This document shows positions 1-64,000 of a stretch of 64,000 nucleotides of DNA, one piece after another (position 1 is the stretch's first letter; each line of letters begins with the position of its first letter). A program made the translations under genes and the position numbers. The stretch covers positions 310,001-374,000 of the forward strand of contig CAJQUW010008924.1 in NCBI GenBank assembly GCA_907163375.1, written 5' to 3'. The notes under the pieces are model-generated. The model was given only the letters and a program-made list of their open reading frames with translations. It did not search any database and was not told the DNA's origin. The DNA is from Prostheceraeus crozeri. Taxonomy: Eukaryota; Platyhelminthes; Polycladida; Euryleptidae.

Positions 1-3000
1 TTCCTTTCAATTTCATGGCAATGTCTTGTAAAGATCTTACATTATTCATCTCTATGGATCGTTCTCACTTGGCTTCATTTCATTGACAGAACGCTCACGA
101 AGCTCAGTTGCTGTTGCTGACGTCGATCGTGGATTTAAGCTGTTCGAGGATAAATAAGATGAGCTTTCGGAAAAATACGGAGAATAGCATTATGGCTCTG
201 TATGACTGCTTCTTAGGATTCCACAAAGTGTAGGGAGCACATTCTGGAGCTTTCTGTTCAGGACAAAATCCTTCAATGTAGTATTAGTCTGTTTCCTCAA
301 AATTTCCTTGTTATTGTGCGGGAAGCGGTGAAGTATTTTACTGCGACCTTTCTCATTATTGGTGTTATACTTTTGAAATCAAATGCTGGACAAATATTAG
401 GCATCGTCTAGCTGTAACAGGAAAATTGATGGAAAGATTGCAAGCGTGATCAATAAAATTGACAGTTACTCGCCAATTGTACACCTTCTGTGAATGATTT
501 GAAAAGCTAACAGTTCAGGTGTTATATATCTAGGAGTCCATGGTCTATACCATTGCAACAAGATCTCATGCGATGAAAGTCTGTGTTCAACTTCACATAC
601 AAATATAACGCCATTACCTAAAACCGGAATATACTCGTAGTATACAGTATAGAATACAGTATATATGCCAGGTAACTTCCTTCCATTTATGCTTCATTTT
701 AAGAGTGAAAACTCGTTTTTCGGGCAGAACATAACTTAGAACGATATTCAAGAGTTGTGATGTGAAACCATCTTTTCATCTTCGTCCATTTGCTGGGAAA
801 TTCAAATTGCTTTTCAAAATTGTGCGAAGAAACTTTTATTTTTGATAAGTTGAGAAAAATATTCAATTTTGAATATTCATAATCCTTCTGTGTACACTGT
901 ACATATATGCTTTATTTGGCGCACTTTCTAGGGCCATACACCAGTCTGATGTTCAAATTCGACTTAGATCATTTGCAATGCAGCAATAGGTAATGTAATA
1001 TATATATCCCATCGCGCAATCCGCTACTGTGAAAGTCAGAATAAGTATATCTTTCCGAGCAAAAACTCAGCAATTCAAGCGCTGTATGATCTAAGTAACA
1101 ATGGAGAGGATGATGTTATGATATAGTCAGAAAAAGTATATGATTGTAAAGATTACAAAGTCGGCCTTGACGATGACAGATCAAGTAGGCCTAACTTTGC
1201 ATATACAAACATGAATGTGTATATCGAATACCCTATAGCTACACTAATTGTTTGACAACAAAATTTCGAGCTATAAGTTTGTTTGGCTCTTTTATTATTT
1301 TGCAACACGCAAATGGTGTACAGGGAATCGCAGGAAGTTAACGACGTGAGATCAGGATCGACCTCAGTAGGCCTACTCATGGTTTCACTTCACGACCACA
1401 ATTACATCATAAATAATCATGAAGATTGCATGGGAGATGCCGACGTCACAATTTATCAGTAGAAATACGCAACGATAGTAGGCCTATATGCCATTTGGAT
1501 CGCACCCTTACCTAAGTATAGCTGATACGCCGTGGCTCAATGCTAAGGTCTTTCACGAAAGAACTGCTAGAAATGCAGTGTGGGATTGTGCGCCAAGTGC
1601 TTCAAAGCGCACCACACTAGGTGACTTATTTCATGACGACATGAACTTCTATAGAAGCTGTTATGCACTGCTGTCAGAACTGCTTCAATTGTATATATTC
1701 AATGCACAATCCATAAGAATCATATTTAGCAATTTGACATAAAAGGGAGCAGCAAAAGATATAACTTTACTGGTCAAATATATGAAGGAATTTGCAAATG
1801 AAACGAGTGACCAGCAGATAGGATAATATAGGGACAAAGAAAGCATAGAACAAATAAATGAACAAAAATAGAATGTAATAATAATAATATATAAGGGTTC
1901 ATGGAACTATAGTAGCAGGATAAACTATAATATAAAGGAGAACGCATGCTTTTATCAGTACGATAAGAAAAAGCGCACGGTAATGGTAGTGGAAGTTTTA
2001 CAGTTGTGGTAGTAGTTGCCACCTCTGGAACCTGGAACACAAAGCTTTTGGCTTCGCGATGATCATATTATGGAGAAGCTCATTTATGATGTGATTGTGG
2101 TCGTGAAGCCCTTGTAGAAAAGGATTCTTTGCCTACAAGAAGTTTTCATGTCTTTCATTGGATTCTTTACAAACACTTTAACGAGATGATGAGCATTGGT
2201 GAGTACCATTCTAAGAACATGCAGTCTTTTGTTGGTTATATTTGTGATCTCGTTGATGTAGCAGTCCCAGAGCAGATGTAGCTACATGTAGCTTTCCAGA
2301 GCAAGTACTGCGTTCGCTACGAAGGATTTTTTTCAATAACACCAAGCAAGTTCATGAATCATGAGCTTAGACACATTCATTTCACACATATTTACCATGT
2401 TGCATTTTCTTAATTTAATTAAAGTTCAAATATAAATTGAATAGTTGCAATATCAAAGGAAAGAAGAACAATTTTTAGAACCAGGTTTCTAGACATAGTA
2501 AGGATGCCATGATTCTAAACATGCTTCGTTAAACTGTGTTTTGCACATGGCGTTGAAGCCGTACACTTTCACAATTGCGACATCCTATAGTAATTGCGAG
2601 ATAACTTTTTTTAAATTGGATTACATATTATTTAGATTTCATTTACAATGATGCGTTTATGTGTACTAGATTGTGGTGTGACACACTCCTTTTGGCGCTT
2701 AACTGCAATTTCACTTAGACATTGGACAACTATAAAGAAATTCAGTTGCTTGATGAGGACAAATATAAATAGTATTTTTTTATACTATCTAGTAGCATTG
2801 TATGAACATGTGATATGGCGAACTTAAATATCACGCATCAATCCAGCTCTTGTGGGTGTCGATTCACGCAATAGGTTAGTCATAGGAAGAAAAGGTCGGC
2901 TGGGAAATACAAGGTTAGGAAAAGAAAAGCAATAAACGCTAGAAACAAGAAAAGACATCATGGTTTTTCTTTGAATAATTAGAAAATCATGGTTCAGCCA

Positions 3001-3080
3001 CTTGAAAAAATCGTTGAAAGGGTTCTTTCTATCTATAATCTCATTTTAGAATGATTTTTCTGTCTGGATTTTTGTTAACA
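1..3080. other. AT-rich non-coding DNA, nothing recognised
   Basis: No reading frame here resembles a protein I know, and the short open frames have no supporting start context or splice sites. The sequence is AT-rich with scattered short repeats. Three copies of the octamer TAGGCCTA lie at 1186, 1368 and 1479. Confidence 0.6.
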
Positions 3081-3084
3081 GTTA

Positions 3085-3100
3085 TTGACCTTGAGGTCAA
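3085..3100. promoter_or_regulatory. Everted AGGTCA half-sites, nuclear-receptor-like
   Basis: The sequence TTGACCTTGAGGTCAA has two AGGTCA half-sites pointing outward with 2 bp between them. This resembles a nuclear-receptor response element. No gene is recognised next to it, so function is only a possibility and chance occurrence is not excluded. Confidence 0.2.
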
Positions 3101-3212
3101 AAGTTTGCGTCAGTTAGCAATCGCACAATCGATGTTTACTAACTTCATCAGAATGGTCCCAAACCTTCAGGACATAAAAAAAACTGCAGAATGACCTCGG
3201 ACACTCGCTGTT

Positions 3213-3700
3213 GTAGATTAAACGTTGACAACCGAGCGGGGTTCGTTTATTTTGACAACGAATCACATCATTTACTGCTTGTCAACTGCGGTCCACTGAA
3301 CTGTGAATTCATAAGAGCCCTAGAATGGATTATGATTGTAGATGACAATGTATTGGAAAGTTTGGTGATCATCTTACAAAATAACAACAATAGGTCACTA
3401 ATGCTACGTTTGAATATGCGATGAGTTGATGAAAATTCAGCTTTTGATATATCAGTACGAGAATCAAAGTCGATGATTTTGGCGATTGGTACAAAATTAT
3501 ATGTCCAGGGGTAAATCAAGCGCTTAAGCTGCCTCAGACAGCCAACTTAAGAAGAAGATTGTTTTGGGGCTTCTGGGCCGTTGTTATAGATGAAACGTTG
3601 ACAACCGATCGGGGTTCGTTTATTTTCACAACGAATCACAGCATCTACTGCTTGTCAACCGTGGTCAGACAGCCAATTTAAGAAAAAAATGATATCAAGT
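3213..3700 (+). repeat. Two direct copies of an ~85-bp segment
   Basis: The segment beginning with GTTGACAACCGA and running through CTGCTTGTCAAC occurs at about 3213-3297 and again at about 3587-3666 with several substitutions. Each copy is followed or preceded by a CAGACAGCCAA-TTAAGAA block and a TTGGGGCTT block. Period is about 370 bp. It looks like an old local duplication. A 77-codon frame over the first copy is not conserved in the second and is not called as a gene. Confidence 0.6.
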
Positions 3701-6700
3701 GATATATTGGGGCTTTTGGCACCTTCAGCAGTGAAAAAGAAAGGCATGCTTTTTTAACACGCAACTACATATGGAATTTGACCATTATATCTAATCACCA
3801 ACTGTCTCAATCAGAATCTTTACACTAAAACTGAGATGGCAGTCTTACAAAGCAATCTACAATTTAGAAATACAATTTGTTCATTATTCATGAGATATGA
3901 ATACTATTTGTTATTATTGGATATGTAAATATATTGGATAATATGTTCCAAAATATATAGGTCCTGCAGGTTGCGTGTAAGAAATGTGTATGTATTATTA
4001 TACAAGGATCAATCCACGCTGAAATTAATAAAATCTTATGTAAAATTGAAATACAATGTGGCAAATTTCAAAGCATTTAAAGAACTTTCAAGCACTAATT
4101 CAAGTGCTTCAATGAATAGCTTATCACTCGTTAAATACCAGAAAACAGGGCCACTGCTATTTGATCATCATGCATATCGATGTTGAATATATTTTTCGCG
4201 TGTGAAATTCATAATGGTGGACTTCCTTTAATGCATCTCTTAGTTATTGAAATATTTAATGTATCCACTCTGTTCATTTCTAAACTATGGTCTACTGCTA
4301 CACTCCTTGATGTTATTTTTAAGTATGGATCTACTGTATGCACCATCAATGCAACAGATGTTTGATGCTTCAAGAATCACGCATGTCAAACTTCCTTCTA
4401 ATGTTCATTTCAGCACTAACAACTCAATAATACATGCTCAAGGCCATCTTCTTCTTTGTCACATCTTCTACATTTCATTCTATTTTGATCCATCCCTGTT
4501 TTTACCATTGTACAACAAACTTCCCAATTTTACAATTCTATAAATCTTCGTTTTTCGCCTGAACTCTTGTCATTCTTTCTTATTGGTTAATAATTTATTG
4601 ACCTTTTATTTCTTGAGGTTTCCTCCAATTTTGAGAATGTTCATCTTTGTGACATTTCATTCTTTATCATTTGTTTTTTAAAAAAATCAAAATTATGCAT
4701 GTCCATTTGCATATTTACTTGCACTGCTTATTTTCTTCTTTGCTCTCTATTTACTAATTCGTTCAATTGGTAAGTATAGAATAGAACAGAACTTCTTTGA
4801 AATTTGCAATTAGCAAGTTATTGAAATGTGATTCGTGATACATGGAAGAAATGGCAGCTATTCAGGTAGGTCTGTTCCTATTCTTCAACTGATGATGCAA
4901 CTCAATATTTGATCACTCTATTTCATTTTACTGAAGAATCACATGAGAGCGGTGATTGCTTTTACAGACAACAGAACAAAATAACAGTTATGCAGAAAAA
5001 AGACAATTGACAGTCATTTTGTACCATGTCAGTCACTTTACACTATACCAGATAAAGAACTGGTAAAAGCGGGTCGTGACAGCATGTGGTGCGCGAATGC
5101 AAGTAAAGTTCCTCGGTGCAGCTGCTCTGGTTCAAACATCTGACGTACAGGATGTTCATTATAGATAGCAATGTAATCGAATAATCTTCTACACATATCG
5201 TCTACCACGCAAGGAAGTGATGAGAATTCTAGAAAATGGAAGAATGGAAGTGCGCAAGTGAATACTGAACGGATAGAGGCTACATGGCATCAAGCAACAA
5301 CTTCTTGCTTACAATTTGCTCATTTCAAATTACGAAGAATAAAAACTTTTTGCAGCCCTTCCTCATGATATGAATAACATATCATATTGGACGATAAAAT
5401 CACACCAAGTATTTTCAAAAAAGTCACATTTGAAACAAAGGCATCACCCCGCCTGCTTTTAATGTTGGGGACAGAAGTGCTGCTTTTAGTCGCATAGTTC
5501 TAAACAGACAAAACTGACATTGACAGCCCTGTCTTCAGGTTCATTCCCACCGGACGCGTCACGGCGCGGCGCGTCTCAGGCGTACAGAATTTTCGTTCAG
5601 AACCTTAATAAACCTATGGGGCTGTTCCCACCAGACGCGCGGGAAATTTCAGAAAAAAGTTCTGTAATGAGTTTGCTTTACGAGATAGGAAAATCCATCT
5701 CGCGCCAAGAGGCCTCGCGGCTTGCTCTGCCCTCGCAGTAAAACCTAACACCTCAGGTTACCAGATGCTCGTGCAGAGAAATGACTGACTTTCGACATAG
5801 CTATCCGACAGTTCTGTGAGAACAATTTGACTAAATAAACATCAAAATCCCTTATCAGTGCACTTTCATACTTTGTCAACCATGAAATCGAATCCATGAA
5901 TGCATTTGGAGATGAATGGTATTTTATTTACTGCAAAACGAGTATCGGAAACGAAGATGAGAAAGTTGCTATTGTTCTCAGTCTATCTGATAATCTTCGA
6001 TAGAGTGATACTCCCGATTACAATAGACTAGGCGATGTAAGTTAATAAAGGTTGTTTTCTGAGCCAACTTATGGCAAGTGAATCCGTGCGTCAATTCTAT
6101 TTCATGATCTGTCACCAGATGTGTCTTGTTGTCACCCTATGAATGAAAATGTGTAAATGATGTGTGTCCTTAAAAAACCCTATTCTTTACAAATGTAAAA
6201 TATCAAATGATTAGTTTTCGCAAAATTATGTAGCAATGGTAATATCCTAATGATTAATTTGCACTGTCAAACACTCAAACGTATGCAGTACTTAACTTGT
6301 AATTGGAAAAAATAACTTTAGCAATGTCGGTCTATTTCATCTGTCTTTATTGTTCGGCACTCCTTCAAGCATTGCGATGAAGCCATCAAAATTCATCATA
6401 CCGTTTATTTGACGGAGAGCGCAGAATTCTTAACTTAGTTGAAACACACTTCATTTAAAAGGAAATTTCACGAAAAAGATGATGGCATGTATTTTGTAAA
6501 CAGCAGTCTTTTTTTCTTCTTGTAAATGCTCTTTTCTTCATGCTCATCGCAGTGCGTGACAACAGTCGATATAGCCTATAATTGTGCTGACAATTTGACA
6601 AAAGGATTGATTTCACCCGGTTTTTATGAATAGTATTGAGAGTGAAATATCTGATCTGATGTTCCCTCAAATCACACGACAACCACAACTTATAGATTTT

Positions 6701-7490
6701 GATGCTCAAGAGAATAATTTCTGCAGATTCGGATTTACTTAACGACAGTTAACAGGACAGAATGCCTTTTTGTCGCCATATCATGCTCAACTCAGTGCTC
6801 TTCTCAGATTGAGACTATTTTCTAGACTGTTGGTCGACCAAAACTCATCATAGAATAAACCGGATATTGCTCTAAATAGACTGTCCCTAGCAACACTTCA
6901 ATTCATAAAGAATTGTTCTCGTCTGATGAAACTTGCAGATCTAGGAACCTGATTACATCACACTTCGTTCACGCTCGTAGATCTAATGCAAAATGTCTCT
7001 GTATTTCCTCGAGAATGTGTCGTTTAGATATCATTATCGAGTAATTATGTTTGAAATGTTGCATCTGATTTCATGTAAATTCTGAAAACTGAGACGTCAT
7101 GTAACTACAGATTGTTTCATAAAAAATGGATCACCTTTAAACATTGCCTTAACTTCAACTTTGTCTAACACCGCCAAACTTGAACGAATTTCTCTGAAAT
7201 TTGAAAGATATGTCAGTTGTGCTTACTAATATTATTGTTGGAAATTTCAAGCATGAATATTGAGTTGTTTTCCTGTTATAGATAAAAAAGTAGTAGATAA
7301 TTTGATATTCATTTAGCAATGTTACATAAAATCATACCTCACTCTTATAAAATTACATTTGTTTCCTTTGATATGTAATATGTTGTTCTACAAACCAAAA
7401 GCTATCAAGCAAAACAAAAATAAAGAAAATCGGTCAATCAGAGCCAGTATAGCACCATTATTCATCAACAATAATGTAACTGCTACATGT
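3701..7490. other. Non-coding DNA, no gene recognised
   Basis: Only short frames are present and none resembles a known family. At about 5535-5735 there is a CpG-rich island-like patch with two copies of TTCCCACCRGACGCG. This resembles the ends of some miniature hAT-type elements, but no matching inverted end was found. The tract GAATAGAACAGAACTTC at about 4780 resembles a LINE tail in reverse orientation. Confidence 0.5.
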
Positions 7491-7610
7491 GATTAACTGG
7501 ACTTCATGTTCCATAGCTTCCTGACTTCGTTGCGGTGGTGTTGGCAGCACTCCTGATTGCTTTCAGCTAGAAATCTATCTCTTACCGGTTGAAAACAATG
7601 CAAAGCACAA

Positions 7611-8285
7611 ATGAACAATAACGAGATCGCATTCACAAAAAGCAAAGTGTCAACCTTGCCCGAACTAGGGTTTTCTTTGCGAGCTACAAGCAAGCGACTA
7701 AATGTCCCTTACACAAATGTGCATCGATGGCATAATGATGATTTTCGACTCTGTCGTAAAGAGGGCTCTGGCCGTCCACGCAAAACATCCAAACGTAGAG
7801 ACCGCCTAATTTTGAGATTTGTTAAAGTTGATCCAAGTCTCTCGTTAACTGAGATGGCTGCACTAGACTCGTCTATTTCTAAGTCCACTATTCGTAAAAG
7901 ACTTATTGAGTCGAATTTCAAGAGCTGTAAGAGGCCCTCTCAGATCGAATTATCAGATCAGCATACAAAAAGACGTCTCAGATGGGCAATGAGTCACTGT
8001 CACTGGCGAAATCATCTTATGCAAGTCTCAATTAGGGCTTAGGACATTATCTTGGCAGCTCGTTCTCTTGATCTGAATCCCATAGAAAATGTATGGAGTA
8101 TTCTAAAAAGTAACGTTCGTCGTTCACTGCTACCTACAGATGGCGTATCACTACTTACGTCACTGTTAAAAAGAGAGTGGAGAAAGTTAGATCAGTAAAA
8201 AATCAACGATATCATCGAATCAATGCCTAGACGAATTGGTAATGTCATTGACAATAAGGGATTGAATCAAGTTGCCCACTCTAGT
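7611..8285 (+). pseudogene. Tc1-type transposase with the catalytic core deleted
   Basis: The first 140 codons carry the paired helix-turn-helix DNA-binding region typical of Tc1/mariner transposases: a GSGRPRKTSKRR linker flanked by helical segments, then a TIRKRLIESNFKS-type second HTH. The frame stops at 8042. It is followed at about 8060-8110 by SLDLNPIENVW in a different frame, the motif that holds the third catalytic acidic residue of this superfamily. The two Asp-bearing blocks that should lie between (about 100 residues) are missing, so the gene suffered an internal deletion plus frame damage. It can only be a relic or a non-autonomous copy. Terminal inverted repeats were not located with certainty. 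Confidence 0.8.
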
Positions 8286-9156
8286 TCGTCACTGGCGATC
8301 ATAAATTATCCGAAGTAAAATCTAAAAAAAGAGGTCCATTCGAAAGCAGTTTTCTTCCTCTAAACATTCTATAGAGCAGAGGTTCCCAAACTCCGAACCA
8401 TGGTGCGGATCCGGACCACGGCATTATCTTCACGGACTACAATGATCCCGAGATGTCACACTACTCCTTGTAGTTTATTTCGTTATTAATCAGGCTTAAT
8501 CTGTCCTTTTGAGTCACTGACTACCATTTGAACTAGACTTAGTGAAGCATATTTCTGTGAAAGCAAGGACAGTGTGTCGGATCCTTACTTTCATGATGAA
8601 TTTTTTTGAAGAATATTTCATAGCTTCTCTTATTTCAGTGCTTTTCCAAGTCATGATGTTGAAACTGTGGTATTTGATTTTCAAATCGAAATGCAAATAC
8701 CGCGACTTTCTAACATTTCAACGTTTCAAACACACATTGCGTTTTCCGCAAAGATGCGCAGAAGTTGTGGCTCGATGTGTGTTAAAAAGTTGAAATGTCG
8801 CTGAATAGGCCATATTTTCAAACTTGTGAAGTTGTGTAGGACAGAGTAATGGATGGATTTTGATGAAACTTTACTTGAAGGTGAGTGAGGTAGTGTAGAG
8901 CTTAAGTTTGGCTCTATTGCGTCATGTCAGACTTTTTTAGCAGCATTTTTTCGCTAAAACTTATTGATACTGTATCTTTTTCTAAGTTCAACGAATCTTA
9001 AAATATTTACATCATGATGAAGCTGAGTGATAGTTCACACTGTCTGTCAATTTTTATTAAAAAAGTCTGTCGTCCAAAATTTTTTGTCTGTTGCTTGATC
9101 GCATCTGGACTTACGAAAACAAATCAATTTAGCAATACCACATTCATTGTGAAGTT
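8286..9156. other. Non-coding DNA with a hAT-like terminal motif
   Basis: No gene is seen. At 8377 the sequence CAGAGGTTCCCAAACTCC resembles the CAG-GGTTCCCAAAC ends of Charlie-type hAT elements. I could not identify the opposite end, so it may be a solo fragment. Confidence 0.3.
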
Positions 9157-9162
9157 TATACT
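9157..9162. repeat. Target-site duplication TATACT, left
   Basis: TATACT directly precedes the AGTAGT terminus of the large element and matches TATACT at 30945-30950 perfectly. Six-base target duplications are characteristic of Polinton/Maverick integration. Confidence 0.9.
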
Positions 9163-9203
9163 AGTAGTGACCCCATCCCAGGCGCAAGGGCAAAATGCGA
9201 AAT

Positions 9204-9227
9204 GCTGAGTCATCATGCTGACTCAGC
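9204..9227. promoter_or_regulatory. Terminal inverted pair of AP-1-type sites
   Basis: GCTGAGTCA and TGACTCAGC form a 9-bp perfect inverted repeat separated by 6 bp, about 43 bp inside the terminus. Each half contains TGASTCA, the bZIP/AP-1 consensus. The same block lies near the right terminus (about 30880-30903). It could bind a host bZIP factor or be a terminal-protein or transposase site; the sequence alone cannot decide. Confidence 0.5.
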
Positions 9228-9374
9228 CCCCCCCCTCTGGAAGGAAGGGAGAGCGCCAAGGATGTGTTGGGAGGAATGGGTCCGAGAGGAGGAAACAGGT
9301 CCCCCCCTCTGGAAGGAAAGAAGAAAGGAGGAGTGATGAGGCAAGGGGTAGAATCTCGGAAGGATAGAGTGAGA

Positions 9375-10235
9375 AAAGGCGGGTTTTGGTGGTTTTGGAA
9401 TGAGAAAGGTCGGAATTGGTCATGAAGGAGTGTTCGGATGGGAAAATGGAGTGCAGATTCGGACTCTACGTGAACGTTTGGGTCTAGGAACGTCTTCCCA
9501 GGTCAATCGTAAAGAAAAAGTGCTGACCCCCCCACCTCAGCAACGATCTTCCAACTTTGGTTGTAGACATCGTAGAAAGTCGTGCAATAGCTCATTTGAA
9601 AGCTAAAAGTGAGAAAAATGCAGTGGAAAGCTCAGTTTGGTCCACTTTTCCTGGCTTTAGGGAGGAAAATGGCAGGAAAACGTCAGAGTTGAAAAAGTCG
9701 GGTTTTGGAGGTTTTGGGATGAGAAAGGTCGGAATTCGTCATGAAGGAGTGTTCGGATGGGAAAATGGAGTGCAGATTCGGACTTTTTGGCCACTTTTGG
9801 GTCTAGGAACGTCTTCCCAACTCAATCGGAGAGAAAAAGTGCTGACCCCCCCCCCTCGGCAACGATCTTCCAACTTTGGTTGTAGACATCGTAGAAAGTC
9901 GTGCAATAGCTCATTTGAAAGCTAAAAGTGAGAAAAATGCAGTGGAAAGCTCAGTTTGGTCCACTTTTCCTGGCTTTAGGGAGGAAAATGGCAGCAAAAC
10001 GTCAGAGTTGAAAAAGTCAGGTTTTGGAGGTTTTGGGATGAGAAAGGTCGGAATTCGTCATGAAGGAGTGTTCGGATGGGAAAATGGAGTGCAAATTCGG
10101 ACTGTACGTGAAATTGTGGGTCTAGGAACGTCTTCCCAACTCAATCGGAGAGAAAAAGTGCTGACCCCCACCCCTCGGCAACGATCTTCCAACTTTGGTT
10201 GTAGACATCGTAGAAAGTCGTGCAATAGCTCATTT
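9375..10235 (+). repeat. Subterminal ~319-bp tandem repeats, left end
   Basis: A unit of about 319 bp is repeated head to tail. The block CAACTTTGGTTGTAGACATC recurs at about 9550, 9869 and 10188, and a more diverged copy continues after the Sola-like insertion at 14806-15120. Each unit contains a C-rich run followed by an open frame of about 100 codons, so long open frames (to 135 codons) run across units. The strict period and lack of family resemblance argue that this is repeat structure, not a gene. Confidence 0.85.
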
Positions 10236-10491
10236 CGATGTATTTTTGTCGAACCGACGTATGACGAAATTTTTGAAAATTGAGAAAAATACATTTTAAT
10301 GATCTCCCGCTAATGTCTGATAATAGCAATATATCGTAAATGCATATTTATAATTGCAAATTATATTTTCATTAAGTCATAAAATGACGTATGTCAAATT
10401 TTGCCAATGGTGTGTTTTGTCAGACCGACGTATCAGTTCGAATTTTCAATACATTATTGTTTTTATGGTTATTTCATGCTCTTATTGACGT

Positions 10492-10746
10492 TATAGCAAT
10501 GTCTGCCGGCCAAGTACACGAATGATGCTTCGTAAGGTGAGATATCTATGCAAGGTGACAGTAAGACAAGTGACTCATTGACTGAAGAAGAATATCGAAA
10601 ACAGACTGACTTCATTTATAGCAATGTCTGCCGGCCAAGTACACGATTGATGCTTCGTAAGGTGAGATATCTATGCAAGGTAACAATAAGACAAGTGACT
10701 CATTGACTGAAGAAGAATATCGAAAACAGACTGACTTCATTTTAGA
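10492..10746 (+). repeat. Tandem duplication of a 126-bp unit
   Basis: The block starting GCAATGTCTGCCGGCCAAGT at 10495 recurs at 10621 and extends to ATCGAAAACAGACTGACTTC in both copies, with only three or so differences. It lies in the 5' region of the Sola-like transposase, just upstream of its ATG at 10765, and may carry promoter sequence. Confidence 0.85.
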
Positions 10747-11073
10747 CTTGATATCTGCATTAACATGACGTCGAGAATGCAGCTGAAAAAGGCCGAGAGG
10801 ATAGCTGAAATGATAACGAATATGGACGATAACTCCGATAGTGATAATAGTGATTCAAATGTTTCTTCTATCTTAAATCAAACGCCAGAATCATTTATCA
10901 TTGAGGGCCCTACACCTGAAGATAGCAATGACAACACATGTAAGAAACGAAAATCAAGTAGAAGAGCGGAAACAATAGCAAAGAATGTGAAATACTCCCT
11001 CTTCACCGAGATCCATCCAATTGCAATCAATTAGTACTTCCAAAAGACCAATCTCGGGACGAATTTTTATTAA

Positions 11074-11112
11074 AGTTGCGAGCTTCCGAGCGCTTCGCTC
11101 GTCTTCAGGCAG
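11074..11112 (-). ncRNA. Hammerhead-like motif of a Penelope-like element
   Basis: On the minus strand CTGAAGA is followed by a 5-bp stem (CGAGC/GCTCG) with a 5-base loop and then GAAG. This matches the hammerhead core CUGANGA-stem II-GAAA apart from the last base. Hammerhead motifs occur in the terminal repeats of Penelope-like elements. The GAAA to GAAG change would probably impair cleavage; I did not confirm stems I and III. Confidence 0.4.
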
Positions 11113-11339
11113 GCAGAGGTAAAAGTGAAATCAGAGGGCAGCGCCATTCAATCACATTGCCAAGAGTAAAATTCACTTCGACTACATGATATAATAGTTG
11201 ACACAAAGACATTACTCAAGTGCTCTATACAAAAATTCTATGTTATACATACTACTATCAAACTGAATAGTAGCATTAGAATTAAGTGAGAAATGAGAAA
11301 AAGTTACGGAAGCAAGAAAGTTTAATACTGATGAAGTAG

Positions 11340-11998
11340 TCACTGTAGGATAGACTTCCATCTTTGATCCACCAAATATCCCTTATCACGATTGAATGTT
11401 TCATTGGTCATAATGTGCAGGCCTTCTTTGATGATTCTCCTCTTCCAGTTTTGCTCGACATCAATAACTCGGAAGCTTTGAAAGTTTGGCCTGTGATTCG
11501 CTGTATGACAATGCTCACTGATTGCCGACCTGAGCCGAATATCCCTGACGTCCACTTCATGCTCCTTCTTTCTATCCTTGGCTCTTCTTCCTGTCTGTCC
11601 GATGTACACCTTCTCACAGTCCGCACACTCCTGCTTATACACCACACCACCTCGATCCAAGCCATCAATCTTGTCCAGCTTCTTCCTGCTGATCATGTCT
11701 CCCAAGCTCCTTCCTTTCGAGTATCGCACTCTGAGATCCAGTCTCCTACCCAGCGCTTCAATTTTCTCCTGAATTCCTGGAACATATGGTATTCTCAAGA
11801 TCGGTCGCTTGTCCTCTATCTCTTCACGTTGGGTTCTGACTGAATACAGCTGCCTCTTGACCTGTCTTCTAGGATATCCATTCTTGACAAAGGTATCATA
11901 CAGCTTCTCCTTTTCTGCTTGCAAATCCTCTTCTCGACTACACACCCTTTCCGCTCGCTTCCTGAGGCACGACACCACTCCCCACTTTACTTGCTTGC
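11340..11998 (-). pseudogene. Penelope-like ORF C-terminus with GIY-YIG endonuclease
   Basis: The frame is open from the insertion boundary to a stop at 11340. The first part (KNGYPRRQVKRQL) matches the segment after the RT thumb in Penelope-like elements. A linker with PYVPG-x-QEKIEALGRR follows, then the endonuclease: GVVYKQECADCEKVYIGQTG gives the GVVY...YIG pair with a Cys-x2-Cys insert. Downstream are an Arg, a conserved His in ISEHCHTANH and a Glu near the end (KEGLHI). RT motifs are absent, so this is a dead fragment with an intact endonuclease region. Confidence 0.85.
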
Positions 11999-13687
11999 AA
12001 TGTGAGGATTCGAAAAGCAAGAAATGATGGATTCGAATACGTTTCAACTGCAAGTGGTAATATCAAACCTGTTCGACGTGTTCTGGGAGCACCTTGTGAT
12101 TCTTCTTCAAGATGTGTTATTAGAAACTTTAAATGCAAAAACATTTCCGACGAGCAAAGGACTAATCTGTTAAATTGCTACTACGATCTCCCGTCTTTGG
12201 ATGAGAAAAGAAAGTATTTACAACCGCACATCTTGCTGGAGATGCCTTCGAGTGTGAAAGGTAGGAGAACGAGAACATTTACATATTTCTTGACGATCGA
12301 CGGGGAAAGAATGCAGGTATGCAAAATTATGTTCCTCTCCACACTCGGAATTACGGAAAGACAAGTCAGGACAATGTTAGATAAAACTGACAATAACGGT
12401 GTCTTACAACCTGAGTTAAGAGGTGGACGAAAAGGTTAGCGACAAAGTTCTGATAAGCAATTGACTGAAGCAATTGAAAATCATATAAATTTATTTCCAA
12501 AAGTGGAATCGCATTACTGCCGGCGGGATACGTCCAGTATGTTTCTCTCCCGGTGTTTATCAGTTCCCATTATGTACGAAATGTACATGAAATCTAATGA
12601 TAAAATTGACTGTTCGTACAGCAAGTACTACTCGGTGTTCAAAAGCCTAAACTTACGTTTCCACAAACCGACGAAAGACTTGTGTAAAATCTGTGTAACT
12701 TTCCATCAAAGCAGCGATGAAGAGAAAATCGTACTTCAAGCAAGGTATGATTCGCATATAAAAGAAAAGGAAGAAACAAGAAGAGACAGACTTGAAAGTA
12801 AGTCAAAAGCGTCCACTGTCGATACTCATGTGGCAGCATGCTTTGATCTTGAGCAAGTTATCTACCTGCCGAAGAGTAGCAGATCAGACATTTTCTATAA
12901 AAGACGCCTATCAAACTTTAACTTCACAATATTTAATTTGAAGGACTCATCAGTTGACTGTTTTGTGTGGCATGAAGCAATTGCAGGAAGGGGCGCCAAT
13001 GAAATTGCCCCTTGTATATATCAATTTCTAGTTGAGCAAGATAACAAAGGAATGAAAACTATTGATCTCTACTGTGATGGGTGTGCCGGTCAAAACAAAA
13101 ATTCTATATTACCTGCAATGTTCCATCATGCCCTTTGTGAATCAAAGAACATCAAAGAAATAAGATTGATAATTCTTGTTCCAAACCACGGACACAATGA
13201 AAATGACTCAGTACACGCTTGTATCGAAAGGGCACTGAAGAAAAACACAGAAATTTTTGTCCCATCACAACTTGGAGTAATTATCAGTGAGGCCAGAAAA
13301 GCAGGCAAAAGGTACGCTGTTCACGAAGTCTGTACGGCAGATATCTTGGACTGGAAGACGCGGTCGCAACAAATAGGCTTTCTTAGGAATAGAAGTTCTA
13401 TCAAAGGCAATGCCATCAATTGGACAAAGATGGCACAGATGCATTTCGACAAAGATAGCCTTACAGAGATGAACTTCAAAGAAAGGCATCTGGAAGAATT
13501 TGACGGCATGCTTCTATGCGAAAGAAGACGACAAATTACTCCCTCAAGCATCCCACAGTCTGCATACAACGGCCCATTAAAAATAAGCTCTAGCAAGTAC
13601 GATGATTTGAAATCTCTGTGTGTGGGACCTATGCCCGTTGTCAAGCATTCTGACTATCAAAAATTTTTTCTCGGTCTTCGCCACTAA

Positions 13688-14801
13688 TGCAGTTTTCTTG
13701 TAGTAAAATATAACTATCAAGTGGAATTTGAAGCTTTTATATTTTAATTTGTATGAATGGTTACAGCATAGATGATATCAAATAGTTGAGCAAGAGTAGG
13801 TCCAATAATAATTCTTTTATTCTGGTTCATATCGTACATATTTAAAATATTGGGGATACTAAGTAGGCCTACATTCTGTTACAGCGATGCTATGATACCT
13901 GGGCTATTCGACAATGTAACATACCAAAAACTATTCATTCAATTAATAAATAAACTATCTTGATATATTATTTGCTGTAAATACACATGTAGGGGCGTAG
14001 GCCTACAGAAAAATACTAAAGTAACTCAGTAGGCCTACATGTACTTGTTGTACATGTATACTACTGTTACAATACAATATACATGTATCACATAACTGTA
14101 GGTGTAAGAAATAAAGTTCTGTTATACATGCAGGTTATTATATTAGTTGTTGCTGATCTAAGGCAGACATAGATAACTGACTAGTTACTGAATAGAGGTT
14201 AGTGTAGGCATAGGCCTACTACTATTTTCTCTTTTCCCCCACTTTAGAAGTAGGTTTACACTATCGGGTTTCTTTGCTTCAACAATGGATACTCAAATAT
14301 CTAAGCTACTTCAACAGCAGGATTGTAGATTGATTCAGTAAAAAAACATAATTTTATGTCATTGCTTCTTTTAGCTGTTAATGCACTCAGATAATCAGTA
14401 ATTATCAACTGAAATAATCCACTCTAGATATCAAAGGTATGTCGTGAATTCATTAAAATAAAAATATACATACCTTTATTCATATGTAATTACACTTTCA
14501 GCAATTAAACATTTAGTAGGGAATCAAAGTAAATGACGTATCAGAAAAAAATTATCCAAAAATTTTTGTCAAACTGACGTATCACTAATCAGCTAATTAA
14601 CCGTTAGAGTAATTAGTTGAAAATAAGTAATCCAAGCATTGAAATATATTTGATGACATATCTGATAATATGGAAAAGTTTTGAATGGTCAATCCTTATT
14701 TTAATTGATGAAAATTCATTTTGAAGTTGATCAGTTCGTTTATTTGTCGCTATTGCAAAATGACAAAAATCATTATACGTCAGTTTGACAAAAATGCATC
14801 G
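13688..14801 (+). other. 3' non-coding part of the Sola-like element
   Basis: It is AT-rich with no gene. It holds four TAGGCCTA octamers (13864, 13998, 14030, 14211). TTTTTGTCAAACTGACGTAT at about 14562 repeats the terminal motif internally, matching a similar internal copy near the left end (about 10415). Such subterminal copies are candidate transposase-binding sites. Confidence 0.6.
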
Positions 14802-14805
14802 ATTT

Positions 14806-15120
14806 GATAGCTAAAAGTGAGAAAAATGCAGTGGAAAGCTCAGTTTGGACTAATTTTTCTGGCTTTAGGGAAGAAAATGGCAGGAAAACGTCAGAGTTGG
14901 AAAAGGCGAGTGTTGGATGTTTTGGGATGAGAAAGGTCGGAATTCGTCATGAATGAGTTTTCGTATGGGAAAATGGAGTGCCAATTCGGACTCTACGTGA
15001 AATTTTGGGTTAGGAAGGATGTTTCCAGCGACATCGGAGAGAAAAAGTTTTGAGGACGTCCCCCCCCCCTCCTGCCAAACTTCCAACTTTGGTTGTAGAC
15101 ATCGTAGAAAGTCGTGCTAT
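14806..15120 (+). repeat. Last, diverged subterminal repeat unit of the left arm
   Basis: The 319-bp unit resumes directly after the Sola-like insertion (GATAGCTAAAAGTGAG...) and ends near the C-rich run at 15060-15074 and the GTTGTAGACATCGTAGAAAG block. It is more diverged than the outer units, and the sequence then becomes unique before the first gene. Confidence 0.75.
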
Positions 15121-15377
15121 AGCTCATTTGAAACCTTGGAGTGAGACAAATTCAGTGGAAAACATGGCTTGTTCGTATCTGCCTCCGTTTAGAGGTGAGA
15201 CGTTATTGAAAATTTGGGACATTGACGAAAAAACGACAGAGTTAGAATGTTTAAGAAAATCGCTCTAGTGGGTGAAGCAAGCCTCGGACGGAAAAACAGA
15301 GACCAGATTTGGCATCAGCGTGTCATGTTACACCTGAATGTCCTTCATGCTATGTCTCCGAAGTGAAAGGAAGAAAG

Positions 15378-15800
15378 ATGACAGAAGCAGTAAAGTTTAC
15401 GAATGAATTTTGTTCACTACGTTTTCATCGACAAAGTCTTCGTGGTGTGATTAGGGACTACATCATCTCCTTTCATCATGAAAAGGCAGACTTAGAATTT
15501 GATATCGCTAAAGGTTACTTCGTTTTCCAACAACTCATGGACAGTTTGATGAATAAAGATGTGAAAGGACGATTAGCTGCAGAGATTGAATTTGAGAAAG
15601 TGACTGATGAACATGCAGGTGAACGTGTAGTGTTTCATTTTGCGTCCTATTCTGCAGAGACGATACATGATCCCAAAGATTTCTATCAGCGACACATGGC
15701 GAAAATTGCATCTCGACTAGATTCATTTCATGAGCATGGATCCAACTTGCTCTTATGTCGCATAAAACACATTCATATTCAACTCAATGTGCTAAACTAG
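15378..15800 (+). CDS. PolB-N-terminal-domain-like small protein (left arm)
   Basis: 140 codons from the first ATG; the frame is open about 23 codons further upstream, with a Cys-x2-Cys pair that could come from an earlier exon. The order SLRGVIRDY, DVKGRLAAEIEF, then HEHGSNLLLCRIKHIHIQLN matches, by eye, the GRxRxY...GSNW block that precedes the exonuclease domain in many Polinton-type PolB proteins; the PolB remnant at 48.2-48.6 kb has GRARVY, LRGRLIAQI and KGSNWVI in the same order. Here it is a stand-alone gene. A shorter paralogue lies at 17617-17922. A role in replication is inferred. The copy at 29344-29766 is identical in protein. Confidence 0.6.
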   Translation: MTEAVKFTNEFCSLRFHRQSLRGVIRDYIISFHHEKADLEFDIAKGYFVFQQLMDSLMNKDVKGRLAAEIEFEKVTDEHAGERVVFHFASYSAETIHDPKDFYQRHMAKIASRLDSFHEHGSNLLLCRIKHIHIQLNVLN

Positions 15801-15938
15801 ATTTGACTACAAGATTTGGGAAAAGCATTCATGAGTCAGTCGTCCGCGTGCCTCCTTTTTCCCTGCCGCAACGAAGTCAGGGGAGAAACGGAGGTCTCTG
15901 ATTCGCTCACATAGTGTCAAATGTGGATTCGCGGGAGA

Positions 15939-15946
15939 CTATAAAA
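15939..15946 (+). promoter_or_regulatory. TATA box upstream of the polyproline gene
   Basis: CTATAAAAG lies about 137 bp before the ATG at 16077 and follows a GC-richer stretch with an AP-1-type TGAGTCA at 15832. Transcription would start near 15970, leaving a 5' leader of about 100 nt. The mirror copy is near 29198-29205. Confidence 0.55.
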
Positions 15947-16076
15947 GCAGACGTCTCCTCATTTTCTCTTCATTTCATTCTCTTGACTTGGAAAGTGTGT
16001 GTGTGACTTGCTGAAGCCATTCTCCCCTCTCAACTTTGTCTGATCAATCCTGTTTGCAAATTTACAAGTGAGTGTC

Positions 16077-16307
16077 ATGACTGTCTGGCCTAAACCTTAC
16101 CAGCATTTTAGAAGAGAGACGCAGGAGAATGTGTGGCCGATGATTGTACAAGCTTATTTTGTTGAACCATCGCCACCACCGCCTCCACCACCTAGACGCT
16201 TTACGTTTAAGTCTTTTAGGGAATTGAAACGCAATTCGGATCCTAAGCCCAAGACATTTAATTTACTGGACGATGACGAAGACTTAGACTTTGGTGATAA
16301 GCTTTAA
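16077..16307 (+). CDS. Small polyproline protein (left arm)
   Basis: 76 codons from the first ATG (an upstream GTG at 16068 is unlikely in a eukaryote). It starts MTVWPKPYQHFRRETQ, has a run of seven prolines, then a basic segment and a very acidic end (LLDDDEDLDFGDKL). The N-terminal WPKPY-x2-FRRETQ block looks conserved-domain-like, but I do not know its function. A TATA box lies 137 bp upstream. The right-arm copy (28837-29067) differs by Asp to Gly. Confidence 0.5.
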   Translation: MTVWPKPYQHFRRETQENVWPMIVQAYFVEPSPPPPPPPRRFTFKSFRELKRNSDPKPKTFNLLDDDEDLDFGDKL

Positions 16308-16385
16308 ATCCTGTGAACGCTCCAAAAGGTCCCCTTAAGAACCACCTCATATGTCACTGCTAAGCTAACAATTTTCTTTTATCTG

Positions 16386-17114
16386 ATGATCATGAATGTA
16401 CTTAGTGGTGTTCTTTCGTTACAGACTGCCATGGCCATGAATCCTACTCCAACTGCTGCATCACTGAATCCTCAACATATCGAGCTGTGGAATCCGAAAA
16501 TTGAAAAGGTAATTCACGGCTATCCTACCTACAAACAACAAGTGCGCTACAACGGTGTTCGACTCTATCTTCAAACGCCGGTGGTATACTTACCAAAAGT
16601 GGATACGCAAGTAAATCGTTGCGGTCAAAACCTGAGTATTCCTATTGATAATTGGTTGCGTCAGCAGCTTGACATTTTAGAAGACGTTGTGAGGCAAAAG
16701 GCTCTTATTCCTACTGAACTATTACAGTTGTGGCCAGAAAAGAAAACTTCTTATTATAAACCATTGTATCGCGGCACTCGCTGCTATATTTTACAAAGCA
16801 AGTATTGCAAAGTCACTTCAGGAGTGACAGTTGAACAGTCAGTTGAAACAGAATTGTCATCGTTAGGTGCAGGCTTTTATTCCTTTCATATTGAGGTACC
16901 TGCTGTTTATGTGCGACCTCATCAATCTGACGGTAATTTGATTTCTCTCAATTTGCGCATTGCTCAAATTCATCATCAACCTGAGTTAACAGGACTTGAT
17001 CACATTGAGAAAGTCATTGATTCTTGTGTCAAAGAGTGTCAAGAACCTGTCACTAAACCTAAACGTCGTCGCACATCAAAGAAAGATGGTGCTACCACCA
17101 AAGAGAAATCTTAA
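16386..17114 (+). CDS. 242-residue Polinton protein, possibly ssDNA-binding (left arm)
   Basis: ATG at 16386 gives 242 codons, ending in a Lys/Arg-rich tail (KPKRRRTSKKDG). The core has RYNGVRLYLQTP, then NLSIPIDNWLRQQLDILEDVV, then YRGTRCYILQSKYCKVTS. The same order of beta-rich and W-x2-L motifs recurs in the 137-residue gene at 18221 and in the decayed gene at 34017-34625 of the other Polinton, so it is a conserved Polinton family. A compact beta-rich core with a basic tail suggests nucleic-acid binding, which is inference. Its last 29 nt overlap the zinc-ribbon gene in another frame. Confidence 0.6.
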   Translation: MIMNVLSGVLSLQTAMAMNPTPTAASLNPQHIELWNPKIEKVIHGYPTYKQQVRYNGVRLYLQTPVVYLPKVDTQVNRCGQNLSIPIDNWLRQQLDILEDVVRQKALIPTELLQLWPEKKTSYYKPLYRGTRCYILQSKYCKVTSGVTVEQSVETELSSLGAGFYSFHIEVPAVYVRPHQSDGNLISLNLRIAQIHHQPELTGLDHIEKVIDSCVKECQEPVTKPKRRRTSKKDGATTKEKS

Positions 17115-17265
17115 GTATTGTAATCAGTTAGTATGTAGTGAATGTGGAAAACGCGGCCTTGCGCGTTATGTTCAAATAAAACATTGTCATAATGTTGTAT
17201 GTATCTTTTGTTATGTAAAGGACAGACATCCTTGTAAAGTTCCTGCTCAATGTATTATTTTGTAA
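17086..17265 (+). CDS. Short zinc-ribbon protein (left arm)
   Basis: 59 codons from ATG 17086. There are two Cys-x2-Cys knuckles (CSEC and CIFC), a His-Cys-His cluster between them, and a final HPCKVPAQC; eight Cys/His residues could hold two zinc ions. Similar knuckles lie just before the exonuclease domain in Polinton PolB, and here an exonuclease-like frame follows within 25 nt. The two may be exons or pieces of one ancestral gene. The copy at 27879-28058 is identical. Confidence 0.5.
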   Translation: MVLPPKRNLKYCNQLVCSECGKRGLARYVQIKHCHNVVCIFCYVKDRHPCKVPAQCIIL

Positions 17266-17287
17266 TGAAGTCTTTTTGATATTGTAG

Positions 17288-17345
17288 GTTGTCATCTTCA
17301 TAGACAGTGAGGGAACACCCATGCAGCATGGGTCTATGTAAAAAA
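17288..17345 (+). pseudogene. Stub of the exonuclease-like gene, deletion scar
   Basis: Only about 12 codons of the exonuclease start (through FIDSEGTP) remain. At ATGCAG/CATGGG (about 17325) about 511 bp present at 27309-27820 of the right arm is missing. The join uses a short repeated CAG/CATG sequence, suggesting microhomology-mediated deletion. The upstream TTTTTGATATTGTAG resembles a splice acceptor. Confidence 0.75.
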
Positions 17346-17616
17346 AATTTTTAATCCTTGTGAATGAATGATGATCATTTTATTAAGTGTATTCTGTACT
17401 TGTGAATTTTGTCTGGTGTTGAATAAACTTACAGTGGAACATGATTTTTATTTCTGTTTTACTCATACTGGAAGTCATTGAAGCAATGTGAAATCTATAG
17501 TTACAGCGTTTATGATGGCGCATCGTACCTTAAGTAACCACATGTGTCATTTGACTCTTGATAAACAATGATTCGATGGATTTTTACAAGCTTGGAAACT
17601 TACATTTGAAGTAGAG

Positions 17617-17922
17617 ATGAATGATATGAAAGTGGCAGCAACTGAAAGTCTTCCTCTCTTCAAAAGATTAATAGAGAGTTTACAACCTGAAGATGTGAAG
17701 GGTAGACTCATTGCTTATATAGAGTTGAAAGATTTGCAAAAGCCACTTCGTTTTGAATTCTATTGCTCAGAATGGACTACTCTTAGTGACCTATCTTATG
17801 CACGACATACGGAGAAAATTATGGAGAAAATGGAAGAGACGATGGAAGGAAATGCATACGTTGTTCAATATATCATGATTCAAATGAGTGTGTTTACATC
17901 CACGACTTTGTTTGATCGTTGA
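17617..17922 (+). CDS. Short paralogue of the PolB-N-terminal-like protein (left arm)
   Basis: 101 codons from ATG 17617. PLFKRLIESLQPEDVKGRLI and EGNAYVVQYIMIQMSVF align with the equivalent blocks of the 15378 gene (DSLMNKDVKGRLAAEIEF and HGSNLLLCRIKHIHIQL), so the two are paralogues. The frame is open upstream for about 19 codons without ATG and reads plausibly, so a spliced upstream exon is possible. The copy at 26712-27017 is identical. Function unknown; a replication role is inferred from similarity to PolB. Confidence 0.5.
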   Translation: MNDMKVAATESLPLFKRLIESLQPEDVKGRLIAYIELKDLQKPLRFEFYCSEWTTLSDLSYARHTEKIMEKMEETMEGNAYVVQYIMIQMSVFTSTTLFDR

Positions 17923-18197
17923 CACATTGTGTAGATGCAATAAAGATTTTTTTCACTGAGTATTCTGTAATGGTGTATAGAGCAACATGAGTCATTGCGC
18001 TTTGTTAGATAAATGAAAGCGTCTTTGTTCGAGAAAAGGGGCGTGTCACTCAAGTCTTTGTGAAGACTAGAACGACTTTGTAAAAGGAAAGGTTTCCATC
18101 CACGCAGTCAAAAGTTCACGTGCGATAACTCTTTGTCACATAACAAAGACAGGGAAAACGGGAAAAGGGAAACGTATGTGATTGGAGCTAGGTCTGC

Positions 18198-18205
18198 TTA
18201 TAAAG
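18198..18205 (+). promoter_or_regulatory. TATA-like box close to an ATG
   Basis: CTTATAAAGC lies about 20 bp upstream of the ATG at 18221. If used, transcription would begin at or just after this ATG, giving a very short leader or initiation at a downstream ATG (18251). Mirrored in the right arm. Confidence 0.4.
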
Positions 18206-18220
18206 CGGACGACTGAGATC

Positions 18221-18634
18221 ATGGCAATCATTTCCGTCCTTGCGCTAACCATGCAGTTTCTCGAAGACATCAACTCCTCTGCTCTCGCACTGGGTACACT
18301 GAACTCCCTTACTTTAGCATCGGGTAAAAATGCTTTCAATCAAAAGATAACTCATCATGGAGAAGCCGTGACCATAAAAACTCCAAGTCATCGGATAGAT
18401 TATCTAAAGGTTATGTCAACAAAGTATGGACTGGCCATGTGTGTGCCGTTAGACTATTGGACACGGTTACAATTCAATACTCTTGAAACATTACTGAAAG
18501 AAAATCTCACCATTCCCAAAGAAATTGTTCGACACAATGGGAAGTGGCCGCAAGTTCCCATCATGGAAAGACGATACATGTATGTGCATATGGATAGACA
18601 CTGTCTCATCATCCATGAAAAGGAGGGCAGCTAA
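18221..18634 (+). CDS. 137-residue paralogue of the 242-residue protein (left arm)
   Basis: First ATG at 18221 (an upstream TTG at 18182 is discounted). VPLDYWTRLQFNTLETLL, LTIPKEIV and RRYMYVHMDRHCLIIH align with IPIDNWLRQQLDILEDVV, LIPTELL and TRCYILQSKYCKVTS of the 16386 gene. The basic tail is absent. The right-arm copy (25999-26412) has Glu to Lys and Trp to Arg changes. Function unknown; possibly a partner or competitor of the larger protein. Confidence 0.5.
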   Translation: MAIISVLALTMQFLEDINSSALALGTLNSLTLASGKNAFNQKITHHGEAVTIKTPSHRIDYLKVMSTKYGLAMCVPLDYWTRLQFNTLETLLKENLTIPKEIVRHNGKWPQVPIMERRYMYVHMDRHCLIIHEKEGS

Positions 18635-18985
18635 TTCGACTTACTCAATTGCAAACCACTCCCCATTTTGGGAAAATGATTCTACTCCTTCGAAATTAAA
18701 ATTCAAACCATCTACATGGGTCCGCGCAGGGACGGAAGGTTGTTTACGTTGAATCCCTATCTTGTCTCCATCACCTTTAAAAATTATGTCCATGTTGATG
18801 ATGATCAACTACAGTAACACTCTCCACACACTGAGAACGCACCATCGGTCTTTATGAGACCACGGCCTAACGGCCACCGTATCAAGAAAGCAAATGTACA
18901 CTCACCATGCCACACATGAACATGTCTCTCTCTCCTTCTTTCTTAGGCATACCCTTCCTCACTCAGGTTCACTCAGGTTGTAATC
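18635..18985 (+). other. Intergenic segment without a clear gene
   Basis: A 75-codon frame (18525-18752) overlaps the previous gene, resembles nothing known, and is treated as a shadow. No other feature is recognised. The segment ends with CTCAGGTTCACTCAGGTTG just before the next ATG. Confidence 0.5.
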
Positions 18986-19615
18986 ATGTGGAAATTATCA
19001 GCATGGCTCCATGTATCATGGAAAAGTCAGTGTGTTACATTTCATGATACGAAACGTCAACTTCAGATAACTCTAGAACGCTTTCATCTGCGAAGGTTGC
19101 ATCGCGCTATCCTATCCAAGTCTTGTCGTGTCATTAACGTAGGAGACGGCATTGTATTTATTCGCATTCAAGAGATAATTCTACATAATGATCACTGCTA
19201 CATTGTGATTCCAAAACCCTCATGGGAAAAGTATAAAAGGGAAGTTCACTCAACCCTCATGTCATTTGTGAGTCATGCTCCCCATCCGCATCATCAACGC
19301 CATGCGCGAAATGAATCTCAGAAGAGACATCGATTTAGAACAGTTGCATACCCATCTTCCCGATTCAGTCTATCATCGCAGTCGTCCACAAATGTTGGTC
19401 ATTCGCATGAGCAACGGTCGAAATCTTCAAATCTTTCGCTGTGGCAAAATCCAAGTCCTAGGAAACCTTTCTCATTTCGTGATGCAGTCCATGTGTTACG
19501 AAGTCGTCAAGAAAATGCGAACACTCATGCCTCATCTCCGCCTCAGTCCCCTGACATTGAAGAATATAGTAGTGTCTGTTCAATTGAAGAGGTTAGTGAA
19601 TCTAGCCAACATTAA
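18986..19615 (+). CDS. 209-codon ORF overlapping the TBP-like gene (left arm)
   Basis: ATG at 18986. The first ~100 residues look structured: GIVFIRIQEIILHNDHCYIV then PKPSWEKYKREV. The rest (from about residue 97) is Ser/Arg/His-rich and low in complexity and lies over the first 341 nt of the TBP-like gene, which is in the +1 frame. The second Polinton has a comparable protein upstream of its TBP-like gene (42706-43258) with the same phase relation. The beta-rich end plus W-x2-[YF]-x-[KR]-E-[VI] faintly recalls the PC4 coactivator domain; this is a hypothesis. The real protein may stop soon after residue 100 if spliced or frameshifted. The right copy is identical. Confidence 0.45.
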   Translation: MWKLSAWLHVSWKSQCVTFHDTKRQLQITLERFHLRRLHRAILSKSCRVINVGDGIVFIRIQEIILHNDHCYIVIPKPSWEKYKREVHSTLMSFVSHAPHPHHQRHARNESQKRHRFRTVAYPSSRFSLSSQSSTNVGHSHEQRSKSSNLSLWQNPSPRKPFSFRDAVHVLRSRQENANTHASSPPQSPDIEEYSSVCSIEEVSESSQH

Positions 19616-19814
19616 AACCAGTAAACATTGTATATTTTATGAAACTGAACTCTTTCCTGCTGCTCTGATTCGGAAGTGGCATCCTGTACATATTGCAGTG
19701 TTTCACAACGGACATTGTATCATGACTAGTTTACGTGATATCAGTAAAGTAGCTGACATTGTTAAATCTCTAATGCGTTATCTGTATGAGTCACAGTTAA
19801 TAGAATCGTGTTAA
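19275..19814 (+). CDS. TBP-like two-lobed protein (left arm)
   Basis: ATG at 19275, inside an AP-1-type site (TGAGTCATG). The 179 residues show two repeats of the TATA-binding-protein fold pattern. Lobe 1: MLVIRMSNGRNLQIFRCGKI, then a helix with MQSMCYEVVKKM. Lobe 2: LKNIVVSVQLKRLVNL, YETELFPAALIRKWHPVHIA, VFHNGHCIMTSLRD and a final helix. The YE-x-ELFP-x2-I-R block followed by an F-x-N/S-G-K-type strand is the signature of the TBP second lobe. The second Polinton has the same pair of lobes. TBP bends promoter DNA to start transcription; a viral or element-specific promoter factor is the natural guess. The TBP phenylalanines are only partly kept. Confidence 0.65.
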   Translation: MLPIRIINAMREMNLRRDIDLEQLHTHLPDSVYHRSRPQMLVIRMSNGRNLQIFRCGKIQVLGNLSHFVMQSMCYEVVKKMRTLMPHLRLSPLTLKNIVVSVQLKRLVNLANIKTSKHCIFYETELFPAALIRKWHPVHIAVFHNGHCIMTSLRDISKVADIVKSLMRYLYESQLIESC

Positions 19815-19833
19815 TCACATGATGTGTTTTGAA

Positions 19834-20110
19834 TGAGTCATCGCAATGAACTATCGCTCACACATTTGTCAGTGAAAAGGTCATCAACAAGGTTCTTCGC
19901 TTTATGATGAGTCAGCGCTATTTATAGACATGAAAGGATGTCCACACACTTGTCGGTGAAAAGGTCATGCTGTCTGACGTGAGGCGCCATCGATGTTGAA
20001 TGACACGCCCACACACGTGTCGGTGAAAAAGTTGAACAAGACTGATTAGATTCGTATGACTGGCGCTTTACCCCTTCATGAGTCAGAGCTATTTATAGAC
20101 ATGAGTCAGC
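19834..20110 (+). promoter_or_regulatory. Repeated AP-1-type and TATA-like motif cluster
   Basis: Four TGAGTCA sites (19834, 19908, 20079, 20102) lie here. Two of them are embedded in TGAGTCAGNGCTATTTATAG, an AP-1-type site directly followed by a TATA-like box. Three copies of CACAYKTGTCRGTGAAAA accompany them. The block follows the TBP-like gene; what it drives is unclear because no plus-strand gene is recognised downstream. It may be a promoter for a transcript antisense to PolB, or a replication or enhancer element. Mirrored at about 24500-24775. Confidence 0.5.
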
Positions 20111-20184
20111 AAAGTGGTTGATGTTTCCTAAGCCGAAGAAATTGTCATGATGTTACATGCGTTGGTGGGGGTGTTAACTTACAA

Positions 20185-20620
20185 ACTCTAACATGGTTTT
20201 AACTTTATTTTATACTTTACCTATCTTGCAAATAGTGAAATACTTATGACTTCATTTTATATTTCACTTATCTTACAAACTGTACAAACAGTGAAATGAT
20301 TTTAACATTAATTCAAACTTAAAAATCATCAACATTATTTCTAACTTTACAAACGTCAACTTTATTTCTAACTTTGCAAACAGTGAAGTGATTCTGACTT
20401 CATTTACATTTCACCTATCTTACAAACAGTGATATGGTTATAACTTTACAATCATCAACTTAATTTCTAACTTTACAAACATCAACTTTATTTCTAGCTT
20501 TACAAACACTAACTTGGTTATGACTTCATTTTATATTTCGCCTATCTTACAAACAGTGATATGTAACTTTACAATCATCAACTTTATTTCTAACCCTACC
20601 CATCTTATAAAATGATCAAA
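20185..20620 (+). repeat. AT-rich tandem repeats between convergent genes (left arm)
   Basis: Units of the type ACTTTACAAACRTCAACTTTATTTCTA and CTTACAAACAGTGATATG alternate many times. They fill the gap between the 3' ends of the TBP-like gene and PolB, where termination and polyadenylation would occur. The right arm has about 111 bp more of this repeat. Confidence 0.8.
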
Positions 20621-20782
20621 ACTTTTACTTCTATCTATTGAGCGAGAATCCCATCTTTATGTCAAAATAAAAACGAGACAGTCTGTACATGATATGTTAT
20701 TGAATGAAAGACATTTCATCACAGTCACACATAGTTAATACTGATGGTAGCAGAAAACAAAGTTTTTATGACTCACGTCACC

Positions 20783-20860
20783 GGAGAAAACAAAGTCACT
20801 GATATGCAGGGAGAAAACAAAGTCACTCATGTGCAGGGAGAAAACAACGTCAGGAAAAAC
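20783..20860 (+). repeat. Three short GAGAAAACAAAGTCACT repeats (left arm)
   Basis: GGAGAAAACAAAGTCACT is repeated about three times with a roughly 35-bp spacing and a CAGG joint (GAGAAAACAACGTCAGG in the last copy). Mirrored at 23680-23755. Function unknown. Confidence 0.7.
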
Positions 20861-20999
20861 CAGTTGATATGTAAGTTATGATATGAAGTGATCAGGAGTT
20901 GGACGCATGTTACAAGGCACTCACTCACAACACCCCATAGAAAACGCCATGGAGCGAAAAAGCAAAACATCAACCACAATAGAGAGGAAGCATTCATCA

Positions 21000-22304
21000 T
21001 CAGACATCGCCGGACGGAGGAGGAGAAAGTTTCTGTCTCTTGGGTGGAGGTAGATGAGTGTCTGGATGGCCGTACGGTAATGAGTGATTAGGACTCATCC
21101 AGCTTCGCTTGTCTTCCCAAGCTGAGAGACCTCGTTTCCTAAACGTCGTTGTTCTGACTTGATGCGACTGTGATTTTAAAATGGTCATTTCTACTTTTTT
21201 AATTTTAAGAGAATCTAAGGCATCTTGATAGCCCCTATGTGTCATTTTTCTAACGATTGACTTCGAGATGCCTTTCGCCCGTTTTATAGAAAGCTCTGAG
21301 GATTTTAGCTTCATGGAGTACATCTTGGGGCGAAGCAAGATCATCTCCTCTATCTGTTTGCCGGCACACTCATCCTTGAAGCAGCCAAGCTTCGCTTTAT
21401 TTGAGGTAGAGTAAAGCGGATGGTCAGTGGGATAGTTGGAACTATCAAACTTGGGTGCTAAATATTTTAAAATGTCTTCCTGCTTGACTTGGCTCGTGGT
21501 TGTCAAAGCTAGGAAGAAGCTGTCTGTATCACCTCCTACTAATTCCACACGTTGGAGAAGTGGACATGTCTTAAAAGTGTGGTAAAATAACTTGTACATT
21601 TCTAACTTGGAGTGATCTAAGACAGCTTGACCGACATAAATGGGCTTACAAAGTTCTGCTTTAGATTTTAACATTTTAAAACCAGTGATGTCTGCGGAAA
21701 TGACATCATGGTGGCAAAACAACGGCGAGCGACATAACTTCATACTTGTTTCCGGATCAGTTGCGATGCGATAGTCCATGCGCTTTCTTACATCCTCCAT
21801 GCTTTTACCAAAGAGGGCATTATTCTTAAATTTAAAGAAGTCCTTTTCGAAAGGATTCTTGGATTCAGCCCGTTTCTTACTATCAAATTCTATATGCGGT
21901 TTTAGAAAGGGCTTCTGCCTAAGTTGGATAGCGCAATGTACTTTGTCAAGTTGCATCCCCATACCTAGATAGAATTTGAGGATAGAATAGTGCACGATGT
22001 ATTGCTGCTTGTTCAATTGGGTGAGCAACAACTTCCTAGTGGCTTTATATTTTAAGTCATTTTCCGCCTCATATTTCTTATTGTGTTCTTCCATAAAGGG
22101 AGAGAACATATCTGGACTGACTATGCCAGATTCGGGTGCGAGAGGAAAATCAACGGTCCTATTCTTAATACAGTCTTGATAGATAAGGTCGACTTCAAAT
22201 AAATAACCTATGTCGGCCTCATCTCCCAGTGCCATAATGTGTGCTGGATTGGAGAAGTGTTCAATGTCATGGGGCTCTACCCATTGGAAGTCAGACTGTG
22301 GCAC
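21000..22304 (-). pseudogene. PolB C-terminal half, left arm
   Basis: Protein-primed-type family B DNA polymerase as in Polintons. The frame opens at the palindrome junction (22304) in the segment following the DANNLYG motif and runs to a natural C-terminus. Visible are FFKFKNNALFGKSM (motif B-type Lys/Asn/Gly), GGDTDSFF (motif C, both catalytic Asp present), KLGCFKDECAG and RPKMYS, KRAKGISKSIVRK and a C-terminal KRQKL...SGDV. The exonuclease domain and motif A are missing because the element folds back on itself here, so it cannot encode an active polymerase. The end matches the PolB of the second Polinton (WEDKR, KRRK, GDV). Confidence 0.9.
22234..22299. other. Palindrome centre: 66-bp unique spacer
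   Basis: CCCAGTGCC ends the left arm at 22233 and GGCACTGGG begins the right arm at 22300. The 66 bp between belong to the left PolB frame (the segment ending in PQSDFQWVEP), so the left arm is the parental strand and the right arm a fold-back copy. Next to the junction the right arm has a small change (about 11 bp fewer near 22350) that alters the PolB start there. Confidence 0.85.
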
Positions 22305-22334
22305 TGGGAGATGAGGCCGACATAGGTTATTTAT

Positions 22335-23522
22335 TTGAAGTCGACCTCATCTATCCAGAATAGGACCGTTGATTTTCCTCTCGCACCCGAATCTGGCATA
22401 GTCAGTCCAGATATGTTCTCTCCCTTTATGGAAGAACACAATAAGAAATATGAGGCGGAAAATGACTTAAAATATAAAGCCACTAGGAAGTTGTTGCTCA
22501 CCCAATTGAACAAGCAGCAATACATCGTGCACTATTCTATCCTCAAATTCTATCTAGGTATGGGGATGCAACTTGACAAAGTACATTGCGCTATCCAACT
22601 TAGGCAGAAGCCCTTTCTAAAACCGCATATAGAATTTGATAGTAAGAAACGGGCTGAATCCAAGAATCCTTTCGAAAAGGACTTCTTTAAATTTAAGAAT
22701 AATGCCCTCTTTGGTAAAAGCATGGAGGATGTAAGAAAGCGCATGGACTATCGCATCGCAACTGATCCGGAAACAAGTATCAAGTTATGTCGCTCGCCGT
22801 TGTTTTGCCACCATGATGTCATTTCCGCAGACATCACTGGTTTTAAAATGTTAAAATCTAAAGCAGAACTTTGTAAGCCCATTTATGTCGGTCAAGCTGT
22901 CTTAGATCACTCCAAGTTAGAAATGTACAAGTTATTTTACCACACTTTTAAGACATGTCCACTTCTCCAACGTGTGGAATTAGTAGGAGGTGATACAGAC
23001 AGCTTCTTCCTAGCTTTGACAACCACGAGCCAAGTCAAGCAGGAAGACATTTTAAAATATTTAGCACCCAAGTTTGATAGTTCCAACTATCCCACTGACC
23101 ATCCGCTTTACTCTACCTCAAATAAAGCGAAGCTTGGCTGCTTCAAGGATGAGTGTGCCGGCAAACAGATAGAGGAGATGATCTTGCTTCGCCCCAAGAT
23201 GTACTCCATGAAGCTAAAATCCTCAGAGCTTTCTATAAAACGGGCGAAAGGCATCTCGAAGTCAATCGTTAGAAAAATGACACATAGGGGCTATCAAGAT
23301 GCCTTAGATTCTCTTAAAATTAAAAAAGTAGAAATGACCATTTTAAAATCACAGTCGCATCAAGTCAGAACAACGACGTTTAGGAAACGAGGTCTCTCAG
23401 CTTGGGAAGACAAGCGAAGCTGGATGAGTCCTAATCACTCATTACCGTACGGCCATCCAGACACTCATCTACCTCCACCCAAGAGACAGAAACTTTCTCC
23501 TCCTCCGTCCGGCGATGTCTGA
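22335..23522 (+). pseudogene. PolB C-terminal half, right arm
   Basis: Mirror copy of the minus-strand PolB fragment, 395 codons from ATG 22335. It lacks the residues derived from the spacer and has a small deletion near its start. Motif C (GGDTDSFF) and the C-terminus are intact; one Met to Ile change separates the two copies. It is truncated and cannot be an active polymerase. Confidence 0.9.
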
Positions 23523-23679
23523 TGATGAATGCTTCCTCTCTATTGTGGTTGATGTTTTGCTTTTTCGCTCCATGGCGTTTTCTATGGGGTGTTGTGAGTG
23601 AGTGCCTTGTAACATGCGTCCAACTCCTGATCACTTCATATCATAACTTACATATCAACTGGTTTTTCCTGACGTTGTT

Positions 23680-23755
23680 TTCTCCCTGCACATGAGTGAC
23701 TTTGTTTTCTCCCTGCATATCAGTGACTTTGTTTTCTCCGGTGACGTGAGTCATA
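23680..23755 (-). repeat. Three short GAGAAAACAAAGTCACT repeats (right arm)
   Basis: Reverse-complement copy of the 20783-20860 array (AGTGACTTTGTTTTCTCC repeated), with the same number of units. Confidence 0.7.
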
Positions 23756-23919
23756 AAAACTTTGTTTTCTGCTACCATCAGTATTAACTATGTGTGACTG
23801 TGATGAAATGTCTTTCATTCAATAACATATCATGTACAGACTGTCTCGTTTTTATTTTGACATAAAGATGGGATTCTCGCTCAATAGATAGAAGTAAAAG
23901 TTTTGATCATTTTATAAGA

Positions 23920-24450
23920 TGGGTAGGGTTAGAAATAAAGTTGATGATTGTAAAGTTACATATCACTGTTTGTAAGATAGGCGAAATATAAAATGAAGTC
24001 ATAACCAAGTTAGTGTTTGTAAAGCTAGAAATAAAGTTGATGTTTGTAAAGTTAGAAATTAAGTTGATGATTGTAAAGTTATAACCATATCACTGTTTGT
24101 AAGATAGGTGAAATGTAAATGAAGTCAGAATCACTTCACTGTTTGCAAAGTTAGAAATAAAGTTGACGTTTGTAAAGTTAGAAATAAAGTTATCACCATG
24201 TCGCTGTTTGTAAGATAGGTGAAATGTAAATGAAGTCAGAATCCGTTCACTGTTTGTAAAGTTAGAAATAAAGTTGACGTTTGTAAAGTTAGAAATAATG
24301 TTGATGATTTTTAAGTTTGAATTAATGTTAAAATCATTTCACTGTTTGTACAGTTTGTAAGATAAGTGAAATATAAAATGAAGTCATAAGTATTTCACTA
24401 TTTGCAAGATAGGTAAAGTATAAAATAAAGTCAAAACCATGTTAGAGTTT
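23920..24450 (-). repeat. AT-rich tandem repeats, right arm, longer version
   Basis: Reverse complement of the 20185-20620 array. About 111 extra bases around 24190-24300 repeat the GTTTGTAAAGTTAGAAATAA and GTAAGATAGGTGAAATG units once more. Since the arms were identical when formed, this is later gain here or loss on the left. Confidence 0.8.
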
Positions 24451-24800
24451 GTAAGTTGACATCCTCACCAACGCATGTAACATCATGACAATTTCTTCGG
24501 CTTAGGAAACATCAACCACTTTGCTGACTCATGTCTATAAATAGCTCTGACTCATGAAGGGGTAAAGCGCCAGTCATACGAATCTAATCAGTCTTGTTCA
24601 ACTTTTTCACCGACACGTGTGTGGGCGTGTCATTCAACATCGATGGCGCCTCACGTCAGACAGCATGACCTTTTCACCGACAAGTGTGTGGACATCCTTT
24701 CATGTCTATAAATAGCGCTGACTCATCATAAAGCGAAGAACCTTGTTGATGACCTTTTCACTGACAAATGTGTGAGCGATAGTTCATTGCGATGACTCAT

Positions 24801-25358
24801 TCAAAACACATCATGTGATTGACACGATTCTATTAACTGTGACTCATACAGATAACGCATTAGAGATTTAACAATGTCAGCTACTTTACTGATATCACGT
24901 AAACCAGTCATGATACAATGTCCGTTGTGAAACACTGCAATATGTACAGGATGCCACTTCCGAATCAGAGCAGCAGGAAAGAGTTCAGTTTCATAAAATA
25001 TACAATGTTTACTGGTTTTAATGTTGGCTAGATTCACTAACCTCTTCAATTGAACAGACACTACTATATTCTTCAATGTCAGGGGACTGAGGCGGAGATG
25101 AGGCATGAGTGTTCGCATTTTCTTGACGACTTCGTAACACATGGACTGCATCACGAAATGAGAAAGGTTTCCTAGGACTTGGATTTTGCCACAGCGAAAG
25201 ATTTGAAGATTTCGACCGTTGCTCATGCGAATGACCAACATTTGTGGACGACTGCGATGATAGACTGAATCGGGAAGATGGGTATGCAACTGTTCTAAAT
25301 CGATGTCTCTTCTGAGATTCATTTCGCGCATGGCGTTGATGATGCGGATGGGGAGCAT
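24801..25358 (-). CDS. TBP-like two-lobed protein (right arm)
   Basis: Same as the left-arm gene, with one Ser to Gly change in the second lobe. The stop codon TAA is CAA here, so the frame runs six codons further (185 residues in all). Conservation of an open frame in both arms is expected from recent duplication and is not evidence of selection. Confidence 0.65.
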   Translation of the reverse strand: MLPIRIINAMREMNLRRDIDLEQLHTHLPDSVYHRSRPQMLVIRMSNGRNLQIFRCGKIQVLGNLSHFVMQSMCYEVVKKMRTLMPHLRLSPLTLKNIVVSVQLKRLVNLANIKTSKHCIFYETELFPAALIRKWHPVHIAVFHNGHCIMTGLRDISKVADIVKSLMRYLYESQLIESCQSHDVF

Positions 25359-25647
25359 GACTCACAAATGACATGAGGGTTGAGTGAACTTCCCTTTTAT
25401 ACTTTTCCCATGAGGGTTTTGGAATCACAATGTAGCAGTGATCATTATGTAGAATTATCTCTTGAATGCGAATAAATACAATGCCGTCTCCTACGTTAAT
25501 GACACGACAAGACTTGGATAGGATAGCGCGATGCAACCTTCGCAGATGAAAGCGTTCTAGAGTTATCTGAAGTTGACGTTTCGTATCATGAAATGTAACA
25601 CACTGACTTTTCCATGATACATGGAGCCATGCTGATAATTTCCACAT
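25018..25647 (-). CDS. 209-codon ORF overlapping the TBP-like gene (right arm)
   Basis: Identical in protein to the 18986-19615 ORF, with the same 341-nt overlap in the other frame. See the left copy for the possible PC4-like reading of its N-terminal half. Confidence 0.45.
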   Translation of the reverse strand: MWKLSAWLHVSWKSQCVTFHDTKRQLQITLERFHLRRLHRAILSKSCRVINVGDGIVFIRIQEIILHNDHCYIVIPKPSWEKYKREVHSTLMSFVSHAPHPHHQRHARNESQKRHRFRTVAYPSSRFSLSSQSSTNVGHSHEQRSKSSNLSLWQNPSPRKPFSFRDAVHVLRSRQENANTHASSPPQSPDIEEYSSVCSIEEVSESSQH

Positions 25648-25998
25648 GATTACAACCTGAGTGATCCTGAGTGAGGAAGGGTATGCCTAAGAAAGAAGGA
25701 GAGAGAGTCATGTTCATGTGTGGCATGGTGAGTGTGCATTTGCTTTCTTGATACGGTGGCCGTTAGGCCGTGGTCTCATAAAGACCGATGGTGCGTTCTC
25801 AGTGTGTGGAGAGTGTTACTGTAGTTGATCATCATCAACATGGACATAATTTTTAAAGGTGATGGAGACAAGATAGGGATTCAACGTAAACAACCTTCCG
25901 TCCCTGCGCGGACCCATGTAGATGGTTTGAATTTTAATTTCGAAGGAGTAGAATCATTTTCCCAAAATGGGGAGTGGTTTGCAATTGAGTAAGTCGAA

Positions 25999-26412
25999 TT
26001 AGCTGCCCTCCTTTTCATGGATGATGAGACAGTGTCTATCCATATGCACATACATGTATCGTCTTTCCATGATGGGAACTTGTGGCCGCTTCCCATTGTG
26101 TCGAACAATTTCTTTGGGAATGGTGAGATTTTTTTTCAGTAATGTTTCAAGAGTATTGAATTGTAACCGTGTCCAATAGTCTAACGGCACACACATGGCC
26201 AGTCCATACTTTGTTGACATAACCTTTAGATAATCTATCCGATGACTTGGAGTTTTTATGGTCACGGCTTCTCCATGATGAGTTATCTTTTGATTGAAAG
26301 CATTTTTACCCGATGCTAAAGTAAGGGAGTTCAGTGTACCCAGTGCGAGAGCAGAGGAGTTGATGTCTTCGAGAAACTGCATGGTTAGCGCAAGGACGGA
26401 AATGATTGCCAT
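25999..26412 (-). CDS. 137-residue paralogue of the 242-residue protein (right arm)
   Basis: Copy of the 18221-18634 gene with Glu to Lys (LLKKNL) and Trp to Arg (GKRPQV) changes. The Trp to Arg change hits a residue with no counterpart in the larger paralogue, so its effect is unclear. Confidence 0.5.
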   Translation of the reverse strand: MAIISVLALTMQFLEDINSSALALGTLNSLTLASGKNAFNQKITHHGEAVTIKTPSHRIDYLKVMSTKYGLAMCVPLDYWTRLQFNTLETLLKKNLTIPKEIVRHNGKRPQVPIMERRYMYVHMDRHCLIIHEKEGS

Positions 26413-26711
26413 GATCTCAGTCGTCCGCTTTATAAGCAGACCTAGCTCCAATCACATACGTTTCCCTTTTCCCGTTTTCCCTGTCTTTGTTATGTGACAA
26501 AGAGTTATCGCACGTGAACTTTTGACTGCGTGGATGGAAACCTTTCCTTTTACAAAGTCGTTCTAGTCTTCACAAAGACTTGAGTGACACGCCCCTTTTC
26601 TCGAACAAAGACGCTTTCATTTATCTAACAAAGCGCAATGACTCATGTTGCTCTATACACCATTACAGAATACTCAGTGAAAAAAAATCTTTATTGCATC
26701 TACACAATGTG

Positions 26712-27017
26712 TCAACGATCAAACAAAGTCGTGGATGTAAACACACTCATTTGAATCATGATATATTGAACAACGTATGCATTTCCTTCCATCGTCTCTT
26801 CCATTTTCTCCATAATTTTCTCCGTATGTCGTGCATAAGATAGGTCACTAAGAGTAGTCCATTCTGAGCAATAGAATTCAAAACGAAGTGGCTTTTGCAA
26901 ATCTTTCAACTCTATATAAGCAATGAGTCTACCCTTCACATCTTCAGGTTGTAAACTCTCTATTAATCTTTTGAAGAGAGGAAGACTTTCAGTTGCTGCC
27001 ACTTTCATATCATTCAT
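26712..27017 (-). CDS. Short PolB-N-terminal-like paralogue (right arm)
   Basis: Identical protein to 17617-17922. In this arm the exonuclease-like gene is still present about 280 bp downstream on the plus coordinate (upstream in transcription), which shows the ancestral order: zinc-ribbon, exonuclease, this gene. Confidence 0.5.
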   Translation of the reverse strand: MNDMKVAATESLPLFKRLIESLQPEDVKGRLIAYIELKDLQKPLRFEFYCSEWTTLSDLSYARHTEKIMEKMEETMEGNAYVVQYIMIQMSVFTSTTLFDR

Positions 27018-27292
27018 CTCTACTTCAAATGTAAGTTTCCAAGCTTGTAAAAATCCATCGAATCATTGTTTATCAAGAGTCAAATGACACATGTGGTTAC
27101 TTAAGGTACGATGCGCCATCATAAACGCTGTAACTATAGATTTCACATTGCTTCAATGACTTCCAGTATGAGTAAAACAGAAATAAAAATCATGTTCCAC
27201 TGTAAGTTTATTCAACACCAGACAAAATTCACAAGTACAGAATACACTTAATAAAATGATCATCATTCATTCACAAGGATTAAAAATTTTTT

Positions 27293-27856
27293 TTACATAG
27301 ACCCATGCTGTTGACAATAATATAGATACAGGTCATAAACGTCATAGAGACTACAATGCCAGCGTGAAGAGAGTTTTGCAATGTAGGTAGCTTTATTTCT
27401 AGTATTACAATGGGATGGTGGTTTGTACAGGTGATGCCTCTCACCGAAACATATTGCCCTGTAAAAAATCATTTCATCTCTAAACTTCTTTTGATCACAA
27501 TGCATATGATAGTCTTGTCTTACACGATCTACCCAACATGGTAAATATAAATTATCAATGTGCAACTGAAGTGTTGTTGCTTCTCGTTCAGAATCATTTC
27601 CTAATATTTTAACAATATGAAAACCTGACAGCCACCGTTTGAAATCACTTATCAAATACGTTTCATTTACAAATCCAATAAGAATCAAAATAGAAGGATC
27701 AAGTCCATGCACATGACGTCGTGACTATTCGTCTTTGTGTGGAGGACAGTAGGCAAATCTATGATATACACTAACAACAGTTTGGTCACTTTCTCTCATT
27801 GCAATAGCACTCAATTCCTGCATGGGTGTTCCCTCACTGTCTATGAAGATGACAAC
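27293..27856 (-). pseudogene. DEDD exonuclease-like gene, right arm only
   Basis: The frame starts after a splice-acceptor-like TTTTTGATATTGTAG with VVIFIDSEGTPMQELSAIAM, the D-x-E motif of DnaQ-type 3'-5' exonucleases. It continues through HVHGLD and LISDFKRW, and ends with SSRWHCSLYDVYDLYLYY, where a His-x4-Asp fits the last DEDDh motif. One in-frame TAG at 27725-27727 splits it, so it is a pseudogene or reads through. No ATG precedes the first motif, so its start must be spliced or lost. Similar frames are common in invertebrate genomes as uncharacterised proteins. It could proofread or process ends in Polinton replication (inference). It is deleted in the left arm. Confidence 0.6.
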
Positions 27857-27878
27857 CTACAATATCAAAAAGACTTCA

Positions 27879-28058
27879 TTACAAAATAATACATTGAGCA
27901 GGAACTTTACAAGGATGTCTGTCCTTTACATAACAAAAGATACATACAACATTATGACAATGTTTTATTTGAACATAACGCGCAAGGCCGCGTTTTCCAC
28001 ATTCACTACATACTAACTGATTACAATACTTAAGATTTCTCTTTGGTGGTAGCACCAT
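27879..28058 (-). CDS. Short zinc-ribbon protein (right arm)
   Basis: Identical to 17086-17265. It ends 23 nt before the start of the exonuclease-like frame, supporting the idea that the two belong to one transcript. Confidence 0.5.
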   Translation of the reverse strand: MVLPPKRNLKYCNQLVCSECGKRGLARYVQIKHCHNVVCIFCYVKDRHPCKVPAQCIIL

Positions 28059-28758
28059 CTTTCTTTGATGTGCGACGACGTTTAGGTTTAGTGACAGGTT
28101 CTTGACACTCTTTGACACAAGAATCAATGACTTTCTCAATGTGATCAAGTCCTGTTAACTCAGGTTGATGATGAATTTGAGCAATGCGCAAATTGAGAGA
28201 AATCAAATTACCGTCAGATTGATGAGGTCGCACATAAACAGCAGGTACCTCAATATGAAAGGAATAAAAGCCTGCACCTAACGATGACAATTCTGTTTCA
28301 ACTGACTGTTCAACTGTCACTCCTGAAGTGACTTTGCAATACTTGCTTTGTAAAATATAGCAGCGAGTGCCGCGATACAATGGTTTATAATAAGAAGTTT
28401 TCTTTTCTGGCCACAACTGTAATAGTTCAGTAGGAATAAGAGCCTTTTGCCTCACAACGTCTTCTAAAATGTCAAGCTGCTGACGCAACCAATTATCAAT
28501 AGGAATACTCAGGTTTTGACCGCAACGATTTACTTGCGTATCCACTTTTGGTAAGTATACCACCGGCGTTTGAAGATAGAGTCGAACACCGTTGTAGCGC
28601 ACTTGTTGTTTGTAGGTAGGATAGCCGTGAATTACCTTTTCAATTTTCGGATTCCACAGCTCGATATGTTGAGGATTCAGTGATGCAGCAGTTGGAGTAG
28701 GATTCATGGCCATGGCAGTCTGTAACGAAAGAACACCACTAAGTACATTCATGATCAT
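28030..28758 (-). CDS. 242-residue Polinton protein (right arm)
   Basis: Identical in protein to 16386-17114, including the Lys/Arg-rich tail and the 29-nt overlap with the zinc-ribbon gene. Confidence 0.6.
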   Translation of the reverse strand: MIMNVLSGVLSLQTAMAMNPTPTAASLNPQHIELWNPKIEKVIHGYPTYKQQVRYNGVRLYLQTPVVYLPKVDTQVNRCGQNLSIPIDNWLRQQLDILEDVVRQKALIPTELLQLWPEKKTSYYKPLYRGTRCYILQSKYCKVTSGVTVEQSVETELSSLGAGFYSFHIEVPAVYVRPHQSDGNLISLNLRIAQIHHQPELTGLDHIEKVIDSCVKECQEPVTKPKRRRTSKKDGATTKEKS

Positions 28759-28836
28759 CAGAGAAAAGAAAATTGTTAGCTTAGCAGTGACATATGAGGT
28801 GGTTCTTAAGGGGACCTTTTGGAGCGTTCACAGGAT

Positions 28837-29067
28837 TTAAAGCTTATCACCAAAGTCTAAGTCTTCGTCATCGTCCAGTAAATTAAATGTCTTGGGCTTA
28901 GGACCCGAATTGCGTTTCAATTCCCTAAAAGACTTAAACGTAAAGCGTCTAGGTGGTGGAGGCGGTGGTGGCGATGGTTCAACAAAATAAGCTTGTACAA
29001 TCATCGGCCACACATTCTCCTGCGTCTCTCTTCTAAAATGCTGGTAAGGTTTAGGCCAGACAGTCAT
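28837..29067 (-). CDS. Small polyproline protein (right arm)
   Basis: Copy of 16077-16307 with one Asp to Gly change before the acidic tail. The matching TATA box is about 135 bp upstream near 29200. Confidence 0.5.
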   Translation of the reverse strand: MTVWPKPYQHFRRETQENVWPMIVQAYFVEPSPPPPPPPRRFTFKSFRELKRNSGPKPKTFNLLDDDEDLDFGDKL

Positions 29068-29343
29068 GACACTCACTTGTAAATTTGCAAACAGGATTGA
29101 TCAGACAAAGTTGAGAGGGGAGAATGGCTTCAGCAAGTCACACACACACTTTCCAAGTCAAGAGAATGAAATGAAGAGAAAATGAGGAGACGTCTGCTTT
29201 TATAGTCTCCCGCGAATCCACATTTGACACTATGTGAGCGAATCAGAGACCTCCGTTTCTCCCCTGACTTCGTTGCGGCAGGGAAAAAGGAGGCACGCGG
29301 ACGACTGACTCATGAATGCTTTTCCCAAATCTTGTAGTCAAAT

Positions 29344-29766
29344 CTAGTTTAGCACATTGAGTTGAATATGAATGTGTTTTATGCGACATAAGAGCAAGTT
29401 GGATCCATGCTCATGAAATGAATCTAGTCGAGATGCAATTTTCGCCATGTGTCGCTGATAGAAATCTTTGGGATCATGTATCGTCTCTGCAGAATAGGAC
29501 GCAAAATGAAACACTACACGTTCACCTGCATGTTCATCAGTCACTTTCTCAAATTCAATCTCTGCAGCTAATCGTCCTTTCACATCTTTATTCATCAAAC
29601 TGTCCATGAGTTGTTGGAAAACGAAGTAACCTTTAGCGATATCAAATTCTAAGTCTGCCTTTTCATGATGAAAGGAGATGATGTAGTCCCTAATCACACC
29701 ACGAAGACTTTGTCGATGAAAACGTAGTGAACAAAATTCATTCGTAAACTTTACTGCTTCTGTCAT
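29344..29766 (-). CDS. PolB-N-terminal-domain-like small protein (right arm)
   Basis: Identical in protein to 15378-15800. It is the gene nearest the right terminus, about 1.2 kb from the element end. Confidence 0.6.
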   Translation of the reverse strand: MTEAVKFTNEFCSLRFHRQSLRGVIRDYIISFHHEKADLEFDIAKGYFVFQQLMDSLMNKDVKGRLAAEIEFEKVTDEHAGERVVFHFASYSAETIHDPKDFYQRHMAKIASRLDSFHEHGSNLLLCRIKHIHIQLNVLN

Positions 29767-30045
29767 CTTTCTTCCTTTCACTTCGGAGACATAGCATGAA
29801 GGACATTCAGGTGTAACATGACACGCTGATGCCAAATCTGGTCTCTGTTTTTCCGTCCGAGGCTTGCTTCACCCACTAGAGAGATTTTCGTAAACATTCT
29901 AACTCTGTCGTTTTTTCGTCAATGTCCCAAATTTTCAATAACGTCTCACCTCTAAACGAAGGCAGATACGAACAAGCCATGTTTTCTACTGAATTTGTCT
30001 CACTCCAAGGTTTCAAATGAGCTATAGCACGACTTTCTACGATGT

Positions 30046-30720
30046 CTACAACCAAAGTTGGAAGTTTGGCAGGAGGGGGGGGACGTCCTCAAAACTTTTT
30101 CTCTCCAACACCCGCCTTTTCCAACTCTGGCGTTTTCCTGCCATTTTCTTCCCTAAAGCCAGAAAAATTAGTCCAAACTTAGCTTTCAAATGAGCTATTG
30201 CACGACTTTCTACGATGTCTACAACCAAAGTTGGAAGATCGTTGCCGAGGGGTGGGGGTCAGCACTTTTTCTCTCTGATTGAGTTGGGAAGACGTTCCTA
30301 GACCCACAATTTCACGTACAGTCCGAATTTGCACTCCATTTTCCCATCCGAACACTCCTTCATGACGAATTCCGACCTTTCTCATCCCAAAACCTCCAAA
30401 ACCTGACTTTTTCAACTCTGACGTTTTGCTGCCATTTTCCTCCCTAAAGCCAGGAAAAGTGGACCAAACTGAGCTTTCCACTGCATTTTTCTCACTTTTA
30501 GCTTTCAAATGAGCTATTGCACGACTTTCTATGATGTCTACAACCAAAGTTGGAAGATCGTTGCCGAGGGGGGGCGGTCAGCACTTTTAATCTCCGATTG
30601 AGTTGGGAAGACGTTCCTAGACCCAAAAGTGGCCAAAACGTCCAAATCTGCACTCCATTTTCCCATCCGAACACTCCTTCATGACGAATTCCGACCTTTC
30701 TCATCCCAAAACCACCAAAA
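30046..30720 (-). repeat. Subterminal ~319-bp tandem repeats, right end
   Basis: About two and a half units of the same 319-bp repeat as on the left, reverse-complemented (CAACCAAAGTTGGAAG at about 30050, 30225 and 30545). The innermost unit carries a deletion. The left end has about one more unit. Outside the array lies the terminal 220-bp block with the AP-1-type inverted pair. Confidence 0.85.
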
Positions 30721-30944
30721 CCCGCCTTTTCTCACTCTATCCTTCCGAGATTCCACCCCTTGCCTCATCACTCCTCCTTTCTTCCTTCCTTCCAGAAGGG
30801 GGAGGACCTGTTTCCTCCTCTCCGACCCATTCCTCCCAACACATCCTTGGCGCTCTCCCTTCCTTCCAGAGGGGGGGGGGCTGAGTCAGCATGATGACTC
30901 AGCATTTCGCATTTTGTCCTTGCGCCTGGGATGGGGTTACTACT

Positions 30945-30950
30945 TATACT
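30945..30950. repeat. Target-site duplication TATACT, right
   Basis: Perfect copy of the six bases preceding the left terminus, directly following ...TTACTACT at the right terminus. Confidence 0.9.
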
Positions 30951-33332
30951 TAATCTTTTTATGACAGTTACATTAGTAAATAGATCTTCTCCCACGATGC
31001 ACAAACTTGTTATACGAAAACATTCTGTTTGGCATCAATCGCCATCCACAGCGCATAAAATTCATGCAATTTTACAAGTACTAGTGACATTAATTTATAA
31101 AAATGTACAAACCTAGAAGATTCAACTTCGATTCACTGACAAGCACAACACAAAAGGTCGATATAAAATACATATGGGTGGACTGCAGCATGAGCAGGCA
31201 AAATTGATCTCTCTGTTCGATTCTCTCTCACAAAAGCACACATCTTCTACTTCTCCAAACCAGCGATTGTTCTTTTCATTCCACTTTGGTAGTCAAGACA
31301 TTGAAGAGAGATCGACTACCGTGGATTTCAGATTTCGCTGTTTCAAACGCCGCGAGACATTCTGCCCGGCTGTCAACTGGTATGATGCTTCCTTGAGAAA
31401 TGGGTTCTGTGATTACTGCCTAAGGCACTTTCATTATCATGTCAAGCATATTCGAAAGGACATCGTCTGGCCATCTCCTACGCTTGCTCTTGCAAGCAAA
31501 TCTTTTCCGCATCTTGTCGGCAATAGTCACTCCAGATCACTTCATTGTCAACGCAATCCAGTTAATCCACTACAACATCTAAATTATCATCAGTCAAGTA
31601 TAGAGTCTTTATCATCTTTGCAGTGTATTGTAAGTAGGCCTACATCAACAGTCTCTACAGACACTCTTCGGTCTCGACTTGATTCAAAATGACGATTGAA
31701 AAGGGCATTCAAAGCAACTGTTGCACAGAACGAGAGCTTTGAAATTATATCTCTTTGTAACGCTTGTCAGTGTCAGTATCATCCTTCTATTTATAGTAAT
31801 ATGTTTATAATACTAAATATACTTATAGTAATTTGATATCATTTGGGGACTGATAAAAAATGGTATTTTTGGCATAGACATGCGCAAATAATAATATTCT
31901 GTCAGAGAAATATGTGGAATTGAAATTATAACAAGTAACGTTTTCTTGTGAGTCTGAAATGATGTTTTCTTTGGTTAAACAAAACTGAATTAGGTAAAAC
32001 GATTGGGTAAAAAATTTACATTTAAGTCAAAATTTTAGGTAAAAATTTGCTTGAAAATAAAGTCAAAATTCGTAGTTTTTTAGGTCAATAAAAAACCGCC
32101 CTAATAATAAGTAATAAAATCAGTGTCATATTTCCTCCTGAAAAATCTAACGAAATATACCCAATTTGAAATGTCTGTCAGATGATGAGTGCATGATTAC
32201 CGCGTGCTTTAGAGTTTAGCTGATTTCTATCAGGAGGTCCCGAGATTTTGAATAGACAAGCTAGCTTCCTACTTGCAGGTTTGGTGCATTTTTATGTTAT
32301 CACTACTTCTATGAAAGACACACACACATTTTGTCCTGATTATCTTTAAGATAGGCAACTGCTCGACCTATTTCTTTCAAAATTAATTTCAAAGCATTTG
32401 AATGAACACATTAAAATGTTTGCAAAGGTGTGGCCCTTGGCATATTTTTTTTCATGTAGGCCTACAGGCAAAAAAAGTGCAAAGCACATTATGAAAAATG
32501 TAGCTTCTCTTTGCATTTTTTCTCGAAAATTACTCGAAAGAATTTGGAACAAGAATTTGGAAGATGAAATTTCACAAGTTTAGTGATCTGAGCATACCCA
32601 ATCAACAAGTCAAGTTTCAAGTCCAGTGTATTTTTTTGACTATTTTCAATTCTGGCTACCTTTGCACTGTTAATCAACGCTGTAATTTCAACTTTATCAG
32701 GACCTAGAAGATAATTCTCTTGAATATCTGTTCAAACTGGTCCAGCAGTGTTCCCACAAATTCCAGGACCGTTCCCAGGCCGCCTCAGTCGACGGACCTA
32801 CGCCCATTTGTCGGCGTTTGTACGCCCAAATGTCATGTTGTATGTGTTGTCCCCTTTCGATGGATTAATGAGTGATCTTGAACAGTTGATAATTGCAACA
32901 AAACAAACCTTAAGTGACGTTGATGACTATAAACTACCATCTGTAGATGTTTGAAGTGACATCGTGTATTATGTATTGAACAACAATGCCATTTGTAGCT
33001 TGAAGTGCCATCATTGCCTATGTAAGTAATAATTTCATTCGCTTTCTTCTATGTGCCTCATTCATTGTTGAAATAAATATGGTTGTACAAAGAAAACGGT
33101 CTTTTCCCCAAAAGAAACGGTCATTTAAAGCTTCAAGTCAGTTCAAGAAGGCATAGCGGAAATTGAATAGAATACATTATAATCAGAGGAAGTGTAAATT
33201 AATTCAGGAAGTGTAAATTAATTCAAAATTCAAGTGATGACTCATGCGTGATTAAGCCTCTACAATTCACAAGTGTCTTCCAATATACAAGGCTTTTCGA
33301 ATCCTAGTGGTAGTGATAAAGTCAGTAGAAAT
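30951..33332. other. Flanking DNA, no recognised gene
   Basis: A 172-codon frame (31174-31692, plus strand) follows a TATA-like ATATAAAATAC at 31150 and contains a Cys-x2-Cys/His patch (FCDYCLRHFHYH). I do not recognise it; it may be a chance frame or part of the second Polinton's outer region. TAGGCCTA occurs at 31635 and 32457. The rest is AT-rich without features. Confidence 0.4.
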
Positions 33333-33452
33333 ATGATTCAACATGGAGGTGGTGGGTTTATGGATATCCTAGATTACATCAGTAAAAGTATTTCCGAAGT
33401 GCTGGACAGTCCTCTAGGAAGAATTATTACAGGAGTTGCACTGCTGGCATAA
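33333..33452 (+). CDS. 39-residue Gly-rich amphipathic peptide
   Basis: ATG at 33333 gives MIQHGGGGFMDILDYISKSI and a hydrophobic end, stop at 33450. A GGGGF start followed by an amphipathic helix recalls short capsid-associated peptides cut by adenain-type proteases at Gly-Gly sites. Placement next to other Polinton genes supports it, but the length allows chance. Low to moderate confidence. Confidence 0.35.
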   Translation: MIQHGGGGFMDILDYISKSISEVLDSPLGRIITGVALLA

Positions 33453-33501
33453 AGTCAACAAATCACAAATTGATACGTCATCGATTACTTATTGATAATG
33501 A

Positions 33502-33943
33502 TTGAGGTCTATATGTTTGAACAAAATGTCTAACATCAACCCTCATGAATATTTTACCATTTCAACCAGAGAACAACGTGGAAATCCTTTCAAATTACTC
33601 ATGCCAGCATGCCATCGTAATTTTCGATTGAAATTCTTTTCAGTAGGAATTATTCAATTTTGGAATCAACTCACTGCCGATGAAGTCAATGTTTCCTCAG
33701 TTGACTCATTTAAGAGGAATTTACATTCTTTCTTTACACGCATCGGTCTATGGTAATTTAATCGATTTTACATTTATCGTGAACATTATGCAACTCAGCA
33801 AATTTGAATATTTTATGTTTACTGCCGAGTTGCCCCAACTTGGGGTTTGATATTTGTTACTATCCGATCTAATTCTCAGAAATCTGTATATTTTATGTAT
33901 GTACATGACAAATATATCTATTATTATTATTATTATTATATAA
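33502..33943 (+). mobile_element. LINE 3' end with (TAT)n tail
   Basis: The 84-codon frame ends with the non-LTR ORF2 C-terminal signature: NPFKLLMPACHRNFRLKFFS, IIQFWNQL and SVDSFKRNLHSFF. About 180 bp of 3' UTR follows and then a TTATTATTATTATTATTATA tail at about 33918-33941, typical of LINE termini. Everything upstream is missing through 5' truncation. Confidence 0.8.
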
Positions 33944-34016
33944 GATAGGCGTGCGAGCTTTCAATAGTCATTTTCAAGTGATAATCAGTCAGTGTCAGTA
34001 CAACAGCAACAACAAT

Positions 34017-34625
34017 ATGTCTCCTAAAATGCACACAATTATAGAAGAGGGTGACGCTGTTGATCGTGATCTCTTGAAATTTAGACCAACGCGAAAGGTT
34101 CAAGGAAGGAATCGGAAACACGTTTTACTTTCAAGCGCTTAAATATGGTGATGATCGATTATATTTACAAGTTCCATTTTTTCATAGCAATGGGATGTCA
34201 TCGTTTAGCTGTAGTAATCTAAGACAAATGCGCGTCACATTTTCTAAATGGCAGCAAACTATACTAAAAATGATTGACTCATTCGCAAAGGAATGTGTCG
34301 AACTACCTGACAGTGCTCCGGCCGGTGCATTGGAAAAAAGAAGTTAGAGGAAGGAAGCGGATGCAAAGATCTACCTGAGTTTGATACTCTCTTGAAATTA
34401 TCTGACTATTTCCAAGCGGTTGATGTGCTGTCAAACCCAATGGAATGTGATTATCTCAAGTGTGGACGATACATGGGCTTGGTACATGTTACTGGACTTT
34501 ACATTGGTGCTCATGATTCAACGGGTAAATTGACTTCTCTTCAGATGAAGGTCCTACAATTGGTTTACGAGCCATTACTGAAAATTTATGAAACTAACAC
34601 GGAGGCGACAGGATGCACAAACTGA
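34017..34625 (+). pseudogene. Decayed homologue of the 242-residue protein
   Basis: It starts MSPKMHTIIEEGD at 34017. After a one-base shift near 34120 comes KYGDDRLYLQVPFF and MRVTFSKWQQTILKMIDSF, parallel to YNGVRLYLQTPVVY and IPIDNWLRQQLDILEDVV in the first Polinton. After another break, 34392-34625 gives the C-terminal half with KCGRYMGLVHVTGLYIG. The same order shows it is a conserved Polinton gene of unknown, possibly single-strand-DNA-binding, function. At least two frameshifts make it non-functional. Confidence 0.6.
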
Positions 34626-34787
34626 CTTGAAGAGTTCCTTCAATTCTACTCTTGATGAGGACACTCAAATGTGGTAAATTACAACAACTGTTTAGTGTTT
34701 AGATAAAACTTGTTTGGAAATAATTTACATGTTTTAAGTTCCAAGCAAAATAATGGGTGTTAGTAAATGATATTGAATGACTCTGAA

Positions 34788-35444
34788 ATGACAGATTTTC
34801 GACTATTCACTGACCGCACAATGTGTGTGGCCGGACCAAGTCAGTCTGGTAAAGCAACTTTTGTAACTCAGCTACTGCAATGCAGAGATTAGATGTTTAA
34901 TAAGAAAATAAAACAGGTTAAATTAAATGGTGCTACGGTATTTTTTAACCAGATCTGCATTCTGCACTTCGACAGTATGTAAGTGACATGAAGTAAAACA
35001 GGGGCTACCACCAACTGATGATATCCGAGCAGGTGATCTGATCGTGTTGGATGATCTACTTCGCGAAAGCAAGTCTTCAAAAGATGTAACTGAAATGTTT
35101 ATTCAAACAGCACACCATAGAAAAGCTTATATCATCTACATCATTCAAGATATTTTTGATGGAGGAAAAGAGCAGAGAACTAGAAGTGTTAATACACATT
35201 GTTTGGTGGTTATCAAAGTCCAAGAGATAGTAGTCAGATACATCATTTGAGTAGACAAATATTACCTCAGCAGCCTTAAACTCTTTCGAAAATGTATGAT
35301 GAAGTGACGAAGAAGCCACATCGCTACTTCTTTATTGATTTCACGCAGGAGTGCCTAAAGCGATTTCGATTTCGAACTAATATTATACCAAACTCTGGAG
35401 ATGCAATGATGGTATTCACTGTCAACACTTTATTGGACCAATGA
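34788..35444 (+). pseudogene. FtsK/A32-type genome-packaging ATPase
   Basis: ATG at 34788. The Walker A motif GPSQSGKAT lies at 34833-34859. A stop follows, then another frame gives LIVLDDLL (Walker B) and FIQTAHHRKAYIIYIIQDIF, the block typical of Polinton and NCLDV packaging ATPases. A third frame gives the end, HRYFFIDFTQECLKRFRFRT. At least two frameshifts and stops are present, so it is inactive. In intact relatives it pumps DNA into capsids. Confidence 0.85.
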
Positions 35445-35492
35445 CAGTTTTAAGCAATACATATGTGCTTCAGATACTATGACATTTTCAAT

Positions 35493-36149
35493 ATGAGTTT
35501 CTCAAAAATGGTTGTCATTCCCCAAGAGGAATATATACAACTATCAAAGACAAGAGATATTCAGGAGGTAAAAAATGTGGATCAACCGGTTACAGATCAA
35601 CTTAAGCACTTATCTCAACAGGATAGGGAAATTCATAAGATCGGGGATCCTTATCGACGAATGCAGTTACAGGCTGAGAATTTAGAAAAAAGACGACATA
35701 TTAGGGAGAAGCTACATAAATTCATAACTCTTTTAACTCCTCGAGCATGTCGCATGCGAGGTGAAAGGTTGTTTGATTTCATTGATCCCCAGGTAAAGTT
35801 CAATGAGCGAGGAGAAATGATAGAAGAAAATGGTGATGTAATTAGGAACAGTCACATTGATGATCTTCTACAATATGCTGTGAGAGATGTAAGGCGAAAG
35901 CTGGCTGCTCCACAAGGATGGGAATACTTTCAGAAAGTGCTATCTAATCACAACGTCCCTCATAATATAATCGGAGGACCAACTATAAACGAACTGAATA
36001 AAATGTTGACAAACGATTCTTCAAAAGAAAAAGTAGTTACCACAGTCAAGCGAGAACCCCCTGTTTCTCCTGCTACGTCTCTAACTCCAGCTCCAAAGAG
36101 AAGAGGGAGACGTTCAACACAAGCACCGAAAAGTTATAGCAAATATTAG
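35493..36149 (+). CDS. Conserved Polinton protein with basic tail
   Basis: 218 codons from ATG 35493 (frame open 10 codons upstream). It begins MSFSKMVVIPQEEYIQL, a [KM]-V-x-[IV]-P-x-E start I associate with a widespread Polinton protein of unknown function. A charged, probably coiled-coil middle follows (residues 40-80), then a Gly-Gly-Pro segment and a Lys/Arg/Ser/Pro-rich tail. The frame is fully open, unlike its neighbours, so it may be younger, under constraint, or lucky. A role in the virion or DNA condensation is plausible from the basic tail but unproven. Confidence 0.6.
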   Translation: MSFSKMVVIPQEEYIQLSKTRDIQEVKNVDQPVTDQLKHLSQQDREIHKIGDPYRRMQLQAENLEKRRHIREKLHKFITLLTPRACRMRGERLFDFIDPQVKFNERGEMIEENGDVIRNSHIDDLLQYAVRDVRRKLAAPQGWEYFQKVLSNHNVPHNIIGGPTINELNKMLTNDSSKEKVVTTVKREPPVSPATSLTPAPKRRGRRSTQAPKSYSKY

Positions 36150-36304
36150 GCAGATAACAGTGACATTGCTTCCCATATCATGTCTATGTAGAAAATTTGT
36201 CCTGTTTGACGTCTGCGCTCGATAGTAAAGGAGAAGAGAGCATAGAAGTTGATATCAATTGCGTTAGCAGTTGCTGTGCAAGTAATACTCGAGTGAGTCG
36301 TCAG

Positions 36305-37201
36305 AATACCTCATCATCCCGAAGCCCGCTTATTCAAGTATGCAGATGATACGGTCATAGTGATTCCAATTTTTTCAATTCAGGATGCAAGCGATGCTAT
36401 ATGTCAAGAGTTAAAGCACGTTAACGAGTGGTGCTGGAACAAAGGGCTAGAACTGAATGAAAAGAAATCCAAGTGCATGATAATTCCAAAGAAGGGGAAA
36501 ATAATCAATCTCTTCTCTCCGCAGATTCCTTGTGAACTGTGTACACAACTGAAACTTTTGGGAATAACTTACAACTCGAAATTATCTTGGGATCAACACG
36601 TCACCAATTGCTGCAAAAGAGCCAATAGAAACCTTTTCGTTTTACGCCAGATGAAGCCTTTCTCCAATATACATGTAGAGACACTCATCCTCGTCTACTC
36701 AAGTATAATACAATCCATACTTGAATATTGTAACCCACTTTTCATTGGTATGAAAAAAAAGAATTGCAAGAGAATTGAAAATGTCCGAAAACATGCTCAC
36801 AGAATAATTTGTGGGAAGGAATGTAACTGTGAGCGCTTTCCAAACATTGGAACAAGACGACGTATGCAAGCAATGCAATTTTTCGATTCAATGAAAAATG
36901 ATGACCACATATTACATGATCTTTATCCTGAAATCCACAAATGTTCTCAAAAATTCGTCATGCCTTACTGCAAAACAGATCGAAGGTTATCGTCTTTCGT
37001 TCCTCAGTGTATTGAAATCATGAACTCGATTTGACTTATTATGTATTCTTGTAATGATTCCAACAGTTTCTGTTTTTCACTTATTACGTATTGTAATTTT
37101 ATCACACACTTCCGGTCTAGAACGACATTTCTCTTCTGTATTACATGATTCTCATTAATTTCGAAATAAATGATTTCTATTCTATTCTATTCTATTCTAT
37201 A
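36305..37201 (+). mobile_element. 5'-truncated LINE with (TTCTA)n tail
   Basis: The fragment opens just before the reverse transcriptase catalytic motif (ARLFKYADDTV at about 36325-36357). It continues in frame through the thumb: NEWCWNKGLELNEKKSK, LLGITYNSKLSWDQHV, LVYSSIIQSILEYCNPLF. The frame stops at 37034, and after a UTR a (TTCTA) microsatellite runs to 37201. This is a CR1/Jockey-group-type non-LTR element. It landed at the 5' edge of the Polinton integrase gene. Confidence 0.85.
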
Positions 37202-38292
37202 AGGTGGAAGAGCGAAGTGGAGAATCTGAGACAAATCTACAACGATGTTAATCATCCCGCAGGCTTCCGTCGTCCGAGAGTTCTAGCCCATGCAGCAGGT
37301 GTAAGAATAAAGACAGTGAATAGATGGTTGAAGAGTCAACCGACCTAAACGCTACACAAGGATGCTAGGAAGCGTTTCCGACTAGGAGATATGTTGTCAA
37401 TAATATTGATAATCAATGGCAAGCAGATTGTTCTGATATGCAGAAGATATCTCAATACAATGACGGTTACAAGTACATCCTAACCGGAATAGATATTTTA
37501 TCACGATATGCTTGGGTTCGCGCCTTGAAATCCAAGAGAGGAACAGAAGTTAAAGCGGCTTTTCAAAGTACCCTAAATGAAGGGAGGATCCCACAAAGAA
37601 TACAAACAGATCAAGGAAAGAAATTAAAATATTCCCACGTTCCTGGTCTACGTGAGCGATATGACATTGAACTATTCAGTGTTAAAAGTGCTTACAAAGA
37701 TGCGATGGTTGAGAGGCTCAATTGTACACTCAAGACAAAGATATGGCGGCATTTCAGTGCTAAAAACACACATGTCTGGATAGATGATTTACAGAAGTTC
37801 TTGAGAAATTACAATGAGAGCTATCATCGGGTTATAAAGATGCGTCCAATCGACGTCACTCGGGATAATGCAATGGATATGTGCTTCGTCTGCATGGTAA
37901 GGCACCAAAAGCAACTACCGATTAGAAGAAAACTAACGTTGGTGATAGAGTTCGCATCTCTAGAGTTAAGTCTTCATTCGAGAAGAGATATCTACCAAAC
38001 TGGACCGAAGAAGAATTCTTTGTTGATGAAGTAAATAAAGATTTTAAACCAGCCATGTAAAGTTATTAGACTATCATGGTAATCCAACTGAAGGAAATTC
38101 TACTCATATGAATTCCAGGTGGTTGATCGGAGTGAAAAAGTATATATGATAGATAGAATAGTTAAGGAAAAAGGACATGGTAATCATAGAAAATATCTCG
38201 TTAAATGGAAGGGATATCCTGACTCGTTCAACAGTTGGATAGCCCATCAAGACTTCAGAAATGTGGAAGTAGGGGACATTAGAAGCTTATAA
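37202..38292 (+). pseudogene. Polinton RVE-type integrase with chromodomain
   Basis: The N-terminal part (VNHPAGFRRPRVLAHAAGV, VNRWLKSQPT) is the helical domain before the core. After a stop at 37347, QWQADCSDMQ starts the RNase H-like core; YKYILTGIDILSRYAWV, RIQTDQGKK and DAMVERLNCTLK supply Asp, Asp and Glu. YNESYHRVIKMRPIDVT follows. A shifted frame gives the LPNWTEEEFFVDEV SH3-like part, and after further breaks a chromodomain (KYLVKWKGYPDSFNSWI) ends at 38292. Integrase would insert the element with a 6-bp duplication. Several frameshifts kill this copy; its N-terminus is disrupted by the LINE. Confidence 0.88.
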
Positions 38293-38389
38293 GCTAATAT
38301 TGGTGAATGACTACTGATCCAACATTATATCCAATAATATATCCAACAATATACAACAACAACAACAACAACGTATCTAATTCTCCCGA

Positions 38390-39929
38390 GCAACAACAAT
38401 CCCAAGATATTTCCAGAGAACAAACCATCGGAGTATTCGGTTGAGTTTACCAAGCCTCTTTATCTGAGTGGTCCTCCCGAAGTCAACTGAAGTTACATAT
38501 CACAATGATATTAGTTTGTTAATGAATACATATTTTGAAATACACAAGGAAGTACAAGAAAAGGATGATTTTCTCGCCTATTTCAGAATGGTCTACATGG
38601 AACATGGGATTTCCATCATCTTACTTTACATTCTTTCTCACCATCGCTACCGTCTGTCAAAAACATGATCAAAATTGAAAAGACATTATGCAACGTCTTC
38701 CTTCAACTCTACAGTTCCCACACTCAATTTGCAAGATGCAGAGAATGAAATTGGTAAAATGTTCCGTCGAATAAATGAACTCTTCACTCTCACTTTAAAT
38801 AAATTCTTCAAGCCAGTTGTGGAAGCCTCAACTAAACTATTGAAAGAAGGGAAGCATGTTCTGCTAATATTAGTTAGAGATTTGGCACATACTCTAGGGT
38901 TTCCCAGAATTACATTTTCATCTCTACATTGGTATAATGGACTTGGATGGAAACCTGAGAGAACAGTTAGTGATTTTCAATGTAGAATTTCACCACTGTT
39001 TGCACTACAGAAAGGAGCGTCCGCATTAAGGAAATATTTGAAATTATTAAAAATGTTGAAGACGTTGCAAGAAAGTTTCAAAGATCAGTGCCAGAAAGTT
39101 TAATGACTTGTGAATAAAAGAAAGAGAAAGTGATTATTTTTACTGCTGAAATGGAGGTAGAATTTCTTGTTTTTACTAAAAAAATCATCTTTGGAAAAGT
39201 CCAATTACGCTGTTATTGAATTTGGATCTGAAATTCAGAAACTATTCAAGCATTTTGATAGTCCATCGTGTTTGACAGAATTAAATGATACAGATAAGAT
39301 TCAGTTGAATTCCAATAAACTAAAGTCATCAACAAACGACGCATGGTACATGAATGTATATTCCGATAAAATACTGGGTGACGAATTGAATACCTCCACT
39401 GAGCTAGTAAGGAGGGTCAATTTGAAAATTTGAAAACACCATCGGAAATTTGTACAGAACTGAATGAACATGGTACACACTACCTCAACGAAGATGAGTA
39501 CTTCTTTTCATATGATCCCTTTAAGAAGGGAATGGCTTCAAAAGTAGGGAGAAATTACCTCATTAAGGTCGACAAGATGTTGACAACAATTCTAGGGTTA
39601 AAATTCACAAAAAATGAAAGTACAACCCTTGGTAATTCAGCACCTTCATTAGAGCGAGACATCAGTAGCTTATATGTTTACTGCAATATCGTTGAGTATG
39701 CTATAGTTGGTAACATCGAGGCTCCATTGCTGCGCACATTTCCCCTATCATCCGTCCGGAAGCAGTTAATCAATCGTGAATTCATCAACAAAATGTATTT
39801 ATGTATTTACCGATCAATCGAAGTGTTATCAATTGAATTGACATTTCAATTCATGATGTAGCAGGCAAAATTGTTCCATTCTATGGTGGTGTTACTTTGC
39901 TGACATTACATATTAAGAATCGAGACTAA
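38390..39929 (+). pseudogene. Minor capsid (penton-type) protein, fragmented
   Basis: NKPSEYSVEFTKPLYLSG near 38415-38465 matches the first strand of Polinton minor capsid proteins. The clearest part is 39430-39929: LTTILGLKFTKN, DISSLYVYCNIVEYAIVG, APLLRTFPL and, after a frameshift at about 39850, the final strand before TAA at 39927. The middle (38675-39433) is spread over several frames and poorly recognised. Homologues form a single jelly-roll penton. The gene is broken in at least four places. Confidence 0.7.
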
Positions 39930-39971
39930 GGCTTTACGCTATTGTGACATTCTTCAGAATTCAAATTTAAA

Positions 39972-40317
39972 ATGACAGGCTTTTATAGCAGACCATCATA
40001 TCAAAGCGGATATCCTGTATTTGATGGAGGTAGGCGACAAGTAGGAGGAGAAATATTAAGTGCATTAAAGCGTGCATTAATTCCTGGACTTAAACGTTAT
40101 GCGCTGCCAGTGATGAAACGCGAAGGAAACAGATCTTTAGATTTTGGTGCAAATGTTGCTGCAGATGCACTTCAAGGAGCGGATATAGGAGAATCAATGA
40201 AGGTCCGTACTCAGCAATCAGCTATTGATGCATTGGATGACCTAACAAAGTCGGACGACCTGTTCGTAAGAGGCGCAACAAGACAGGTTGGACCCTGTCG
40301 AGTTACTAAGCAAAGAT
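39972..40317 (+). CDS. pVI/pX-like minor virion protein
   Basis: 115 codons from ATG 39972: PSYQSGYPVFDGGRRQVGGE, then LKRALIPGLKRYALPVMKRE, then ALQGADIGESMKVRTQQ. An aromatic/Gly start with GG sites, a basic amphipathic helix and a D-x-x-x-G-x-x-x-K-x-R block is the pattern of the Polinton protein between the capsid genes, likened to adenovirus core or cement proteins. The end reaches a stop at 40315; a basic stretch in another frame to about 40400 suggests a late frameshift. Recognition is from pattern memory. Confidence 0.6.
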
Positions 40318-40429
40318 GAAGAGTTAGGAAATCTAGATCGAAACGTCCTAGAAGACAAGAGAGCGGAAGCGGAAGCGGAAATCGAAATCAGTTGGAAACA
40401 AGTCGAAACGAAGGAGATTAACATATTTC

Positions 40430-41747
40430 TACACTGGGCGAAATGCAATAGACTATCAATTCAGCTTTGTGCTTTTTTGATTCACTACCCCAGCAAACTA
40501 ACATAATTTCATCAAGAATTGTTGACTATTTTCCTTTAACAAATATTGTGGGCAATGAGATACCTATTCACCTTGATGCTACTGCTAATGCTGATGACCA
40601 TATCGACTGTCAATCCATTGACTTGGAATTTCGTGTACAAATTAAGAAAAATGATGGTACCAACATTGATTCTAAGGAGAAGTGTGGTTGATTAATCTCC
40701 TTATTGCCAGTCTCTTCTCAGATGTCACTTTATCACTAAATAATAAGCAGATTGAAGGAGGAGATTCATCATATCCACGTGGAGCTTATTTATATACATT
40801 GACTCAGTTTCAAAACTAGGTCAAACAAACGCACTTACAAGCTGCTGGTTGGTTTACAGATTAGTCTGGTAAGTTCGATGATTTTGCTAATAGTGGTTTG
40901 AAAAAGCGCGTGGAATTAACTGCTGATTCAGCTAAACTACATCTAAAAGGTCATGTCTATCTTGATTTTTTCCGTCAATCGAGATACCTCCTATCTCAAG
41001 TACAAATGCGATCAACATTTGTTCGTGCTACATCAAAGTTTGCTTTGATGTCATTCAAACCTGCTGCATCCTATGATTTTCACATAACTGAAGCTGTCCT
41101 CAATGTAAGCCGAGTAAAAATAAAATCCCACAGTTATCAATCAACATGCGGTAGGACTGAAGAGCTATGCTCTTATATACAATGCTCGTATATACCCAAT
41201 CAATCATAGTGTACTAACCACTTTAACGATTCCGGCGACTACCTCATCTTTTGATCACCCCAACCTCTTTCCAATTGCCCTACCGAAGGCGGTGTACATC
41301 GCATTTGTAGAAAATGAATCATTCTGTGTTAACTTTCGTAAGAATCCGTTTCATTTTCAACACTTAGGTATCACGAAACTGGGTCTATTCGCAGATGGCA
41401 ATTCAGTTGCTTGTAAGGCCTATCAACCGAATTTTATATAAAACCAATTTTGTTCGCGAATATTGCTCTAAATTCATGTCACTAGACATGTTCAACACTG
41501 ACTATTCAAATGGGATTACGATGGATATATATAAGAATGGCTACTTCTATCTATCATATAACCTAAAAGCAGATTGTGATATAACTGGGGCTAATGTGGA
41601 TGTTACAAAAGCTGATAACCTTCGATTGGAGCTCACATTTGCGGATCCTTTGAAAGTCCCCCTGTAACCGGTTTACTTTACGCAATCTATGACAGCAGCA
41701 TTGAAATTACCAGATTGAGAGACGTCTTGGCCAACTATCAGAGATGA
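40430..41747 (+). pseudogene. Major capsid protein (double jelly-roll), fragmented
   Basis: Segments in successive frames follow the Polinton MCP order: VDYFPLTNIVGNEIPIHLD; a following short stretch with LFSDVTLSLNNK; VELTADSAKLHLKGHVYLDF then FFRQSRYLLSQVQMRSTFVR; FHITEAVLNVSRVKI; FRKNPFHFQHLGITKLGLF; MDIYKNGYFYLSYNL; LRLELTFADPL; and a C-terminal strand ending at TGA 41745. At least five breaks are present. The stop overlaps the protease ATG by four bases (ATGA). Presence of an MCP indicates descent from virion-forming Polintons (adintovirus-like). Confidence 0.8.
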
Positions 41748-42196
41748 GCAACCTCAGTAATGCGGAAATCCTAAACATAATGAAGAAAGCTCATCCCTAT
41801 TCCAAGAAATTGTTTCTCAATGTATTCCCGAGACATGAACTACCTACATCAATTCAGTCATATCCCTGTTCGCTGATAATAAATGCAGACGCGGTCAATC
41901 TTCGTGGTAAACATTGGGTTGACGTGTACATAAATCGCAATAGAGTAGCTGAATATTTTGACTCTCTCAATCAGCCGCCATTACATGATATATGGATGAA
42001 TAGATTCTCATGGACTAGAAAGAAAGTGACATTATTACTATTCCAATGTAATAGATCCCTCATGTGTGGGGTTACGTACTATATTTTGTTAATGAACGAC
42101 TTTGAAAGGTGACTATAAAAGTGTTGTTCGATTATTCTCTAGAAATTGTGCTAAAAACGATGTAATTCTTAACTATTATATGAACTTAATCTTGTA
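41744..42196 (+). pseudogene. Adenain-type cysteine protease
   Basis: ATG at 41744 overlaps the capsid stop. NLRGKHWVDVYI supplies the catalytic His, VAEYFDSLNQPP the acidic residue, and FQCNRSLMCGVTYYILL the catalytic Cys with its preceding Gln/Cys block, all in the order of adenovirus-type processing proteases. The frame stops at 42110; the remaining ~28 codons continue in a shifted frame to TAA at 42194. Such proteases mature capsid proteins at Gly-Gly sites. One frameshift near the end is the only obvious lesion. Confidence 0.85.
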
Positions 42197-42211
42197 ATAA
42201 ATTCATTATAC

Positions 42212-42405
42212 ATGCAAAATTTGTTTTATTTTCCAAAGCGCTACGTTTTGAGGGAGAACGAAGTTTCACAATTAAAATGCATATTTACAAACTATTTACA
42301 ACAGTCCATCAACTTTTTGCAAAATAATTTTTCAAATCACTTATTATTATTTAATCAACTTACTTATCAACTTACTTATCACTTAGGCTACTTATCAAAT
42401 CACTT
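42212..42405. repeat. AT-rich ACTTATYA repeats between convergent genes
   Basis: CAACTTACTTATCAACTTACTTATCACTTA and related units fill the gap between the protease (plus) and the TBP-like gene (minus). The position, next to the TBP-like 3' end, matches that of the AT-rich repeats in the first Polinton. Confidence 0.6.
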
Positions 42406-42820
42406 ATTATTACTTACAACTTTCAAGTCTTTAATGCCAGTTATCACAACTTTCCCATTCTGGAACACGTGAACGTGATAGGGATGCCAATCTGTCATTT
42501 GTGCAACAGGAAATAACTCCACCTCATAAGTAAGATTGCACGTAGAAGAAACTTTACGAAAGTCATATCGATAGTTTAATCGCATAACACTGTCATGGTT
42601 TCTACCTTCCAATTAGGTTATCCATCTTGTAATAGAATTTCCAACACCGAGTGTAGGTAATTGAGATCACAATCATCGAAGTACCCAACACACTGTACTG
42701 TTCCATTAGGAAAGAAAATGACAGTTATGGATTTCTCCTTCAAGGTTCTCCATGTCAACATTGTGGGTCGCCCCAGATACAAACTCGCCGTCGGCTTTCG
42801 CCTCTTCTTTACTATTAGCC
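42400..42820 (-). pseudogene. TBP-like two-lobed protein of the second Polinton
   Basis: Lobe 1 reads RPTMLTWRTLKEKSITVIFF then PNGTVQCVG and a helix with LNYLHSVLEILLQ, parallel to RPQMLVIRM...CGKIQVLG in the first Polinton. A stop near 42608 and a shift follow. Lobe 2 is RLNYRYDFRK, LTYEVELFPVAQMTDWHPYH, VFQNGKVVITGIKD. The two hairpins with F-x-N-G-K-V-V-x-T-G and YE-x-ELFP are TBP hallmarks. Finding both lobes in two diverged Polintons supports a genuine family. This copy is broken between the lobes. Confidence 0.65.
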
Positions 42821-43258
42821 ATTGATTTCTGTTGGATGTGTCTCACTCGATTTGATGTAGACTGAGTTTTGAGTTTGTTTTTTTTAACTACCATGCGATT
42901 CACCACTTTCATCTGACTGATGTCGACCATCTCTGACAAATGAAGTTTTTCTTGGTAGAATCTCCTTTATAAAGGTACCCCATGTGACGTCACTAAAACG
43001 AAAAAATCGATGATCAACGTCTTTCCTCTTGGATGAACATGCGCAAAGTTTAACAGTTGAATCATATTTTATCCGTACCTTTTTATCGAGAGGAATCTTC
43101 ACCCGAGTATCATGTCGGTCAATTAGATTAGCAAAATCTTTAAATGAGGGCAAGGCGTAACTACTATTAGAAACACCACGATGATTTCTATTATTTGCTA
43201 CAGAATGTCGGAAAACTATTTTGCTTGAATCTGTTAGGTGAAATTTTTTGTCTGTCAT
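42706..43258 (-). pseudogene. ORF upstream of and overlapping the TBP-like gene
   Basis: ATG at 43258 opens a 124-codon frame with KKVRIKYDSTVKLCACSS and FFRFSDVTWGTFIKEI, comparable in layout to GIVFIRIQEII and CYIVIPKPSWEKYKREV in the 209-codon ORF of the first Polinton. A second frame (42939-42706) continues with a charged low-complexity segment and overlaps the TBP-like lobe 1, which is again in the +1 phase. The V-x-I-x-Y plus F-x-F-x3-W-x2-F-I-x-E-I pattern could be PC4-like; low confidence. Confidence 0.4.
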
Positions 43259-44659
43259 CTAACTTCCATGTTCTGATATAATGTGGCATATTCTGAAGTT
43301 ATTGTTGATGTAATTTTTATAATCTGATAATTGACTAAAGCTGGTTTATGTTTGCAAATCAATATATCGGAAGGATGCTGAATGCTGTTATGTATTCAAA
43401 TTCAATTTCTTCATATCGAAAAGATGTAGAAATGAACAGTCAAATATTTGCTACCTATGTGTTATTTTTATTTATTCTATAGTTCTATCCGCTATTCTAC
43501 ATCACCTGTTGCGGGAAGAAATTTTCGTCTTTTTGACGGAGGATAAAGTCCAAGGCTATAGTGTGCATACGGTGGACATAAGTTCTTATTTATCCAGCAG
43601 CGCTTGTCTTCCCAAAGTGAGAGCCCTCGCTTTCTAAACATTTTTGCTTCAACTGTGTGGTTTTTTTTAATTTATGACGGCTATTTGCTCATTTGTATCT
43701 TTCTCAGTATAGCAGACATTTCTATAATCACTATGTTCTATACGTCTAACCACTGCTCTCTGTATACCCTTTGCTGGCTTAATGCTATGATATGTTGAAT
43801 CTAGAAATTTCATTGAATAAATTTTTGGTTTCAAAAGAACCATCTCCTCAAGCAACTTTCCCGCGCACTCATCCTTGAAACAACCGAGTTTGCAATTGTA
43901 TATAAACAGTGATTCACATCATAATTTGAGAAATCAAATACAGGAATATATCCTCTAGACGAAAATATGGCGAGGTGTATAGACAAACAAAAAAGCTATT
44001 GGTATCACCTCGACAAAGACGTGTTCTATTTATCAGTGGACATCTAATTAAATCTTTATAATATAACTGGTACATTTCTAATTTACTATAGTCAAGAACT
44101 GCTTGACCAACATAAATTAATTTATTTAGAACTATTGAAGGTTTATACAATTCCAAACCATCTAAATCTTCATTGAATATCCTATGCTGGACATATAGGG
44201 GATGATTGGCCAATTTAGATAGTTGCAATTTGTGTGTTTACTAATTTTGAAGTTCCTCCGACGTCTCACATTCTCCATAGTCATACCAAACAGGGAATTG
44301 TTTTTTAATTTTTAAAATGCTTTTTCAAAATCAGATTTGATTGAGCTCTTTTCTGCTAATTCATATCAATATATTGTCTCAGCCACGATTTTTGTGTCAA
44401 CTGGATTCCAGCATGGACCATCTTTATCTTCATTTCCATAGAGAGGTAGAATTTTAGAATCGAGCAATGAACAACATAATTTTCTCGATCAAACTGATGC
44501 AGCAACAGCTTCTTTGTGCTTGTGAAACACATATTTGGTCTTAAAGTTTCAAAGAAATTTTTCATATATGTAGAAAACATCTTTCTCTCTACCAATTGCA
44601 TTCCGGAACTAATGGAAAATCAGCTTTGTCATCGTGAATGTCTGAAGGATATTCTAAAT

Positions 44660-45521
44660 CATAGAGTAGGGATAGGTTGGTAGAGTGTCGACACTACCAA
44701 AAAAAGTATCTGCATACAGTGAAAAAATTTATATAAAAAGATTCAGTTATTTGCGGAGATTACGTTCCCATGGTCCAAATAATTATTTGAGCACTTTTGA
44801 AAAATGTCAAAAAAGTCAAAATTTGCCAATTTATATACTACCGAGATGACTCTCCTAAATAAGTAGCATGCAACAAGTTGAATATTAAAAGGAATGAATA
44901 TTTGCTAATAAGGATCCTAACCAAGCGGAAATCAAGCTGAATATCAAGGGATTTTCATGATCCGTAATATAATGGAAGTCTTAATGAAAAAATTGCGGCA
45001 TTATTCGTACCTTCTTGGCTGAAATTTCAAGTTTTCAATTCAATTTTAACCGGCATGATTTTGTGATTCACCAAATTCATGTTTCATTTCTTGAATCTGA
45101 ATAGTGATGTGGACCAATTAATATCTTTCAAAGTTGATTAAAATCATTGTAATTGATTACGCGATTTTGCTCCACCAGCAGGTTGCCTGTGATATAATCA
45201 CAATTAAGAAGATTCTCTTGAGGTTCAGCACGAAAGCAATAACAGGTCATTGAGATGCTAATTTAACGAACATTACCTCTCCAAGGCAGTCGTGACACGG
45301 AGGATCTGTAACATAACATCATTTCCTTCTGCTTTATGCTATCATGATCAGTGCATTCCGTTGTAATTTCTTAAAAACTGCATAAATGTATATATATCTC
45401 ACATTTGGAAACAATTCCGACTGTATCTCCTTTGAGTTCATTTAATAAAATCTGAAGTGTATACACATTGGTGATATAATAAATGCGGAGTTGCCACTCT
45501 ACCTAATATACCTACTCTATG
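44660..45521. mobile_element. Non-autonomous hAT element, copy 1 (862 bp)
   Basis: Perfect 8-bp duplication TTCTAAAT (44652-44659, 45522-45529). Ends CATAGAGTAGG...GGTAGAGTG are inverted (about 26 bp imperfect). No coding capacity. It is about 95% or more similar to the copy at 46816, same orientation. It splits PolB between the LDLE and DFPLVPE segments. Confidence 0.88.
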
Positions 45522-46815
45522 TTCTAAATCTAAATCAAAGACATAGCCTATATCAGCCTCATTATCAATATTTTGAATGTTTTCCTCATTTGAGCAATAC
45601 ACTACTTGACCTTCATCAATCCATTTGAAGTTTGAATGTGGAAGATTCTTACTTAGCGACCAGCCGTAAAGTTGGTTGGCGTCTAAATGTGCTAAATGAC
45701 GGCTCTCTTGTGAATTGTTTTGCAACTCTGAAACACGAGCACGCGCTCTATGAATATTCTTTATAAACGTCATACCTCCTCGGATCCCCCTCTCAAACAG
45801 ATTACACATGTACTCATCTTGGATGTAGTGTGGGGGATCATTCGAAGCAAAATTCAATGCTGATGTGAAGCTAAGGTGAGGAAGGCTAACAAAATGAACT
45901 GGATCAACTTGATCTTCATCTTGACTTAATTTCCAAAATGTCTCAAAAATGTCGGCCAACAGCACGACATCTAACTTGAGGTATGCAAGCATGTAGTCTC
46001 CAAATGTTTTGCAATTAAACGCATTCCATGTTTTTTTCGCATGCTCATAATCTATATCGTTACAATACTCAAGAATAAGATCGTTGTAAAATTCCCTTTG
46101 AGGAGGAAGACAGAGCTCCGTTAAAGTTGTCAAACTACTAAAATATGAGTATGGAAACACTCCTTTTTCGTAAAGAATATCATCAGTTAATTTTGGAAAT
46201 TCATTTCGCAGCGCTTCTACATGTTGTTTGTAGACTTTCCAACTTTTGGCTAATTCAGCAAGTGATGTACTCAGAAATTGATATGAGTCAAAAAATTTTA
46301 ATTTAAAATATACAGGCTTTCCATTATATTCGCGTACTGGAATTTTTGATGATAGAGTAATATATTTCTCAGCTGCAGCTGCAATAACATCTGACCTCCA
46401 AGATTTCTTTTTAGCAATTGCTTTATAACAAACAATGTGGCTGTCATAGTTCTTAAAATTGTGAAAGAAAACAGGAAGCTTTCGTCGATCGTCTTTATCG
46501 CAAATTGCATTTTGAACATAATACTTGTCTGCACTTTCCGATTATGTGATCATGATCAAAAACCTTTGCTATATCTTCACTAAATTTTATCTTACATTTA
46601 TTACAATTTTCGGCATTTTTATGAGCAGTTTCTTCCACTGTTGTCAATAGCGTAGGCATTCTGGTCATGGCATTTTGATCATCACATAAATTTTGGACAA
46701 CATCTTCTAAATGATTTAGGAAATTAGAGATGCAATTTTCCCCTTCAAACAGATAATAGGTGTTATTATAGGTCGACTGAAGTGCCTCATGCCGGATGTG
46801 ATACACACCTATAGC

Positions 46816-47622
46816 CATAGAGTAAGTATTTAGGTAGAGTGTCGACTCAAAAAAGTATCTGTATGCAGTAAAAAAATTTATATCAAAAGATTCAGTTTTT
46901 TGCGGAGATTACGTTCCCGTGGTCCAAAAAATTATTTGAGCACTTTTGAAAAATGTCAAAAAAGTCAAAATTTGCCAATTTATATACTACCGAGATGACT
47001 CTCCTAAATAAGTAGCATGCAACAAGTTGAATATTAAAAGGAATGAATATTTGCTAATAAGGATCCTAACCAAGCGGAAATCAAGCTGAATATCAAGGGA
47101 TTTGAAAAAATTGCGGCATTATTCGTACCTTCTTGGCTGAAATTTCAAGTTTTCAATTCAATTTTAACCGGCATGATTTTGTGATTCACCAAATTCATGT
47201 TTCATTTCTTGAATCTGAATAGTGATGTGGACCAATTAATATCTTTCAAAGTTGATTAAAATCATTGTAATTGATTACGCGATTTTGCTCCACCAGCAGG
47301 TTGCCTGTGATATAATCACAATTAAGAAGATTCTCTTGAGGTTCAGCACGAAAGCAATAACAGGTCATTGAGATGCTAATTTAACGAACATTACCTCTCC
47401 AAGGCAGTCGTGACACGGAGGATCTGTAACATAACATCATTTCCTTCTGCTTTATGCTATCATGATCAGTGCATTCCGTTGTAATTTCTTAAAAACTGCA
47501 TAAATGTATATACCGACTGTATCTCCTTTGAGTTCATTTAATAAAATCTGAAGTGTATACACATTGGTGATATAATAAATGCTGGGTTACCACTCTACCT
47601 AATATAGCCTACTTACTCTATG
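46816..47622. mobile_element. Non-autonomous hAT element, copy 2 (807 bp)
   Basis: Flanked by CCTATAGC (46808-46815) and CCTACAGC (47623-47630), an 8-bp duplication with one mismatch. Ends CATAGAGTAAGTA...GGTAGAGTG. Compared with copy 1 it has deletions around 47104 and 47514. It lies in the PolB exonuclease N-terminal region. Confidence 0.87.
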
Positions 47623-48987
47623 CCTACAGCTGCAGGTTTATGAATTTTATTTTCCATTAAACACTCGATATCGGCGTATATGACTAAGGGTGGACTGAGT
47701 TGGTACTCAGTACTACTATCTGAACTTCTAGATTTTTAGGCATTTTTTCTATTTGCGCCTTACCACGACTGCCAAATTGAAAATGTCGCTCCAAAACGCT
47801 TCTCTCTGAGAAGGATTGAGTGCATCTTCCACAAAAAATCTTGCGACTTGTGCAAAATTTGCTATATAATCTAGATAATTTTCGTATACCGCAATAATGG
47901 GCAAAACCGTTATGTAGCACACGCAAAATTTTAACGTTTCTTTTGCTAGTGAAATTGCTATTGTATGTTACTCCCTTGAGACCGTTTTTATACAAGTGGA
48001 TATTCACTTTCATGTCATTGTTTTTCTCAAACTTAGGAATATCTTTTATTGATACTGGAGTGAAAATGTCATCCATAACCGATTCAGATGTCCACTTTCT
48101 ATATGAGTTTGAATGATTGACAAGATAGAATACACGAAGAAGTCATTTGAATTTGAATTTACATTTATTGCACCTTTAGAACTTCTAACTTTTTGCATTT
48201 TTAGGTTAAGTATTCATTTGACAACCAGACAGTAGAGGAGTTGTAATTAAATTAAATTCTACATTTGCTACTTTATCAATAACCCAATTGCTCCCTTTAT
48301 TTGCAACAGTTGAAACATGATTTGATAATCTATCAAAATTATCCTGAAGCCATGTGTCTACGTCATATGTATAATTTGATGATGATGAGGTGAAGTGCGC
48401 GAGAAAAGTTTCATCCTCTTGAGGATTAGAACGGACATAGCGAATTTGAGCAATTAATCGTCCACGTAGTTGAAGGCTAGTTCACAAGTCATTGACTAAA
48501 TTTTCTAGTGAGGTTTGCATATGGAATAGAAAAAATGTTAATTTATTGTTTGAATGTTTGGCGTGATGTCATACACGCGAGCACGTCCGCTAAAAGCGCT
48601 TTCACTAAGGGTGAGTGTTCCATAATTATTGTGACTGCTCATTGCAATGCTCATATAATGTATATCGTTGCGTTGACGGAATCTACTTATACTATTATAA
48701 TTCTTACCACAGTGAGAGCAGCAATGCCTAAAAGCTTCATCATTATATAAAGCGCTATCTGAAATGTCCCTAACATGACTACTACAAGTTGGTAAATAAG
48801 TATTATTTGTTCCTATTCCTTCTTGACTGCGACATATGAGATTGTGTCTTTTTAAATTATCTTTCCTACTGGCTTCATATGGACACTTACTACACTTATG
48901 CTTTTTTCCTAGTTTGCAAAATTTTTCATGACGCGTTAAATTACCAACAATTGTAAACGGCTTTCCACACTTAGAGCAGACAAACAT

Positions 48988-49347
48988 GATGATCGTTGAG
49001 GATTAACAATTTACGTCTACTTATATACTATCTACATGTCATATTATGTATCCAATGATGTCAACCAATGAAATTTGTTCTCAACCTTAGACTTATATTT
49101 CCACTGAAATACATAAATGAAAAGACATACAAAGTGTACAAGTAATAATTTTTTCCAAAGTTAAAAAGAAAATCAGAAGGTAAAAAAAGAAGTCAAAGAG
49201 ATTGACATCTCATAATGTCACTATGCGTCACCTTGACGTGAGCACAATGTCCATGACACCTTGAGAAGTCATCGATATGTGTCATGCGCACTTTGTTGAT
49301 AACTGCCGCTTTCGATAGCTCAACGTGCATTTTTGTATCACGCTTCA
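48988..49347. other. Region upstream of PolB, possible promoter
   Basis: No gene. TACTTATATACTATC at about 49018-49032 is a TATA-like sequence about 35 bp before the PolB ATG on the minus strand. The Polinton terminus should lie here or further right but was not identified. Confidence 0.35.
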
Positions 49348-50035
49348 CTATCGATCGCGACAGTTGCAGGTTAGCCCACGAAATGCTGCGGAACGACTCA
49401 AGCAGCGACCTGTAGTCAGCGCGATGAGCCGTCTCGCGTTCTTCCTGTTGGCGAACTTACGTTCAAAGTGACGCACTTTGTCCGCCGATGTCGGCACAGT
49501 TACGGGCACCTCGACCACACTGTCTGACTCGACCGTCTCATCAAGATCTACGTTAAATATGGGATCATAAGTTGGGAGAGAGTTGGAGAGGATCACTGTT
49601 GGAGTTGGGCTGTTGGGCATCGGCGTAGGAGCAGGTGGAGACGAATGGACCCAATAGTCATCCAATGTTGGCTGAGGTGGAGTTGGGACGCGGTGCAGAA
49701 TCGGAGAGGGTGGGAAGCTGACCTCAATGCTGGGTGAGGCGCGGATTTGGGAGAAAGGGATATCCTTTTCGGGAACAAGTGTCAGCTGGTGCTGAAAAAG
49801 GAACAGAGATATGAATTGATTAAAAGGACATAATATCACGAGTTCGATGTGATAACATTATAGTTAGGATAATTAGCCTTTTCCTACGATTCATACTTAC
49901 ATTTTCTTCATCTATAGAAGACTCTCGGATGGAGTACAGGCGCTCCACATTCTCCTCCACTGAGGTCGTGGTGGCTGGAGTCATGGCAAGAAGGTTGGAT
50001 CGCCCACTTTTGTTCAGAGAGAGCGATCGGCAGCT
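49348..50035 (-). CDS. Two-exon proline-rich host-like gene segment
   Basis: Exon 49901-50035 begins after TTTTCCCTTGTAG and ends at GAAAAT/GTAAGTATG. Exon 49348-49791 begins after TCTGTTCCTTTTTCAG. The junction keeps phase 0, giving 45 then 147 residues and a stop. The protein has Ser/Pro-rich stretches (PTPPQPTLDDYW, SPPAPTPMPNSP), an acidic part (VDLDETVESDSVVEV) and a basic end (RHFERKFANRKNARRL). I do not recognise it. Consensus splice sites on both sides make this a real transcribed gene; upstream exons probably exist further right. It could be a host gene or a domesticated transposon product. Confidence 0.65.
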
Positions 50036-51626
50036 CTACAAGGGAAAATATATTTTAAATTCCTCTCGAATTTGAATGTATTTATGTGACCTGTATACTA
50101 CACTGCCCAACACACAGTGTGGCAGACAGGCAGGAGTTCTCGTGTAAGTTATCAATTTTTTCTCACTCTACTTATATTTACACAGGCCTTTTTTTCCATT
50201 ACTTACCATTGGAATATTATCAACATTTACATTTGTGTATTATTCTTATTTTTCACATTGGTCTTACTTACTGAATAGTTCGATTTGTGATTCAATTCAT
50301 TGTCAATTGTGTCTCGCTTAAGGTTAGCTCTTGCTGATTTGACTAAGTCAGTAATCTAATCAGTGGCGTCTTCTCCGTACCTGTGAGGCCTTCGGCGCAT
50401 CCTCAAAAAAGAATTTTCGAACAATTATAAAAATGAAAAGTGTCATCATCAATTTAAATTCGATAGCTTCTCATGACAGCTGTGCACAGCTTTCCGTCTC
50501 AAAGTCAGACGCTCGACCTCATTTAACAGTTTTGCAGCACGTGCTCGAATCACAGCTGTTTTCTTCGAACAATTAGACACACAAGCTGGTCGTGTGTTCA
50601 GACGGAGCATTGATGTTCAGACAGAGCGAAAGAGAGTTGTGTGTGTGTGAGGCAGTAAGCGCACGCGCCCGCGCCAATATTGGCTTTTCCGATAGACATA
50701 ATGCGTTGCCTTCTCCAATTTTGCAATGAAATTCTGCGCGATTCTTGATCGAGGCGCGGTATCTAGATATAGCAAGGGAAGCGCAACCCAATTGTGCCTG
50801 GATGCCCTTTATGTCAGAGAAGCCACTACTTCAATAGTAGCAGATGGCTGATGTTCCGACAAAACCGCGATCAGATGATGAGCGTTCTCCAATGAATGCA
50901 GACTAATACATCTGACTCGAACACCCAGATTCGGTAGAATTCCATAATTTGTTTTTGCGTGATTGATGTAACACTATGTTTAGTACTGCAGATGAGATCA
51001 TAACCACGCATTTCGTCTGAAGGGAATATACTGAAAAGATGACGGTCGTCAAGCAAGGTAGGCCAACACCTGATATAAAAATTGAAAGTACTCACAGAGA
51101 AAGAAATAAGAAATTTCAAACATGTGACCGGCTGACCGGCCATGAGAAACGCAAGGAACTGTTGCTCTTGCCTCCTTTTTTCTCGAGAAAATGTGGTCTG
51201 GACAGAGAGGGGATATAGTAATGAGTTCCTTGAGTAAGGCGGTTAAGAGACATGAGCAATCACTTCTCATGTGCACATTGACTTGGCCTTTAAAAGTGTT
51301 CGGGAAATTGTTATTGAAAATTCAACTTTTTTGAAAATTAATGTTGTAACATAAAAAATGTCTGGTATAGAAATAGTATTCCGATGCCGAGTGAAGGCCT
51401 ATGTTCTGGTCGCAAGCGACGCCACTGAATCTAATCATATTATTTTATATGTTTAAATAATTTTCTATTACTTGTTCTCTGTGACGGCGGCGTAGGCTTC
51501 GCAACCCAGCTGCTACATGCGGGCTTCCTGGCAACGACTTGTGGATAGAAATAAAACATAGTTAAAGTGTGAAAGCGGAAAATACCTATGATTATATGAA
51601 TTGCTGATTTGTTATTTCAAGCTTAC
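50036..51626. other. Intron or intergenic DNA with a CpG-rich patch
   Basis: No coding sequence is recognised. Around 50620-50690 is a GT repeat followed by GCACGCGCCCGCGCC and CCAATATTGG. It could be a promoter or simply intronic DNA of the minus-strand gene. Confidence 0.4.
50674..50683. promoter_or_regulatory. CArG-box sequence CCAATATTGG
   Basis: A perfect CC(A/T)6GG match, the SRF/MADS consensus, directly next to a GC-rich Sp1-like stretch. A single site can occur by chance. Confidence 0.3.
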
Positions 51627-52270
51627 ATTCCTTCAGGAACCGATGGCTCCTGACCAAATTTTAAGTTCTTAACAGGTGGCTTCGTGATCTGAAATGGTGA
51701 AAAGACATGCACATTATTTATTATACATGAAAAAAAACAGAAGTCAACTTTCCCTATAAGTTTTGGACTCTGAATATTTTCTTTAACTTATGTTACTGCT
51801 AATATTCTAATTATGAACTCACCTCAATATCATTATCCGAGGAGTCGGAATCGGTGTCCACGCACTTTCGGGACTTGGGTCTGTGTTTGGCCTTCGGTTT
51901 GGGCATCTCACTTATTGTGGGCTCCCCCTGTACTTGACTGAGGATGTCCTCAATAGGTCGCTCCTTGGCGAAAAGCCGCTCCACACGCTTCTTCTCTTCC
52001 AGGTAAATGAGGTTTCGACCCTCCCGACCGTTTCGTAATGCGCATTTCGCATGCGTCTTTGTGAATGTTTTAGGATTATCCCCTTCGCCTCCATGTCTGT
52101 ACGGACATACTCGTAACTTTTACAGGATAAGCAGTAGAGAAAACTACAATCCTGTCGGATCGTACACTCCTTGAGTTGGGTCTTCATTGAATGTCGGACA
52201 GCCTCCTTGCAGGTTTCACAGTAGTGAAAGATCAAGCGTTGGTGTGGCAAACAGCTAGGACGAGTCATGT
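51627..52270 (-). CDS. Zinc-finger exon and following short exon
   Basis: The first exon follows TTTTTTTACAG (boundary about 52270) and starts MTRPSCLPHQ with CETCKEAV, KECTIRQDC and FLYCLSC Cys pairs. Near 52125, at an AAAA run, the sensible frame changes: the other frame gives RVCPYRHGGEGDN, THAKC, then LIYLEEKKRVERLFAKE and an acidic SDNDIE end at GAG/GTGAGT (51823). After an acceptor at CACCATTTCAG, exon 51627-51690 encodes about 20 residues to a stop or a GTAAGC donor. This is a Cys/His-rich zinc-binding protein of unknown role, either frameshifted or misread by one base. Confidence 0.45.
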
Positions 52271-52459
52271 CTGTAAAAAAATACATTTCTAAAACATAAA
52301 ATAACTTAAATGTAAAATTTTATAAATTTAGATTTTAAAACTTACCGATGTACCAACTTATAAACTTAGAAATGAGTAACATGTAAATCGTTCCAAGCCA
52401 CATCATAGTAATGAGTATTATACGAAAGAGAATAACCAAAGCAGTCCGGTCTGGTAAGT
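52271..52459. other. Module repeated within the inverted-repeat arms
   Basis: It contains ACTTATAAACTTAGAAA-TAGTAACATGTAA and CCGGTCTGGTAAGTTAAG, both of which recur inside the arms at 52460-53634 and 60437-61770. It looks like a partial, oppositely oriented unit of the same repeat family. Confidence 0.5.
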
Positions 52460-53634
52460 TAAGTGAGTACATTTTCTTTAACTATATCATCTCAATGACA
52501 TGACGTCAGTACGTCTTTAGTCGTAGTTGCTTTGTGAATTTCATATATAAAGAATGTGCTGAAGACAGTTCTTCAGTCACTTTTGAGCCTGCCTAGCATG
52601 ACGCCAGCTCCTATATTTCAAACTTAAACCAATATTCTAAAGTGAGTTTGGAACGTTTTACATGTTACTATTTTCTAAGTTTATAAGTAGGTACATCAAT
52701 AAGTTCCAAACCTATAGAGTTAGAAAACAATTTGATCAAAGTAAATAAACTAAAAGTTATGACCATAGAAATTGACAGCAATAAAACCTCTAGAACGGAA
52801 ATTAAGCTTCATGCAATGCACAATAACGGCACATAAATCGCACGCATTTTCACTTAGATGCACCTGCCAACGTCTGTATCATTGGGTTAGAATCAGTCAC
52901 ATGAGTAAATCGAAGGTTTTAATTGGTTTTTCATGCCCCAACTTAGTTCCCCCGGATGTGCCGCGACCTTTAGTCAATTTCCATTCTAGCGAACTTCAGA
53001 TAAAAAGTTTATTTCTATGGTACAGACTGTCGGATTTCTATGGATTTTCATATCGGACGTATTTTCATATCTATGGTTATGACTATGAAATTTACCAAAG
53101 ACTTAAGCTATTCTCTTTTGTATAACATCCACTACCGTGATGTAACTTGAAACAATTTACATGTTACTATTTTCTAAGTTTATAAGTAGGTACATCAATA
53201 AGTTCCAAACCTATAGAGTTATAAAATGATTTAATCAAAGTTAATAAACTCTGTTACAACTTAACGTTCAGTTATTAATGTCACAATTTATCAGCTGTTT
53301 GATTTTGAATCTTGCTTAAGTGAATACATTCTCTTCAACTACATCATCTCAATGACATGAAGTCAGCCATGTTCCAAGCCACATCATAGTAGTGAGTATT
53401 ATACGAAAGAGAATAGCCAAAGTAGTCCGGTCTGGTAAGTTCATGCGTTTACCAGACCGGAAATATCTGTGAATGTTTGCAAGATGAAAGATAATGCAAT
53501 TTTAAAAGTTTTGAGTCGTGAGGTCCAAGATAATTCCGTAGAGGAGGAAAATCCTCACTTCTCAAAGTTGGCACTACATCACGATTTTTGGTTGATTTCA
53601 TTGGCTGAAGTTTGTTTGTCTGGAATGAATTCAT
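52460..53634 (+). repeat. Left 1.17-kb inverted-repeat arm
   Basis: It matches the reverse complement of 60437-61611 over the full length with very few differences. Within it a ~75-bp block (CATGTTACTATTTTCTAAGT...TTCCAAACCTATAGAG) occurs twice (about 52655 and 53155). A 117-codon frame (52772-53125) is open in both arms, but identity of the arms makes that uninformative. The arms enclose 6.8 kb, so this is either a large foldback element or two oppositely inserted copies of one repeat. Confidence 0.8.
53427..53460. repeat. 12-bp-stem hairpin CCGGTCTGGTAA
   Basis: CCGGTCTGGTAA and TTACCAGACCGG form a perfect 12-bp stem around a 10-base loop. CCGGTCTGGTAAGTT also occurs singly at 52445. The stem may be two abutting transposon ends. 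Mirrored at 60611-60644. Confidence 0.7.
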
Positions 53635-56087
53635 ATTGTCTAAACTCATTTTTATTATTCTCACATTGGTGATGACAATAAAGAACTTTGAATATTTTCC
53701 AAGCTAAAGTCCAAACATTATAATCAAGTCAATTACTGCCCATATTCTGTTGCATTCTTCTCATTCCAAAGCCACTGATGCATCACATTACTGTAAATTA
53801 CATTTAAAGGAAATGTGTAAGCAAGTAACAGCTAGATCATCGCTGCAAACTTACAAAAGCGTAGAAAATAACAACCTGTTGTCTAAACATAAATATATGC
53901 AACATATATTATAAGTGTCTAGGAAGATGCACAAATGCTTCCACCCGGACAGGCTATTTGACATGCAGCATTTTTACTTTTGGCTGTGTCAATTCATAAG
54001 TCGTTGTGAAATACCAAAGTTATATGTTGTCATTTTCTTTACTGAAATTCTTTAGTGTGTATATGGGCAGTGGCTATTACATCGGCTGAGGTGGAGCGAT
54101 TTTGGTCTCACGACTATTACACTGACTGAGCAGATGCAATTTTCGTCCATGTCTCCTACCACGCCTCATATTTCTCAAACATTGCGGACTCACATTTACT
54201 CAACGTGACAAGAATTATTCTTCAGAATGTGTGTTGACTCTCTGCTTTCCTTGCTTCACCATACTTTTGTCTTGATTTGTCTTCTAGGCTTTTTAGAAAT
54301 TCAGTGATTTCTTGAGCGAAATAAATTTATTTCCTAGCTATAAGACAATTTCGTTGAATCATATCACATTTCTAAGCTAATGACTGAATAAAGCTTGGTG
54401 ATTGAGAAATCATCAGCTCGAGTAGAGCAGAAAGTGTTGGAGCTAGACACTCCAGCAATCCCAAAAATTCGTGTACTATGTCGCTTCAACAGGACATTAT
54501 CGTGCATTAACGCTTCACATTCTAATATAGAGCGAATTGGTATTTTATGGTTCAATAGCGACTAAATAGGGTAGTCATGAACTACCAGTAAATAGGCCTA
54601 CACGTGCATAAAAATGTAGGCATTGGAAAAACGGGCATGTTTCGTAGAGATAACCATGCTTTGCCATTTTTTAATATTGACATTGTCATTGCCAATTACC
54701 ATTCGTCACAAACACTGACACCTGCCAACTTCAGCGAAACTTCGAAGACGAAAAACTTAGCGAAGAACTTTTGGCTAATGCGACTGGTTGGTAAATGTTA
54801 CCGAGGAGCTTTTCTAGTAACAACTTTCCTATGGCTTATTGAAAGTGTACAGAACATTCCGCAGCTTTATAATAATGATTTTCTTCCCTTAAGACACTAG
54901 AACATAATAGTGCAGATAATTAAGTGCCAGTTTTGGATATGGTCATCATGTCCACTCGGTCTACATGCATAGTGGCTTAATTCAACATTGATATCAAATG
55001 AATGAGAAGGCACTTTTTACAATAGTATGTTCACATTGGAGGACACTCTAGGAAAAATCACGTACGATTCTCATCGTCATAAAAGATGCAGTTGTTCAGA
55101 TATGATCAATGTTCGGAGAGATTGACCGCTCATCGAATGCGTTGCATCAAGACCTGTGAATAATCTTGTTGATATGGCTGATGATCTTTCTCAAACTCAA
55201 TGGTTATCATTCTCATTTGAAGCCAGTTTACTTGGACTCGTTGTGAAAATGAATTGTCCACCCGGTTGCACGAGCTTGCCACCTTTACAGGACACGAATT
55301 TAAGACAGGGCCCTCACAGGATAATATGTACTCCATGTCTACCACGAGCCTTTTGCGTCTAATGAGCTCTTCCGAATTGGTCTGTATTTCTCTGATTAAA
55401 TGAGAAGTTCGCAGTCTCGATTCAGAAATAGTGACATGGAATGTGTTCAAGTCATCTTCTATCATATGTTGTCATAATGTTTCTGATCGGTGATGCATGC
55501 GAGAATGTCGCCGTAACATTCTGCAGCATGTTTCGTCCAACTATATTTACATAGTCCTCCGTGAAGAGAACCTCCCTCTCTTTCAGTAATCTAGTTTGAT
55601 CGATCGGCATGAATCTTGCCTTTTGGCTTATTTTATCGATCCACTCATGCATTTAGTCGATTAATTTTTCGAATGACAAATTTCATTGTATGCATCATTC
55701 AGCAGTTTTCAGGCGCCTTAGTACAATGTATTTAGGTTCCTCCAGCAAAATGGTCTCCAAAGTGGTCTTTCTGAAAACTGGCCAAGGGAAGCCAAAAATA
55801 AAATTTTAATAAAAAACGATTTCAGCAGCATTAAAAAACCAAGTTTCTGTTCAAATTTCAATTGGAAAGTCAATGGTGCGTGGTTGTTTGTGGAAGTAGG
55901 CCTAAATAGACCTGTTTTGAAGCTGTCAGAGGCTATCAAGCCTTCGGCTAAAATTTGAACAGAAATTTGGGGGTTAGGTGCTGCTGAAATAATTTCTGTT
56001 ATTAAAATTTTGCTTTGTGGCCTTCTGTTGGAGAGTTCTTAAACCATTGTGCATGAAGACCATTTCAACTGCCATCATGCATTTCTA
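53635..56087. other. DNA between repeats, with a small inverted-repeat element
   Basis: No gene is recognised; frames at 54604-54900, 55130-55465 and 55452-55652 resemble nothing I know. Between about 55747 and 56040, the segments GCATTAAAAAACCAAGTTTCTG...TTCAAATTTCAATT and AAAATTTGAACAGAAATTTGG... are imperfect inverted copies of about 90 bp, as in a MITE. TAGGCCTA occurs at 54593 and 55897. Confidence 0.45.
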
Positions 56088-56096
56088 TACCTTTTC

Positions 56097-56310
56097 AACA
56101 TTAAATTGAGAATAGTCAAGATTGAATTGAGAACAGCCAAAATTGAAATGGGAATAGTCCAGATTGAAATGAGAATAGTCAACATTGAAATGAGAATTTC
56201 AATATCAAAATGAGAATAGTCAATATCAAAATGGGAATTGTCAATATTAAAATGAGAATAGTCAATATCAAAATGAGAATAGTCAATATTAAAATGAGAA
56301 TTTATTTTTA
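56097..56310 (+). repeat. 21-bp minisatellite in the left terminal repeat
   Basis: About ten units of GAGAATAGTCAATATCAAAAT-type sequence, mirrored at about 58585-58790. Repeated subterminal units may act as multiple transposase-binding sites. Confidence 0.85.
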
Positions 56311-56689
56311 ATGATTTTTTCCCTACTTTTGACAGTTTATCCTTACTAAAATCATACACCTGACATGCCAAGACGGTAGAGGAGGATGTCTGGATGTTGA
56401 TAATGACTGCAGTTCATAGTTTTTAACATAAGTACGTTTATGAAACTCACTATCTTAATTTCAAAGCATGATGTACATATACTATATAAAGTACATCGAC
56501 ACAAGGAGTTTATGCGTTTACTTTACGTATATAATGCTTCGGTTTTTTAACGATAGGTTTCCCTACTAAATGATCTAAATGAAAATTAAGCCTACTTGCA
56601 ATTGAGGGTATTTAAAACGTTCATCAGATTCATAAAAGAACAATCCTTCTTGATTTTGATCAATTAACCTATCCTCACACTGCAATGAC

Positions 56690-56950
56690 AGCGCAGTGAC
56701 TGGTGTTCCCCAGGCATCATCTTTCAAGAGTATACAAAAAGGATTGGTGATATGATAGATAATTCTTTTCGTGAGAATTCTGTCTGATGCACATTTTAAG
56801 CATAGATATCTAGAACTCGGTGACTGGTGACTGGCATTCCCCAGGCATTTTCTTTCAAGATTATTAAAGAAAAAGGATTGGTGAATGACTATTCTTTGCG
56901 TGAGAATTCTGTCTGATGCGCATTTCAAGCATAGATATCTATAAAACTCG
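56690..56950 (+). repeat. 131-bp tandem duplication upstream of the transposase
   Basis: GGTGACTGGTG-TTCCCCAGGCAT...GAGAATTCTGTCTGATGC and AAGCATAGATATCTA occur twice, CCCCAGG starting at 56708 and 56839. The copies differ at several positions. They lie in the 5' leader or promoter of the transposase gene. Confidence 0.75.
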
Positions 56951-57028
56951 ACATATATAAGAATGATATGGTAGGCAATTCGAACAGAAACACGGAACCA
57001 TCTACTTCGCGGAGAGAACCTAAGCAGA

Positions 57029-58084
57029 ATGTCAGAGTCCCAGTACATGAAGAAGGTGGATGCATCGGGGAAAAGGTCTCCGATTTTGGCCTCTTTCAAT
57101 AGCGGTGGTGAATGGAGACAATTGGTTACAAGTTTAGATGTGAAAACGTCGACTGCATATCGATGGATTCGCGAAGGCGAAAAGTCTGACCGACGAGGAG
57201 GAAACCGCCGTCGCAAACTGAACGATGATCATCGTCAGTTTCTGATCACGAGAATTGAGGATAATCCAAGGGTAACTCTGACTGATTTGAAGAATCAATT
57301 GAATTCAACATACAGTATCGTAGTTTCAAAGGAATGCATTCGACAGCATTTAGATACTTCTCTATATACGTCGAAAGCTATACGTTTTGAACCAGAGAGG
57401 GCCAATATGCAAGTTAACAAAGAAATGCGGAAACAATTTGCAACCGATCTTTTACATTATCAATCGATGAATTTGCCTGTCCTATATATGGATGAAACAA
57501 ACTTCAATCTCCATATCACAGGGAAGGAGGGTCGGTCACTTCGAGGAACTCGATGTACAACAGTGGCTGCTGGAAGTCGAGGAGCCAACGTACATCTCAT
57601 TGGATGTATCAGCAGTATCGGTTTGATACACCATGAGGTTCGACGAGGATTCTTCAAGAAAGAAGATGCCACAGAATGGGTCCGTGAATGTCTGAGACGT
57701 GCCAATGAAATCTACAACTCTATTGTTGTGTTGGTCTTGGACAATGCCCCATGCCATGCTGGTATTGATGAAGTTATTCAGGAGGAAGAGTTTCGGATGC
57801 ATTTCATTTTGCGGCTAGCACCATACAGCCCGATGCTAAATCCAATCGAGCGAGCATGGTCATGTTTAAAAGCCGCTGTGAAAAGCAGACTTGCAGAGCA
57901 GATGCAGAGTATACTTTCCAACGATCATGCAGGCATCAGTCAAACTGAAGCGAGATTACGACAGCTTGAGAGTGCGATAGTCAACTCAATACCAGAAATA
58001 ACACCGAGCAAATGTACGAATTTCGTGGCGTCCATCCAGAACCTACTACCTAGTGTGTTGAACCTAGAAGACGTTCAGTTCTAA
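57029..58084 (+). CDS. IS630/Tc1-mariner superfamily transposase, intact
   Basis: 351 codons from ATG 57029. An N-terminal helix-turn-helix region (SLDVKTSTAYRWIREGEKSD, GGNRRRKL) is followed by a second helical domain with VTLTDLKNQL. The catalytic core has YMDETNFNLH (first Asp), VLVLDNAPCHAG (second Asp) and APYSPMLNPIERAWSCLK (Glu). By my count 35 residues separate the second Asp from the Glu, a DD35E-type spacing. No internal stop or shift is seen and length is normal for the family. The protein cuts and pastes the element at TA sites. The exact subfamily needs a phylogeny. Confidence 0.9.
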   Translation: MSESQYMKKVDASGKRSPILASFNSGGEWRQLVTSLDVKTSTAYRWIREGEKSDRRGGNRRRKLNDDHRQFLITRIEDNPRVTLTDLKNQLNSTYSIVVSKECIRQHLDTSLYTSKAIRFEPERANMQVNKEMRKQFATDLLHYQSMNLPVLYMDETNFNLHITGKEGRSLRGTRCTTVAAGSRGANVHLIGCISSIGLIHHEVRRGFFKKEDATEWVRECLRRANEIYNSIVVLVLDNAPCHAGIDEVIQEEEFRMHFILRLAPYSPMLNPIERAWSCLKAAVKSRLAEQMQSILSNDHAGISQTEARLRQLESAIVNSIPEITPSKCTNFVASIQNLLPSVLNLEDVQF

Positions 58085-58797
58085 ATTATTCAATTATGCA
58101 ATTTACGTGTGTATGATTACAAACGAAAACAATCTTTGGAAATTGATTTTTTTATTTATTATTCAAATGGGTGAGAGATTTATGAAATATAGTGTAAACT
58201 GCTTATTATCATTAGATTCACAGTACATACTATATCTATCAATTGATTCGCCGTCATTAAATTACGTCAATTTAATGTTTATTATTTTTACGTCTTTGAA
58301 TACAGGTAATTCTCCAAACGACAAAGTCGTGTTATTTAAAAGAATGAAGCATTATATACGTAAGGTAAACGCATAAACTCCTTGTGTCGATGTACTTTAT
58401 ATAGTATATGTACATCATGCTTTGAAATTAAGATAGTGAGTTTCATAAACGTACTTATGTTAAAAACTATGAACTGCAGTCATTATCAACATCCAGACAT
58501 CCTCCTCTACCGTCTTGGCATGTCAGGTGTATGATTTTAGTAAGGATAAACTGTCAAAAGTAGGGAAAAATCATTAAAAATAAATTCTCATTTTAATATT
58601 GACTATTCTCATTTTGATATTGACTATTCTCATTTTAATATTGACAATTCCCATTTTGATATTGACTATTCTCATTTTGATATTGAAATTCTCATTTCAA
58701 TGTTGACTATTCTCATTTCAATCTGGACTATTCCCATTTCAATTTTGGCTGTTCTCAATTCAATCTTGACTATTCTCAATTTAATGTTGAATAGGGA

Positions 58798-59442
58798 TAT
58801 ATTGCCACGAGATTGTAGAAGACGATCTACCAATCGTCAATCAAAAGTTTTCTTTCCCCTTTAGCAAATTTAGCATTCGAATCATCAATCACCTTGACTA
58901 ACTCATCATGATTACAACTGCTGTCGATCCACCTAAGCGGTATGTATCCACCCTCTTTGTTATGTCTTAACCTGAAATTGTACTTTTGAATCTTGCTGTA
59001 TGATCTTGTTTTAATTCATCAATTTATTCTAAGAAAAGTTGCGAAATTATGATTTATGATTTGTATTTTTAATTCATAGCCAATTCTGTAATTCTAGAAC
59101 TCAAGAGTTCTAGGTATTTGTTAGTTGCTTCTTATTTCAATATACTTCTACTATGACATGGATGTGTTTCAATTGCTGAATTACTTAGAAATATAGCATG
59201 GCGACGACGGTGGGATCGTGATCAGGTACATGTATCCACAGATAGGAATCTGCAACTCTTTGGAAGGATTATAGGGTCGCATGGAACTTCTCTTTTACCT
59301 CTTGCGCTGGATGCCATCATCAGTGCATCCATGACAGACGACACGTTTTTGAGGTTGTTTCTGGATTTGTTTCATTCCTGCTTCAATTACTAGCCAAAAT
59401 AAACTACTCTCAAAGGATGGGGGAGCACAAAAAAGTATGTTA
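58798..59442. other. Non-coding DNA between two transposons
   Basis: No gene, repeat or motif of note is recognised in this AT-rich segment. Confidence 0.5.
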
Positions 59443-60436
59443 CAGTGGAAGCTCGAATATCGGGCACACGTCTCAAATTTTGGTTCCCGTAAGTTATTTT
59501 TGAGCTCGAATATCGGGGCAGAACCTCGAATAACGGGCACATACTTTTTACATAATATTTTACCAATTATATAAAGCTGAGCGACACATGTGGTAGACTA
59601 TAGGAAGTTAAATAAATTATTTTGCATCTCTGAATACACAGAAAATGCTGTCAACTGGACGCGTAGATTAACCTTTATCTCCTGCTCGGTTATGCTTATG
59701 CTTGAATTAACAAGCACACAGCGAGGCGTTCAAGTGAACGCTTATCGTCAAATATAGTTGCTTATCGTGTCACCATGATGCATAACTGGTCTCAATAGGC
59801 TGTTCTCAATAGGGTATTCTCATAGGCTTACGTAATCAGCGAATAAGCGGTCACAACCTAGTCAGTTGCCTCGATAGGTATCAAGGTCGTCAGTTTGCAA
59901 CTTCTGTGACTTGATCGGCGCACCTACATCAACATGCCATCAGATCTTACAGTTGATCAGAAATTAGACATTCTGAAACTTCTAGACGAAGGAAATTCAG
60001 AACGAATATGCGCAGAAAAATACGGTGTTGTAAAAGGCACAATCAACAGATTGAGGCGGTCAAGGGCGACGTTCGAATCGTTGGCTGATGATTCAAGTGG
60101 CTGCGATCTAAAGAAGAGAAAGACCTCTGCGATTCGTCCGAAGTATTCTGAAATCGAAGATGCCATTGTCAAGTTCTTGGAATTAGCCAGAGAAAAAGGC
60201 ATGTCAGTAACTGGTCCTATGCTTCGAACATTAGTCGAACGAGAAGCTAGCAAGCGGGGAATAACTGAGTCTCTTGTATCCGAGGGTTGGCTAGGAAAAG
60301 TCAAAGCTCGCAACGGCATCGTTGGAAGGCATCTATCCGGCGAGGCAGGTGGAGTAAATACAATTGTGGTGAATAACTGGAAAGAGGAACTACCTGGAGT
60401 TATTGAGACTTACAACCCAAGTGATATATTCAATGG
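59443..60436 (+). mobile_element. pogo/Tigger-type element, 3' part missing
   Basis: It begins at a TA with CAGTGGAAGCTCGAATATCG, the CAGTGG-A-CTCG start of pogo-group elements. The GCTCGAATATCGGGCAC motif repeats three times within 90 bp. The transposase gene starts at 59934. The element ends abruptly at 60436, where the right 1.17-kb inverted-repeat arm begins, so the arm inserted into it or a rearrangement removed the rest. Confidence 0.8.
59934..60436 (+). pseudogene. pogo-type transposase N-terminus, truncated
   Basis: ATG at 59934. A psq-type HTH (LDILKLLDEGNSERICAEKY, GVVKGTINRLRR) and a CENP-B-type second HTH (SVTGPMLRTLVERE, EGWLGKVKARNGI) bind the ends. GVIETYNPSDIFN is the segment directly before the catalytic ADETG block, and the frame is lost just there. 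With no catalytic domain it can only bind DNA. Confidence 0.85.
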
Positions 60437-61611
60437 ATGAATTCATTCCAGACAAACAAACTTCAGCCAATGAAATCAACCAAAAATCGTGATGTAGTGC
60501 CAACTTTGAGAAGTGAGGATTTTCCTCCTCTACGGAATTATCTTGGACCTCACGACTCAAAACTTTTAAAATTGCATTATCTTTCATCTTGCAAACATTC
60601 ACTGATATTTCCGGTCTGGTAAACGCATGAACTTACCAGACCGGACTACTTTGGCTATTCTCTTTCGTATAATACTCACTACTATGATGTGGCTTGGAAC
60701 ATGGCTGACTTCATGTCATTGAGATGATGTAGTTGAAGAGAATGTATTCACTTAAGCAAGATTCAAAATCAAACAGCTGATAAATTGTGACATTAATAAC
60801 TGAACGTTAAGTTGTAACAGAGTTTATTAACTTTGATTAAATCATTTTATAACTCTATAGGTTTGGGACTTATTGATGTACCTACTTATAAACTTAGAAA
60901 ATAGTAACATGTAAATTGTTTCAAGTTACATCACGGTAGTGGATGTTATACAAAAGAGAATAGCTTAAGTCTTTGGTAAATTTCATAGTCATAACCATAG
61001 ATATGAAAATACGTCAGATATGAAAATCCATAGAAATCCGACAGTCTGTACCATAGAAATAAACTGTTTATCTGAAGTTCGCTAGAATGGAAATTGACTA
61101 AAGGTCGCGGCACATCCGGGGGAACTAAGTTGGGGCATGAAGAACCAATTAAAACCTTCGATTTACTCATGTGACTGATTCTAACCCAATGATACAGACG
61201 TTGGCAGGTGCATCTAAGTGAAAATGCGTGCGATTTATGTGCCGTTATTGTGCATTGCATGAAGCTTAATTTCCGTTCTAGAGGTTTTATTGCTGTCAAT
61301 TTCTATGGTCATAACTTTTAGTTTATTTACTTTGATCAAATTGTTTTCTAACTCTATAGGTTTGGAACTTATTGATGTACCTACTTATAAACTTAGAAAA
61401 TAGTAACATGTAAAACGTTCCAAACTCACTTTAGAATATTGGTTTAAGTTTGAAATATAGGAGCTGACGTCATGCTAGGCAGGCTCAAAAGTGACTGAAG
61501 AACTGTCTTCAGCACATTCTTTATATATGAAATTCACAAAGCAACTACGACTAAAGACGTACTGACGTCATGTCATTGAGATGATATAGTTGAAGAGAAT
61601 GTATTCACTTA
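60437..61611 (-). repeat. Right 1.17-kb inverted-repeat arm
   Basis: Reverse complement of 52460-53634. Additional repeat modules continue to about 61775 (a further copy of the CTTATAAACTTAGAAAATAG block). Its inner edge truncates the pogo-type gene, so this arm arrived after that element. Confidence 0.8.
60611..60644. repeat. 12-bp-stem hairpin, mirror copy
   Basis: Same CCGGTCTGGTAA/TTACCAGACCGG stem as at 53427-53460 with the complementary loop. Confidence 0.7.
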
Positions 61612-61775
61612 AGCAAGATTCAAAATCAAACAGCTGATAAATTGTGACATTAATAACTGAACGTTAAGTTGTAACAGAGTTTATTATTTTGATCAAGTCA
61701 TTTTATAACTCTATAGGTTTTGAACTTATTGATGTACCTACTTATAAACTTAGAAAATAGTAACATGTAAATTGT

Positions 61776-64000
61776 TCCAATGTGATAAATGTTCTGAATA
61801 GAATTATCAACCACTCAAAATTTCAAATTTCTCGCACTTGTCAATTGATCCACTTAAAGAAACCATATATCGGGCACATGAGGCCTCAGCTGAGGATGTT
61901 TATAATTTATTTATGTGGTAATCACATTTTCAAATTTTGCGCATTTATTAATTGCTGCATTAAAACGAGACTTTTGAAGACGTGAACCTAGGGTTATGGT
62001 TAGATTAGTGTTAGGTCAGGTTAGGGTTAGGGTTTTAGTCAAGATGAGAAGAAAGAGTACCTATGGCGCTCGGAGCCCATAGGTAAATATGCACTCGAAG
62101 ATGTTTGTGCCCTATAATCCGAGAAATGTCGAGGTCCCCCGCAGCGCGCCATGTATGCAGTGCATGAAGGCCAAAGGTCGTGCTAGGTCAAGGTCGATGG
62201 TAAAAGTGTTCAGTATTGTGATTATTTTCAGTTGTAAACTTTAAGTTTGGAACTTGGACAGAATCTGGAAAAATTTGTCATTTTTCGAGAAAAACGTGGA
62301 AATTTTGCACTTGCATGCGCATGCATACAACAAGAATTTTTTCAGCAAATGGGTGCATACCTTATATCATTGGAAAGCTCTTTTCATTGTGATTCCAAAT
62401 GAAAACAACTTCACAACAACTTCAGGATTGGAATTAATTGATTGGAATTGATGCAATTTCAGGACTTACATACTTCCTAAACAAAGGAATTCCCAACAGC
62501 CAATCAGAAGTGTTCTAATTCTCCCTCCTTAGGCTACATACGTCGTGGGATAGTTCCAATTGCTATCTATTCTAATCCTCACTACTGTCATGACAGGACG
62601 TTCAAGCAATCTTATCTTATCGGGGAACACAGCGGAACCTATTGAAGGCGGCAAACTCAACGGTGTGATTGCAGAGATAGAAGACTAGTCCACGAGTGGT
62701 GAGATCTTCTTCTCTGGTACCTCCTCTGGGATATTCCTAAATGGTGGAAAACTCGACGCCGTTATGAAACTGTCATGGGGTGTGAAGTCTTCTTATGGAG
62801 AGTACTTTCAGTGACGGACCTACAACTTCGAAGCGGTCAGCCGGTCGTTTGCCCCGTCCACATAACGGAGTATGACTATTCGAATAACACTGCTTTCCAT
62901 CAGTGGGGAGAGGGCTTTCTCTCTGAGATGGCCGTCATGTACCCTAACGCATTTTCACGTATTTAATTAAACATATATAGTAAATGTTGTCTTTTCACTT
63001 TGTAAACTATTATGGAATTTGGGAATCATATTATCAAGTAGCGTCAACACAAATTCGCAAAGAGTGGAAGTAATAATAATAATGTTAATTAGCAAAAAAA
63101 GAACATAAAACAGAAATGAATGATTCAATTCTCACAATGGTCACAATTGTCTCAATCGAACACAAACCATAATAAACATTCAAAACAATTCTCCATGCAC
63201 ATATATAGTCTTCAACATAATCATTCAAAAATAACAAGTTCAGCATTACAAACATCCGCGTACTCATCCTCATCACAATAACAACAGCATGTACTCATCC
63301 TCATCACAATGAGAACATTACGTACTCATCATCAACACAGTATCAATCCTCACACACTTAGCCATTCATGTTCAAATTATCAAGTCTAGAACATTTAAAT
63401 GTACCTAACCGAACTCGCATCATAAACACATTACACTATTTTTTTCCTAACGAAGCCAAAGCAGTACATTTGTGTTCGCAATCACCACTTCAAATAACAG
63501 AGGATTAGAGATCGAGGTTTAAAACCAGTTCGGTTCATTTAGGCTCCAATTCAAAATGTTTTCATCCTACGACAGAATGAGTAGTTTACCTACTACTCCC
63601 ATCTTTGCCGAAGACATTTTTATTTCAAGTAGGCCCACCTGTTGACTAACTTCTTCTCTTTCAAATTAAAAATAAGATAATATGTAAATGATGAAGTTGT
63701 GGAGTGATTAGATGTATCTTCTATTCGTTGGAGAATTCTGACGCATTAATGATACAGTCTTATAATGAACAACTTATAACAGGAGATTGGTTCTGATTAA
63801 TCTTGCCATTTTGAATCTACTGCAATACTAAGGACGCACTTTGCTAATGATGAGTGACATTGACGGACATAGCTTCTTACAAACATTTGGCTTATTTGCA
63901 GGTAATATTACAAAGATAAAGAAGAAAATATCAGGAGATTACTTTTCACAGACAAAAACTAAGAACGCAGTTGCTACGTTCGCGTGTTATGGAAAAGCAC
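61776..64000. other. Flanking DNA, no confident gene
   Basis: A short telomere-like run (GGTTAGGGTTAGGG) lies at 62019-62033. Around 62590-62965 two adjacent frames (SNLILSGNTAEPIEGGKL; then AFHQWGEGFLSEMAVMYPN) read like protein but are split by stops and not recognised; possibly a gene relic. At 63258-63345 a ~31-bp unit, TACTCATCCTCATCACAAT, is repeated about three times. Otherwise nothing is seen. Confidence 0.45.

What the first reader, a model, noticed from the sequence alone, without database searches (positions are those of the whole stretch)
9163..30944. A palindromic 'snap-back' Polinton that integrated with an intact 6-bp duplication
The element is one end of a Polinton duplicated in inverted orientation, with AG-starting termini and TATACT on both sides. 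Protein-primed replicating genomes such as adenovirus produce defective palindromic genomes by strand fold-back. Here such a molecule seems to have been integrated as a unit, since the duplication flanks the whole palindrome. It lacks integrase, so the enzyme came from elsewhere. This would be a natural defective-interfering-like Polinton.
Basis: partly seen in the sequence, partly recalled or inferred. Interest (0 to 1): 0.88.

Follow-up and report, generated by a model that had tools for sequence, protein, structure and literature searches.

The report
Recurrent palindromic snap-back Polinton insertions
A virus-like mobile element (Polinton) appears to have copied one of its ends back on itself, making a mirror-image genome that was inserted whole into its host's chromosome, and several similar insertions lie elsewhere in the same genome.

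Summary
Window 9163-30944 is an inverted duplication of one Polinton end inside a single TATACT duplication, with unrelated DNA on both sides. The right arm is 8.6 kb; the two ends of an ordinary copy share only about 1.1 kb. The centre is a fold-back junction: TGGCA, which follows in the parental PolB gene, complements TGCCA 64 nt upstream. The arms differ at 16 of 6403 sites but by 2.6-4.3% from 19 other copies, and 14 of the 16 changes are private to one arm. Assembly fold-back is very unlikely: each arm has its own substitutions and indels, one holds a transposon, and the target duplication is intact. New here: it is not alone. Genome searches found five more inverted-duplicate elements and one with an expanded centre. 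All five elements with both ends read, the window's included, have perfect, different 6-bp duplications. Four of seven centres show 5-7-nt inverted microhomology across 57-90-nt loops; three do not and have longer middles. Best reading: recurrent snap-back during strand-displacement replication, then insertion by enzymes from other copies, as recalled for adenovirus. Joining of two near-identical genomes is not fully excluded. Packaging, interference, integrase source and host remain unknown.

The parts
9157..9162 (.). Left copy of 6-bp target-site duplication TATACT
   Evidence: read directly
30945..30950 (.). Right copy of TATACT
   Evidence: read directly
9163..10235 (+). Left terminal repeat: end motif AGTAGT, about 203 bp outer part, then 319-bp tandem units
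   Evidence: many copies genome-wide
10236..14801 (+). Later DNA transposon inside the left arm only (inverted ends CGATG.ATTTTTGTC, ATTT duplication 10232-10235 / 14802-14805, DUF7869 ORF 12440-13684)
14802..22234 (+). Left inner arm, including the rest of the terminal repeat
22230..22234 (+). TGCCA, annealing target of the fold-back at the end of the left arm
22235..22298 (-). 64-nt single-copy loop, PolB coding, continuous with the left arm
   Evidence: continuity in other copies
22299..22303 (+). TGGCA, the 5-nt microhomology shared by the parental PolB sequence and the right arm
22299..30944 (-). Right arm, 8646 bp, inverted copy of the left arm including the terminal repeat
21003..22346 (-). 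C-terminal part of a family B DNA polymerase (left arm, loop and start of right arm)
   Evidence: homologues, some carrying PF03175; own Pfam scan negative
22326..23519 (+). Mirror copy of the PolB fragment in the right arm
   Evidence: Pfam scan negative
19272..19811 (+). TATA-binding-protein-like ORF, left arm
   Evidence: Pfam PF00352 4.4e-21; PDB 1.2e-8
24804..25361 (-). TBP-like ORF, right arm
   Evidence: Pfam PF00352 3.1e-22
16317..17111 (+). 265-aa ORF, left arm (right copy 28033-28827 -), used as genome-wide probe
27311..27820 (-). 510-bp segment kept in the right arm, deleted from the left arm at 17323/17324

Best explanation
A Polinton genome was replicating as a free linear molecule. 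A strand started at one terminal repeat and growing through PolB lost its template near the middle of the genome. Its 3' end folded back, paired TGGCA with TGCCA 64 nt upstream, and was extended back to its own start. This gave a mirror-image genome of about 17 kb with a proper terminal repeat at both ends. An integrase supplied by another copy inserted it as a unit, making the TATACT duplication. Similar events happened several times in this family. Shown: structure, target duplication, microhomology, arms closer to each other than to 19 other copies, recurrence. Inferred: protein priming and strand displacement as the source of the free 3' end, one molecule as template, and integrase in trans.
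For: Junction: 12 of 19 end pieces read past the turn; 10 of them read GTCAGACTGTGGCAAAGG and two have one substitution (TGGCA itself intact in 11 of 12), against TGTGGCACTGGG here. Arms 16 of 6403 against 2.6-4.3% to 19 pieces (two of them the arms of C11280, another case); 10 of the 16 changes derived in the left arm, 5 in the right, 1 ambiguous. Target duplications: window TATACT, C62 GATGTC, C381 CTCCCC, C559 AGACAC, C10564 GACCAC: 5 of 5 elements with both ends read. Microhomology 5, 7, 5, 6 nt and loops 64, 86, 90, 57 nt for window, C381, C559, C11280; random inverted joins in one copy reach 5 nt in 0.6% of trials. In a tree of 29 rows both arms of each of 6 elements tested are sister tips. 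The two ends of an ordinary-looking copy share only about 1.1 kb.
Against: Three of seven centres do not fit the short-loop pattern: C1621 (1539-bp middle, about 1 nt of microhomology), C10564 (1867 bp, none clear), C62 (about 3.1-kb inverted end, several-kb middle, none clear). Copies on different contigs can be almost as alike as the window's arms: L026 and L031 differ by 0.34%, L018 and L026 by 0.54%, so arm likeness alone does not prove one molecule. Two of the 16 arm differences involve a base seen in one other copy. Outer terminal repeats differ about ten times more than inner arms, only partly explained. No free DNA form and no priming were observed. The right terminal repeat of C1621 and both ends of C11280 were not found.
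Confidence: 0.82

Rival explanations
1. Two broken or unfinished, nearly identical genomes of one replicating pool were joined head to head by microhomology, then integrated.
For: Also gives two ends, an asymmetric centre and microhomology; suits C1621, C10564 and C62 with offsets of 1.5 kb and more. Near-identical copies do exist at separate sites (0.34%).
Against: Four centres have similar small offsets of 57-90 nt, not expected from two independent breaks.
Confidence: 0.14
2. Assembly or sequencing fold-back artefact.
For: Fold-back chimeras are a known artefact (general knowledge), and raw reads were not available.
Against: Substitutions private to each arm, a transposon and a 510-bp deletion only in the left, an 11-bp deletion only in the right; flanks unrelated yet sharing the 6-bp duplication; further cases on other contigs, four with their own duplication.
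Confidence: 0.02
3. An ordinary integrated Polinton was rearranged in the chromosome by inverted duplication or template switching.
For: Chromosomal template switching can make palindromes with short loops (general knowledge).
Against: It would be expected to copy host DNA or to keep the original other end; instead both ends are the same element end within one target duplication (5 of 5 read).
Confidence: 0.03
4. A Polinton lineage whose normal terminal repeats are this long.
For: The family has many copies.
Against: The other end of an ordinary-looking copy matches this end for only about 1.1 kb; most probe places are single in the listings (100 of 777 places shown; 29 of 29; 81 of 81); the turns differ between elements.
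Confidence: 0.02

Closest known systems
Polinton / Maverick elements
   Same: End motif (AGT)2, 6-bp target duplication, PolB, total length near that of vertebrate Mavericks (16,862 +/- 1,678 bp; PMC8097293, section 7 and passages read)
   Different: Same end twice, mirror arms of 8.6 kb (terminal repeats of 46-1,447 bp reported there), no integrase domain found in scanned ORFs, PolB only in part
Palindromic defective adenovirus genomes (recalled; no paper on them found)
   Same: One end duplicated in inverted orientation in a protein-primed linear genome; snap-back of a displaced or growing strand
   Different: Here fixed in a host genome with target duplications; packaging and interference untested
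Snapback genomes of adeno-associated virus (PMC8235507, passages read including abstract passages)
   Same: Self-complementary half genomes, symmetric or asymmetric
   Different: Parvovirus with hairpin ends; those authors propose end joining; the passages read describe virion DNA, not host insertions with target duplications

Membership tests
Polinton / Maverick | Termini (AGT)2 ... (ACT)2 or AG-rich | tested here: met
   Window both ends; C62 and C10564 both ends AGTAGT; C559 one end AGTGGT; C381 one end ACTAGC; motif from PMC8097293
Polinton / Maverick | 6-bp target-site duplication | tested here: met
   5 of 5 elements with both ends read
Polinton / Maverick | Protein-primed family B polymerase | tested here: inconclusive
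   Family B met: fragment with 181 homologues at E <= 0.001, several of the 120 listed with PF03175; own Pfam, PHROG and PDB scans negative; protein priming not testable here
Polinton / Maverick | Retroviral-type integrase | tested here: inconclusive
   None in the scanned ORFs of the palindrome; 6.5 kb of the other end of one copy was read as ORFs, one of them scanned, the rest not fetched
Polinton / Maverick | Capsid proteins, protease, packaging ATPase | tested here: inconclusive
   No Pfam match to these in scanned ORFs of the palindrome; an ORF in L062 looks Walker-A-like by eye (recalled motif) but has no Pfam match
Snap-back defective genome | Inverted duplication of one genome end with its terminal repeat at both ends | tested here: met
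Snap-back defective genome | Short loop with inverted microhomology at the turn | tested here: met
   Window and three others; not met or unclear in C1621, C10564, C62
Snap-back defective genome | Multiplies with a helper and interferes with it | not testable with these tools
   needs expression or copy-number data

The most novel reading that the evidence does not exclude
Mirror-image Polinton genomes are a regular by-product of about unit length (13.4-18.3 kb in the five measured; 17.2 kb for the window without its transposon) that is multiplied, perhaps packaged, and integrated by helper copies: a standing population of defective Polinton genomes whose inserted remains record extrachromosomal strand-displacement replication.
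Probability: 0.35. Interest if true: 0.92.

Novelty: new variant of a known kind. Interest (0 to 1): 0.85.

Why it matters
Replication of Polintons as free, protein-primed linear DNA is, as far as I know, inferred from their genes and end motifs; in the passages read, the jumping-back mechanism is 'expected' for Mavericks (PMC8097293). Inserted snap-back genomes would be physical traces of a free 3' end on a strand that starts at a terminal repeat. They make the hypothesis countable in any assembly: turn position, loop and microhomology tell how the polymerase stops, and target duplications show that a molecule seemingly without its own integrase gene can be inserted. They also point to defective genomes as part of Polinton biology.

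Tried and rejected
Set aside: assembly artefact, chromosomal inverted duplication, naturally long terminal repeats (see rivals). Literature: nine searches. Polinton with palindromic (15 of 41 listed), adintovirus (25, 15 of 20), Maverick plus protein-primed (70, 15 of 19), two of Polinton/Maverick/defective interfering (87, 10 of 137), inverted duplication (119, 2 of 2), Maverick with palindrom (120, 8 of 15), and adenovirus palindromes (26, 2 of 2; 69, none; 88, 1 of 1). No title or abstract start shown reports palindromic Polintons. Only parts of two papers were read, so absence from print is not shown. PHROG and PDB scans of the PolB fragment found nothing. Not done: search for sister copies of the window's junction and for palindromes made from the other element end (patterns did not complete); integrase in ordinary copies; host identity; empty-site search; raw reads. 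Pairs C1893 (35 kb apart) and C4489 (49 kb apart) were not examined. A first reading of C381 as a 492-bp loop was replaced by an 86-nt loop plus a 354-bp deletion in one arm.

Full report
What is there. The window is part of contig C7419 of a 2.05-Gb genome in 14,165 contigs; the species is not given and was not identified. From 9163 to 30944 the sequence is an inverted duplication. The left inner arm (14802-22234) and the right arm (22299-30944) mirror each other around 64 single-copy bases. The element begins AGTAGT at both ends, and TATACT lies immediately outside each end. Stretches of 1.15 kb on the two sides share no match better than E 0.047, so host DNA was not duplicated.

What the arms carry. 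Each arm has the terminal repeat with 319-bp tandem units, several ORFs without Pfam matches, a TBP-like ORF (PF00352; best PDB match a TATA-binding protein, 1.2e-8), tracts of 27-bp repeats, and at the centre the C-terminal part of PolB on the strand running outward. PolB rests on 181 homologues (120 listed), several with PF03175; direct Pfam, PHROG and PDB scans were negative. No integrase domain was seen in the element's ORFs that were scanned. The left arm also holds a later 4.57-kb DNA transposon with a 4-bp duplication, so the element was about 17.2 kb before it.

The family. A probe from the 265-aa ORF gave 1301 first-look candidates; the 40 scored all match. A 24-mer from it occurs 777 times. 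I fetched 19 end pieces, two of them from C11280. In 13 of 19 the sequence reaches the palindrome's turn, and in 12 it runs on past it into PolB. One ordinary-looking copy, C1309, has a terminal repeat at its far end and a single probe site near the other; its far end matches this end for only about 1.1 kb and then differs. Its near end was not read.

The turn. Ten of the 12 pieces read GTCAGACTGTGGCAAAGG and two have one substitution; the window reads GTCAGACTGTGGCACTGGG. TGGCA therefore belongs both to the parental strand and to the start of the return copy, and its complement TGCCA lies 64 nt upstream. That is what a 3' end folding back and priming on itself would leave.

One molecule or two. 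Outside the main tandem tracts the arms differ at 16 of 6403 sites. Against the 19 pieces each arm differs by 2.6-4.3%. Ten of the 16 changes are derived in the left arm, five in the right, one is ambiguous; in two of the 16 a base of one arm is also seen in one other piece. This suggests arms that were alike when made and diverged later. Against it as proof: pieces from different contigs can be nearly as close (L026-L031 0.34%, L018-L026 0.54%). The outer 203-206 bp have six substitutions and 551 bp of tandem units have 12; some of the latter are alleles of other units, which suggests exchange among units, others are private. I have no full explanation for this excess.

Recurrence. Of the 777 places of the 24-mer the first 100 were listed (C30 to C2034). 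They contain four convergent pairs under 15 kb, C62, C381, C559 and C1621, and none of another orientation under 30 kb (counted by eye). About 0.14 convergent pairs are expected by chance at that density (my estimate). A second probe (29 places, all listed) gave C62 and C10564; a third (81, all listed) gave C559 and the window. C11280 holds two copies 57 kb apart that, in the stretch compared, share 280 24-mers with none of the other 17 pieces and differ by 0.53%, with a fold-back centre and repeat arrays in the parts read; most of its middle was not fetched.

Ends and arms of the others. C62 (15.6 kb), C381 (18.0 kb), C559 (18.3 kb) and C10564 (13.4 kb) have perfect 6-bp duplications GATGTC, CTCCCC, AGACAC and GACCAC (sizes from the coordinates). 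For C1621 only the left end was found, and the ends of C11280 were not found. In 0.8-1.0-kb samples the arms of C62, C381, C559 and C1621 match at 99.4-100%; for C10564 only 56-66 bp could be compared, at about 98%. In a tree of 29 rows over 811 positions the arms of all six elements included are sister tips (supports 0.957-1.0 for four; none given for the window and C381, whose arms are identical there), and the pairs lie apart from each other. Supports of deeper branches were not examined, and C10564 was not included.

Centres. C381: 7-nt microhomology, 86-nt loop, with a 354-bp deletion in one arm (my reading). C559: 5 nt, 90-nt loop. C11280: 6 nt, 57-nt loop, reading L018 as parental and allowing one later substitution. 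Random inverted joins in one copy reach 5 nt in 0.6% of trials. C1621 and C10564 have single-copy middles of 1539 and 1867 bp with little or no microhomology. C62 has only about 3.1 kb of inverted end and keeps internal sequence that matches the far side of C1309, so it is better called an end replacement.

How it probably works. Strand displacement from a terminal repeat leaves a growing 3' end on a strand that begins with that repeat. If it loses its template it can fold back on a short inverted match and be extended to its own start, giving a molecule with two good ends. Such molecules could be replicated and inserted by proteins of intact copies. This is how palindromic adenovirus genomes have been explained (recalled). 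The four readable short-loop turns lie about 7.1-8.9 kb from the end in right-arm coordinates, near the middle of a 17-19-kb genome; this may reflect meeting forks or a length limit, but the 15-kb limit of my pair count and the small number leave it open.

Limits. Raw reads, the free form, the integrase source, interference and packaging were not tested. The patterns for the window junction and for the other element end did not complete. The number of such elements in the genome, about 30 if the 4 in 100 listed places of 777 are typical, is rough; the third probe gave a lower rate (2 pairs in 81 places).

Noticed in passing
window 19272-19811 (+) and 24804-25361 (-): The Polinton encodes a protein with TATA-binding-protein domains; the best PDB matches are, as I recall their entries, archaeal TBPs. 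Unusual cargo for a Polinton as far as I recall.
   Followed up: partly
window 45438-46541 (-): Part of a second, different PolB (PF03175) between direct repeats 44660-45516 and 46816-47613: probably a fragment of another Polinton family.
   Followed up: no
window 52459-53634 and 60437-61612: Another pair of 1.2-kb inverted repeats, 99.2% identical, around ORFs with DDE_3 and Tc5-type domains, with a second inverted pair 56086-56550 / 58336-58799 inside.
   Followed up: no
window 15276-15797, 17572-17919; C62 piece L057: Several small ORFs of the element look like paralogues of each other and of a stretch upstream of PolB, judged by eye only.
   Followed up: no
L035 (C10507:9554-19454): Copy with the usual end followed within about 7 kb by an inverted terminal repeat: perhaps an internal deletion derivative.
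   Followed up: no
C11280:18222-28122 and 71697-81597: Fold-back element whose two arms lie 57 kb apart, with long arrays of the satellite-like repeats in the parts read, seemingly expanded.
   Followed up: partly
window 9163-9365 and 30739-30944: Terminal repeats of the two arms differ about ten times more than the inner arms; only partly explained by exchange among tandem units.
   Followed up: partly
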